64,000 nt of DNA from Thuidium tamariscinum (lineage: Eukaryota; Streptophyta; Bryopsida; Hypnales; Thuidiaceae), in NCBI GenBank assembly GCA_947034885.2, contig OX344749.2, positions 4,169,501-4,233,500 on the forward strand, given 5' to 3'. Below the pieces are notes generated by a model that searched no databases, had not been told where the DNA came from, and was given only the letters and a program-made list of their open reading frames with translations. Shown here piece after piece: positions 1 through 64,000 of this stretch; the stretch's first letter is position 1, and each line of letters begins with the position of its first letter. The position numbers and the translations under genes are program-made.

Positions 1-2012
1 TCGCTACTACCTTCACACTCCCCACGACCACATGCTGCTTTGGAATGCTTGGCAATTTTTTCTTGGCCTTTTCTCTAGTACAAAATAATACCCATGTACC
101 CATATTATTTAGGTGAGACAGATTCCACAGCACTATGCATGCACGTTCAGTCCCCCATAAATGGTTCCAAATGAAATTGAGAAGTTATAATGGAATGAAT
201 GCAAACACTATTCTGGATAATTGCACCTTACCATGGGAGATTTGTTGCGTCCATGCCTTGGTGACGTTGACTTGCTTCTGTGCCTGCGCCTCCTAGCATA
301 ACCTCGGTGGTTACCATACTTATCATATACAGATTCATCAGAGACTGAAACGTCACTTACTACATGTGCTCGTAATGATCCCATGGAATCCTCTTCGACA
401 TACGCATCAGAGTGTGCGGCCTCCTTCACGTGTTTCCCTTTCCTCCGTCTAACAACATAGTCGCTGTCACTATATTGTTCTCCGCCACCAGTGAGACCAG
501 GCTTCCCTGCAATTCATCCAATGTATGGAATCAAAGAAGTCTATGGCCAAAGAGAGAACTCTGGAATGCTAAATAAATGTTAAATAAACTCAAGGAAATC
601 CAACTTGCACAATCACTGAATCATAGTAAAAAAGATTTGAACTACGCTTCCTATTACTGGAACTCATAGAACAGACAATACTAACTCATTTGAAGCCTTC
701 TATAGCATCTTCGCTCTCTACAATGATGCCTACGAGTGCAGGTGAATTGAACTTTGCACTGCTTCAAGGCAATCTGCCAAGTAGTTTCATTTAAACTGTC
801 ATGACAACCATCACAGCATTTGGAAATCAAAAGAAGTGCATGCAACAAATCTCCAAATACCTGCATGTGGTTCTCCCCTTGGCACCGTGGGCTCTTCATT
901 CTGCATTTGGAATCCTATATTCCCAGAGTCGGCTGGTTTCGATGTTGGGCCTAAATTTGCTTGATCTTCTTCTCCATCTGCATTCGCTGCAACTGTGGTC
1001 TTCAGTGCATTCTTGTTAGATTCCAAAGCGGATGTGGGGTTGTTGACCACCTGCACATCCCCTTCCGCTCCTTTGCGACCTGCCATTGACTTCACTGGAG
1101 TCTTCTTCATGCCCTTAGCACTTGGCGACGGCTGCTTCTTCCTCTTCTTGTTGAATTCAACACTTGGAGTGCTTGATGGGGCATCCTCCAAAGGATGTGC
1201 ACGAGTCCCTGGCCTTCGCACAGGTGTGGTTTTGCTCTACACCTCGAAGCCCTCTTTGCCCTTGCCCATTTGCATTAGCCTCCCTTTCCTCAGATCCACA
1301 CAATCCACCTACCCCCGAGGACACTGTGAGTAGGAATTCATTTCCAGTGTACACATGCCTTAGGTAGGATTTCATTAGACCACATGAAAGATTTACGCCA
1401 TACATAATTACAATCTTGTCAAAAAGAGTTTGAGCAGGATAGAGGTCGGGAAATCAATGAACACCTCTCAAGAGAGAACAATACGTGTTCCAACAGTAGA
1501 AAAGCTGCCCTACGCCCGCCATGACAAAGCCAGGATTCACTGCTTCTCACCTTTTTAGTCTTTGAGCGGTGGTTCTGTTTGCCTCCTCCAATTTGCCAAC
1601 GTTGACGTTCGTCCTCAGGCTTCGTGTGCTTGTACAAAAGAGAAGGCAAACACAATCAATAACTTCGGAGTTCCTTGTATTTCAATATGTATGATTTTTT
1701 CTTCATAGTTAGGGCAAGAATTTGGCACACCTCCTGCTATGTATACAGTACATGCATTTGGCATTAAGCCCTTTTCTCTTTGTACTAACGCTGGACTTTT
1801 GAATTACCACAAGGCATAGACTGTAGCTATTCCTTCAAATACAAGTACAAGAGACTCCAAGCAAGATATTGAGGTTACAAGTAATCACACATTCCATATG
1901 CGCAACTTCGAACTTGGTAATCACTGTAGTAGCTTACCTTAGTGGATGTAGGCACTGTTGTCAATCTCCTTCCTTGTCCTTGTAATTGGAGCTCGTGAGC
2001 TCTGTTCTTCAC
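1..2012 (-). CDS. Multi-exon gene for basic, Ser/Arg-rich protein (partial, runs off left edge)
   Basis: I do not recognise the family. Exons join without phase conflict: 2012-1938, 1628-1551, 1236-861 and 506-232. Each is bounded by AG and GT, with strong donors such as GTAAGC after 1938, GTGAGA after 1551 and GTAAGG after 232. The protein is lysine/arginine-rich in its first part (KKRKKQPSPSAKGMKKTPVK in the 1236-861 exon). The 506-232 exon has serine-aspartate stretches (QYSDSD, SDVSVSDES) followed by an arginine run (YARRRRHRSKS). These look like nuclear localisation and phosphorylation-rich segments. A further exon probably lies at about 74-9, but its frame is not settled. It is divergent from the transposase gene at 5,162 and probably belongs to the same CACTA element, perhaps as its second gene. 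No DNA-binding fold was recognised. Confidence 0.55.
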
Positions 2013-2423
2013 CTGCACACAAAGGACAGAAGTAATTACGGGGAAATCATGTGCATTTTTGTGTTCTCGTTGGGCAATTACCAAAAAACCCTAACCTAAT
2101 TCTCTGGATAAAGCTGTGCCACCTTCCATTGTCTTCATAAGCATTCCCTGTCCATAGTCTATGCTTCCCTTACATACTTTAGACTACAACACTCATAGAA
2201 GACAGAACAGCAATACCAATCGACAATTACAGTAATTTATGTCGCACATTCCCATTCCAAAGAAGGCCAACTTAGTGCACGTCACATCAAACAGAGTTAA
2301 ACGGCCATGGCTTATTAGCACCTACTTGGAGAGTCTTCTGATGGCACCAGAGCGAAGGCTACCAGAATCGAGAAGCTCCTTTCCCTCGTCACCAAACATG
2401 AGCAATTCTGAAGTGTACTCTGA

Positions 2424-3047
2424 TCAAGAGAGATATTCACTTGTATTTGGGGATTCCTCTGCATACGGATGCCACGATGAGTCACTCTCCTCCTCAATGC
2501 TGGAGTCCGACTCTTCAAAGATTTCGGCTGATTCTGCTGTTGAGGTGGTTGCGGACGGCGTTCGGTCTCCTCCCCACTCCAAGTACAAGGGTTCTCTTTT
2601 GCAGTGTAACTGTGACGGCGCTGCGTCTATAGCACCATCTCCTTCTCCGATTTCCGCGCAGACAACAGCATGGGGGACGTCAAAATTGAAGTCGGGGCGA
2701 CCTTCCGCCCTCTCGCGAATGCCGGATCCATCTTCCACAGGCTTCCATCTTGAACCATGTCCTTGTTCCCCGTCGGCGCAGTCACAGGTACCCCTAAAAT
2801 TTGGAGTCTGGAGCACTGCCAAATTCGATGGTGTTTTCTTCGGGCAACCCTGTTGCTTGGCGGCGTCAGAAGCTGCGTGTGACGTTGGATTGCGTACACC
2901 GCCAGTGCATGCCCCGTCTCTGCATGAAGACAAGCCTGAAGTGAGATCGTAGTGTAACCCTACGCTACCTCTACCGTATGCGCGCCAGTGTCGTGGAAAC
3001 CTAATGGCTTGAGCACATACTACCTTCTGCCTACTTCTCATCCACAT
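2424..3047 (-). CDS. Acidic C-terminal-tailed ORF, possible 5' exon of the minus-strand gene
   Basis: An open frame of about 207 codons starts with ATG at 3047 (a second ATG is six bases downstream) and ends at a TGA at 2426-2424. Its last 40 residues are rich in Glu, Asp and Ser (EESDSSIEEESDSSW). It lies in the same orientation as, and just upstream of, the exons at 2012-232. A second coding-like patch (FGDEGKELLDSGSLRSGAIR) sits at about 2399-2330 in another frame. I could not find a splice that joins these to the 2012 exon in phase. The overlapping plus-strand frame at 2239-2952 is open too, but lacks the splice context of the minus strand. This may be a first exon or a decayed one. Confidence 0.35.
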   Translation of the reverse strand: MWMRSRQKVVCAQAIRFPRHWRAYGRGSVGLHYDLTSGLSSCRDGACTGGVRNPTSHAASDAAKQQGCPKKTPSNLAVLQTPNFRGTCDCADGEQGHGSRWKPVEDGSGIRERAEGRPDFNFDVPHAVVCAEIGEGDGAIDAAPSQLHCKREPLYLEWGGDRTPSATTSTAESAEIFEESDSSIEEESDSSWHPYAEESPNTSEYLS

Positions 3048-3050
3048 CAC

Positions 3051-5161
3051 TGCTTCCTAAGGTAAAGTTTCATCGCAATTAGTTAGTATTAAAGTAGAGG
3101 CCGTAAACGTCCATGGAATTCCGTGCCTTGATTATTAGAGACTCGTGCCAAACTGCCACAAGCTGTTCAAAATCTGCTATCCAACTACTTACTTAGTGCT
3201 ATGAACTTCGTGCAACAGAAATTCCGCAGCCGCCGCTGTAGCTAATCGCCTCAGTTACTAATTTCTTCCAACGGCACGCAGAGATCTACGGTGGTGGCAA
3301 CTTCGCAACGTTTGCTACAAGGTACTTCCGCACTGATCTGTAAACCATGTCAGTGACCTTCTCTTCTGCAATTTCAGTAGCCAGCGCCCTTTCTCTGCAC
3401 ACTTATATCTCCAAGTAACATATGCACCACTCCCTACACTCAATGCTCTTACATTGTGGGTTATAGTTGCAGCTTACATATCGGTTGCATTGCCAAGTTT
3501 GCCCTTCAAGTTGTCGACTAAGTCACTGATCATTTCGAAATTCTGCAGTATTCTTGCTTGCGTTTGTGTCTGAGTTTGTGGACACCCTCCTAAACCGCCT
3601 GAATTGCAGTTCGACATTTTCAATTGCCGAGGGTTACGTGCGGCCAGGGAGAGAACGGGATTCGAAGTACTGCTTCCTCTAGTCTATCAAGGTGCGAGGT
3701 GAGGTCCTTCGTGAATGTGTTTTAACAATGCTTTCTATTGAATCGAGGAGAAGGAAATCCATGAATGTGGCCGCCTTCCAGAAAGCCGATGTGACTACGT
3801 AGCTTCGAAATTTTGCTTGCCTTCAATGCTGTTTGACTTGTTTGTGTAATATTTGATTTAGAAATGACATGTACATCACGATTCATGAATGCAACACTAA
3901 TACTGAACAATGTCTACATCAACTGCCTTGGAAAATTGGATTGTAGAGTTCAGTTTGTTTAGGCTTACAAGGCTATTGAAATTCACTGAGTCTGGAAATT
4001 GGGTTGAGGGTTCAAAATCTCTACAGATGGGAAGGTAAATCTTTCTGCATTTTAATACAGAATTGCATAGTAGGTTGCTTCCACGTTATGTACACATGGA
4101 AACGTTGTTAGCGGGTATAAGGTCACCCTTAAGACTTCTCGAAGCCTACTGCGCAGTGTTCATTTACAGTTGCTCAGTAAGTAAATGGGAATGGAATGCT
4201 TCCAGGTCTTTCAACTGTACTCATGCGATTGTACAGAGGACAGACCTTTTGGATACTAGCAATCCAATGAAATCCAAACTCAGCGGGAATTCAATCATGT
4301 ATTCCATGTCGGACACTTAGGAACCCCCCACTGTGGTCAAGTGCCTTCGAATTCAAATCTTTGGAAATTGTCCTTTACAATGGGACTGACCGTGGAAGTT
4401 CAATTTTGAATTTTCCAGGAGGGTCTTCATCTGCAGAATAAGGACTCCTACTTTCCGACAACAACATGTATTGTATGTGTAGGCTTCTGTGCTCGATCTG
4501 AAGGTTCAACCATATTGCAGTAAGAGCTGTCTTCCTTGTTTTGATGTACGCCTCAATTCCAAGGTATTTGTAAGTTCAGAAGCGGCACAACTATGCGTCG
4601 CCAACGTCTTGGAGCAGCGTACCACATTGAGAGGAAATTGCGCTTAGGCAAGGAATCTCGGAGTATCCTTGTGCATGTCGCGAGTGCAACGGTGGGCGAA
4701 TGAGAAGCTTAAGACTAGTGGCAAAACATCACCGGCAGTATGGAAGAGACCCATACCTTCCACACCCTGTACTGATATGTATTTGTCCAGAATACCAATT
4801 TCTCAACCTACTGAATGCATTAGGGATCTAAGTGACAATCCATGTTAGTCATGCAATGTATGCATAGGCATGTCAAATTGTACTAAATTCAGTTGCGTCC
4901 CTACCGTGGGCTATAGAAATCAAACGCACATTTTATTATTTCCCACATGTATGTTAATTTTCACAAACAAACATCCTAAACAGGAGCATTAACATGCATT
5001 ACATGCACTCTAAAATGAAGAAGGGTGCACGATTCTGGATATCAAATTCATTGATAAGAAGAAGGCTATTAATTACGCACTTTCATAGAATGTATAATTT
5101 CTATGTTGCTTTGTGTTCCTAAGTATTTGGCGCATACACCGCGTCCGTAGACTACGCTGGA
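3051..5161. other. Spacer between divergent genes of the CACTA element
   Basis: About 2.1 kb between the minus-strand gene and the transposase start. I found no protein match, RNA gene or repeat. It would hold the promoters of both divergent genes. An acceptor-like CCGTAG at 5145-5150 just before the transposase ATG leaves room for an upstream exon. The usual N-terminal transposase-associated domain of Tnp2 proteins was not found here. Confidence 0.4.
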
Positions 5162-8100
5162 ATGACTGAGGAATGGAAGTTCATTAATGTGACTTTCAAA
5201 TTTGTGATGGATGCATGTGTGCAGACAGTGGATGGACTAAATATACGTGGGCCTATGGAGGAAGCTGACGTTGGGGAGGAACACTATGCATGGCGTCGTG
5301 AGCATGAAGAAGTTCCTGAGTACGTCTGGCCCCGAAGAACGGCAGTTGAGCTGGACCACATGGTTCAAGATGCATTCTTCCGAGCGGATACGATTCACCA
5401 GGAAGCAATAGCAGAGGACGGCCCACCTATAGACTTCGCAAATTCTACAACTGAGGACGACAGGGAAGTCCATCTCGCTGACATGGAAAGTTTAATCGAA
5501 GAGAGCACAGAACCCGTGTACGCCAGTTGTGGGGTGAGCCGTCTCCAAGCATCCATTGTCCTCATGAACATGGTCAATACTTACGGTGTTCCTCACACCT
5601 TCTTCGATGAATTACTGCGTTTTCTAGCAACAGACCTACTCCCTCAGTCAAACTGTTTACCTCGTACTAGTTATAACGCAAAGAACATGCTCATGAAGAT
5701 GGGTCTCCAACATGAGAGCATTCATTGCTGCCCTAGTGGCCACATATTGTATGAAGGCGTGGAGCACGGTGACTTGGATGAGTGTCCTACTTGTGGTGCA
5801 GCTAGATATGTGCCTGGCAGCAACAATATCCCGCAGAAGGTCCTAAGGTATTTCCCGATCATTCCGCGTCTCCAACGCTTGTTCCGTTGCCCAGAGGTGG
5901 CTAAACTCATGAAGTGGCACGCCGGTAATAGAAGTACCGATGGATACATGAGATTTGTAGTTGACAGCCAGCAATGGGCGGCAGTAGATGCAATCGACTC
6001 CACTTTCAAGGAAGAGGAGAATAATTTGTACATGGAAATGGTGGCAGATGGCGTTAATCCATTTGGAAATCAGAGTACTAGGTACTCCATGTGGCCAGTG
6101 CTTTTGGTAACGTACAACATCCCACCGTGGCTGGTGTCCAAGAAATTCTTTATAGCTTTGACCCTCTTAATACCAGGAGACAAAGCTCCTTCCGGTGAGG
6201 CATTCGATGTCTTCATCACCCCACTGGTGAGAGATTTGCAGAAGCTCTGGCGTGGAGTACCAAGCGTGGATGCATCTATCAGGGATGGAGGTCAAAATTT
6301 CTTGTTGAGAGCCATACTGCTATGGACAGTGAATGACTTCCCAGCATATGGCCTCATCTCAGGGCAGCAAACAAAAGGATATAGAGGCTGTCCTATCTGT
6401 GTGACGGAGACATGTGCAATTCACTCTCCAGTGTTGAAGAAAATGCTTTATTTAGGAAATCGTAGATGGCTTTCAGCAGAGCATCGGTTTCGTCGCGCGA
6501 GGGTTGCATTTCATGGCAATCAAGAGTTCCGGGGACCTCCTCAAAGACCCTCGGGGCATGACCTTCTACGCATGGGGCAGGAAAGAGAAGCGTATGTTGC
6601 TGAAGGAGGCCGAGAGAACACAGACGAGGACCTCGTCAAAGAACATGGAGTGAAGCGTGTCAATGTTCTGTACGACCTTCCTTATTGGGCGGTGAGGTCC
6701 CCTAACTTTAATAAACTTCTCTATTATTGTCATTAGGCCAGTAGGACAGACAGATCGACGTTTACAGCATTCATGACATGAAACTGTCTAAAGTGAAAAC
6801 TCCTTAATGAATGTTTGTGTTCCACTTCTGTAGTGTGTCGCATTGTGGTCAGCAGCAATTATAACATGTGATTTAGCCTTGAGCGTGTTTTCATGTACGT
6901 GTCTGCGTGAGAGAATTGCGGAAAATGAATTTTAGATGCAGCGGAGGACTTCATTAGTTCGGTTCGTTTATTGCATGGCCATTCCTGTGACTCAAAAATA
7001 ATAATCGTGGAACATGACAACTTATAGGGATCTTTGTTATGTACAGCTCTATACATATTCTGATTTTGTTAGTTTGCTGTCAGAGAGCTTGCTATCCCTT
7101 GGATCAGTGACTCTTAGGGGAGGCAACTTCTACATCGAAAATCGTGTCATCTGTGAGGCCATAATCTAGGAAATGAGGACTTCTAGGCAAGGTCTTACGT
7201 AGCTGGAAAGGTGCATCTTTGTGCACACTTTGTAATTCATATGAGTGTGGTGTGGATCACCGCAAAAGCAAAAAAGATATGAATGCAGCATACATGATAT
7301 TCACCTTTACAGTGGCCAATGCATGTTAGGGAGGGAGTGTAATCTAAACTGCTTTTGAACATGAATTGATGTATAGGAACTTGTGTTCATGATGTAGGAT
7401 CTTCCTGTGCGCCATTTGCTAGACGTTATGCATTGTGAAAAAAATGTTTGTGAAAACATTTTGAAGACCCTACTTGGGGAAAAGGATAGTCCTGCTGTTC
7501 GAATGGACATGCAGCAGATGGGGATACGCCCTCAACTGTGGCTACAACAAAGAGGTCCGAATGGTGACAGACTGTGGATGCCGGATGCACCTTACGTTCT
7601 TTCTTTGGCGGACAGAAGAGAGTTTTTGGAGACATTGAGGTCCATTAAAACTCCCTCGAGGTATGTATCTACGCTTCATTCTAGAATTGTAGATGGGAAA
7701 TTACGAGGCTTAAAATCTCATGACTATCATGTGCTCCTTCAACAAATTATGCCAGTCTGTCTCAGGAACATCGGTGACAAGGAAGTGGTTGGTGCCGTTA
7801 TGAAAATGAGCAGGCTATTTCAGCGACTGTGTGCAAAGGTTGTTGACCCAGAACGACAGCATCAACTGATGGAAGATGCGGCAGAGACACTGTCTGTAAT
7901 GGAGAAGACTTTTCCACCCTCTTTTTTTGATAGTATGGTACATCTTACAGTGCACCTTGTGGAAGAACTGTTTGTTTGTGGGCCAGTCCACACAAGGTGG
8001 ATGTATCCCTTCGAGCGATACTTCAAGGGATTAAAAGGTTTTGTTCGCAACTTGGCGCGGCCTGAGGGCAGTATAGCTCAAACGTATCAAGTGGAAGAAG

Positions 8101-9836
8101 CGTTGGGATTTGTTACCGAGTATATGGCGAACTACAGTCCCACAAGTAGGCGGGTCTAGGACAGTAAGGAGGATCCCACTATGACCGATGAGATTTTGGA
8201 AGGTAAGGGCAGACCTCGCAAGCTTTCCGAGCAACTCAGGAGGTGGCTCCACAACTTTGTTTTGGACAACTCCATGCAGTTGGAACCATACCGTGTGTAA
8301 GTTTCCTTGAACTAATCGCTTTCTCAACCCATTCAAAGATGCTGTTAATGATTTCAGGAAGTCTTCTGTCCGTATACTTCGAGGAAGTCACAGAAAAATT
8401 TCGTCACAGAAGTATAGAAGGTAGCACTTGTCTGGCGTAATGTGTAATTTTCTTATAAAATGTTTAAAAAAATAAATTTACATACATAATATATAGGTTG
8501 ATAAAGCACATGAAAACAGCGAAGAATGGGAAAGTACTTGTATATGTGCGTCAAACTCGAAGGAAATAGAGAAGTTACTATAAATAGAATGTCAATCGAC
8601 AGTGTAGAAGTGTTAATTCGATGGACTTATTTGGTAGCAGTCATTGAAAAAAACTTCCTGAACTGCAAATTCTAGGCGGCAGTTTGTGGAACTCATGTAG
8701 TTCGACTCGCAGTATATTTTGGCCACTACGCACTATGCCCTCTGTGGTTAAGTTCATCACGTCGGTCCAAATGGCTACCTCCCAGTTCTCAATGTAGTGC
8801 GAGAGGAAGTTCTTAGTAGAACTATACATTGCAAAACAATGCATGTCGGCCAGTTTTCTGTGCAAGTCGTATGCATAACAAGATGCAGTGTAACGCTCTT
8901 GCTAAAGACTAGTCATTGACATTCCATGAATGCTTTGCTTTTTTTTGTGATTGCAGAGAGTATGAAGAGTATCACATGACTCGTACAGCAGAACGAGCTG
9001 CTCTCAGAAGGAGGAACCCGGGTAGGAGAGGAAGGCGGCCTTCACCGTATCCGAAAGAGCTCTCAGAGCCAAAACCATTCGCAGAATGGTTCGAGGAGCA
9101 TGTACAACGTGCACCAAATGTGAACGACATTGACGCAGATGTATTGGCTCTATCAAAGCTGCCGTCAGAGTTGGCAACGAAATATCGAAGCATGTGGGCA
9201 TTTGGAAACCACTTCCGTGTGGCGAGTGCAGAGGAGCATTTGAAGACCTGTGACTCAGGGGTGGCGGCGATTTTCACGCAACCTTGCAGATCAAGGTTGA
9301 GGGATCGAAATCCTATTGTGGCAGAAATTGAGTACGTTGGTCACGTCCAGGAAATTGTGGAAATCAACTACGGTGAGCTTTGTGTTGTTGTTTTGTTGTG
9401 CAGTTGGATCAAAGCAAACTATAGAGGAAATACGGCTACTATGAAGAAGGACAGGTGGGGTTTTTCCCTCGTCAATTTCGCACGGCCAGAGCCATTTGGA
9501 CCAGAGTCATTTGCATTCCCAATGCATGTGGAGCAAGTTTTTTTTGCTGATGCAAAAGAGGACCCAGGATGGAAAGTTCTCTTACGGAAAGAAACAAGGA
9601 ATCGCTGTGTCTATGGCAACATTGGTGCTCCTGCAGGTGCTGGTATGTTTTCCATGGGCGAAGATGGAGAGCATGCAAGTCTATGTGTCCCTGAGGTGAT
9701 TCCCGAAGAGAACCCGGCACAATTACCTACGAGGAAGACTGTCAGACAGGAGGAGGCATTTGCAGACTGGATTGAAGTTCCTTTACCGCATCCAGACTTG
9801 GGAGACTCCGGCGAATCTTCGGAGGACGAGGCCTGA
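5162..9836 (+). pseudogene. CACTA transposase Tnp2-DUF4218-DUF4216, one nonsense codon
   Basis: Three exons join in phase: 5162-6691, 7398-8296 and 8957-9836 (1103 codons with the stop). Exon 1 holds the Tnp2 core: Cys-rich CCPSGH and CPTCG around residues 190-213, the family motif VADGVNPFG near 294, and later CPIC. Exon 2 opens with LPVRHLLDVMHCEKNV, the conserved Tnp2 joint. It continues into DUF4218 (VHLVEELFVCGPVHTRWMYP, then YFKGLKGFVRN). Exon 3 carries DUF4216 (YRSMWAFGNHF to FAFPMHVEQVFF). Codon 764 (8157-8159) is TAG, where relatives have Trp in the motif RVWD; the frame stays open on both sides, so this is a recent break. The N-terminal transposase-associated domain is absent. In life the protein would bind element ends and catalyse cut-and-paste in the nucleus. 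Confidence 0.88.
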
Positions 9837-10037
9837 ATTCTGCAGCCATGCAACACATGCCGGGTAATCAGAGTTCAAGAAGTGACATGTGTGGTTGTGT
9901 AGGGAAGTCCACTTTTGTTGTCATGTAGAAGAAGGTTACATTCCCAAGCATGGTTTGATTAGCAGTGCTGAGAGTATGTTGCCAACTACCACATTTTGGG
10001 AATAGTTGTATCACTACAAGAAAATGAGTGTTTTATG

Positions 10038-10735
10038 ACTGCAACATATGACTGCAATGAGTCACAAAATTCAAGAATGTGACTCAAGCAAAAATCACTG
10101 TAGATGAGCGGGATGTGACTAAGATGAGTCATGGTCGAGTCATTCACTTTCAGTCATATGACTGGTGAGTCATATTTGCAGTCATATGGATTTGAAAGTA
10201 TAATAAACCATTTTTAGACGTATTTTGCCAACATGGCGTATATGTTGACTTTCCTTGAAGGTTTGACATTTTCATTAGCTGCCCGGGAAAAATAAAAAAA
10301 TCTTGTGTGGAATGTGACTCGGCCTAATTATATTTTTGATGACGTGGATTGTGACTGCGGTGAGTCATAATTTGAGTGATATGGAATATGACTGCAACAA
10401 GTCATATTCTTAGTGACATGAAATATAACTATAGTGAGTCATTTTTTGAGTGATATGATATATGACTGCAGCAAGTCATATTCTAAGTCATTTTTTTTAA
10501 TGATATGGAATATGACTGTAGTGAGTAATATTTTCAATCATATTTTAAGTGATTTGGAATATGATTGCAATGAGTCATATTTTGAGTCATATTTTAAGTG
10601 ATATGGAATATGACTGTAATGAGTCATCTTTTGAATGATGAAATATGATTGCGGCAAGTCATATTTTGAGTAATATCGGATATGACTACAAATGAGTCAT
10701 ATTTTGGCTTATATAGAATATGACTATAATGAGTC
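10038..10735. repeat. Left subterminal repeat array of the inner CACTA
   Basis: Many imperfect copies of a unit of about 40-55 bp built from TATGACT, GCAATGAGTCATA and TTTTGAGTGATATGGAA. Copies occur in both orientations around the TGACT/AGTCA core. The same core recurs at the right end (14,040-14,540). CACTA families use such arrays as binding sites for their regulatory protein. Confidence 0.85.
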
Positions 10736-10829
10736 ACTCTGTTATTCAAGTTAGTATTAGAAGAACAACAACACAAATACAACAACATAATAATTAGAAC
10801 TTTAAAAAACAAAACAAAAAAGAAGAAAC

Positions 10830-11292
10830 AAAACTTAGAAAGCAACAACTTAACAACAACTAAAACACAACAACATAACAATTAGATCTTCAAAAAACAA
10901 AAAACAAGAGTTAGGAAGTAACAACTCACCACCACCACCAAACCTTCAAAAAACACAAGGAGGAAGAAACAAGAGTTAGGAAGCAACAACTCACCACCAC
11001 CACCAAACCTTCAAAAATACAAGAAGGAGGAAGAAACAAGAGTTAGAAAGCAACAACTCACCACCAACAACAACAACAATATAAGGAGGAAAAAACAAGA
11101 GTAGAAAGCAACAACTCACCAACAACAACAAACAATTACTACTAAAACTTCACAAAACAAAAGAAGGAAGAAGAAACAAGAGTTAGAAAGCAACAACTCA
11201 CCATCATCACCACCACCAACAACAACAAACAACAAACAACTACTACTAAAACTTCAAAAAACAAAAGAAAAAACAAGAAACAAGAGTTAGAA
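10830..11292. repeat. Degenerate minisatellite inside inner CACTA
   Basis: About six tandem units begin with AGTTAGAAAGCAACAACTCAC and end in GGAAGAAACAAG. Unit starts are near 10,909, 10,973, 11,041, 11,100, 11,181 and 11,285, so unit length varies from 59 to 104 bp. The variation comes from internal CAA/CCA trinucleotide runs. Confidence 0.8.
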
Positions 11293-11328
11293 AACTACAA
11301 AGAAGAAAGAAGATGAAGCACATGAAGT

Positions 11329-11416
11329 GGCGGCTAGGGTTTCAAAGCCCTAAAAAAGTGACGGCTAGGGTTTAAAAACCCTAAAAAATGGCAGCTAGGG
11401 TTTTAAAATCCTAAAA
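11329..11416. repeat. Three tandem palindromes around CTAGGGTTT / AAACCCTAAA
   Basis: Three units of roughly 31 bp, each a short inverted repeat of the form GGCTAGGGTTT...AAACCCTAAA. The core resembles the plant telomere repeat and the telo-box promoter motif. It lies about 430 bp upstream of the DUF4216 remnant, so it could be promoter-derived. Confidence 0.7.
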
Positions 11417-11849
11417 TGATGACTGAACCTAGTGATACAATTGCATTTGTGACTACCTATAGTAATGTAATTTAATATATGACTGAATTTAGTAATACAA
11501 TTGTATATACGACTGTATATTGTGATGTGATGTCATATGTGACTAAAACTAGTAATATAATTATATATATGACTACTTAGAGTAATGTAATTTAATATAT
11601 AATTGAATCTTATTATACAATTGCCTATACAACTACATGTAATTATGTTATTGCAAAAAAGATTGAATGTAATGATTAGCACTAAAATATGACTCCATGT
11701 AGTGTGTTGTTTTGCATATTTTTGATGAACTCACATGCTTCATGGTTGTATAATATAAAAAACATGAAGATGATTTGTGAGTTTGTAAATATGAACGTCG
11801 ACAATATAGGCGTAAAAAACAAAAAAAACAGATACAATATTTAACGAAA

Positions 11850-12617
11850 TTGTATGATGAGGAGTTCCACATTTGGTTTTCAAAGACAGTGTTCTGTGCT
11901 ATGAAAGACAGGATTGAAGAAATGGAAGAGGATGTGGGAATTTTGATGTTATCTCCATCAGATCAAGCCAAGTCATATCGTTCTATGTATGCATTTAAAA
12001 ATCACATTTGTATTCAAAATTGTGAGAAACAATTGACAAGAATGGATTCAAGAGTAGCTGAAACTTTTTGACAATTGTGTCGAGCAAATGTAAAGGATAG
12101 GAATATGAAGGCTTTAAAATTGAAGTTCGTGGGGGTGGGGGTGGGGGTGGAAGAGATCTTATTTGTAAATTACGCAAACTTTGAGGTAGTAATGCTATAT
12201 TGCAATTGGGTGGTTGCAAATAAAAAGGAGGATGGGGCTACCGTAAAGTGTGATGAGTATGGATTCACTAGTGTGAATTTTCAAAAATTGATCGCTTACT
12301 CGACACAGTCATTTGCTTTTCCTCTACACATTGAACATGTATTCTTTATACTAGACAAGGGCAAGAGTGGATGGAAAGTTGTACTTCAAAAGGAACCAAG
12401 AGGTGTTCAATTATTCTCTGCACATCAAGCAACACCTGAAGTGCAATGCACATCCTTAGGAAAGACAACAAATTTTCATAGATTGGGAGCCATAGACTTG
12501 TACAAAGATCTTCTTCCAAAGATACCCTTGTATGAAGCAGTGGAAGTAGAAGCCAATGTGATTGCAATTACATTACAACATCTCAAGCAAGATGACATAA
12601 TTGTGAATGACTTATAA
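11850..12617 (+). pseudogene. DUF4216 remnant of a CACTA gene, one in-frame TGA
   Basis: One reading frame runs from 11,850 to a TAA at 12,615-12,617, interrupted only by TGA at 12,069-12,071. It parallels the C-terminal exon of the outer element's transposase: KSYRSMYAFKNH here against TKYRSMWAFGNH there; VMLYCNWVVANKKED against VVLLCSWIKANYRGN; FAFPLHIEHVFF against FAFPMHVEQVFF. A hexanucleotide repeat of GTGGGG at about 12,129-12,150 encodes a VGVGVGV run that replaces part of the domain. The two proteins clearly share ancestry but have diverged, so the inner element is not a recent deletion product of the outer one. Confidence 0.85.
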
Positions 12618-13011
12618 TACAACGAAGCTGATTCAGAATGAGTTTCTCTGTATGACAAAGAACAATACATCCAAAATGGTCTTCAATATTTCATATAGAG
12701 GACTCTATGCAACAATATTTTTGGTGTATAACGCAAAATGAAAGAATGTAAGTATGTTTGTCTTAGATGAATGGCGCCATTGCAATATACTATACTTCTT
12801 GTACAGTCTTTCTACATATAAAGAAGAGATGATGTCACATCCTTTTAGCTTCAATTGTTCTCAAAGCAAATTAGAGAACCATCTTAATTTGTAAAGATTG
12901 CCTTTATGTGTGAAGTACTTTTTGTTTTGTATGTGTCTTCAGCAAATGTATATGTTAATGAAGTTCAAAATGAAACTATTGTGAGGAACAAAACCATATT
13001 TCAAGGGTTAA

Positions 13012-13656
13012 CCCCAAAGTGACCCTGAGGACAGAATGTGTCCTCGGCCAATTTTTGAAGTTAAATAAAATCTTATGAAATTATTATTTTTAGTAGTGTA
13101 TATTTTTGAAAAAATATTTTTGAAGTTAAGTTTTAGCTTCAAAAATTTGATTTTGAAAATGTGCAAATTTGATTTTTCTATTTAAGATTTTGTGCACCGG
13201 TGTCTAGTGCAATCTTGACTTTTGTAGTGTTGAGGGCTCTTGAGAATGAGCCTCAAATACACTAGATCTTTGAGAAAAAATCTTATTAGAAAATCATTTA
13301 AAAAAACTGTAGAGTAGATTTTGAGAAGCTATGAATTGATTGGGGTTATGCATGTTAGGATCTTTAACATCATAATTTTTGGTGACCAACTTTTTCGATT
13401 CAACATGTGAAAAAAGGATTAAAAGACTTCAAATCACTTTCACAATTTTAATACCCTCATGATCAAACATTATAATCTTTCAATCCGTAAGAGATATTGT
13501 TGTGTTTTCTTTTCTAATGTGATCTCTAACATGTCTAGTTTGATTTTATACGGTTACAATTCCAAAAAAATTGATACAACTTATCAAAATGTTGACTTTT
13601 TGTTTAATTTAGAGCAAATTCCTAGAAGCTCAAGAAATTCCAAGGTCATTTTGGAG
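13012..13656. mobile_element. TTAA-flanked piggyBac-like element (copy N), 645 bp
   Basis: TTAA stands at 13,008-13,011 and 13,657-13,660. Inside, the left end reads CCCCAAAGTGACCCTG and the inverted right end CTCCAAAATGACCTTG. Much of the interior matches the inverted copy at 28,593-29,116 (for example the stretch around CATGCATAACCCCAATCAAT and the CTAGATC/ACACT segment). There is no coding capacity. It is inserted in the inner CACTA. Confidence 0.7.
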
Positions 13657-14039
13657 TTAAGAGACATTCAAAGTATTCAAAAGCTTTCCAATGTCCACCA
13701 CCCCTTCCAATGGAGTAGGCAAGAAAAAAGTCCATTTGCAAAGTCATATTTACAATGCCTTCTTCCTTTAGGAACAACCTTGCCTCATTAGTACATTGAA
13801 ATATGTAATTTAAGGAATTTGAATACAAATATGTGGCTACCCTAGCCTAATTGTTTCACACATATTTTATAATAGATGAAGCTTAAAAAAAATTTAGTGC
13901 ATGCAAGAAATGAAGTCATATCTACATCCAAAGAAATGATTCTTATGGCTAAAATACAAAAGGTTTACCTACATTTGAGCATGTCTTCCATGTGTGGTCC
14001 AAAAACTAAAAATTCTTTACTATCAAGAAAGGGTGATTG

Positions 14040-14540
14040 AAAATATGACTGCACAATGTGTGAGAAAAAAATACAACTAAGTACTTTTGGGGCCCAAATT
14101 GCACTTGGGCTACCCCCCAAAAAATAATTGTAATAATTGTATAAATATGACTGCAAAATATGACTATTTAAAAAATATGACTACATAATGTGATTGAGGA
14201 AAAAATACAACTGGGTACTTTTGGGGCCCAAATTGCACTTGGGCTGCCCCCCAAAAAAATTGTAATAATTGTACAAATATGACTACAAAATATGACTGGA
14301 GAAAAATATGACTAGTAAATATGACTGGGCGTTCCCGAAACACGTTCCCAAAAGTTCCCTATGAAGTGTTTTGCCCTTCCTTAATGGATATATACTATAC
14401 GGCCATAAAGTATAAAACAAAAATGTGACTGGCAGTCATATTTCCAGTCATTTTTTTTCCCAAAGTTTTCAATTACCAAAATATGACTGCGAGTAGTCAC
14501 TAGTCATCCCCAGTCATATTTTTGTAGTCATTAAATGCTC
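14040..14540. repeat. Right subterminal repeat region of inner CACTA with a duplicated 60-bp block
   Basis: Repeats of AATATGACT in both orientations mirror the left end. A block of about 60 bp containing GTACTTTTGGGGCCCAAATT and GGGCTACCCCCC occurs at about 14,064-14,125 and again at 14,199-14,260. The region approaching 14,554 alternates AGTCATATTT and ATATGACTG. Confidence 0.8.
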
Positions 14541-14557
14541 ATATTCTAGTAGTGTAT

Positions 14558-15559
14558 CTGTGGATTCAGGGAATTAGTGGTGCACAAGTTTAGACGCCCT
14601 TGTCATGCGTACTGTGTAGGTCATTTACACGAGTAGAAGTTTTCTTAGTGCACAGCGAGAGAGCGCTAATTTCTGAGTTGCCAATATGCTTTCGGTGTAA
14701 GCAAGAATCCAAATACTTCTTCAATGTAAGGAACTACCCTTTGTATTTCATGGTTTTCTGTAAGTCTAAGCTTTTGTTGAAGTCTGTGAGCGTCTCTCTG
14801 TCTAAATTTCTCAATGCATGTCTAAAATGTAGGCTTAGTCTTTTCAAGTTATGCATGTCTTCCTGGAAGCAACAAAACATATTGATAAAATAAGGAGAAT
14901 TCATAGATATAAAATTAGGTAGGAAAAAAAATGTTTCATGAAAATATAAGTCAGATGGCTAAGTGCAGGCATTTGCCCATGATCACTGCAGAGGTAAGAG
15001 AAATCTCTCTGGATTTTTTGAACTGGAAATTTCTGTATAATATGATTTATAGTTTTGACATGCAAAATATTTGTGCAGCAAAGGCAAGATTTTCCATTTT
15101 GTAAAGTAAGAAAAATAAAATTCTAGAGGAAACATACAAGCTATTCCAATTGATTTTCCTCTGAAAAGGAGCGTACATCTTTGTCAGGCGTACTAAATCT
15201 GGCCGGATGTACCTCCTTCATTAATTTCTATATCAGAAGTAAATCTCCATTCCTTAGAGGGTTACTTATCTTTTATGAATTAAAAGAAGCTTGGGTCAGA
15301 ATAGGTGTCATTGACACAAATTAAACTTCAGTTCAAAATTTACTAAGCTTGCCTCTTTCCGTAGTTGCTGCTTCGTAACCTTGAACCCTGCCAAGTCAGC
15401 ACCCTCGTGTCCACCTACAACACCAAACAACAGACTCATGCAACCTCTGTTGGTTTCTGAAACATTCTTCAAGAGTCTGCCACTTTCACAATAACTACAA
15501 TTGGAATCAACAGGGATCAGCTGAAAAAGTGTTAAAACGGGCCCCATTTTCTAGTAGTG
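14558..15559. other. Right flank and terminus of the outer CACTA
   Basis: About 1 kb between the inner element's right target duplication and the outer element's right end (CTAGTAGTG at 15,551-15,559). No gene was recognised. Together with 9,837-10,008 it forms the region downstream of the transposase gene. Confidence 0.6.
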
Positions 15560-15562
15560 TTA

Positions 15563-16553
15563 GGTGAACAATAAAATTAGTTTTATTACTAAAAATACTA
15601 AAATACTAATTAGGGAGAAAATGAAATAAATTTATTAAAATGAAATAAATAGTGAACTCAACAAAGTTTGCCTAAGCAACCCTCCTTGGCTAGCCAAAGG
15701 TCTGCCTAGATCTTGGGTGGCCTCCCCCCTCGACCAGTTATCTATATCATTGTGTTGCAGTGTGAATAGGGTTATAGATAAGATTTGGAAATAGAGATCT
15801 AAAACCCACCATAAGGGAGAAACACCCATTTCTGTCCCTGTACCTATTCTTGGACCCTAAAGTACTACTAAATCCGTCCATAAGCATTCATTAAAGCATC
15901 CGACAAATGTTTAATTCTAATTTGCTGACGCAGTTGTAAGACACATGTATAGTTTTCATTCACTGACAATTGATTTCAGCAGGTGTTTAGTTAGAGGTAC
16001 ACCTATAGGACGGTTCCAGTGGTCTAGGGAGCCAACTTTTTGAAAATTTATAGAAATTACATATTGATTCCAAATTTATTTTTTTATTTTTTTAATATTC
16101 ATGATTTTCACTTGCTAATATTAGAAAAAGATGCCTCCAACTATGCTGAATTCCTTAAATGGACAGTTTTGGGTGTTTCCACTGTAGTGGACGCCATGGA
16201 CTCTGTCCAAAAGGACAGAGCCAATAAAAATTAAAAAACTCTTCAAATGCATGTTCATCAGTCATCACAGGACACAGACCAGCCAGTGGGCTCCATATGA
16301 AGACATTTATCCATTTCCCAAGCAAATTCCAACCCTGTCACCATATCTGCATGGGTTCTGCAAGTCTGCAGTAGCAGATTGAATTGCAGGGGTTCCAATC
16401 CATGCTTGAAATGCACCCATAACTTCATTTGTTTAAAAAAAATGAATGAATTTTTAAAATTTTAAATGCGCCCATAACTTTACTTACTTACAAGCAATCT
16501 CAAATTCAATGTAAAATTTAGACCTTGGGAAGTGGTGTGCATCTGTACCCAAT
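15563..16553. other. AT-rich intergenic DNA with a half-copy of the hairpin MITE
   Basis: No gene was seen. At about 15,821-15,850 the sequence TAAGGGAGAAACACCCATTT resembles the left arm of the hairpin element J (28,066-28,193) and looks like a decayed or solo half. Confidence 0.4.
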
Positions 16554-16683
16554 CATTTTGTATTGATTTTTTTTTTTTTTTTTTTTTTTTTGCACAAATG
16601 AACCGAGGATTCATTGCAAGGATAAAATACAAAACCTGCCAGCCACAAGTGGCCTGGCAGGGAGACATTTTGTATTGATTTTT
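16554..16683 (-). mobile_element. Short poly(A) retroposon with 18-bp target duplication
   Basis: The direct repeat CATTTTGTATTGATTTTT stands at about 16,554-16,571 and again at 16,666-16,683. It flanks an insert of about 95 bp that, on the minus strand, ends in a run of more than 20 A after CATTTGTGC. A long target duplication plus an A-tail marks LINE-type target-primed integration, so this is a SINE or a severely truncated LINE. Related pieces (AAATGGAATTTCATTGCAA and CCACAAGTGGCRTGG) occur near 17,100, 21,300, 23,300, 27,900 and 29,410. Confidence 0.8.
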
Positions 16684-16884
16684 GACACAAATAAAGGGTA
16701 ACCTTTACTGCAGGGCAGTGATCCCAGAACTAGTTTATGGAATTTAGTGTAATATGCTACCTAGTTTAGGAGATTTAGTGCAATTTGTTACCTTCAAGAT
16801 AAATAAGCATCAATTTTGGCTATCTTGAGAGAAAGTGGCATTAAAAAAATTAAAAAAGAAAGGATTTTGCAAGTTGTAAAGGAT

Positions 16885-17990
16885 TGGGGGGGGGTGGGTG
16901 GGTACTAATACCCATAACTAACTACAGAGATGCTAATTCCAATGTAGAGTAAGTAACAAATTGGCTATCAAATTCTATTGGTTGTTGAAATCTTAGCTAA
17001 AATTTAATTTTTTTCAAGGATTTTTTCCTACAGAGATTTAGCTAATTAGATTTTTTAGTAGCAATGGAGCGAAATTTAGCCAATTTTGTGAATGCTGCTA
17101 CAGGGAGAGAAAATACAAGGGCCCAGCTACAAGTGGCATGGGGCAAGTTAGAGAGTCAGCAGGACCCGATCTTTTAAACAACAGTGGAATATATGGTGCA
17201 CAATATGAGGTGGTGGACATTTTTCCCATGTAGGAAGATAAGAAATATGGGAATAGAAAAATTTCCAAAATTTTATTCCCAAAATTGTACTTATAGTGAA
17301 TTTTGGGAAGTAAAAGTACAATCCACTGGTAGCTAACATGGATAGTCATAGCACTTCCAAACCACTCTATTTTTTGTGAGAAAGTCCTTGTCGTATGTGG
17401 TGGGGGACTATAAGCAGAAGACGAAGCTAAAATTCCAAAGAATTCCTCCAGAAGTGAAGAAGCAACACTTGCTCCCTGCTTTTTCAAAGAAACTTTTATC
17501 TTGTGCTCCTTCTGTTTCACACTCCTGCTTTGTTGCACAAGTCACTTACATAGTAAGATTTATGTGTCGCATTTGATTGGGCCCTGATTTTATACAAAGG
17601 TAAACTAATTTTGGAGTTTTGATTGTGCACATTCAATCCACCACAAAGGGGGGGGCGTGCCTCCTTCATGTGCAACACGCTACCATTGGCTCTACTTTTC
17701 TCTCGGTGATTTCTCTGACTTTAGAGAAATCTATTTCTTAGAGGAGCTGTGACAACCCTTAATGTCTAGAGTCTTCCGATTTTGATCATTCCATAATTGT
17801 TTTGAGTGCTTTTTGCTCACTTCTTTTGTTCATTGATTTGAGACATGTGTCATTACTTTATTAGTTGCTACTTTGAAAAGGACCAAAAACATACAATTCA
17901 AGCTCTAGTTGGAAATCTATCTTGGCCTTGATTGGAAATATTGCAAGAAAAGACCATGCTAAGTTAGCTTGGGATGTGATTTGGATTTCC
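16885..17990. repeat. Decayed copy of TA-flanked family K (K4)
   Basis: Segments at about 17,215-17,345 and 17,750-17,985 follow the interior of the intact copy K1 (62,842-63,245) and K2: ATTTTATTCCCAAAATTG, TTTGAGACATGTGTCAT, and TTGGAAAT near the end. The copy is stretched by inserted DNA, including a retroposon-like piece near 17,095-17,160. Ends are not exact. Confidence 0.5.
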
Positions 17991-18227
17991 CCCCTCTAGT
18001 GCATTTGTTGCATTAAGTGCAACCTAACTTTCAAGAACAATGGAAGCTTTTAATTCTAAAGAAATGTGCCACTTGAATTGCAAAGATATCATTCACACTA
18101 CAATGGATGGCCACCTCAAGTTCAAAAAAGCCTTCCTTAGCAACAATATTGTTGGATATAAGACGCTTAGGAAAGGGTTTAAGATGAATAAAAACTCCAA
18201 TTTATTTTTGAAGCTAGTGTGAATTAA

Positions 18228-19027
18228 CCCCTAACTACCCAGTCGACCATATATGGTCAATTTGAAATTTCAGGCCCATTTCTGAATGGGGAGTTAAATT
18301 CTTGTGACCATTTAAAAAAAAATTCAAGCAGTTTTAAGTATTAACTATTGAAAACTTTCATTTTTCACTGAAAAAAGTACATAATTGATTATTGAGAGGT
18401 CTTCAAAGGCATACATGTATCATAAGTGAAGTGCAAAGCCTGCCAATTTTACTTCATTTCCTAGCTTTATGCAAATTCACTTAATTTGAGATCTAAAAAA
18501 TCGTACGTATCCATTTGCTTTGAAAATGATCCTAATGGAAAGAGGAAAGTGTTTTCATGATATTCACCATTGAAAATTTAAATATACAACAATTTATTTG
18601 GAGTTATTTGCAAATTCTACTTATAAAAATAATTGCAGTTCAACAATTGCAAGGTAGATTGTGTAATGAATTTAATAGCTTTTCATGTGAAATTAAGTTT
18701 TTTAGAAGTGCATTTTAGTGTGCTAACACTTTTTGTAATTGTTCATGTCACCTCAAATCCCCCAAAATATTTATATACAAATATGAGAAACATTGTGGGA
18801 AAAGGCAACATACTAAATATAGAAAATGTACTCTTCTATCGTTATAATCTCACAACTCCAATGCAATTTTGTGCTCAAAATTTGTATACTTACTAATAAA
18901 CAAGCTCTTTAAACATCTATGCAGTTAGATTTTCGAAAAAATCAATTTGCTTCACTAGGGATGACTACAAGTCCATGCACTATTTTCATAGTCAAAACAC
19001 ACTTGAAAAGGCTTGGGCATTTAGGAA
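18228..19027. mobile_element. TTAA-flanked element (copy H), about 800 bp
   Basis: TTAA at 18,224-18,227 is followed by CCCCTAACTACCCAGTC. The other end reads, inward, TTCCTAAATGCCCAAGC, next to TTAA at 19,028-19,031. Terminal identity is about 11 of 17. The interior is AT-rich with no gene. Confidence 0.5.
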
Positions 19028-19203
19028 TTAAGAATCTCTTCATAATGGAACCCACTTGAAATTTATTTGAAATTCAGTGTAAATATGAAGTGCTACTTTG
19101 AAACAGGACATACGATCTCCAAATGAAGGTTGATGTCCAATGTCATCCACATCCCTATTCAAATTGAGTACCCCTTGTAAGGTAGGAGGTTCTAAAAGCG
19201 AGC

Positions 19204-19318
19204 AGGCTCTAAAATGGAGCACCTCCTCAAATGTACATTGTTCGTACATGTTGCTTTTTCAAAGCCTTCATCAATGTACAAACAATTTATGTTTTAGGAG
19301 GTACTCCATTTTAGAGCC
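19204..19318. repeat. Inverted repeat, arms sharing GGCTCTAAAATGGAG
   Basis: GGCTCTAAAATGGAGCACCT at about 19,205 is mirrored near 19,300-19,318, and both arms also share TGTACATTG. This is probably a small foldback element; its boundaries were not determined. Confidence 0.55.
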
Positions 19319-19578
19319 TTACATCACTTCAACTTCAAAATTTTATAACTAATTCTACAAAGCTTCAAAAAAAATGAAACAACTTGAGTTCAATGTTAAT
19401 TCCACTTGTCTTTTAAAAAAATGATTGAAAACAAGATGTTTCAAGTTTCCATAATTCAATTCTAGCCCTTAAATGCTCTATTTAAAGACGTCCAACAATA
19501 GTCAGCTTATCTTCTTAATTTCTTCTTCTTTCTCCCTTTTTCCCTTTGTGTAATCAATCTACACCACTCAAACAAGAT

Positions 19579-19827
19579 GGACATTAAATCCTACCATTGA
19601 AGGTGGGCCCAGTAGGAAAAAATTTGAGTTTTCCAGGTTGGAAAAAAACAAAAAACCCTACAGTTTGAGCCATGTTTAGGGCATGATCGAGATACTCCTG
19701 AGCTAAGTTGGGTCTCTGATTGCAGATATGAATTCAGGATTTGCAAAATAAATAAATAAAATTCCTGCATTTTCCCCAAGGTAAGTCCACCTGCTGGGCC
19801 CACCTTGGATGGTAGGATTTAACATCC
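19579..19827. mobile_element. MITE with about 38-bp terminal inverted repeats (Q)
   Basis: The left end (GGACATTAAATCCTACCAT, then AAGGTGGGCCCAG) is mirrored at the right end (CTGGGCCCACCTT, then ATGGTAGGATTTAACATCC). Length is 249 bp. I saw no clear target duplication, so the superfamily is open. Confidence 0.7.
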
Positions 19828-20116
19828 TGCCTCCAACAATTTAAAGAAAAAGATTCCTTTCATTGGGAACTTGGTCATCCATTGAATCACACCCTGCCTG
19901 CCTGCCTGCACAGCTGGTGGTCTCAGTGACAGCTGCAGCTGTCTAATAAGTTAAGCCTACTTAAGCCTAAGCTGAAATGAGCAGTCCTTCAGGAGGATCC
20001 ATGATTGCATTCACATGTTCAGTTGCTCACATGTTGCCCACTGAAAACATTAAAACAGTGGAAATCATCCTTTGGGCAACAGAGAGAATCGTCTGCTTCA
20101 AATCATTCCAAAGTAT

Positions 20117-20580
20117 TCATTGGAGATCAAATTCCTGTTCATGACCGTCCCCCTTTTGCAGAAAATCCCAAGGATGAACAATTGCACTTCTGTCTTACGT
20201 GCAAGAATTCATTGGAGATCAAATTCCTGTTCATGACCGTCCCCTTTTTACAAAAAATCCCAAGGATGAACAATTGAGAAACCCATTTGAGGGTGAAATG
20301 ACATTGAAATAAAAGGGCCTGAGGGCAATACACGCCCAAAAGGGAGAAGGGCGAGGAAACCATAAACGCCAAAACATGCCGGGGACAAGGAAAAGGAGCC
20401 AAACACCACACGGTAGGAGGGAGCCCCCAAAGGCAAGTGAACACCAAAGGCAAGAAAGTGCCCACCGGGCGGGGAACGCCATCCAAAGGTAGGGCCGATC
20501 ACGACCAAAGCAAAACTCCAGGCCAGGAAACTCACAATCGAGACTAACCCAAGGATGAGCAATTGCACTTCTGTGTTACA
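20117..20580. repeat. Direct repeat of about 90 bp, second copy split by a GC-rich insert
   Basis: The stretch ATTCATTGGAGATCAAATTC to CCCAAGGATGAACAATTG occurs at about 20,119-20,187 and 20,208-20,275. After a GC-richer insert (about 20,277-20,546) the sequence resumes with CCCAAGGATGAGCAATTGCA at about 20,549. On the minus strand the insert ends TTTTATTTCAATGTCATTTC and may be a retroposon tail. Confidence 0.6.
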
Positions 20581-20600
20581 TGCAAGAATTCCCTGTCATC

Positions 20601-20877
20601 TAAGGTAGGTACACCCAAAATGGCACTTGACCTTAAAGTGCCCTCTACAACGTGCATACATTTTCAAAATCAGTCATGTACCCAGACTGTAGATGGCGCT
20701 TTCAGAAACACAGTTCGATTTCTAATAACTTTTGCATACCGTATCCAAATCCACTGTTCTTTGATGCGTTGGAACATGCTTTCACTCACCAACAAGACTC
20801 TAAGAAAATCTGAACAACATAATAACAGGAACTAGGCACAGTATGAAAAACTGGCACTTTTGGGTGTACCTACCTTA
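20601..20877. mobile_element. TA-flanked MITE, family I copy 1 (277 bp)
   Basis: It begins TAAGGTAGGTACACCCAAAA and ends TTTTGGGTGTACCTACCTTA, a perfect inverted repeat of 20 bp including the TA. The interior (CAAAATCAGTCATGT, GTAGATGGC, ACTTTTGCATACNGT) is shared with copy 2 at 25,186-25,462, which has the same length. Confidence 0.88.
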
Positions 20878-21329
20878 TTGGACCCTTCTGGCCCACAGTG
20901 TCCTTTCCGGCTTCAGCCTTGGCCATGGCACATCAGCCCATGTTCCAAACTTACTGGTCCCACAAGTTACGGTAGCCTCTCTCAGTCTCTATCAATTCTG
21001 TCAACTCCCATCAACTCCCTGCTGTAGTGCTGTCGTACCGTAATTAGTGGCCAGTTGGTGCTGGCACTGCTCTATCTGAGATGAACGTGGTCAGACGAAT
21101 GATGGGCGTTACAGGAACCCCGGCTGGAATGATGCAGCCATCAGGCAAGGACCCCCCAATTGAAATAGTCTTGTACTTGTATTTACACAGGGCACTTTTG
21201 AAAGTACACTGTTGCAATACCAATATAATACAGCAAGGTACGACAGCGACCATTTAAGTCGACCTAACTTTTTCTTTTAACAAATGGACAACTTCTTTTT
21301 TTTTCCGAATCAAATGGAAACCCATTGAA
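20878..21329. other. Intergenic DNA, nothing recognised
   Basis: About 450 bp between MITE I1 and the TTAA element D. No gene or repeat was identified apart from a retroposon-like scrap (TCAAATGGAAACCCATTGAA) at its right edge. Confidence 0.4.
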
Positions 21330-21333
21330 TTAA

Positions 21334-22249
21334 CCCCTAAAGTCCCCAAGTCCCCTCGGGGGACACTTGGCATTTCGGGCAGGCTCGTGTGACTTGAAAT
21401 TTTGACCTGATTTTTTGAAACTTTTTTTGAAGATAGGGAATCACATCAGCTTTCTAAAAATATAATTTTTTTTTCAATCGGTGCCTGGGAGCAAAACTTT
21501 TGCCATCCGAAGTCAAAAAAGCAATTCGGCGGGCAAAAAAAAAAAACCACAAAAAAATGAAATGAAATTTTTTTTTTTCCTGAAATATTATGTTTTTTTC
21601 TACATTTGAAGCTTTGATTCATCTTATTTGAACTAATAATGAAAAAGTTATGGACAATCTTGTTTTTCGGGCAATCTAAGCATCTTCTTCAAAAACAACT
21701 CATAGAATTCATTTTTGAATGCAATTTTCAATTTTTTTCAATTTTTTTTTTGACAAGGTTAAGTTTGTTTTCAAGAACAATCTCACCGTTGGGATTATGA
21801 TTTTTTAATTCCATCTAAGGGCTATTAACAATTTAGTATTCTGTTCAACTTTGGACCTACTTCTACTTAACAATTTTTTTATATGTGAAAATCAAGTATT
21901 GACATTCTGAAATTTTTTTCCCCAACTCTCAACTCAAATGTTCAAGATGAAAAATTTTAACCTTATGGTGTGTAGTGCAAAAAAAATCTACAAATGGCCA
22001 TCAAAGTCACTTGAAATTGCAGGCTGCAGTTGAAAAAACCTTTTTTTTTCAACTTCAAATGCTAATATCTTCCAATCCGTACGGTCAAACTTCATGAAAT
22101 TCTTACCACATGATTTGAGACAAGTGAAGTACAAGATCCTACGGTTAGATTTTTAAGAAAAAAGTTTTTTTAGGTTTCTTGAGTGATTGCAGCAGAAATG
22201 GTAGTTTTCAGTGGTTTCAGAGCTAGAAAATGCCTTGGTAACTTAGGGG
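21334..22249. mobile_element. TTAA-flanked piggyBac-like element (copy D), 916 bp
   Basis: TTAA at 21,330-21,333 and 22,250-22,253. The left end is CCCCTAAAGTCCCCAAG and the right end, read inward, CCCCTAAGTTACCAAG. The interior is shared with F (24,220-24,900), for example around GAAGCTTTGATTCAT and AGATCCTA, and the left 100 bp with M (29,121). No open frame of note; non-autonomous. Confidence 0.75.
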
Positions 22250-22254
22250 TTAAA

Positions 22255-23440
22255 AAGAAACAAAACAAGACAGCCAAGCCCCGTAAGGCTGGATAAGGAA
22301 AAGGAAACCGAGCGAGAGTCACCTACAACTAGAAACAAAAGAAACTAGTTGAAAGCACAAGAAGATGGAGGGGTGTTCTAGTGCCAGATAATGCAATTAC
22401 TAACTCTAGTGGCAAGTGAAAGCATGTTTCAACGCTAGGATATCGAACCAAGGGCAGAGGACCAGGGTTTTTTTTCATTTTGGGAGAATAGCCATAGGGG
22501 TGACATAAAATGTTATTCGGATGCTCCAAATTGCAGCATTCATTCATTTCTTGGATGCATAGTATGGTTTTCATCCAAAATTAGGCAAATTCATTTAATA
22601 TTTTTATTATTTCAAAGTTGTTTGGCAATTTCATTCAGATTTTCTGGCATTTTGGGGGGTGTTTTTTAGCCGGATTACTTTGTCTAATGCAAATTGGCAC
22701 CAAAAAGGGAAAAAAAAAAAAAAAACTAAAAACTGCAAAGGATCCCTACAGGAAGTTTTTTTAAGTTTTGTTGGTATTTTGTTTTTACAAAAAGCAGAAC
22801 TTGACGACCTCAGGAGAAACTAACTTAGAGACAAGCCTACCCAACTCTTCATTGGCAGTAAGTTATGGTGGAAGTACCCAAAACCATTCAAGTAAGGAAT
22901 TCAGCACAGTTGGAGTCAGTTAAATATAATATTTTCTAGTATTAGTGAGTGAGAATTATGAATATTAAAAAAAATAGAGTTTTTGGATGTCATATGTAAT
23001 TTCTATAATTTTTCAAACTGTTGGCTCCCAAGACCACTAAAATTGTTCAAAAGATGCCCCAAAATTTGAACACTACTAAAATCAGCAATGAACCAATCAA
23101 ATTTTGGTATGTGTCCTTTAATTGCGTCAAAAAATTACAATCGAATATTTGGCAAACACATTCATTGCAATCTAGAGACAATTTTGGATGAATCTAGAGT
23201 TCACTCCAAGGTATAGGTGTAGTATTGGGTATTTCTTCCCTAATACATATTCCAAACAACATGTTATTTGTTCTTAGGTAGGAGTTTGTTTTTTAAAACA
23301 AATGAAATGGAATTTCATTGCAAGAAGTAAAATACGGAACACCAACCACAAGTGGCGTGGTAGCACAACATCTAGATAGGGGTAACATTTAGAATATAGT
23401 TGAATTAAGAATAGACTACCTTATTGTTTTAACAAAAGAA
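22255..23440. other. AT-rich intergenic DNA with retroposon fragments
   Basis: No gene was seen. A fragment of the poly(A) retroposon family lies at about 23,290-23,370 (AAATGGAATTTCATTGCAA, then ACCACAAGTGGCGTGG). Confidence 0.4.
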
Positions 23441-23444
23441 AGTA

Positions 23445-23822
23445 GAGGTACCCATAGTTGATCACTTAAGCAATTTTTTGGTAGATAGGAAATATCAAGA
23501 TTGCAAATTTTTTAGAATTTTATTCCCAAAATTGAAATTGATGTGATTTTTGGAAGCCAAAAATTTATCTAGACTAATAGCCAATGTTTAGACTCTTTCA
23601 ATTCCAATCATAGACTAAATAGGTTTTTCCCCTCACTACTTCTTCCTTTCTTGCTCACTACTTTGAGACATGTATCATGAACTCATTGAGCATGATCTTG
23701 AAATGGAGAAAAAAACACATTCCAAGTTTTGGTTGGTATATGTTCTAGCCTTGGTTGGAAATAGATGCACTTTACAAGTTGGCTATAGGCCTCTAGTCGG
23801 GAATAGGTACGTCTTCCTTACT
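23445..23822. repeat. TA-flanked family K copy 3
   Basis: The interior follows K2 closely: ATTTTATTCCCAAAATTGAA, AGCCAATGTTTAGACTC, TTTGAGACATGTATCATGA, TTGGTTGGAAATAG. The ends have decayed from the TAAGGTAGAACC form. Confidence 0.6.
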
Positions 23823-23989
23823 ATGTTCCCATTGAAACACATCTCTTGTAGTATTGTTATTGTTTTGCAATCATATATTTCTAGTGTTCCATTGTATAAA
23901 CATTGAAACAAAACTACAATAGTACTAAAACAATGTACATGGTTGTTAGTTTGTGAGCATAGAGGTATGAGCTTATAAGCCTCAAAGAT

Positions 23990-24115
23990 GATGCACCTAT
24001 AGTATAGGTGCTTATACTATAGAAACCTTTTATGATAAAAGTATATTTATACTATAGGTACCTATATTATAGGTATTTTTACTATAAACACCTTCAAAGA
24101 TGGTAGTATATCTAC
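23990..24115. repeat. Cluster of short palindromes around TACTATAG / CTATAGTA
   Basis: Repeated CACCTATAGTATAGGTG-like units alternate in orientation over about 125 bp. The function is unknown; it may be simple-sequence expansion. Confidence 0.5.
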
Positions 24116-24219
24116 TTATATACATATTAGAAGCTCACATGCTCACATGTTCATGCTCACACACTAGCATCATTGAAGCAATGTAGGGTTACTTTCCATT
24201 AATTAGGCAATTTGGGTAG

Positions 24220-24900
24220 ATTAAAAAAAAACTTTTTTTGGAAACAAAAATTTGAAAGTGGTTTTATAAATTTATATATACATGGAAAGCTTTGAATCAT
24301 TCTATTTGAATTAGTGAATCAAAAGTTATGAAGAGTTTGCAGGTAGTTATGGATTCTTAACTTTAAAATAAACTTCGAGTCCTTTATTTTACTTAATTTT
24401 CAATATTTTTGGAAAAAAATAAAAACATTGGGTGTAGATTCTTTTATTACAACATCTGAACCATTGAGGTGGACAAGTTTCAATTTCACAAATAGATTCT
24501 AAACTCTTTTTCTTTTTCTTACTATTTTTTTCCTATATGTTGTGCAGTTCCAAATGATTTGAAAATTTTGAAGCATATAGCCAACTTGCCTTGAAGAATG
24601 AATCCAAAAAAGAACTACCATTTTGGATTTTTTTTTCATGTAAATGTAGGCTTGTATAGTGCAATTGCCCGATTTCTTACAAGGCCAAAAAAATATTTGG
24701 GTCAATTCAAATGCTCATATCTTGTAGTCCATGTGGTAGAAATTTCTATATTCTTTTCCTCATCTTCTCAAACCAGCATACCACAAGATCCTATAGTTAC
24801 ATGTGTCTAAAATTAATATTTTCAAATATTTGGTACTTGTGTTGGAAATGGCAATTTTGGAAGGTTTTTGTTGAAAACATGAATCAAGGAACTTTAGGGG
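24220..24900. mobile_element. TTAA-type element F, D-like, left end lost
   Basis: The right end reads, inward from TTAA at 24,901-24,904, CCCCTAAAGTTCC. The interior resembles D (GGAAAGCTTTGAATCAT, AAAAGTTATG, CACAAGATCCTATAGTTA). No CCCC-type left end was found. Confidence 0.55.
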
Positions 24901-25185
24901 TTAAAAAACTTTGAATTGGTCCTTCTGGGGTGAATGAACTTGCCTCTTTCTTTATAGTGGCCTTAGAGTCACAACTATTCATTGGTTTTCCTGATGCATT
25001 TCTTCTTCTCAGTGTATGTGGAAGTTTGAACTCTTTGGACCAATGGGCATGGGAACCCAATTTTTCAGTTTGTCATCACGAACTTCAAGGCATGTGAATA
25101 TAGTGCCAATGATGGTGCATTGAAATGCAATCAAGTAAATTTGGTGTCAACCCCTGTACCAACTCAATATGGAGAAAATGGTACC

Positions 25186-25462
25186 TAAGGTAGGTACACC
25201 CAAAAGCGCCCTGTTTCTTAAACCGCCATCTACAGTCCACATACATTTTCAAAATCAGTCATGTTCGCAGGCTGTAGATGGCAGTTTCAGAAACAGGCTT
25301 TGACTGTGAATAACTTTTGCATACGGTGTCCAAATCCTGCGTTTTTTGGTGCGTTGGAACATGCTTTCACTTGGCCACAAGACTGTATAAAAATCTGAAC
25401 TAGCTAATAACAGGAACTACGCACAGTATGAAAAACTGGCGCTTTTGGGTGTACCTACCTTA
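25186..25462. mobile_element. TA-flanked MITE, family I copy 2 (277 bp)
   Basis: It begins TAAGGTAGGTACACCCAAAA and ends with the inverse. It has the same length as, and a closely similar interior to, copy 1 at 20,601-20,877. That similarity and the identical 20-bp termini suggest recent activity. Confidence 0.88.
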
Positions 25463-25672
25463 TATTGTCAAAATGTAGCCTTTGGTGTCAAAATAGCACC
25501 AAAATAGTCTGGCCCAACTTTTCTGATGTGGCTGCAAGAAGGGTAGCAAACTGAATTTTGTTGTTTTGCTCTTGTTTTTCCTGTTTGTTTCTGGCCCATG
25601 AAAGATAACTCATGCACATAACTCATGCACATAACTCGTACTGAATTCATTGCTCCATCCAGAACACTCTCC

Positions 25673-25885
25673 TAAGGATTGGAGAACATTTGAAGAGCAT
25701 GTCATAAAGATTGGATAACATTTGTTTAAAGAACATGTCCAAAAGATTTGGAGAACATTTGAAGAACATGTCCGAAAGATTAGAGAACATTTGAAGAACA
25801 TGTCCAAAAGATTGGAGAACATTTGGAGAACATTTGAAGAACATTTGGAGAACATTTGGAGAACACATCGGAAAGATTGATGAGG
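25673..25885. repeat. Minisatellite of AGATTGGAGAACATTTGAAG units
   Basis: About six units of roughly 32-35 bp (GGAGAACATTTGAAGAACAT followed by GTCCAAAAGATT). Within the last 90 bp a 12-bp subunit, GGAGAACATTTG, is repeated on its own. Open frames read through it only because the unit is tandem. Confidence 0.85.
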
Positions 25886-26160
25886 TTGAAACAACCGAGT
25901 TTGAACATGGCCAGCTACCTTGATGGAAGGGATGAACACCAGCAAAATGTGGGAAAGGAGCAGGACCATTTATGAAGGTCTGATTTAGCACCCTATGCTG
26001 AAATTGAATTTCCACGTCATATTCTGAGGGTTTCACATCACCTCACACCACTCACAAGATGACATGTGGCACTTTTTATTTCTTTAAGAAACGACTTAAT
26101 ATATGTCGAATTTGACCTAATGACTTGAACATGTAGGGTTCTAAGCTTATGAATCTTTAA

Positions 26161-27039
26161 TCCTTTAGTGACCGTGGTTGATTTGAGGGGTGGGTGTAGC
26201 TCTTCAAGAAAGTAAATTTTGTAGCCACTCTAACAATGTAATCTTAAATCAAAACGTATAAAGTATTGCCATAAGGGAGATTCTTCAACCTAACAAAAAA
26301 TCAAACTCATCCAACGGTACAAATTGTTACAAATAAGGTAGAAGGTCCATAAATCAATCTTTTAAGGGCTAGAATTGAATTTTGGGGAGGTGGAACATCT
26401 TTAAATATTTTTCATTAAATTTTTCTCAAGAGGCAAGTAGAATAGGCATCTAATCCAAGTCGTTTCATATTTTTGGAAGCTTTTTGAAATTAGTTACAAA
26501 ATTTTGAAGTTCACAAAAAATTATCATTTGTGGTCATCAAAAGCAATACCCTCCTAAAATGTGCAGATTTGGGAAATTGAAGAAAGCAAAATGTACCTCT
26601 AAATCATGTTTGCTTTTAGAGCCTTGTTGGAATTTGAGTTGTTTCCCTTAATCTTCAAAAATCAATGACTTGAATGACCCTTTAAATTTTGTATTACATA
26701 AATTTCAATGCATAAGTTTACTTTGAGCATTCATCATATTACAAAGCAACACCTATGCCTTGTCAAGACATCAAGATACAAAAAAATCTCACAAACTGGT
26801 TGATATTTTTTCGTATTTTTGTTGAACACTTCCCATTTGAGGGTCCAGGCCATTTGAGTTTGCAACCTCATAGCTAATGCATTAATGCTCCAATTTTCTT
26901 GAAATTGATTTTGTTTGAAGCGCATGAAGACACTCTAATTGTGTTACTTTTTGAGATTTTTGTGATCAAATGTATTTAAAAAAAAATTAGACCAAGAGTG
27001 CAAAAATCAATCCAAAAGTGGTCAACTGGTCACTAAGGG
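26161..27039. mobile_element. TTAA-flanked piggyBac-like element (copy E), 879 bp
   Basis: TTAA at 26,157-26,160 and 27,040-27,043. The left end TCCTTTAGTGACCGTGGTTGA pairs with the inverted right end CCCTTAGTGACCAGTTGAC. No gene inside. Confidence 0.7.
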
Positions 27040-27043
27040 TTAA

Positions 27044-27764
27044 AGGACGGACTTATAACCACTGGTTTAGAGCCTCGTTACCCATTACTATATTTGATGC
27101 CATTTTTGAAGTAAATATGTATTAAAAAATTTATATTTATTTTTTAGAGATGAAATTATATGGGTTCTGTACTTTGTAAAAAAATTTAGACTTTTTAGTG
27201 GAGAATTGATTCTTTGAGAATTTTTTGAAGAAAAAGTGAAGAAAATTCCATCAAATGGAAAATTATTTTCAAAAATTTGAAATTTTCACCATGTATGTAT
27301 ATTTCACGCAGATCAACATTATAGTATAAACTCAATTTTTGTATTGTTCTATAATTAGAATTTGATAGACATTGAAAATACATCTCAAATTCAAATGGCA
27401 ATAAAAAACTGAATTTTAGGAATTTTTCAAAATTCAAATTGGAGTAGAAACTAAAGTACATGAACTTCATTTTGTTAGTTGGGCTTGAACTCAAAAAATA
27501 TTATTTTTGTGGAAAAATTTCAAATTTATGCAAGATGTAGCAACTTCCCAAAATACACTAACTAAAGTGACATATTTTGTGATCTGTTTTAATACTAACT
27601 TCTCATTCATGTGAAGACAAACACTAGCAAGATTACAAACTCTATTAGATATGCTTCATAAACATCCATGAAAAGTTGACAAGAAAGAAATGAATGAATA
27701 AATGCTTTCAAGATGACCTTCTGTTCATCTAAAAGCCACAAAATGGTGTTGCCATGATTAGAGG
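27044..27764. mobile_element. TTAA-type element A, same family as B and C, left tip missing
   Basis: From 27,044 it follows B and C (GGACGGACTTATAACCACTGG here; CGGACCTATGACCACTGG in C). Shared interior includes AAATTTTCACCATGTATGTA and TTAGTTGGGCT. The right end is ATTAGAGG next to TTAA at 27,765-27,768. Confidence 0.6.
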
Positions 27765-28058
27765 TTAACTTTCTGTACTACTGTTGTAACTTTGTTGCAA
27801 CTTTCCACATGCGGTACAAGACAAAGATGCTGTGACACATGGTTTAGGAACCACTCATAAAGACCCTGCGTACCATTAAGCTGATGTTTTATTTGTTTTT
27901 GTTTTTTGAAACAAATGACAGAAATGGAATCTGATTGTTCATTTGTGCCAAAAACACAAAAAACAAAACGGAATTTCATTGCAGAGCGTACCATTATGTT
28001 TGAATGCTTACTCTAATTCTCCAGTATGGCAATGTCAGGTGGACTTACGAGTCAGACA

Positions 28059-28591
28059 TAAGGTAAGGGCAAAACACCCATTCCCGTCCATGTATCCATT
28101 CCCGTCCATATGTAGCACATTTTTCAAAAAATGGGCACCCGTGCTACATATGGACGGGAATGGATACATGGACGGGAATGGGTGTTCCCACCTTAGAACC
28201 ACCCATACCCAATCACTTAGCAATTTTGGAGTATATCATGAGGAATATGAAGTTATGCAAATTTTTCTCATGTAGTATGATAGAAAATATGAGGATTGCA
28301 AATTTTTCATAATTTTATTCCTAAAAATCGAATTACTATGATTTTTGAAAGCTAGAAAGTGCTTTGAACCTATAGCCAATGTTTAGATTCTTCTAATTCC
28401 GATCATTCAAGAGACTACTTTCTTGATTGGTACTCCTAGCACACTTTATGACACTTTGGGACATGTGTCATGACCTCATTAGTCCCAACCTTGAAAATGA
28501 GGAAAAAATACATTCCAAGCTTTGATTAGAAATAGGCACAACCTACAAGTTGGGGTATAGATCTATGGTTGAATAGGTCGTTCTACCTTAA
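28059..28591. mobile_element. TA-flanked element K2, interrupted by hairpin MITE J
   Basis: The left end reads TAAGG then TA at 28,064-28,065, is interrupted by J, and resumes at 28,194 with TAGAACCACCCATACCCAATC. The intact copy K1 has TAAGGTAGAACCACCC without a break. The right end is GTTCTACCTTA, finishing at 28,591. The interior matches K1, K3 and K4. No gene. Confidence 0.85.
28066..28193. mobile_element. Hairpin MITE J with a perfect 44-bp stem
   Basis: The arms 28,075-28,118 and 28,141-28,184 are exact reverse complements (44 of 44) around a 22-bp loop. The arm contains two near-copies of CCATTCCCGTCCAT. Its termini are AGGGCAAAACACCC and, inverted, AGGTGGGAACACCC, flanked by TA on both sides. 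Comparison with K1 shows that the TA was duplicated on insertion. No gene. If transcribed it would fold into a long perfect stem. Confidence 0.92.
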
Positions 28592-28592
28592 C

Positions 28593-29116
28593 CCCTAAAT
28601 GCCCAAGGCTTTTTTTGAGCTTCTAGGAATTTGTTCTAAAGTGAACACAAAGTCTACTTTATGATGAGCTTTATCAATTTCTTTTTGGAAATGTAACCAT
28701 AAAAATTCAAACTAGACATGTAAGAGATCATTTAGGAAAAGAAAACACGATAATATCACCTATAAATTGAAAGATTATAATGTCTGATCATGACGGTATG
28801 AAAATTGCAAAATTGATGTGAAGTTTTTCAATCCTCTTTTTACGAGTCAAATCTAAAAAGCTGATGACCAAAATAATATGAAGTGAAATGGCCTAACATG
28901 CATAACCCCAATCAATTTGTGGCTTTTCAAAATCTATTCTACAATTTTTTTAAGTGAATTTCTAATGTGATTTTTTTTCCAAGATCTAGTGTATTTGAGG
29001 CTCATTTCCAAGAGCCCTCAACACTAAAGAAAGTCAAAGTTGCAATTGGGACCCTTGTACAAAATTTTGAATAGAAAAATCATAGTCAATTATTTTCGAG
29101 ATTGGATTTTTGATGC
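28593..29116. mobile_element. TTAA-type element G, inverted relative of N
   Basis: It starts CCCCTAAATGCCCAAGGC after TTAA at 28,589-28,592, a site that overlaps the end of K2. The interior is the reverse complement of the element in the inner CACTA (13,012-13,656). The right side stops at TTAA 29,117-29,120 without a GGG end and is probably truncated by element M. Confidence 0.6.
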
Positions 29117-29120
29117 TTAA

Positions 29121-29410
29121 TCCCTAAAAGCCCATTGTCTTCTTGGGGGACAATTTGGAGTTTGGGCAGGTTCTGTAAACCTCAATTTTTAATGAATCTT
29201 CTTGAAACTTTGAAGTAGTTGCAAACATTTTTGCAAAACATTCCAACTTTGCAAAAGCATCACCACAAATAAAATTCCCTTGTCAAAGGAGATGTACCCA
29301 CTCTCAAGATACAACATCAATGTAATGAACAAAGAATGATAAGTGACCCACTCCACTTTAGGCAACGTTCAAGTACTTCGAAATCTGCATTCAAGTAAAG
29401 TTATTTTTTT
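29121..29410. mobile_element. TTAA-type fragment M, D-like left end
   Basis: After TTAA at 29,117-29,120 it reads TCCCTAAAAGCCCATTG and then TTCTTGGGGGACAATTTGG, parallel to D (CTCGGGGGACACTTGG). No right end was found. It runs into a retroposon scrap (ATCAAATGGAATTTTATTGC) near 29,418. Confidence 0.5.
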
Positions 29411-29482
29411 GACACAAATCAAATGGAATTTTATTGCAAAGAGTTAGAAAACAAATCATTCATTCAAATAAAGATTACTTAA

Positions 29483-30448
29483 CCCTTGAGTGCCTAAGTG
29501 CTTCAAATTTGGCCTCTTCAATTTGAAAGGTTATCCTGTGTTGACTCTTATAATCTTTGTAATAGTACCATCAAATCATTTGTCCATTTCTCTATTGCTT
29601 TAAGGTTGTCTTCACTACCAATCAGTATGGTTAGTTTTTGTGAATCTTGTTTTTAACCCCTAAAAGCCGGGCCTATGACCACTCGTTGGAAGCTCCGGCT
29701 TACTCATCACTCAATTTGTTACCATTTTGAAACCAATCATGTCTGAAATTTTTTTGTTTTAATTTTCAGAGATGAAAGTATATGTCTTCTGCGCTTCCCA
29801 AAAATTTTCGGAAATTTTTGAGTAAAATTGAGATTTTTTTAAGAAAAAGTGAAGGAAAAATCATAGAAAATAAAAAATTCTCTCAAAAAATCTGAAAAAT
29901 TCACCATGTATGTAAATTATAGTGAAAAACATCCTAGTGTAAACTCAACTTCCGTGTGGCCTATTTTTTGGATGCACGAGACATTAAAAATGCAGCCAAA
30001 ATTCAAATTGCAATAAAATATTCATTTTGAGGGATTTTTTCAAAATTCCAATTGGAGTAGAAACTAGAAGAGATGACCTTCATTTCATTAGTTGGGCTCA
30101 AACTCAAAAAATGTCATTTTCAAGAAGAAATTTCAGATTTTCTCAATTTCTCAAAATACACTAAAATGACAAATTTTGCCATCCGTTTTCCTTAATTATT
30201 TCTAAATTACATGAAAACAAACATTAGTTAGACTGCAAAGTCTATTGAAAACTCTTTGTAACTCAACACGAACGGTCATTAAACAAAAAATGGATGAAAA
30301 AAATAGTGTTCACCCTGTCTCCTGGCCCTGGGAAGTCATCCAAACGCCACGGAATAGTGCTGGTGGCGTTTCAGGGTTAATGATAGTTTGATTGGAATGA
30401 GTGCAAGAGGGTCTGGATTTTGGTGAACATGAGCTGGGCACTCAGGGG
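29483..30448. mobile_element. TTAA-flanked element L1, carrying nested element B
   Basis: TTAA at 29,479-29,482 is followed by CCCTTGAGTGCCTAAG. The right end, read inward from TTAA at 30,449-30,452, is CCCCTGAGTGCCCAG. Element B (29,657-30,376) lies inside, so L1 proper is about 245 bp. A second copy of this end type is at 60,282-61,135. Confidence 0.65.
29657..30376. mobile_element. TTAA-flanked piggyBac-like element B, 720 bp
   Basis: TTAA at 29,653-29,656 and 30,377-30,380. The left end is CCCCTAAAAGCCGGGCC; the right end, inward, CCCTGAAACGCCACCAG. It is nearly collinear with C (63,289 to the window end) and with A. No coding capacity. Confidence 0.75.
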
Positions 30449-30452
30449 TTAA

Positions 30453-31594
30453 GGAAGGAAATAATAGACGGACACGGAGACGGAACTGAGGAAGGAAATA
30501 ATAGAATCCCAACATTCAAACATGGTGAGTGAATACAAGCTCAATTCCAACAAATCATGACAGGAGCATCGGGAAGTCTAGTTCCTGAGTAGATCTGTGA
30601 GATCTACGCAAGGGACAAGAATAAAGTACGTCTTCGGTGGATTGGATCTCTGAAAGCAGAGTGCACAAGAATCGTGGTGACAGCAGCAGCAGCTGTGACC
30701 AAATGCGTGGTGACAGAGCTTTTCTGCTGCAACTGAGGAGTTCAGAGGCTCAGTGTCGTTACATCAATTATGGAGACCAGGAGCAGCATCGGATGTCTCT
30801 CTGACAATTTTCTTACGTTAGTTTTCCTTGTAGAGCAACTGAAATGACGTAACGTACGTTTTTATTTTATGTCTGTTTTTCGGAGCTAGTAGATGAATTT
30901 CGCGGGACGTTTCTCTGACTACCATTTGTTGTTCCTGCACGAAAGTCATGGTGAGACTGAGAGGGAAAGGGAGGGAGGGAGAGGAGAGAAGCTCAGATGG
31001 TCTGTGACGAAGCCAGAGCAGTCAATGTGCAGGAGTCTGCCTGGAGTGATGAGATGCAACAAGTTTTTGTGAGAAATGTAATGTTGCGACTTGCGAGTTG
31101 TGTAGAAATTTTTATGAACGAGAGCAGATGTCGGAGAAGCTGCAGAGGGAGACTAAGCTTCAGTTCTGAAAATTAGCAGCTTCATCTGATCCGAAGAAGA
31201 CAGCGACCGATCGAGTGGAAGGGGGCATTTGAAGGTAATTACGCATGCGCACTCCAGTCAGAGGATGCTGTTGTTAAGAGAGCTAGCTTAATTTGAAGAG
31301 GGATTCTACTTTCCTCTTGCACTAACATCAATGTGCCAAATCCTGTAGTTGCGGACAATTTCTTTAGATTTGATTTCCACTCATTGCTTTCGAATAGATG
31401 TAGTATATGTTTTCTTGTTGATCTGTTCAAGTTCATTTTGAGTGCGGAGCGGAGATATTTAATTTAACCGGAGTGCTACCGCATTGTCTTGTTAGCATTC
31501 TGTAGACCAGAAATGAAAGAATATGTTAGTTTCGAGTGCTTGCTTAGTGCTGTGGAGAAGGACTTTTAAACTTGAGCGTTGAGCTCAGCTGCAG
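30453..31594. other. Intergenic DNA upstream of the gene-fragment cluster
   Basis: No gene was recognised. A direct repeat (GAGGAAGGAAATAATAGA and GGAAGGAAATAATAGACGG) lies near 30,450-30,510. The first copy of the 31.5/32.4 kb duplication starts at about 31,491. Confidence 0.4.
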
Positions 31595-32282
31595 TGAAAA
31601 GTCTCGCCAACTCGCTATCTGTCCCGTGGCGTTGGTGTCGCTGTTAGTCTCTAATGGGTTGACACCTCTTGTGGATCGTGATAATGGAAGCACCGATGAA
31701 CAATACACTCAGCTTGCTATCCTATTTGCACTTATGATTGGGATTTTAGAGATTTTCATGGGTTTGATCAGGTGTCCCAGCACAGACTTTGCTTTTTGAT
31801 AGGGATATTAGTTATCAGTGTCACGTACCCTGCAAGAATATAGCTGCTATCCAATAGTTGGTGGAGAAGATTTAGCACGGTGTAAGTTTTAGTGCCCCAA
31901 AGTCTGCGCATACGAAGGTCCATTGTGAGGATTCTTTGGAGTCTATTTGAGCTCTGGAATTGAAGCAATTAGCTGTGGTGGTTACGAGTGCGGGTGCCAG
32001 GACAGAATTTGATGTAATTTATTTACGTCTTGCAAGTGATTCGAACTTGAGTACTGAAATTATCTTTAAGAGTTGTGCACGTTCTTGAAAGGGTTCAACA
32101 GAAGGTTTTGTGTTGCAGGTTAGGTTGGCTCATCCGATAGATCAGTCACTCGAAACTATTTCTGGGTTCACGACTGGGTCGGCTATTATTATCGGCTTGT
32201 CTCAAATAAGGAGTTCTCTAGATTATGAGGTTTCTGGCGGCATCAAGTTAATCACCCTTGTTCGGAGTATTATCGCCGGCAG
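31595..32282 (+). pseudogene. Two decayed exons of a sulfate transporter (SulP family)
   Basis: Exon 31,595-31,771 reads SRQLAICPVALVSLLVSNGL and ends QLAILFALMIGILEIFMGLIR. This is the plant sulfate transporter stretch that normally reads SR-LA-GPVALVSLL. Exon 32,119-32,282 opens in the same frame with LGWLIR, then has TAG at 32,138-32,140 where Phe is expected. After a frameshift it continues SGFTTGSAIIIGLSQ and SIIAGR. Splice sites are preserved (GGTGTC after 31,771; TTGCAG before 32,119), so this was copied as genomic DNA, not from mRNA. The preceding and following exons of the gene are absent. The intact protein would be a membrane sulfate/proton cotransporter; this piece is dead. Confidence 0.82.
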
Positions 32283-32397
32283 GTCGCAGGTGACTTGCTT
32301 GAATATGAATACTACTTAAGGTCTCTGGTTCTTCAGTTTAAAATGTTCGAGATGAGAGCAGGTCTTTTAGAATAAATTAGCATTATTTTGAGCATGA

Positions 32398-32545
32398 AAT
32401 GTCTTATTAGCATTCTGTAGACCAGAAGTGAAGGAATATGCTAGTTTCCTAGCTCGCCTAGGAAAGTGAGTGCTTGCTTAGTGCTGTGGAGAAGGACTCT
32501 TAAACTTGAGCGTTGAGCTCAGCTGCAGCGAAGGTTCACTGCTGA
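32398..32545 (+). repeat. Second copy of a direct repeat also at about 31,491-31,607
   Basis: Both copies contain TTAGCATTCTGTAGACCAGA, TGCTTGCTTAGTGCTGTGGA and TTGAGCGTTGAGCTCAGCTG. The first leads into the sulfate transporter exon; the second has a 20-odd bp insertion and leads into unrelated DNA. This indicates a segmental duplication of about 0.9 kb followed by loss. Confidence 0.8.
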
Positions 32546-32966
32546 GAAGTGGTCACCGTATCAGCCATGTCTGTGCAATCAAGGTGTTTTAATCAATGTC
32601 ACGAGGGGGAGAGCTGTGCAAGTTAGGATTCGCTAACAGGCTTGTCCGAGTGTAATTGGCCAGTGTATCAATATTAAGTTAGCGTTAGTTGCCAAAGTAA
32701 TTTCAAGTTCATCTTAATGACATTTACAACAAACTCTCATTAAGTTAACACCATTTGGGCTGTACTTCATGCATTAACTCGATATGAGGACTATATGACT
32801 ATTGACTTAACAGTGAGAACTTTGTCAATGTAACGGGGATGTTTCCTGATGTGCGTAGTTGGGTGTTGAAAGAACTTTTTGTTTACCTAGCCTGATGTGC
32901 AAGAACGCAGTATTGTGTTGGTGTACTGTTCAAGTTCCTTGACCTTGAGGAATGCAGACATTGCAG

Positions 32967-34100
32967 GATTGCAGAACGAGGATGGGTCATTTCCTGGTCA
33001 CGAATGGGGAGAGATTGACACTCGGTATGCTCCATTTTCCAGTCTGCGGTGCTACCTTTGCCCCCTCCCCTCGTTCATACCTGCGAGGAGGAGTTGCATT
33101 TGTGGCATCCGAACTTTCGCCGCATTCTCACTTTCATAGTCGCACGTTGTCCAACCGATGTCTGGTCTTCGACCCCATATTACCACTCAGATTTTCTTAA
33201 CTTCAAATGCCAGTGCAATTTTTTTATTTTATCACGGGGTACGTTTATCTTATTTAATTCTGCTCTTGTTTGAATGGAACAGCTTTTCTTATTGCGCCAT
33301 CTGCTGCCTTTCTTTGCTGAAGCGGTTCAACAGGATCGATCTAGAAAAGACCTGCAACTTTGTTGCCTCGTGCAAGAATTTTGATGGTGGCTTCGGTTGC
33401 ATTCCTGGCGGAGAATCCCACGCAGGCCAAAGTAAGATCCAACCCAGTTTTGGAGGTTCAATTAGGACCAGATTGAGCGAAAGAAACTCAATGATTATTT
33501 TCCCTGCTTGGATCTTCGTGTTGAAACTAACCTCGAAGGGGCCAATTCTTTATCTGAAATAAATCATGTCGGAAGCTTCAAAGTAGGTAACAAAATGCAT
33601 CAGTAGCAAGCATATATACCATGCTCTACATTTTTGAGGTGAAATAGGTCATTAAGAAGCTTCCCGTTCCAAATTTGCCAACAGAAAGCTGATGTCATAC
33701 CTGTCATTTTGAACAATAGAGATATGTTTTGAAAAGTTATTGTTTTTTTTTCATTAGCTTCCAAAAGTAGGCTTTCAATTTTTAGCTTGGTCACTTAGGG
33801 ATTAATCATTATTTGTAAGTCAATCTTCTTAATAATGTGAATTTGTTTGTTGCAACTTTTTCTTGTGTTGTAGTATTTGTAGTAGGTGGTGCTATCCTCC
33901 TTGTGGATAGAGATTTGCTAGGTTGGTGGTCGGTTGAATGACAAGTACAATCAAGGGGTCTCAATGGTTGCCTTCATAAACTTCTAGATGTAAGTGTTTG
34001 ATTAGAATTTTTGAATATTTGAGTCTCAATACTTTGCATTGGATAGACAATAATAGAGAGGTTTGATAACATTCTTTAGCTGATGTGAGACTTGACCTTT
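32967..34100 (+). pseudogene. Decayed internal exons of Rab geranylgeranyltransferase beta subunit
   Basis: Exon 32,967-33,024 reads LQNEDGSFPGHEWGEIDTR. Exon 33,283-33,431 reads [15 protein letters not shown] and then [18 protein letters not shown]. Both are in phase with GT-AG ends and match the RGGTB/RABGGTB family. Exon 33,874-33,989 is more decayed: IFVVGGAILLVDRDLLGWW, then TGA at 33,939-33,941 where Arg is expected, then RGLNG and KLLDV. A scrap LHWID (34,034-34,048) marks the next exon. The N-terminal exons and the C-terminal end are missing. The working enzyme attaches geranylgeranyl groups to Rab GTPases; this copy cannot. A TTAA-type terminus (CACTTAGGGATTAA at about 33,792) lies in the intron between exons 2 and 3. 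Confidence 0.88.
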
Positions 34101-34235
34101 TTATTACAGGTGGCAAAGAAAAATACCAAAGATTTAAAGACTAGGAATGGATTGAAGGGAAGAGAGAAGTGTTCCATGAAAGTTCCACAATAGTCTCCTA
34201 AGGAGCAAAAAGTTTTATCATTATTACAACATCTG

Positions 34236-37200
34236 ATGAAGAATCCTATGGCTAATGGTGTGACCATCTCACAAAGTGCTATTAGTGATGGTGCCATTGA
34301 ATCCAAGTCTTTGATTGAAGAGCAAGACTTGGGAGAGAGGGTTTCCCCCCCCTCTAAGCAACACTCCATGAGGTCCACATTCTTTACACCTTCCTTTGAT
34401 TGAAGACTATAACCACTTTTTTGAAAGATGTTGATGTGGTTTTCTTTGTTGAGATCCTATTTTTACAATAAGGAACATTCAATTAGACACTAAGTTGGGG
34501 CATGTTGTGATTGTTTGAAAAGTCTTGCCATTAAATTTATAATTTTAAAGGTTGCTACTATGAATGATAATTTATAAGATATTGTTGAATTAGATAACAA
34601 CTTGATTGTAAGTTTCTCAAACAAACTTATATTCATAGGCATTGCATGTTTTCAAAGTTCCTTGTACTACCAACTAATAGCCAACACCTTCTTTGCAATC
34701 CATTTATAAGCAAATGTATATAATTTAATCTATTTGTAGAAATTTATGTTTCCCTTCTCCTATTCACTCAATTCATGTACTACCATGTAGATTGATTTGG
34801 CTATGTTTAGTCATTATAATTGTTGAATTACCAACCAATTGATAATTGAAAGAATCATTTTCCTCTTTAGTAGTCATATAGTTAGTTGTAGGAGATTGTT
34901 GTGAAAAAATTGATGTAATTTTTTATTGTTGTAGAAATGTGTGTAGCATTTTAGGATTTACTTTGTACAAGTTAGTCTCAAAGTATTAGTTGTATGTTTC
35001 GTCAACCTGTACAAGTTGTTGCTAAGTAAATTATAGAAAAGTTCTTGAAACAATGTATTTTGTAGGAAATCCAAAGCTTCTGGGGAGTTGGAAAGGGATG
35101 TGGCCTCGTCAATAGTCCATTCTTTGGCAAAATTGCCAACTGCAACTCCTCTAAATCCAGTAACACCATTAAGATGGAAATCAACGAAACGCATTGAATT
35201 TGAGAAAAAGAAGCTTGAAGAGAAAATCAAAACAGAAGACACAGTCAAAGAAGAGACGAAAAATATGAAGCTTGCCAAGGAAAAGAAGAAGGATCAAAGC
35301 AAGATGGCAACAATATCCATGACAACCAATGGCATAGAGACACCTCACAAAGTAGACACGCCTACTTCTAATCACTTTACATTTCAAGAAGAAAAGATGT
35401 TTACATCTTTTGCGAGCACTTCGAAGTCTTTGGAGATGATATCAATCGATGAAAAAATTGAGGACCAAAAGCATTCCCATCCAATCATAGATGGAGGTAG
35501 CAACGAGTATGCAAAGCATTGTGAAGAAGTGTCATCCTTCAATGCAATACATCAAGTGGACCAAACAACTGGTGATAATTCAGGAATAGAAAGGTAATAT
35601 TCTCAAGATTGGAATTAGATGAAGAAATCCTTGCAACAATTTTTGAATGGTTTAATTTTTTTAATGTAATTCCTTCTCTAGTAGTTTGGTAGAACTTTTT
35701 TTTTACTTAATTTTTCATTAAGAATCTAATTTATTCTTTTGTATGGCTGAAATTTCCAACTCATGACTTGTATGGGGTGATATTTTCTTTTGTGTGCAGA
35801 AAGCCATTGACTGGAGATGAATCAATTGCAATTACTATTGATTTTCTAAGGGCTAGGCTTCTAGCTGAGCGGGCTTCTTCAAAAGCTGCAAAGGAGCATA
35901 TTCAACAACTCACTCAAAAGGTAAATATCCAATGCAAACTATTTAGAGGTAGGATAATAATACTTTTAGATTGGTCTTACTTATTATTTAATATCTTGAC
36001 TTCTGCACATGTGAGTATTCATGCATGGAACCACTGAGTTGACTATGGTTGATCTTTACATATCCTAGCTTCATATTGCAAAATAGCTTCAAAATTTACT
36101 AAATGAGTTTGCTTAGTACGTAGTAATTAAGAAGAAATTGATGGTTGTTTGTGTACATTCATATGTTAGGTGCAAGAGCTAGAGGGTAGATTGGATCAAG
36201 AAATTCAATCTAGTTGGAAAGCTCAAGAAGAAAAACGAGAGGCCCTCATGAAAGTCGAATCATTAAGTGAATGCAAGGTTTCATTGCCAAGTATGAAGGA
36301 TGCTCTATCCCAACATGAGAAATCAAAATCTGATGAGCAAGTTCAAGAGTTAGATCAAGCAGATGGAAAGTGCCAAGTACCTGCAAACATGGAGGACACT
36401 GAGTCAAGTGCCATTGTGGATATTAAGCTAGGTTTCACAGAACCAACATGTTTGGAAGTCACCGAGTTAGTGGTGAGTGAAGTCGAAACAATTCTAACGT
36501 CTGAACAAGAGATAGGTGGTGACCAATGTATCCAAAGCTCGGACAAAAATGGGTCACCCAATGTCAAACACAATGGCATTCCTAGTGTTCCAAGTATGGT
36601 ATCTACACATGAAGACACCTATTTCCCTACCAACTCAAAACTTGAACAACAAGAACTAAGGTTGTTTTTCTTTGACCACTAAACTCATTGGTTTTAAATT
36701 CATATTTCACATTTTGAGAATATTGACTATACCCTTTCTAGATGGACAAGAACGTAGGCTTTGTATTTCGATAGAATCAATTTGCATATTATGGCATGGT
36801 TCAAAGATCACCTAAGAAGAAGATACTCCATTAATAATTGACTACATTAGGTAAGACCTTAGAATAATGCATAATCAACTTTCTTTGGATATGTCATTGA
36901 CATCAAAACATTAGTAAATCAATTTTGCATTTTGTTTATATTAGGTTATGCACAAAAGAGAGGTTGCACTACATGTGGAATCAAATGGCAATGGAAATGA
37001 GCACCCTTGTTGAAGACAAGACTATAGAAGATCATGTTCAAGAAGGGCTTTTGAAGTGGATGCACCAATTTCCAAGTGTGGTTCAAAACATTCTTCCCAA
37101 ACCTTTTGGTAAAATGACTTTTTGCTTCCTCAATTTTCTTGTGTATTTGAATTTTTTTTAGAGGTTGAATTTTGTATTGGTAATTGCTATGGAAAATATA

Positions 37201-40032
37201 GAAAAATTTAGATGTTTTCTTCTTCCTAAGTACACTTCATATTGCATGCTTGTTAATTATTGTGGCACAACAATGATTGCACTAATTTTTTAAATATAGA
37301 ATAAAGGTCGGTAATAAAATCTAATAAAGGGACAAAGGATAAATTTATTGTTGCTTCTTAAAATTTTATTGATGATTTTGATGTTGCCTTTGCCTATGGT
37401 TTCCTAAATTGAATGTTTAGTCTTGATTTTTGGTAATGAATATTTTTTTATTGATAATGCATGGATAGATACTATAGAAGAAGCTGAAATTGCCTTGGTT
37501 GTTTTAGAGGAAAAGAAATCAGTGCTTGAAACAAAGACTAAGAATGTGGAGCAAAAGGGTGGAGATGTTCCATTGGAAAGTTTGGACTTAAATCAAGCCT
37601 TGAATTCAAAAGAAGGTAGTGACCATTGACCAACTTGTACTTTCAAGAGATTGATTTTTAAAATCTTTTTGTAGTTGATCAATAGTCTTAGAATTGAGTG
37701 ATAGAAGAAAATAGCCATTTGATGTTGAGGTGACCCATGTACTAGAAACAGGGGAAGATCATTCACTAGATGGAGCATCATGTGGTGACAAAAGTGAAAC
37801 GCATAACAAAGGTTTGAAAAAAGTTGCCTTACTGATCGAGAGATTCGAAGCTAATGAAAGTATCCAACGGGAATGGGAAGAGAGCAACGGCAAGCATAAT
37901 TCGGTATGTTAACAATTTTATTCTTCTATGTATAGAAGAAAACTTGATTGTGTAGATGGTGTGATTGAACTCAAAGGTCTACATTGTAGTTTAAACTTGA
38001 TTTTTATTTCAAAATTTATAGTCATAAGTTTTGTATATAGTATTATCTAGATGAAATGGAAAGTCTATTTGCATTCTATTTGCAAATTTTGTTTGAATTT
38101 ATACTGGACTAATTCCAAAATGTAAGGCCTTGTTGCAGACAAGCAGACGGTGTAGCAACGAAGGTTCTCTAAGTCGGAGGAATAGCAATCTTGGAACACC
38201 TTTGTCGATCGAGTCCCAACAAAGATATCACCATGAAGTTATAGCTGATGAATTTTCGAAACATTTGTTGCAAGTGGAAGATCCCAATTCCTATAGCTTT
38301 GCTATAGATTCTTTGATTTCACCACACGAGGGTATGACTACAGACAACTTGCTTATAACAAAAGACAATGGTAGAGTGGGTACACACATTCTTGGGCACA
38401 GTAGTCCTTCAACTTATCCAAATTCTCCAATAGTTGGAGAAAAGGCTCGGCAATTTGCTGGAGATGGGGTTATTACTCATGGTACTTTAAACCCAAGTCT
38501 TGACGAAACAAAACTTGGATTGCATGGGTCTGTGGATGCTTCTTTCAATAGTCCTCGTCTTTTTAGTCAATCATTTGGACCAAGAATAGGGGAAAAAAGA
38601 GGAGATAGTAGCATCACCTTTGAGGACAAATCACAACTTTTGAAACAATGCAACTACCCAAGAACTTTCGATGGAAATTGCTTGACCCTTGAAAGTCATT
38701 CAGAGAGAAGCAACGGAGAAATAGGAGAACTTACAAGATCTCAAGCCTTCAATGGTTGGGTAAATCAAGAGGATTTGTACATATCTCCAGCACTAACTAA
38801 CAAAGGAGATCCAAGTTTAGTGCAATGGGATGCATCAATTAGAGGCCATCATTTGCAATATGAGAGATTGGCCCCTTATTCACAAGCTGGAAATAGCAAT
38901 GCATACATTAGGCCAGACCACTATCCTGTACGGAATGATGAGAGAGAAATCTATCGTGGACGGATGGAAAGTGTATCAAGAAGTATGGAAGGGCTTGGGA
39001 GTTCTTGGAGGTCATTGTCAGATGATGAAGGTGACAAAACTCAACTGTTTCCAGATATACCAGAGATAATCGCTTCATCATCTTCAAGAAAGTTTGGTCC
39101 ACAAATGTCCTTCCAGGTAGCCCTTTACATTGTAAATGACTTGTATGCTTGATTGTTGTGACATATTGTACACTCATGGAACACTTTGTTTTTAAGAAGG
39201 TACATAGATGCTTGTATCAATGTGTTTTGTTCACTAACTTGTATAATATTAATTATCCCATATTTATGCTTGTTTGCGTTGTTCAAGTGTTTTCCTTCTC
39301 ATTGTTTGCAGGCAAATGGAGGCTCAAGATGGTCAAACTATTGTGAAGCTAGATACATGGAGGGGACATCCCAAAGTTATCCTTATCCTAGTCAGGATTT
39401 TCCAAGGGAGAATTTTCGAAGTCAATCAACATCCGATAAAATAGGATGTACATCAAGTAAAGTGAACGAGGTTCTTAAAGCTTTACAATTAGCTAAACTA
39501 AGTATTCAGAATTCCAATACCAAAAGATCAACAACTTCAAGTGATTGCAGGTTCGTACTATTTGCTTATATGAAAGACATCTTTTGTCTTGCAAACTTGT
39601 TAGCTAAAGATATTTTTTTGTATTTTCATTTTGCTCTCCATTCAAGGTTTTAGGAGCGAAGATGTTCATAATGTTCATAATTATCATGATTGTTGTAAAA
39701 TCTACAATCCCTAGATGTACATTGTGCAAGATCTTTTTGTTCACCATTTTGTTTGACCAAGAGGTTTATGACTAAACAGTTATGTTGAAGGCGATGGATC
39801 CAATATGAAGAGAGATTATGGATTTTTTGATGGCCAAATTACCAATGAAACTCCTACTACACTTCGTGTTTGGTCACACCCAGAAATCTCGAGAAGATAT
39901 TCAACAGGCTCTTTTCAAGGCGCACGATCTGCTACTTCCCATCTCCATCCATCAAACTCTGTACCATTTGGAATGCTCATAGATGCACACCGGAAATATC
40001 CTGAAGAAAAGTATATGACAAGGCAATTTTAA
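34236..40032 (+). CDS. Plant-type coiled-coil protein, 1071 residues, intact
   Basis: Ten exons join in phase: 34236-34372, 35066-35593, 35800-35920, 36170-36660, 36945-37108, 37469-37615, 37746-37903, 38139-39116, 39312-39550 and 39780-40032. I do not know its function. Residues about 75-125 are Lys/Glu-rich helix (FEKKKLEEKI). Residues 222-300 form the best conserved-looking part, a coiled coil with SIAITIDFLRARLLAERASS and QELEGRLDQEI. A short helix-rich exon follows (RLHYMWNQMAMEMSTLVE). The middle is Ser/Asn-rich and probably disordered. A late helix reads KVNEVLKALQLAKLSIQ. It has no signal peptide or membrane segment. The start is uncertain: the first exon is open from 34,110 except for TAG at 34,191-34,193, so I took the ATG after it; an upstream exon may be 5' UTR. 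Confidence 0.75.
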
Positions 40033-40437
40033 CCCTTGAGGGACATTTTTGTTCTTGGCAAGGCAACCAGAGGAATCTTGCATGAAATTTTAGGACATGG
40101 GCTTGAATAATTGATTAAGTCAGGAACTAAATAAATGAGAACAATCGGTCTAGTAATGCAAGAAGTGGAAGAAAACAAGGGGAGTTTTTGCTCATGTATT
40201 GTTCACTACTCCATCTACATTAGTAGTGTCTCTAGGCTTTGGGCTTTACCTAATCGAACCTTTGGATCAAACAATCTATCTTGTGCAAATCAAGGAATTG
40301 TACTTGTGTTGCACCCATGCAACAAATGTGATCTTTGTGTAAATATGAATAGAACAAGAAATGATTGACTATTAAATTGGCAACTTTCATTATTCCAATG
40401 CAAGAATGCTTAAGGGGCTTGAAAGGTCCTGTAAGGG
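40033..40437. mobile_element. TTAA-type element P directly after the coiled-coil gene's stop codon
   Basis: TTAA at 40,029-40,032 includes the stop codon TAA (40,030-40,032). The left end is CCCTTGAGGGACATTTTTG; the right end, inward, CCCTTACAGGACCTTT, next to TTAC at 40,438-40,441 (one change from TTAA). Length is 405 bp; no gene. Confidence 0.55.
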
Positions 40438-42135
40438 TTACAAGACATTTCAATACTTGACAAGATTATTAGAAAAAGTTGTTGTCTCCATGTCTCTATG
40501 ACCAAATTTCTTGTCTTGGCAATTTAGATGTCTTCAATAAATTGTGTTCCTAGTAGGTTCATGAACACAACAATTCTACTTGACCCTCTCTAGATTATGA
40601 TGGCCTCAATTGAACATTTAGAAAGTTGCTATTATTCCAATGCTTTTATATGGTGTATCAACTACAACAAACTTCCTCTAGTAGTGATTGTATTGTTGCC
40701 ACCATGTAAGTTAGCATTATTACAATTGTAAATTGTTAGCCTAGTATGTTCAAATGGTTTTTGGTTAGCAACCCTTTGAAAGTGAAACTACAATAGTATG
40801 GCTGTATAAAAAAAGGAGTAGTTTTTTGACACTTTTTTTGGATTCAAAGTGTTGAAAAAAAGCCATCATGAAATTCAAAACATTTCAATATATTTTTTTA
40901 TATACTAAAGTGTTGAAAAATAAAATTGCTTGCATCATCTTTTTGGTTAAGTGTCAAAAATTTGTTGGAAACATCAAACTTTCTAGGTATTATAGTTACA
41001 TGACCTAAGGTAGATAGAACGCAACATTTCAAGATCTATACTATAATGTCGGGTACAACAATAATTTGAACTACTATTATATTATTTCAAAAAACTTTGT
41101 ATATAGTGAAATGAATTTTTCATTTTATATCTCACATAATTGACAATCAAGTCTAACGCAATCCTAATGAAGCATACCAAATTTCAACCTTGAAAAACTA
41201 AAATTTCATTTTGGTGAATTTTAAAAGTCAATTCCCATGGTTTCACATAGTAATTTATTGAAAACAATTAGTGATGAATTTTTTTAATTTGATTTTGTAG
41301 GTATGTAAAAGACATCCCTAAACACATCTTTCATGTTAAAAAATACCCCATTAAGCGACAAAAATATGATCTATGAAGTGTTCAATATGAACCAAAATTT
41401 GGAAAATTAATATCTCTATGTTTTAAGTAAACTTTGGCCAAAAAATTATACCATCATGCTCAAAGGTGCAAAATTAGTATCAACGCAAGGTTCAAACATC
41501 AAAATATAATTAAAATCTATTTTTTTAAGCAACAGTGTTAAAAAAAGAATTTGAATTATTTCTGTACCCGACTATGCAATACAGTACAGTAAGCCAAACT
41601 AACGACGAGTAATTAACGACGACATCCTCACTTTACTAATGACGAGTATTTTCATCAAAACGTTGAACAGATGCGCAACTCAGGAAAACACGATTATGCG
41701 AAACCAATAACCCACGCCAGCCATGTAAATCCTCAATCTGGTTACAGTGTCCAGGCCAAGGAAGACATATCGCCTCCCTCGTCAATTCCTACGCCATGAT
41801 TCGATGACAAACTCTCTACCACACATAAGCTGGGAAAAGCCTCAGGATGCTGACAAGCCTTCCCGAACTATAACAAACCTCGCTATCCTAACGGTACAAC
41901 AACTTCCTGTGGAGCTTTGTGCTCCAAAGCATGCCACTGTCACACAAGCACTTCAGCATTCAAGGGCTACGACATGAGTAGCCTTGCATGTGTGAACCAT
42001 CAGATCACTCCAAACGCTTTGTCATTCTTCCACTTCCGATTGAATGTAGAACAAAATCGATGCAAGAGAAGACGAAGTACTCAGCCGAGCCCCTTTCTGG
42101 ATTTGAGCACGTAGTTGAGCACGTGTGTTGACTCT
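40438..42135. other. Intergenic DNA between two convergent genes
   Basis: The left part is AT-rich with nothing recognised. From about 41,570 the base composition becomes more even, and this should be the 3' untranslated and flanking region of the minus-strand tetraspanin gene. No RNA gene was seen. Confidence 0.4.
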
Positions 42136-45100
42136 TTACACGCTACTCCAGTGCTCCCTGGCGACTCGGTGCCCCGCGTGACAAGCTGTTACCAAAATCA
42201 CCACCTGTGGATTGACAGAGCCGAGGTTTCAGAGGTATTTGTGAGGAACAAAAGCAGAGTATCCCCCAAGATTTCTTCGCTTTATTTCCTAAACCTTGCT
42301 CCTCTGTCTAGACTCTCTTATCAACTGAGTGCAGAACTAAAAACAAGAATGCTACCCAATCCCCTCCCAAGCGCATTTGACGCCGAAATCACCATCGCAG
42401 CCCAGGCATGTGAACTTGCCATTCAGCACTGAAATCGAATTTGGAGCAGACCGACTCATGCCTCTAAAATCTTGGGGGGTAAAGTCAATGAAAATGGAAA
42501 TATTCACTGGTTGAGTGGAAAATGAAACGGGCTTGACATACCAAAACGAAGAAGAGGACCAGAGTGAAAATGCCTGCCGCTCGCCCAGATTTCTTTAGAG
42601 ATTGGGCCACTCCACCCCTGCATCCCAAGTGACCCGAAATAAGCAGAGGCGCAAATCAATCACAATAAAATTCAGGATCTGGATAGCTAACAATGCATTA
42701 CCAATATGCTTCACTTCTATCATGGCTGTGACACAGTGCCTAGATAATGACCACAAGAGGCAAACCAGATTTTCTGCAAACCTTCTCCGCCTGCGGGAAA
42801 AGGAACATCCTAGCAAATACAAACCAAGTTTGCGCTACAAGAGAAACTTACTTGCAAGAGTCACAATCGTAACATTTTAGGGAATCATCGTTAGAGTATC
42901 TTGTGCAATCCGGGTTGGCGGACAGGGGCACCGAAGTAGTGGTAAAGTTGCCGTTACCGGTCATAGCGAAGCCGCATCTGCATTTACAGTGATGAACAGC
43001 AATGAAACCCAATGGGAAATTCTCCTTCTCAAAGCTAACATCGTATCACAGCACAAAAAGCATCCTAATACAGGCTCCATGAGCGGTCGACTCTTTTAGC
43101 TCATCCATACATAGAAAGATTGCATTGACTGAATACTTACTCCGCTGGAGGACGACAGCAGCCAGACTGCAGAGAATTCAATTTCGCGTTTGCGTAATCC
43201 ACTGCCTGCAACCATCAAACAAAATCGATTAAAAAATTCATGATGATAATACGGATCCGTCGACGCTGGCTTCATCTAGGCACAACTGTGTTGCTACCGT
43301 TTATTTCTACTCCAAGTTCCTTCAAATTGGAAACAATTTTCAGTTGAAAGCAAAGCAACTAATATGCAAGAGACCAGGTGACTGGCGTAGAACCGAAGAT
43401 CCAGAAATTAGATTAGCTAACCTGTGATTGGTATAATTATCAGAGTTGTAATACCATCTATAAAATAAAAACTACAGTGCAAAGAACACACCGAAATTTC
43501 ATCAAATTTTGCACAGTTGTCGCTTGCCGCAATAACAGCCTTCAAATGAATCCAGTTTGAAACCCTGTTCAGCTGCATATGGACATCGACAAACTCAATA
43601 CCCAAGATGGCCTAAACATATCTTGAAGTCTTTCCAAACAGCACACCCGGAAAAAATGAAAATCCTACTAAAGAATTCTAAACATGAACCCTAAACTCTC
43701 ATCATAATAGATGACTGCACAATGTTTCTTCGAAAATTGAGTGCAGGTTGGGAATAGTTGGCACAAAATCGAAAAAAAATCCAGCCAGATGGAAGCCCTG
43801 GTGAATACGATAAGGACAGTACGAGCGAAGGCTTACCCTGCCCTGTACGTAGCTTGAGTATGCATCCAACCTGTACTCTTTAAACCTGTGATCCACGAAA
43901 AAAACACTCACATGAGTCGTACTAAAAAAAGAAAGAAAAGAAAGGATAAGAAATAAATAAATAATATACGTAAGTATAGGTGATATAGCGTATAAATTCT
44001 ACTTAATCTTCTGATGATATTAGCAAAGCAAGACAATTGATAACTCTGAACATTATTGCCAGAACCACGACCCATTCTCTATCGAAGTCTGGAAAACAAC
44101 CCCGTAGACTTATCAAGACAAAAGTATCTGCACGATGCCACTACAGCAGAATTTTGCGGGGGCTGATCAATTCTCATAAATGTCAGGTATTAATCAGATT
44201 CACTTCTATGCAAGATAAGACATTGTGCAGGTAAATCAGCAATCGAGAACTTACGCTTGACCGGCAACACTGTACCCTCCTCCTTTACTTGTTGTTGCAA
44301 ATCTGAAGCACAAAGATACATAAACAACATTAGCGCATTTTTGACGGACCACAAGGTCACTATGTACTGATGAAGTCCAAAAGACAGAAGAGGAAAACTT
44401 CTGCCTGAAATAGCAATAAGAAAGTCTTCATTTTACGCTACAATAACAATGTTGAATATTCCTTAAACAGCAACCTATCAAATCCTATGAACATCCTATG
44501 CCCACATTTTTTCTGGTAGTGTCGAAAGGTTGGTAGCAACTCACAGAAATATGGTCAAAATAAAAAAACCGACGAGCACCACGAAGATCAACACCAGGTA
44601 CTGAGGCGATGCAAGTCAAGGAAATGTCCATCCAATTTCTCATTAGCCTCCGCAATCCCTGAAAAAGGAATCCAATTCCACGCAAGATGCTAATGAAGCA
44701 AAAGATTTGATGTTGTATGATTAATTTACCGGTAAATGATTACTGAAACCTAAGGCCCAGTTTCTTCCATGGTTTAAAAGGATACAGAATATAGGACAGG
44801 TACAATTGCAAACCAGGCACCGAAAAGGCCCAGCATCGATCTGCACATAAGAAGCCATTTCCTCGAGACATTAGATTCAACCATAGAGATTGCAGTCCTA
44901 ATCATCGCCACTCAAACTAAGTCGCCATATCCAGGAACAACAGTTTCCAGAAGAGCGGAAGCAGAGTACAAGACCCTAAACTGTAAAGACTGTTAATTCA
45001 GGGACTTACACAAGTAAGAAGAAGACACCAATCAGAAATACTGGAACAGTTGCATATTTCTCGCAATCGCCGGGCCTTGTTGCCAGCCATATGCCTAGCG

Positions 45101-45504
45101 ATATGAGTGCGATCGAAAGCAACTGCAATTCATACACGAGCGTTATTCTTATAAAGACGCACGTCATCTTGCCTCTTGCCACGAACTCCACTTACGTCCT
45201 GACCCTATAACCCTGGACGGAATAGAGTTGGCTAAACCAACTCAGAGAGGATATTTCTATAACCTCCAGCACTAGGACGAGCACTGATTCTTGAAGATGC
45301 TCCAAACACTCGAATCCATGCAAGCCATAAAGCTTAAAACGAGAGAAGTGATATTTTCGTAAATAGTAAAAACAATATGCAAATAAATGTGAACCGAACA
45401 CATGAAAGACAATATCTGCTCACCACAGCAATGACATTGATAAACCTGACAAAACCATCAGAGTGACTAACTGGCCGATCCGATTTCAAATACCCGTCAC
45501 CCAT
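42136..45504 (-). CDS. Tetraspanin (TET10-like), 270 residues
   Basis: Twelve coding exons join in phase: 45504-45424, 45122-45010, 44840-44786, 44600-44545, 44302-44255, 43885-43837, 43572-43492, 43205-43141, 42977-42852, 42739-42702, 42573-42542 and 42204-42136. The sum is 813 bases, the normal size of the family. Membrane segments: about 19-41 (INVIAVLLSIALISLGIWLA), 53-76, 84-106 (YLVLIFVVLVGFFILTIFL) and 238-258 (IFTLVLFFVLVVILVTACHA). The large outer loop between segments 3 and 4 holds the plant GCCRPP motif near 176-181, then ECGF, NPDC and KCYDCDSC, as in Arabidopsis TET10. Tetraspanins organise membrane microdomains and signalling complexes at the plasma membrane. The last three small exons rest on phase and hydrophobicity and are the least certain part; the start ATG fits the family N-terminus. 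Confidence 0.85.
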
Positions 45505-45936
45505 CTTTCTGAAGGCACCAAATGGTAACTCTTCAGATTATATGCTTCGCCGAGAAAAACCTGCACGCAAGCGAGAGACGATTCAGATAATCGACAGCGA
45601 GTTTCAATTGTGACTAACGATCCAGTTGAAGGAAAATCACCGAAACAGTCAACGCTACTAATAAATCTCACTCCCATCGTTCAAGGTCAGTCTGCATCGC
45701 CGTCCATAGACCACAGGTCTACCAGGATCACTCACGAGACAAAAAAAGTGAACCGACCGAAAACATGACTTACCCGATGATGTGATTGATATTAGCGAGA
45801 AGTAGAAAACAAAATCAATCACATTCTCCGGCAAAGTCAAACCATTTACAACCAGAACATACTGCAAAAGAACTCCCATTCAATTCTTAGCTTCATTAAT
45901 CGCTTAACTGACAATAACAAGGTAACATACCACATA

Positions 45937-46480
45937 TTAAATTCCTTCGAGAAAATCAATCAACACGATGACTTCCAATACCTCCTCGCGCGCTAAGTCG
46001 CTAATCATAACTCGAGAACTCACTAGTGAGGCTCAATCAAGAATTCGTTGACTCATTTAATCATAAAAGAAATCCAGCGTCCCGAAACGCAGACATGACA
46101 TAGCTAGCCTCCATAGCAATTGCAGCAATTCTCGAAGTACAAGACTCAAAAAACACATTCATCTACAGCAACGACGCGAAAAACACAAGCAGGCAATGAT
46201 AACGAACCATGCATGAATTCTTTCAAGAAACCATTAAAAAATAGCTAATCTAACACCTCCTCGCGCTAAGGAACTGATTTCTTTTCATAATCCCTTTGAT
46301 AGGCCGATACTTTCACCAGATAGTCTCAATCAAGAAACCGTTGACTCATTCAATCATAAGGAAATGCAGCTTTCTCATAACTCAGATATACCATAGCTAA
46401 CTTCCATAGTAATTGTAGCAATTGTAGCAATTCTTGAAAGAAATTCTTACAACACATTCACCTACAACTACGACGCCAAA
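45937..46480. repeat. Tandem duplication of about 240 bp upstream of the tetraspanin gene
   Basis: Copy 1 (about 45,940-46,180) and copy 2 (about 46,210-46,480) share CACCTCCTCGCGCTAAG (with a CG insertion in copy 1), CTCAATCAAGAA, CGTTGACTCATT, CATAGCTAAC/GCC and CAACACATTCACCTACA-like blocks. They lie 0.4-1 kb upstream of the tetraspanin start codon, in the promoter or 5' untranslated region. Confidence 0.7.
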
Positions 46481-46499
46481 ACACTACTGATGCCAGAAG

Positions 46500-47035
46500 A
46501 AGACCGCAACGCACCTAATTTCAGCCTCGATTGCGGCCGCATTCAGCCACATCAACGCCCCTCCGTCCCGCGCCTGAATAATTGATTCAACCACGCCTGC
46601 CTAAGGTCGATCTGCGGCTCGCTGGGATCGCAAGCTGTAGCTAGAGCGCGCATCATAGGAGCAGCAGCCGCAAAATGCAAAAGAAAAGTTCGAGGAAGGG
46701 TCACTGTAGTAATGCCGGCGTCGCGATCCACCGCTCTGCCCCCACGAGCACGATGAGAGTTGCGACCAGGCTGACCAAGGGCGTCCACCGGCCTCAACGA
46801 ACGCCGTCCGATTGTCAACGATATTACGGCTTCGGTGGACGAGGAGGGCCAATTCCTGGACGAAAGGACGGCTGGGGATGACAGTAATGATGGCCGACGA
46901 TATTCGCGCTTAAACCCTCCCGGCCGCCTTGCCAGGCGGGGACGGATGCCGTGGTTCCGACATTCGTCGGGTCGAACCTGTGTTGGAACTGAAAACTCAA
47001 CCCGGCCCTGTTCTAAGGTAAAATAGTCCCTTGTG
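46500..47035 (-). promoter_or_regulatory. GC-rich island, likely promoter or 5' leader of the tetraspanin gene
   Basis: CpG-rich DNA (GCGGCCGC, CGGACGAGG, CGACGCC types) ends abruptly at about 47,035, where AT-rich repeat DNA begins. It starts about 1 kb upstream of the tetraspanin ATG on the same side. A 193-codon minus-strand frame crosses it, but its product has low-complexity Arg-rich character and no family resemblance. I read it as chance openness in GC-rich DNA. No core promoter motif is obvious. Confidence 0.4.
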
Positions 47036-50000
47036 GTCGAATTAGGAGTCTGCCCCATGCCATTGCTAAAAATTTTCAAATTTTTTCCCACATGAAGACA
47101 AGACAAGACAAGTGAGAGAAACTGTGTGAACAACTGAAATTATATTTTTTTGGCAAAGTATGAATTTGCTATAAATTTTTGAAGTGTTCAATCCAAAAGT
47201 CAGAGTCTTTACACTACCCTACACCAACATGCATTTGAATCCATAATACTCATCTTACTCTTTTGAAGCAATCACAATATTTTCTTACATGGGTCATTTG
47301 ACTACAATGGGTTGTTCTACCTTATTAATTCTTTAAGGATGAAGGAAGCCTTGATTTAAAATGACCATTTCATTTGAACATATTGTAGAAAGTACAACTT
47401 AATTGGGGCAAAAACAATTGATAAGATTGATTGAAGAACATTGTATATGCTGGTTTACAAAAATACTCATTGAACGAATTAGTATCTAGATAAGAGTTGT
47501 TCAAAATCACTAAAAAAGTGATGCCAAAATATAGGCAACTACCTTTCACGATTATGGAATTTGCAACTAAATATAAAGATACTAAAGTTTAAAAACTGAT
47601 GACTCAAGATGTCTTGGGTCAACTATAAGCATATAGTCTCTTAGTTTAATAACAAGGTCTTATAATAATGACATTTTAATATGCATATGTTGGGTAATTA
47701 TGTGTTTGTCACATATCATATGTTACATGTTATCATTCAAATGATCTCTTACATCTTAACTATTCAAGTCATCCTTCAAACAATTAAAATATATTGATAA
47801 TATTATAAATGTTTTGTTGCAAATTAGAAATGAGAGAGTTAGGACTCCTCTATTCACAAAGAATAACTATGATCTTATTACTTTGAAAGGATTTATAGTA
47901 TTACAAATAAATACAATTTCAATGTTAAAACTAGAAACATTTGAATGGAATTTTTATAATGAAAAGCAATTGAAAAATCATATAGAACTAGAGCCCAAAG
48001 TGCTAATTAGATTAATCTATTGAATAATAGTCAATTTTTAATCTTTTTTCCAACTTTATATAAATGGAAAGCCCCTTTTCTAATCCCTATAATCTATCTA
48101 TGCAATCAATTGATCAACTTACACATATATACATACATGATATCATATCAAAACCTCTTCAATCCTTAAATAAAGATGTAATTGTTTTCCAAGTAAAATG
48201 GCATAGTCCACATATTTACTTAGCATGAAGACCAACATTGGGTCAAATTGGCCATAAATGACAAATAACCATAATAGATGTCTTTACAGTATTCTCTTAA
48301 GTGAAGTTGATTTTTTTGTTCATTTTAAATTTTTTTGGTAGGTTTAGGCTCGTCCAAAACTTCAAAGAAAAAAATCACCAACCATTGCAAGATCAAATGC
48401 TTGCATTCAACAAATAAACTTTTCTTCTCTTTCTTTGTGGATAAATTTCATCTTTCAAGCTTTTTAAGAAAAAAAGGATGCATGTCCTCCACCTTGTATA
48501 TAAACTTAAATGCTCAAAAAATATTATAAACATTCATATAAAAATTTCAACCAAAAATCTTTACATATATTCTTAAAAAGAATGTTAACCCTTAAAGGAC
48601 CAACTTGATAAATATATTTGTGATCTTTGTTGTTGCGGGTGGCTTGGGTAAAACCAACGCTAACCTCATTTTGTATCATGGACGACGAAGTGGGGTTAAT
48701 GGCCCACATGATCGAGACTCGTTTGTTCTCACGGTGAAGTTTGTTTCTTAAAGCTTGTCACTGAGAGTTTGAAAGTTTAGGAACTAATCTTTTAGACAGC
48801 TAAGCTTGTGGTCTAGCTATCCCGTTTTACCTGTCCAAAGCCATGGAATCTTATCACACATCTTTACCCTTAAATCCATTTAGAGCCAACCATTACAAGA
48901 CACGCCGACAGATACTGGTTCGATCGAAATTTAGAAGATTTGACATTCAAGTAGAAGGATTGAAGTAATAGATTGAAGAATTTGACACATCTATGACTTT
49001 CCGTAACAAAATACAATGATTTAGTTGATGAGATACTTGTGATGAGCTCACTCCTACTCATCTTCTTTATTAATTTGTTGAATGTTAGTGAGGTGTGTCT
49101 ACGAGTGACAAGTTCACTTGTTCATATTATCTTATTGCTTCCTTCATTCCCAAGTCGTTTCTGATCACAGCCAGAGTCCTCATGATTTCTTGAAGCAAAC
49201 ACTCTCTATACAAAAACGTTGGTAAGCGGGTCACAATCAACTTGGAGACATGGTGGGTTCCAATTCAAACACCACACCAGCTAGTTCAAACAAGGTAAGG
49301 TTTAGTTTAAATGTAGTAAAGGTTTTTTGGGGTAATTCCAAGTTCTTTCTGACGTATCTTCCCTCATCTTGATATGGCAAAAGTGAGGTCCATTGGCACT
49401 TCTATGGCATTAGTAGCATGGCTACTTGATACCTTGAGTATGGTATTCGGTGGTAATTTATGATGAATTTTAGAACTACTTGTAGTTATTATACAAACCC
49501 TGAAGGCTTAACTTTGGATACTCATAGGACGTTGCAAATCTCAATTAACTTCTACTGAAGTAGAACCTATGGATGGGGATCCACATTAGTGACTTTCTAC
49601 TTAGAAAATTTTGTGTAAATACATGGTTCTCAAGAAACCTCAACAATTCTTACCATTATTTTTCATTTCTTCTTGCTAATGTAACTAAAGAATTTTGGAG
49701 CTCAATTTGTTACTCTTCGTACCTCATTTTCCTTAGTTTGATGGATATGGGTGCTTCTACCTTATAATTTTTGAATGGTAAGCTGACTGGATGAAAGTTT
49801 ACATGGCCTAAACAATGGTAGCGAATCAGATGCTTGATTTACATCTTCTAACAAAACAAACAAAATTCCCATCCTGAGTACCTTGTGCAAAAACGATACT
49901 AAACCCAAAGCATGTCATCTTTAACCAACCCTTGAGAACAGATAGACCTCAAAAAGTTCAATACCATCAGATTCCCACTCTAGTATGACACGAAATAGGA

Positions 50001-50726
50001 ATATTTGACAAAAAGATACATGCCTATAAATATTCTACGCCATCTCGGAGACCTAATCAAAAGGGAGGACGATGGCGCACAAATAGGAAGTGGATCAACT
50101 GAGCCCAAACCCTGGAAAACTTTGGCAATTTCAACCATCACTCGTCCACATCCCCCGCAGTAAAATCACTTACAAAGTATTCGGCAAACCCAGTGACTTG
50201 GTGTGGAATATAAAAGTATGGATGAATGCAGTGGTGTATTTCTGAGATCAACCCACCATCTCAAACGAACACAAGTATAATCAACAAACCGTACTCGTAG
50301 AATTCCTATCAATCTTTGACTGAATAGCTCGGTGATAAGCCACGGCCTTTCAGACTTGACACCCAACGAACTACCAACGAGGTTCAGAACGCCGTGAAAC
50401 CACCGATTAGAGGTTGCAAAAATAATGTTACAATGAATTCCTCTGAAGGCCCTCCTACCCACTGCCACACTCCCAAGCTGGCCAACAGAAGGCCCGCCCC
50501 TACTTTCGATGGATTCTCACGCGCCGGATCTTCCTGCATTCTCTAACTCGCCGAGATTGCTCACAGACGCATACCATACAGATAATTGGCGCAGCGACAA
50601 GGGCCTGTTTCAAAGACCCCTCATCCATCGCCCATGCCATCATGTCTACGTTGTCAATGTACAGAGAAAATCCGCGGAATCGCCCGAGCAGTGCCCACAT
50701 ACTTCCCACAACCTGGCCACGCCCAC
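47036..50726. other. AT-rich intergenic DNA and 3' flank of NUP155
   Basis: I found no supported gene. TTAACCCTTAAAGGACC at about 48,588 and GTGGGGTTAATGG at about 48,672 look like isolated ends of TTAA elements. From about 50,470 the DNA becomes GC-rich and should be the 3' untranslated region of NUP155 (minus strand). Confidence 0.4.
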
Positions 50727-53700
50727 CTAGCCTTTGAGGATCTCCTCCAGCTCCCTGAACCCGTGAAGCACGGGCTCCACAGCTCCGGGCGCCAGTGCTA
50801 TGCGTCGCACTTCGGTCATGTACCTGCTCCACGAACCACGTCCATTAATCCTCACCATAGTTATCGAGCAGCGATGGAACCCACGCTCAGGCACCCAAGA
50901 GGCAGGCAACACCCTTGCAGGAATATCCTCACACTAGGACACCCTCGCCAAGACGAGCAAACGTGGCCGCAGACGGCATGCAAACCGATCAGCATGCAAA
51001 CAAACATCCGTCACCTCAGAGAATCCAGACGCACCTGTTGGCTATGCTTGCAAGCTTATCGCGCATGCCCTGGTTGCTCAGAGCCAGCTCCGCGCCTCCA
51101 AACAAAAGAAAACCGCCGCTGACACCGGACCCCACGCGGGTGTACAGCACGCTATTCGCCCATTCCCGCATCACCGTCAGGACTGACCGAAGGATACGGA
51201 GACGCAAAGAAGGTTTCGGAAGGATCGCCCCGCTCGCCAACACGCGATCGTAGTTCCTCTGCACAGGCTCCGCAGCACCCTTGCACGCAGCGAGCAACGC
51301 ACGGGGGATGTCCTCGTCGCCCACCACCTCTGATCCTGCGCACATCTTGTCCTGTCACACCGCGATCCACCCCACCACAAGCACGTCAGTGATCGCTACG
51401 ACACCGCCACTCCTCTCACTGCACCATCAACTCACAGGGACCACGTCATCGTGCATCTCAGCGCCTGCGTCCAGGTTACTGCCAACTCTCCCTCGCATCG
51501 TATGCCGCCACCTCCACACCCAACTAGCAACTTCCCGGGCCGTGGCATCAACTCCGACTGTCCCCTCCTGCCCAGCTCAAGGAAGACGACCTACGCCGTC
51601 TCGAGAAAATCGCGTCTCAGTGGATTTAAAATCGGGCAGCACATCCTCTACACCGATCGCTCACACGCATTTCAGTCGATGCACGACACTGTCACTAACG
51701 ACCTACCCAAGGCCACTTTGTATGCAAGACGACACCCCACCAGACACCGACAATAGGGTTCAGAGGTTGAGAGGGTGCGCCGTAAAGTACATGAGCAGCA
51801 GTTTCCAGATGCAGGCAAATGGTGTGCAGGGGCATGCTCCCGCCGTCGCCGGGGTACAACAGAGGGCCCACTCTTCGCAACACGGAGCAAGCCTCCCCTA
51901 CTCCGCCCACGGCCAAAGCCTGGTCGAGCAGACGCGTCCACGTCTCGCGCATCACGCTGTTCTCCGCATCTCCGCTGTAGTTCGAAAAGTGCAGAATCTC
52001 CAGACACACCTGCATGGCCAAGCCAACCAACGCAGGTCACCCACCTTGCACATTCACGACGACGCTGCTCAGCCGAATTGCTACCGGCTCCGGCAACAGA
52101 TCCGAGGACCCCCAGTCCCAAAATAAAAACACGCCCATGCTTCTCAGCGTGACCGGGACCCACCAAACCCTCCAACCAAATCCACGGAGCCTTGTCCAAC
52201 GTCACAAAAACCACAACAACCTCTGAGTGCCGGCATCCGATGGGTGGGACTAACGAGGTGCACTCATCCAGGAACCACAAATTATATCGAACACGCGTCG
52301 ACTCACACATCACCCCCCGTGAAACCGAACAACCGTGAAGAAACAGCTCACCTCCCAGAGCTCGAAACGACAGGCGTAGTCGTTGTAGAGTTGGGTGATG
52401 CTCTTCAACTCCGTGCCCAGTTCCTCCGACTTCTCCCTCGCAGCATTAGCGCGGCTTTCGTCCACGAAAACGCCAGTAAACGCTCTCGAAAAAGGGAACC
52501 CGTCCTCCTCCATCGGCACGGTGCCTCCTTCCTCCGATGAACCTCCACACGCTATACGGTCTAAAGCTTCCTTGATCTTCTGCTGGAACCGCAAAACGGC
52601 CAGCTTGCCTTCCAAAAGTTCCATCAAACCGCTGTCGGACAGCTCCGAAGACAGGCCCAGGCCACCGGGAGCCCGGCTTCCACTCCGAGCTTGCAGGACC
52701 GCATTGCTTAGATATTCGTACCTGCGAGCCACCACATGGCACGTTCGTTGCACCTTATGACGCGACCACTCTAACACCACACCAACGCAAAAGGCAAAAC
52801 AACATTTGCCCCCAAGTGCGCCCCAAGCCAGACAGGATACTCTACCTCTGTTCCAGTGTGATCTCCGAGGCGCCCTCCGGTTGACGACGTTCCGCCAAAC
52901 GCAACAGCACGTGAGCGGCCTGCGCATGCTGCCGCCGGTGAACGTACAACCGCGAAAGAAGCTCCAAGTACTTCGCCTGCTCCCCTGATATCGGCTGCCG
53001 CAAACGACTGCTGTTCGGCGTCGTCGAAGGCATCGGTGACTTGAACGTGCCGCTCGACACCTGACTCGCCTGAAAGGAACATCCCACGCCGCCATCAGCA
53101 CATCGTCCACACAACGAAATCACCCTGTTTCTGAACAGGGGAGACGGCAGTCCGCAATCCCACCCATCCCTCCAACACCGCACCACGCCACATCCACCTC
53201 GAAATATCGCTCGCTAATGCGACTCTCAAAATCACGGCCGCACCGTCCGAACCAGAGGAAGTCATTTCGTACCTTCGTGGTCTGGTAGTTGCCCGCGCTC
53301 TGCAAAAACGTCACCAAGTCGGGACCACCCAGATCCAACAGTTCCTGAGTCAGACCCAACTCGATCATCGTCTGGTACAAACACTCGTGGAAAGCTAGGT
53401 CTGGCCATCGCACACCGAGTTGCACGATCTGCCGAATGTAACTTTCCCTCGCGGATTCGTCCAGCAGCAAGCGGGCTCCCGGGGCCGATGCAGAGAAGGA
53501 AAGCTTCGCGTTCCCACCCTCTGCGCCAGACTGCCCCTTCAGGGACCGGAGCGCATTCGTCACCACATCGTAGCACTGACGCCGGGCAGCTAAAGCCGAC
53601 TGACGTCTTCCTTCGTCGATACTCTCGTTGAACGCATCCTCCGATGGGTCCAACGCGCGAGCTTTTCGCAACGGAAGCTCCACCACGGCCTCGTAGAATC

Positions 53701-56700
53701 TGGCACCACACACCAAAAACACGCCATATCAGCAAAACCACACCTCCCCGCTCGCTTCCAGGACCAACTCCGATTCCGAACCGAACCACTCCAACAACAG
53801 GCGTTTCAAATCCCTCGTGGCCAACCCCCACATGCACCGCCGCCACTCAAGTCGGTCAGGGGTCCAGGGCATCGGAAACCCCGTTCGACTCCGACAACGA
53901 GCACCCAAGCCAATGACCGCCACAGTGAAGAGTTCTCCACCGAAACTCAGCCAAACTCTGATCCCAGACGTACCGAATGTCCTCGAAGCGCTGGCACACG
54001 CTCAGCAGGTCCGCGGTTTCCGGAACTTGCCCCAGAAGCTCCAAAGCCTCCTTCGCCAGCCGGTCTCGCTCGTCCAAATCGGAACTGCCCGCCGCCCTCT
54101 CCAAGCTCTCCACGGCTTGGTAGAATTGGTAGTCGGATTCGTTGTAGTAGCTAGGACACCCATCCCTCAGCTTTCGGCTCACGTCGTCCACTGTGCCCCG
54201 GCCATCCGGGGCCACGTAGTACTGCACACCAACGCGCACCATCCATCAGGCACACAAACGCACACACATGAACAGCGCAGCCCAACACTTGCTCGCGGTG
54301 GGGTTGCCGCGACCGAATGATCGCGCACATCAACAACCTACTGCGCGTCACCCCACACGTTTCCCCTACCTCCATCAGGGCCGCCACAAGGCGAGTCGCG
54401 ATCTGCTCGCCGTCGACCGAACAAACCAGTTGGTGAAACGTCAGCTGCGCGAGCTGACGCCGTTGACCTTCATCCAGGCTCTGGGCCAAACGACCCACAT
54501 GGTGCTGCTGGAGAAGCTGAAGGAGCCTCAGGGCCTCGCCCGACCGTCTCAACAGCCGCCGGATGCATTCCATCCCTCGCACCTGCCACCCATGCACAAA
54601 GGGACGTCAACAGTCCGCCCATCAAGCAAAGCCCCATCGTCTGCCTAGACAGACCGCAAGGCCCACATTCCCCATTCCGTCCGCAATTCCGAAAACACCG
54701 GCATCGTCCGCATCAGCACAAAATGCAAATGCATCGAAAACAGACCACCACCAACCTCCATCGCAGCCAGTTCAGCAGGACTCAGCTCTTTGTGCGGCAG
54801 GCGTTGCCTCTTGTTTGCAGACCCCGGAAGAGTGGCCCGTCCTGCCCTCGGCTGAGGCGTCTCGTACGTGATCATCAGAGGGGATCGAGAAGGGATCTCG
54901 CCCCTCGCGAACCCGTCAACTCCGAACGGACTGCTATGCCTCTCGCCGTACGCCGACATGTCGCCCACACCCATCACGCGACCGTAGTGACCCCGCCTCT
55001 GATTTCGGCGAGCACGAAGGAACTGCTCCAGAGAGCGGATCTTGTCCTCCAAGGACAGCATCGCTTCCACAGGCAATCTGCACCACCCATGACGTACGGA
55101 CTGACGTCAGAAAATCCAAACGACTCCGCACGAACCGCAAAGAACACGCTGCCGTCCACCGCATGGAAATAAGAAGGCAATGTGGCGCACGCTTGCAGGC
55201 ACACCCGAAAGCCCAAGTGCAAATGGCCCACGGTCGGAGCGAAGCCAGGCATTGGCCGCCACATTCGCCCCAGAACAGGAACGCGGCCACATCACCACAA
55301 GACCATGACCCACCAGGCTCCCACGGATGCTCTCAGGCCACAAGCATGCACGACGCTACGCTCCAGCGCATCGCGAGATAACCACCCACCTGCAAGAAAT
55401 GATGCCGCCGTCCCCGCTGCTCTCCGCTCCGCCCTCCTTCCTCACATCCATCACTGGAAGCTCCCAGACGCAACGCAGCAAACGCGCCGTCGCCAGACAA
55501 AGACCATCGTGAGCTCCCGAGAACACAGGCTCCGCTTCTTGCACCACTTGACCCATGTTGAACCCACCCCCCGAAGAAAGACCGCTTGTGGCCGCACCAC
55601 CTCCTTGCATCTGAGGAACGCCCACCAACCGCGGGTCTTCGAAGGCTTCCGCCGCCCTGTCCGCGATTGCACCCGCCACGATGTTATCCTCGTCCGATGT
55701 GAGCCTCGCAGCCAGCAACAAACACATGGCCGCGGCCTCGCTGGCGCCGTAGCGCTGGAAAAAGTCTTCCAGCACGCTGCGAAGAGTGTTCGAATCCAGC
55801 AGCTTCTGAAGGAGATCCACCGGACGATTGAACGCCAATTCCATCACGCCCATGGTGCTCAGGACGACCGACCTGCGCCGAGGAAGCACGTGCTGAGTGG
55901 CCAGCTCTCCTCGAGCCCACAATCGACGGGCACGAACCACCTCGTCGCCCGGGACCTGCCACACCCGAGATCCACCACCACGTCCAAGGCTTCGTCAGAC
56001 CTTCCACACCACTCTCCAATGACAGACCACCTCCCAGTGCGAAAGCGCAAACAGATCCAACCGATTACTGAACTCCTTTCATGGGCATGCCAACTGCCAA
56101 ACACGCATCTTGCTCCATCGAAATTCAACCTGAACCCCTAATTCAATCAAGGAGAGCGGAAGTGCAAGAGCCAGTCCTCCAATTCACATTGCAACAAGCC
56201 CTGCTGAATCGAACATACCTGGCTGCTCACCGTTGCACTGCCCGGCTCGCACACCGAGAACTCCACCGCCGCAGCTTGTTCCGGGGGAGGAAGAACGTCC
56301 GCTATAGCTAGAGCCCGACCATCCACGCCCAGAATCGTCACCATCTCACGTAACGACCGCATCGAGCGCGAAGCGGACCCAGACCCGCCGATCGTCGCAC
56401 TGCCTGCAGAAGACGCGGCGGGACCCGTCAGGTCCCGAGTCGCAACCACCAGCCGCGACAGGGTGGAAGGCGACGCATCGGACACGACCAGAACTCCACT
56501 GGAACAGTGGGCAGCTTCCGCCTTGATCACGAAACCTCCCTCCGACTGCGTGCGAGCACCCAAAGGAGAGCTTCCGAAACCGCCCATCACCCCCACCACG
56601 CCCACGGACGGAGCGGGTCGAGTCATCACCACTCGGAGGACCGACGGCTTCTGCCCGCCCACGCCCGTCGAACCGTTCACCCCCGCCAGACTGCTGCCCG

Positions 56701-59211
56701 TCGACGTGGTTGTGGACAGATAGATCCTCCGCCCGTCGGACGTGATGGCCACCAAGTGCAGCCACTTCGACTCCGCGCTGGAGATCGGAGCGATGGAGAC
56801 GATGTTTGCCTTCGGCGCCCGTGGAACTCCCCGGGTCCCTACGCTCCGTCCGCGCGAGTCTCGCTGCTCACCCACGCGGCTCTCCTCGGCCACTTTCCTC
56901 GGGGCGCCGTCTCCGTTCTTGCCCAGATCGAACAACTGCAACTTCGACTCCTGCGTGCGGGTGTACAGGATGTTTCGTTCTTCGTCCACCACCACTTCCA
57001 CGATCGCATCCACGGCGCCAAATTTCAGAGAATTCGGGACCACCCACCTGCATCCACCACCGAAGCAGAACACGGTCAAAAACCGGCCCACAAGCGGATA
57101 TTCATCGTCGACAAGCTCACCACGACAATCTGCCTACCAGCATCAACGAAATTCCGTGGGGAAAGAGACAGCACCTAGACAGAAGGTTACCCAGACCCCC
57201 AGTATGGCACACCTTGCGGCACCGGCTCTGCCAACCATTGCCCGCCGTGTAGATCAGCTCGTACAGGTGACCATCTCGACCTCCCAGAAAGATCCGGCCC
57301 GAATTCGTGTGGGTGATGCACGTCATCGTCACGCCGTCCGTCGGGATGGTGTACTGAGGGAGAGGCTGGAGTGTCAGTTCCATGAACGGATCCCCTCCCA
57401 CGCCGCTCCCGCTGCAGCACACACCCAGCAATACCAACTGCGCAAACAAACGACATGTCAGGCCTCTCGTGCTGCAACGAACCGACAGAAATCCACCACT
57501 CCCGTCTACTGCCGGTCACTCGCAAGCTGCTCAGTCCCCCCACGCTAGCAGATTCGAAACATAACATGACGCGGGAAAATAGGCGCGCCTCACCTCCACC
57601 GGGGTGGCCAACACGATGAGGTGCTGGATGGCCTCAATGAACACGCCAGGCTTGGCCTTCGCCAATCCAACGGCACAAATCGCCTGCTCCTCTCCGCTAT
57701 ACTCGGGGCATTGCCCATCCCTGCACGACACCCAAGTCCCATCCTCAGTTCACTCAACCTTCCTCCTACAAGCACCAGCTCTCAGTAATGCTCGAACCTA
57801 CTCATCAGAAAGACTCCGACTTCGGCCACCCGAAGAGAGTAAAATCTCAGGGAAAAACGGACCGGACCTCATGTGCGCAAATCGATCCACAACACTCGAC
57901 CGCTCAGCACGAGCACAAGAACATCCGCAACCACGACGTGACAGCACCCGATCCATCCATAGATTCCCCTCTTCGCAAAACGTCAAACAATCCTACGCTC
58001 GGAACGCGATTCCACTCAACCGAAATCGCAAATTCGGTCCACCACGGTCAGAAAATGGTCGGCCAGGAAAGAAAGTCGCAGGCATCCCACTCTTACCACT
58101 TGTCGAATCGCCACAGAAAAAGAGTGTCGTCCACAGTGGCCCAAGCTCGACGAATTTCGGGGAAAATGCCGCAAAGGGCCGTGCCCTGTCCGCCCGCTGC
58201 ATTGTACCGCTCGATCAACACAGGTGGAAGTTCCCTCGAATGGATCACATCCACAAAAGCCGGCCACTGCACAAAAAGCCCACAACGACAACACCAAACT
58301 CAGAAACACAGTCGACCTTCACACTGTTCCACGTCCACACAACCATCGCTACGACGCCCTCCTCAAGCCGCCGGACACACGCTCTTTCCATCGGCCGCCA
58401 GGGACACGTGGAAAAATCAATTCTGAACAGCACCTGGCTTCGGTGATGTGGTTCAGACCGTCACCCCAGGCCTTGGAACACCAAAGACGTCACCACTACC
58501 CAAACACCCGACGGGGAGACCCGAATCGGCCGGCCGCGCCGTGAAGCCGAAACAAGGAGGGTTCTGCTGCTGCGGAGAACCCGTTTCGCACAGTGCATGG
58601 GATACCATATCGAGAGACCGGGCGTGACGGGGATCGGCACACTAGGCTGCAATTCGGGATCTCCTCCGTCACAAGACATGGATGGAAACACCGGCTGGCC
58701 ACCAAGAGCCAAGGCCGGCTTCAGCTAAATCCAAGGAAGTCGACGGTCGACTCCGACAATCAATGCTGCGTACTCCGCTCTGGTGTTGGGAACACCCAAG
58801 AGAAGTTCTAGTGTAAATTAGGTTTAGGTTTGTGGAGCTTTCCCTCGTTCAGGTTCGCTGCTTCGATGGCCACACTGTCCATATTTTGAACTGTCCATAT
58901 TTCCCGTCGACTGCGTGGGGAATGATTTCGATACTCGCAAGCAAGCAAATTGGAAAACGAAGTAATGCGAGACGACCAATTGCGTAGCAATGCACGCACG
59001 CGGACGGCTAGGCAAAACCCACAAACCCCGGAAAGACGAGAGAAGCTACCTCTTTGGGAGGCGTCGAATACAGGTGGCTCGAAAACCGCGCGGCATCGAG
59101 CGCGTCTTGGAGGTCGCACGAAGCGAACCTCGAATCCCTGGCGATCGAGTCCGTGAGCAGGCGTCCGGCCGCTTCGATGTCCGCCAACACGACCTCATCT
59201 TCCACGCTCAT
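50727..59211 (-). CDS. NUP155: Nuclear pore complex protein NUP155, 1509 residues
   Basis: Fifteen exons join in phase: 59211-59050, 58266-58097, 57720-57594, 57437-57175, 57047-56219, 55955-55390, 55077-54756, 54582-54370, 54221-53974, 53699-53273, 53069-52846, 52721-52352, 52009-51791, 51327-51035 and 50823-50727. The protein matches plant NUP155 throughout and is close to its usual length of about 1460. The N-terminal beta-propeller domain (about 20-520) contains RYNAAGGQGTALCGIFPE, DGQCPEYSGEEQAICAVGLA and SAESKWLHLVAITSDGRR. The helical C-terminal domain contains ARGELATQHVLPRRR, SVLEDFFQRYGASEAAAMCL, LTFHQLVCSVDGEQIATR and DEDIPRALLAACKGAAEP. It is a scaffold of the inner ring of the nuclear pore. 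The gene is unbroken. The start MSVEDEVVLADIEAAG parallels the plant N-terminus. The exon 13/14 junction has two possible acceptors (51327 keeps phase). Confidence 0.95.
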
Positions 59212-59830
59212 CCTTCCCAATTGCCAATTTTCTGGGCGCGCCTGCTAACGACGAGCGGTGCTGCTGCTGTTCCTATCCTCGTCCTCGGTCCCTCCCAGCC
59301 TCTGACAAGGGGACATGCCCGCGATGGAGCCACTCGCTCTCGCAACGGCCTCAGAGCCCCGTTCTTCCGGCCCGCTCCAAAGCCCCGTGCGCCGCGACAT
59401 GAACCCGACGACCGCTCACCCTCACTCCTCTCAGCGGACCTGCAGAGCATGCCATTTCCTTCCCATCGCGCAGGAAAACTCAAAAAAACCCTAATTTCGC
59501 AGCACCTCCGACTTCTGGGCCATTGCGGAACTCGGAACAGTGCCGATCTACGCTCAGTTCGTACCTTCCCGCCACTGAGCTGCACCCAAGCAAGCCTGTC
59601 CCACAAGAACTTGCAACGTCGAACGAGCGGGGTTCGGTTCCCAGACCACCGGAGGAGGTGGAAGGGAAAGAACGTGATGACCAAAACCTCGATTCTCGAC
59701 GTCAACAGAGAAACCTCAGTTGGCAGAGGCAGCGCGGGCAGAGACGAAGCCTGCCCGGACCAGGTCGCGTTTCGCAACGGGGATGTGGGAAAAACCCGCG
59801 CAACGCCATTTGAATGATTTGAATACTGGA
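59212..59830 (-). promoter_or_regulatory. GC-rich upstream region of NUP155
   Basis: About 600 bp of GC-rich DNA continues the composition of the gene body, then changes to AT-rich DNA near 59,830. It must hold the promoter and 5' untranslated region. I could not place a TATA box or start site. Open frames on both strands here are not supported. Confidence 0.4.
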
Positions 59831-60281
59831 GGGGTAGTCACAGCCCCGAACTTCTCCGGAGAATCTTCGGAAACAGGAGCCAATGGGGTCTAGTGTTACG
59901 TGGAGAAGGTGCAACATCCCCTCAGAAGGGGACGAGCTTGGAGATTCAATATGTGAAGAATCAGTTTCATCTTCCAATTGTATGCGGTAATTTTGTTGGT
60001 TTCCAAGCCCCATTTGAATGGAGGCTCCACCAAAGATAATGGTGAAATTGACAGCTACTGAGTGAAACCATGGAGTCAACAATTGAAAACTTTCACTTGT
60101 GCGTGCATTTGGAATGCATTTTATTCACCTTTAAAGTAGATGGATGATTGTGGGTACACCTTGGAAATCAAGAATATTCTTCTAACAACCTCCAATTAGA
60201 AGTCAACCTACATTTGACACTTTCTCAATTGCCAAAGAAGTATGGGGTTGTGAAGAAGGTGCAACTATTCTTAGTTTGCAA

Positions 60282-61135
60282 CCCTTGAGTGCCACACCGC
60301 CCTAAGCATTGCCTATTCAAATTGAATTCAGAATTATGGGGGTTGGATTCCATATATATTGGCAAAAGAAAAGTACCGAGGGATCGATTACTATTTGGAG
60401 ATGAATTCAAGTGGTCTTGATGTTTGTTGTTGTCCTTAACTATGGAGATCGACCTAGTGTCGTGGGATACAATAATAAATTTGTTTTTTGAAGATATTGG
60501 TGTCAAAGCCTCATGAAGACTACCAATGATGGCTAGTGCAAGGCTGTTGTGGATGCTTTGGCTCTTTGTTGAGGACTCTGCTCCCCACAAAGCCATTGTT
60601 CCATCCTTTAGCTGAATGTCCATGTGTCTTTGTTGTACAAGGAAGTTTAGACGTGGCCCTAGTGCAATGTTAGTGCTAGCAAGCTTTAACTAACCTATTG
60701 GTCGTCCTTCTCCCAATTATCGGTTCTCAACATCCCTAGGATGTGACGACATGTGAATTCAATGCCACACAGCTCATGAGGTATGTGTTATTTACATCTA
60801 AATTTTGATAGGCTAGGAACAAGACTTTTTTGCCACTTCTTGCCAATAGTTGGGAGGTAGAGTCTCTTTTCTCCAACTTGGGGTGCATCTTGAAGTCAAA
60901 AACAACCCCCCAATCCCTTCATTTTGCCATGGTCAATGAAAATTTGACCATTATAATCTTTTGAACCCAATTGTGAATCCCTTCAAAATTTTCTAAGCAC
61001 CTCATGAATTGGCCCCTTTGTCATATTCAACGGTGGAAGTCTATGGATTCCATTTTAGCTTACACAACAACCAATCAATTAGAAGGGGGGTCAATAGGCC
61101 CAAAAACTTGTGGTTGTACTATGGGCACTTAAGGG
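60282..61135. mobile_element. TTAA-type element L2, 854 bp
   Basis: The left end is CCCTTGAGTGCCACACC (flank GCAA, decayed from TTAA). The right end, inward from TTAA at 61,136-61,139, is CCCTTAAGTGCCCATAG. The termini resemble L1 (29,483-30,448). A minus-strand frame of 132 codons (60,225-60,623) overlaps its left part; I do not recognise the product. Confidence 0.5.
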
Positions 61136-61139
61136 TTAA

Positions 61140-62841
61140 AAGACAAATTTGTTTCCCATTCTCTTTTCATACAATCTTCAGAATGCCCTATGTCATTGCA
61201 TCCATATTAAACAAGAGTAAAAGTAATTCTTTAATTCTTTAATTTAAAAAAAATTCAAATTTCAACATTTTTACACCACATATGTTCATTGGCCATGAAA
61301 CAAAGTCTTTACACCTCTTTTCACTAGGAGCTTTTAAAGGGTACCAAGAATGTGCCCCTAGGATGCATAGAATCAAAGATCTTATTGTAACCAAAAAAAC
61401 AATCAAGACAAATAATCTCATTTAATAATATGGATGATTTTTAATATTGTAAGCTAGTGTAGCTTATTGCTATTAACCTTTACTTCAAGAATCCCCAATT
61501 TTTATATAGAATAGAGAGCTCTCTATCGATACCAAAAATATGACCAAGTGCCATATGATCCAAAATGATACCATAATTTAGGATATTCTAAGATCCAAAA
61601 ATAACTCAAAATCCATGACTTTCACACTATATGACTAAGTACCCAATTAGGGGGGGCTAGTACAATTGAGTAATTAAATTAATGAATTTAAAGTTGAAAT
61701 TTGGACGAGATGGTCTTTGAGTAGACTTGTAGATATTCTACACTTGAGAAGGTTTCTAGGCATTTTGGAAGACCACAAGTTCTTGGACTACGGGAACTCG
61801 CTAAAATCTACCACATAAGTGGACTAACGTAGTTGAGCAACTACCAAGAGTAATAATATTATTTAATTAGTTTTTTAAATTAATTATCAACTTTTTTTAA
61901 GAAATCAATTTTTTTTAAATCATTTTTTTGCTTTTCAATACATTTGGAAAATAAAATAAAATATTTTTAAATTAAAAATTTAGATTAACAAGGGCTAATT
62001 TGCAAAAATGGAAATAATTTCAAAGAATAGCCCTAAAATAGTCTCCCAGAGGTTTAAAACTCCTCTCATGAAGGGTTTTTAGAAATAAGTAATTATACGT
62101 TGTGTAGATGTCTACAAAATGAGCCTCTTTCTACTTGCATTTTGAAATATGTAAAAAATAATTTTGGTGTTTTCTTTGGTGGATGACCATCTCTATAAAG
62201 TTATTGCAAATGGCTAATTTTTATTTTAAATTTTTTTTCTATTTTCTACTAATTAATACAGCCAAGTATCTATTATTTGAAGTTGCGGACTTTCCTAGTT
62301 CTTCTATTTCGAGAATTCTTCGAAATGATTAATTCTAGGTGGTACTTTGCATCTTATGGGTGTTCACATTTTTTATCTTTTAAAATTTTAAAATTAGTTT
62401 TCTAATTTTAAAGTAGTCCAAGAAAGGCTTGAGTACTTGAAAAACACAACAAAATTGGCAAGTGTTTCTTGCATTCACCCGTTTTTGTACATTTCTTGCC
62501 CCTAGTGTGAGAATGACTACCTTATCAAGTTGACTTTTCACAACACTTTTGGGAGATGTATACAAATCTTGACAAAGTGAACTTGAAGTTGGTCAAAGTA
62601 ACTTCTCGTGGCACAATACAACTTTTTCTATTTCCTAAAATGACTCATCTCTACACCATAAAGACAACAGCGTACTAATAATCTAATATCTACATAGGCA
62701 ACATCTGAATCCCATCTTTATCCTTTGGGTGATTGCAAAAAGTCCTTGTTCTTTTTTTTGTCCCCTTATTCTTAAACATATGGTTTTTTGTTCATAATTT
62801 TTGCATTGTTTGTCCGCTTTCTATCAAATTTAAAGTGAAGG
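61140..62841. other. AT-rich intergenic DNA, nothing recognised
   Basis: No gene, RNA gene or clear repeat was found in this 1.7 kb. Confidence 0.4.
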
Positions 62842-63245
62842 TAAGGTAGAACCACCCGTAACCAATCATTTAAGGCATTTTAGGCATGATCTAGTGTAGT
62901 GTAAAGTAAAACAAATATTTTCAAAGGTGTAAAGATAAAAATGATGGGGATTGCAAAAACTTTGGTAATTTTATCACATGAATTGATATTGCTATGAATT
63001 TTGGAAGGCATAAAGAGTACTTGACTAAATGCCAATCTATGGAGTCTTTTAATTTTGATCACGCAAAAAACTACATTTTTACTCACTCTTTTCTACTTTT
63101 TTGCACACTACTTTGGAATATGTGCCATGAACTTTTAGTCCCAACTTTAAAAATGAGAAAAAAACTCATTCTAGCCTTGGTTGGAAATACGTCCATCATT
63201 AGATTGGCTAGGGGGGGCCGATTGGTTATAGGTGGTTCTACCTTA
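62842..63245. mobile_element. Intact TA-flanked element K1, 404 bp
   Basis: The left end TAAGGTAGAACCACCCGTAA and the right end, inverted, TAAGGTAGAACCACCTATAA match at all but two of 20 positions; both continue CCAATC. The interior is shared with K2-K4. It gives the uninterrupted reference for the J insertion in K2. No gene. Confidence 0.85.
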
Positions 63246-63288
63246 CATGTGATAGTTTCATATGTTGAATAGTATTTTGGATTCTTAA

Positions 63289-64000
63289 CCCCTAAACGAC
63301 GGACCTATGACCACTGGTTTGATGCCTTTCAGCATGTCACTCAGTTTTTTACCATTTTGGACCCAAATTCAAGTAAAAGAATTTATTTCTATTTTCAGAC
63401 ATGAAAGTAAAGGTCTTCTATACTTTACAGAAATTTCAGATTTTTTTGAAGAAAATTCATTTTTCAGAGAATTTTTGAATGGATAATGAAGAAAAAATCA
63501 TATCAAATTGAGATTCTCTCAAAAAATCTGAAATTTTCACCATGTGTGTATGTTACAGTGACAAACATCATGGTGTAAACTTTACTTCCGTGTACACCTA
63601 TTTCTAGGCTATAGTGGACTTTAAAAATGAAGCCAAACTTCAAACTCCAATAAAATATTCAATTTTACGATTTTTTCAAATATTCCAATTAGAGTATGAA
63701 CTAGAGTTAAGGAACTTCATTTTGTTAGTTGGGCTCAAACTCAAAAAATGTCATTCTCAAGGAAAAATTCCAGATTTACTCAATTTCTCAAAATACACTA
63801 AAATGGCAAATTTTGCCATCCGTTTTCTATAATTATTTTTCAATTACATGAAAACAAACATTAGTTATATTAAAAACACAATTGAAAACTCTTTGTAACT
63901 CAATATGAAAGGTTATTAAAAAAAAGTGGTTAAAAAAACTACTGTTCACCTATTGTTTTCCCCCTCCAAAGTTCGGTGAATGCCACAGAATGGCGTCGCC
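63289..64000. mobile_element. TTAA-type element C, cut by the window end
   Basis: After TTAA at 63,285-63,288 it reads CCCCTAAACGACGGACC. It is collinear with B (29,657-30,376) almost to the end: TGACCACTGG, AATTTTCACCATGTG, TTAGTTGGGCTCAAACTCAA, and GCCACAGAATGG at the last bases. The right end is expected just beyond position 64,000. Confidence 0.7.

What the first reader, a model, noticed from the sequence alone, without database searches (positions are those of the whole stretch)
13008..64000. TTAA-flanked, CCC-ended transposon group in a plant-like genome
At least nine elements (N 13,012; H 18,228; D 21,334; E 26,161; B 29,657; L1 29,483; P 40,033; L2 60,282; C 63,289) begin CCC or TCC directly inside a TTAA and end GGG next to TTAA. 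TTAA duplication with CCC-type ends is the hallmark of the piggyBac superfamily, which is common in animals but, to my knowledge, rarely reported in plants. Several subfamilies with different interiors share only the first few end bases, as expected when one transposase mobilises many passengers. All copies here lack a gene, so an autonomous partner should exist elsewhere in the genome.
Basis: partly seen in the sequence, partly recalled or inferred. Interest (0 to 1): 0.75.

Follow-up and report, generated by a model that had tools for sequence, protein, structure and literature searches.

The report
Moss piggyBac transposons and their passengers
Short gene-less DNA elements in this moss-like plant genome are passengers of piggyBac "cut-and-paste" transposons, a group best known from animals, and transposase-carrying partners with matching ends, some in almost identical copies, sit elsewhere in the same genome.

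Summary
Eight elements in the window can be paired end to end (6 of 8 with TTAA on both sides); seven more have one end or a homologous body. An end profile made outside the window finds TTAA before 8 of its 10 best window positions. Genome-wide, CCCCTAAAYGCC occurs 2,867 times, 2,202 of them after TTAA; the reversed patterns occur 21 and 0 times.

The predicted partner exists: 116 scored PF13843 matches, best 5.7e-80. One 5,096-bp transposase-bearing element has ten copies between TTAAs, eight identical and two with one difference. Ten further stretches each gave a TTAA-CCC end pair around the transposase. Window element D carries both ends of one such family. Of five related empty sites, three show one TTAA, two a one-base variant.

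The host has LEAFY, apparently moss-type (residue rules recalled). So this is native, recently mobile piggyBac in a probable moss. The family is known; host, number and recency are the news, with a palindrome concentrated at the left end. Transposition was not tested.

The parts
13008..13660 (+). N: non-autonomous element, 653 bp with both TTAA; ends CCCCAAAGTGACCC / CTCCAAAATGACCT; left-end palindrome GAGGACA-N5-TGTCCTC
   Evidence: ends; palindrome; left 49 bp 83.7% identical to the left end of transposase-bearing element L028, last 29 bp 79.3% to its right end
18224..19031 (+). H: non-autonomous element, 808 bp, TTAA both sides
21330..22253 (+). D: non-autonomous element, 924 bp, TTAA both sides; looks like an internal-deletion derivative of the L027-type element
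   Evidence: left 140 bp 77.6%, right 310 bp 74.3% identical to the two ends of L027; related empty site at L010:9584-9632, 52 bp
24206..24904 (+). D2: relative of D, right end and most of the body kept, left end not found
   Evidence: alignment to D; 80% to L010:2120-2846; the L010 copy pairs as 2120-3049, 930 bp
26157..27043 (+). E: non-autonomous element, 887 bp, TTAA both sides, apparently inserted at a TTAA inside the terminal repeat of B'
   Evidence: B' homology starts exactly at the right TTAA of E; the bases left of E (TGAATCT) would be the decayed start of B' (inferred)
27041..27646 (+). B': third copy of the B/C family, its first bases cut off by E
   Evidence: 70.6% to B and to C
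28588..29120 (+). N': copy of N in opposite orientation, left end intact, homology ends at the TTAA where Q begins; the rest of N' was not found; inserted into repeat X
   Evidence: 80.7% to 13132-13661; X copies without it in L026 (CTTAAT), 63245 and 23815 (CTTAC); left flank only
29117..29180 (+). Q: left end of a further element (TTAA-TCCCTAAAAGCCC with left-end palindrome); right end not found, far limit is only that of the end examined
29479..30452 (+). L1: 246-bp element (without B), TTAA both sides, TIR 12 of 14, interrupted by B
29653..30380 (+). B: 728 bp, TTAA both sides, nested in L1; its right 45 bp match the left end of the 5,096-bp transposase-bearing element (78%)
   Evidence: a 91% copy in L023:6873-7607
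33743..33805 (-). S: single right end TCCCTAAGTGACC at TTAA; other end not found, far limit is only that of the end examined
40029..40441 (+). P: 413 bp, left TTAA, right TTAC
48585..48650 (+). R: single left end CCCTTAAAGGACC at TTAA; partner not found, far limit is only that of the end examined
60278..61139 (+). L2: 862 bp, left GCAA, right TTAA
   Evidence: longest stop-free frame 137 aa, Pfam none at E 0.1
63285..64000 (+). C: copy of B (79%), runs off the window

Best explanation
The window holds a layered set of non-autonomous piggyBac elements (MITEs and internal-deletion derivatives, 0.25-0.9 kb) in a plant genome, most likely that of a moss. Transposases of several resident piggyBac lineages, encoded by elements of about 5-8 kb elsewhere in the genome, recognise the CCC-type end; they excise the element and insert it at another TTAA, which ends up on both sides. 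SHOWN: the ends; the TTAA association in the window and, for one end variant, genome-wide; related empty sites with one TTAA or a one-base variant; transposase-bearing elements with the same kind of ends; D built from both ends of one of them; ten nearly identical copies of one 5,096-bp element at ten different places. INFERRED: that these transposases are expressed and active now; that each window family was moved by the lineage whose ends it resembles; [quoted passage not shown] that the host is a moss rather than another streptophyte.
For: Ends and TTAA in the window. Genome-wide: CCCCTAAAYGCC 2,867 hits (reversed control 21), 2,202 of them TTAA-preceded = 76.8%. Among the first 100 listed TTAA-linked ends (all on C1), 11 neighbours face as the two ends of one element within 1.6 kb (10 of them 554-749 bp apart) against 1 in the opposite order. 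Transposase: PF13843 at 116 scored places, none in the tool's 14 control genomes; 5.9e-79 for the 1,023-aa frame; solved relatives piggyBat 9c0f 3.4e-27 and T. ni piggyBac 6x67 1.1e-22, the aligned acidic motifs being TVDE, TTDNFF and GVDTADQ; in 11 domains the columns DE, D and GVD..DQ are invariant, and a Cys-rich C-terminus follows in 11 of 11. Ten 5,096-bp copies, limits set by alignment, 10 of 10 with TTAA on both sides, three distinct sequences. In 10 of 10 further stretches an end pair TTAA-YYC with 10-16 of 16 TIR matches lies around the transposase. Related empty sites: L016 against L031-L033 and L009 against L034-L035, D against L010. D is built from both ends of L027.
Against: No expression, excision or insertion was tested. 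Two of the five fetched empty sites read TTGA and TTCA, and L035 covers only about 18 bp of the right flank; the D empty site covers 33 bp left and 15 bp right of TTAA. Two of eight paired window elements have a changed flank. The ends of the ten further stretches were found by looking for TTAA-YYC pairs, so their TTAA and CC are no independent test; L021 and L023 had two equal candidates each. For E, H, P, L1 and L2 no transposase-bearing relative was tied in by body sequence, only by end motif and TTAA. TTAA is a palindrome, so sequence alone cannot tell a 4-bp TTAA duplication from a TA duplication inside a strict TTAA target; this rests on the transposase family. The unbiased TSD-TIR scan did not single out TTAA. 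Moss typing rests on recalled residue rules.
Confidence: 0.95

Rival explanations
1. Kolobok elements, the other superfamily named in the opened papers with a TTAA duplication.
For: Same TTAA duplication; Kolobok is known from some algae (PMC9587614, passages).
Against: Kolobok ends are 5'-RR...YY-3'; here they are 5'-CCC/TCC. The transposase between such ends is PF13843.
Confidence: 0.01
2. PIF/Harbinger (Tourist-like) MITEs with a TAA/TTA duplication.
For: Common in plants; TTAA contains TAA and TTA.
Against: With 3 bp the two ends could not be symmetrical, while TTAA-CCC...GGG-TTAA is; the transposase between such ends is PF13843; related empty sites keep a single TTAA (3 of 5) or a one-base variant.
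Confidence: 0.01
3. Tc1/mariner (Stowaway-like) elements with a TA duplication and ends ACCC...GGGT, preferring TTAA.
For: Filled and empty sites look the same under this reading because TTAA is a palindrome; P has TTAC on one side.
Against: Ten of ten near-identical copies, whose limits were set by alignment, have the full TTAA on both sides, and the enzyme is a piggyBac-type one.
Confidence: 0.02
4. Chance or interstitial telomere repeats: the plant telomere repeat contains CCCTAAA (recalled), close to CCCCTAAA.
For: CCCTAAA occurs 16 times on both strands of the window, and only 6 of the 16 are at the TTAA ends.
Against: The longer CCCCTAAAYGCC is preceded by TTAA in 76.8% of 2,867 genome hits, stands in facing pairs and ends of this kind bound transposase genes.
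Confidence: 0.01

Closest known systems
piggyBac superfamily (Trichoplusia ni piggyBac, bat piggyBat)
   Same: TTAA on both sides, CCC ends with a TIR of about 13-16 bp, PF13843 transposase with the three acidic motifs and a cysteine-rich C-terminus, palindrome near the T. ni position (bp 17-33) of the left end (T. ni palindrome from PMC7351741, passages).
   Different: Elements are 5-8 kb with long frames (the 1,023-aa frame has the domain at 533-932) against 2.4 kb (PMC2874221, passage) and a 594-aa chain; a palindrome signal was found in the left end and not, summed over families, in the right end, while T. ni piggyBac has the repeat in both ends; the host is a plant.
piggyBac MITEs of animals and the piggyBac MITEs listed for angiosperms
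   Same: Short, gene-less, TTAA-flanked, CCC ends (general knowledge; animal examples not opened here).
   Different: A plant MITE review lists PiggyBac among the angiosperm MITE superfamilies (PMC10004981, passages); the passages that I saw describe no transposase partner. Here the partner is in the same genome and one derivative (D) is tied to it.
Kolobok / T2-MITE
   Same: TTAA duplication.
   Different: Ends RR...YY; another transposase (general knowledge).

Membership tests
piggyBac superfamily | 4-bp TTAA target site duplication | tested here: met
   TTAA on both sides in 10 of 10 near-identical copies, limits set by alignment, and in 6 of 8 paired window elements; related empty sites with one TTAA in 3 of 5, TTGA and TTCA in the other two. 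TA inside TTAA cannot be excluded from sequence alone.
piggyBac superfamily | 5'-CC...GG-3' ends with a short TIR | tested here: met
   The 5,096-bp copies begin CCCCTAAACGCCGG and CCCTGAAACGCCGG. Nine more families: all 18 ends begin CCC, though they were searched for as TTAA-YYC; TIR 12-16 of 16 in nine of the ten further stretches, 10 of 16 in L021.
piggyBac superfamily | DDE_Tnp_1_7 transposase (PF13843) with the DDD motif | tested here: met
   met by the transposase-bearing partners, not present in the window elements as far as scanned.
piggyBac superfamily | C-terminal cysteine-rich zinc-binding domain | tested here: met
   Cys-rich tail read directly in 11 of 11 frames; zinc binding not testable; no Pfam family for the tail was hit.
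piggyBac superfamily | palindromic internal repeat at the ends | tested here: inconclusive
   Left ends: summed score 62 against a shuffled mean of 47.2 (sd 2.3, maximum 53 of 300); right ends 48, as the null. A plainer test (perfect stems of 7 or more) gave 8 of 40 ends against 5.4% in shuffles and 10.8% in random window stretches. Only about seven of the ten families are independent lineages.
piggyBac superfamily | seamless excision | not testable with these tools
   Needs an excision assay.
Kolobok | 5'-RR...YY-3' ends | tested here: not met
   Ends are CCC or TCC.
PIF/Harbinger | 3-bp TWA duplication | tested here: not met
   Symmetrical TTAA flanks and related empty sites with one TTAA or a one-base variant.
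PIF/Harbinger | Harbinger transposase with these ends | not tested
   No search for a Harbinger transposase was run; the elements opened were chosen by PF13843.

The most novel reading that the evidence does not exclude
A moss genome carries several diverged piggyBac lineages, at least one of which has jumped so recently that ten copies differ by at most one base from the commonest form, and which have spread thousands of CCC/TTAA ends; these plant piggyBacs form a variant with one palindromic binding site, at the left end, so that the transposase tells left from right by presence or absence of the site rather than by its spacing.
Probability: 0.4. Interest if true: 0.7.

Novelty: new member of a known kind. 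Interest (0 to 1): 0.6.

Why it matters
piggyBac is a main tool of animal genetics, and native, transposase-bearing, recently mobile copies in a land plant would extend its natural host range and offer plant-adapted relatives of the enzyme. The copies make it possible to ask when and from where piggyBac entered mosses, and whether it is still moving. The genome also gives a direct case of a MITE-like element (D) tied to its source lineage, and a palindrome concentrated at the left end that bears on how piggyBac ends are told apart.

Tried and rejected
Kolobok, PIF/Harbinger, Tc1/mariner and telomere-like repeats were weighed and set aside (see rivals). The unbiased scan for any tetramer with any 13-bp TIR did not single out TTAA (3 of 29 pairs, ATTT 4; at the stricter setting 0 of 6). 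The pair 48585-48699 (115 bp) was dropped as an element, since only the first three end bases agree. A partner for Q, R and S, and the left end of D2, were not found. The left palindrome was looked for in the right ends: 8 of 10 families gave no better match than shuffles, L021 (P 0.015, far inside) and L024 (P 0.025, right bp 22-43) did, before any correction for ten tests. Rfam and tRNA scans of the window were empty. A genome-wide search for empty sites of the window's own elements did not complete, nor was a pattern search for the CCCYTNAGTGNCC end variant. In print: ten paper searches (the first nine on piggyBac). The listings were cut (25 of 82; 18 of 19; 20 of 256; 20 of 37). In what was listed and in the passages opened I saw no report of transposase-bearing piggyBac in a moss or other land plant. 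Plant mentions seen: the fern Ceratopteris with 1,230 PiggyBac-labelled repeats (PMC6890710, passage), PiggyBac among angiosperm MITE superfamilies (PMC10004981, passage) and among plant DNA transposon superfamilies (PMC10794571, passage), and an abstract naming plants among piggyBac sources (PMC10813416, passages). Repbase was not available.
Full report
WHAT WAS CLAIMED.

THE OBSERVATION. All nine starts are there. Eight can be closed: N, H, D, E, B, L1, P, L2; six have TTAA on both sides, P has TTAC on the right and L2 has GCAA on the left. C is a copy of B that leaves the window. Six more pieces belong to the set: N', B', Q, D2, R and S. The elements are layered: B sits inside L1; Q begins at a TTAA inside N', where the homology to N stops (the rest of N' was not found); and B' homology to B and C begins exactly at E's right TTAA, so that E seems to sit at a TTAA inside the terminal repeat of B', whose outer bases have decayed. 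The longest stop-free frame in a paired element is 137 aa, in L2; that stretch has no Pfam match at E 0.1. Frames of the other elements were not scanned.

IS IT MORE THAN CHANCE. An end profile was made from 20 ends of ten transposase-bearing elements outside the window. Of 127,964 window positions on both strands, 8 of the best 10 and 9 of the best 20 are preceded by TTAA, against 0.48% overall. Genome-wide CCCCTAAAYGCC has 2,867 hits (reversed pattern: 21), and TTAACCCCTAAAYGCC 2,202 (reversed: 0), so 76.8% are preceded by TTAA. Of the first 100 listed TTAA-linked ends, all on C1, 11 neighbouring pairs within 1.6 kb face as the two ends of one element, 10 of them 554-749 bp apart, and one pair faces the other way. 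An unbiased scan for any tetramer and any TIR did not single out TTAA in 64 kb (3 of 29 pairs, or 0 of 6 at the stricter setting), so the claim rests on the end motif.

THE PARTNER. The window lies on C1 of a 363-Mb assembly in 19 contigs. PF13843 has 116 scored matches from 659 candidates, on contigs C1 to C10; the tool's 14 control genomes have none, but what they are is not stated. Twenty stretches of 9.9 kb were opened, covering 20 of the 116 scored places. Ten hold one element of 5,096 bp from TTAA to TTAA, its limits set by alignment of the copies: eight are identical and two differ from them by one base, at ten places with different flanks, 10 of 10 with TTAA on both sides. An eleventh place listed with a 1,023-aa frame was not opened. 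In each of the other ten stretches a pair of ends TTAA-YYC with 10-16 of 16 TIR matches was found around the transposase, 5.0-5.6 kb apart in nine and 7.9 kb in one. These ends were searched for as such pairs, so their TTAA is no independent test; in L021 and L023 two candidates tied and I chose one. L024 and L025 are copies of one family, so ten families are counted with the 5,096-bp one.

THE ENZYME. The 1,023-aa frame matches PF13843 at 5.9e-79 over residues 533-932 and two solved structures, piggyBat 9c0f (3.4e-27) and T. ni piggyBac 6x67 (1.1e-22). The three acidic motifs align with those of both, and they are invariant in 11 domains. A cysteine-rich tail follows in 11 of 11 frames. The domains are 35-73% identical between families, apart from the 99% pair L024/L025, so several diverged lineages coexist. 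Frames were taken from stop to stop; splicing and start codons were not examined, and two of the eleven (L019, L022) have a stop inside the domain.

LINK TO THE WINDOW. D carries the left 140 bp (77.6%) and the right 310 bp (74.3%) of the L027 element, both from the TTAA inward, so it looks like an internal-deletion derivative of that lineage. N's left 49 bp match the left end of L028 (83.7%) and its last 29 bp the right end (79.3%). B's right 45 bp match the left end of the 5,096-bp element (78%). For E, H, P, L1 and L2 the link is the end motif and TTAA only.

EMPTY SITES. The flanks of the ten near-identical copies were joined and searched in the genome; 40 of 4,508 candidates were scored. 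Two of the ten copies have related sites without the element. L016: three paralogous stretches on the same contig read TTAA, TTGA and TTAA at the junction, with flanks aligned on both sides. L009: two stretches on C1 read TTCA (97% over 178 columns) and TTAA, the latter with only about 18 bp of right flank. D has a related stretch in L010 with one TTAA, 86.5% over 52 bp (33 bp left, 15 bp right), and the flanks of L028 have a weak one in the same locus (68%, also TTAA). N' lies in repeat X; the L026 copy of X reads CTTAAT at that point and two window copies read CTTAC, but only the left flank can be compared. The window's own elements could not be searched genome-wide, as the machine did not answer.

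THE HOST. PF01698 (LEAFY) matches with 1.6e-27, so I take this for a streptophyte. The DNA-binding part reads KPKMRDYVHCYALHCLD and GENVGAWCQACY. By rules that I recall, D at site 312 and C at 345 mark type II LEAFY; PMC6588583 (passages) says that sites 312, 345 and 387 define the types and that type II was found primarily in mosses and in one liverwort. I take the host for a moss; species unknown.

HOW IT WORKS. Inferred from the family: transposase dimers bind the ends, open them with hairpins that contain the TTAA, restore the donor site, and join the element to a new TTAA (mechanism from PMC7351741, passages). In T. ni piggyBac the C-terminal domain dimer binds a palindromic repeat at bp 17-33 of the left end, and the repeat is present in both ends. 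Here the left ends of the ten families give a summed palindrome score of 62 against a shuffled mean of 47.2 (sd 2.3, maximum 53 of 300), right ends 48. The best palindrome starts at bp 14-15 in 8 of 10 (e.g. GCGCCAATTTGTGGCG, GGACACTTATTGTCC) and at bp 24 in L024 and L028. A scan along both ends peaks at left bp 13-38 (60) and nowhere else (33-51). In the window, left ends N, H, D and Q have it (6-7 of 8), while E, L1, P, L2, B and C give 3-5, the null level, and N's right end gives 6. L024 may have a related repeat in its right end. A plainer test with perfect stems was weaker: 8 of 40 ends against 5.4% in shuffles and 10.8% in random window stretches. Four of the ten families are close relatives (69-73%), so about seven lineages support it.

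VERDICT. Ordinary in kind (piggyBac), unusual in host, number and recency. New member of a known kind.

Noticed in passing
20600-20878 and 25185-25463: Two 279-bp copies, 83% identical, with long inverted ends AGGTAGGTACACCCAAAA and TA on both sides: another MITE-like family, not of the TTAA kind.
   Followed up: partly
5123-9836 and 12072-12617: CACTA-type transposon remnants: Transposase_21, DUF4218 and DUF4216 matches.
   Followed up: partly
17185-17305 with 17837-17916, 23484-23736, 28194-28534, 62847-63189; also L026:1605-2023: Repeat X of unknown class, 70-84% between copies; N' is inserted in one copy.
   Followed up: partly
G000: Six SAM_LFY matches: one strong (103.6 bits) and five weak (30-44 bits); the weak ones may be another family.
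   Followed up: no
about 50000-57633, minus strand: Stretch with a nucleoporin gene of the NUP155 kind (Nucleoporin_N 4.3e-20, Nucleoporin_C 1.9e-15; the name NUP155 is recalled).
   Followed up: no
L016 surroundings, G000:C9:5222923-5345270: Four related copies of the flanking sequence within about 120 kb; of these only the L016 copy was seen with the transposon.
   Followed up: partly
10300-11660: Overlapping low-complexity direct repeats, among them five copies spaced by 30 bp at 11420-11659.
   Followed up: no
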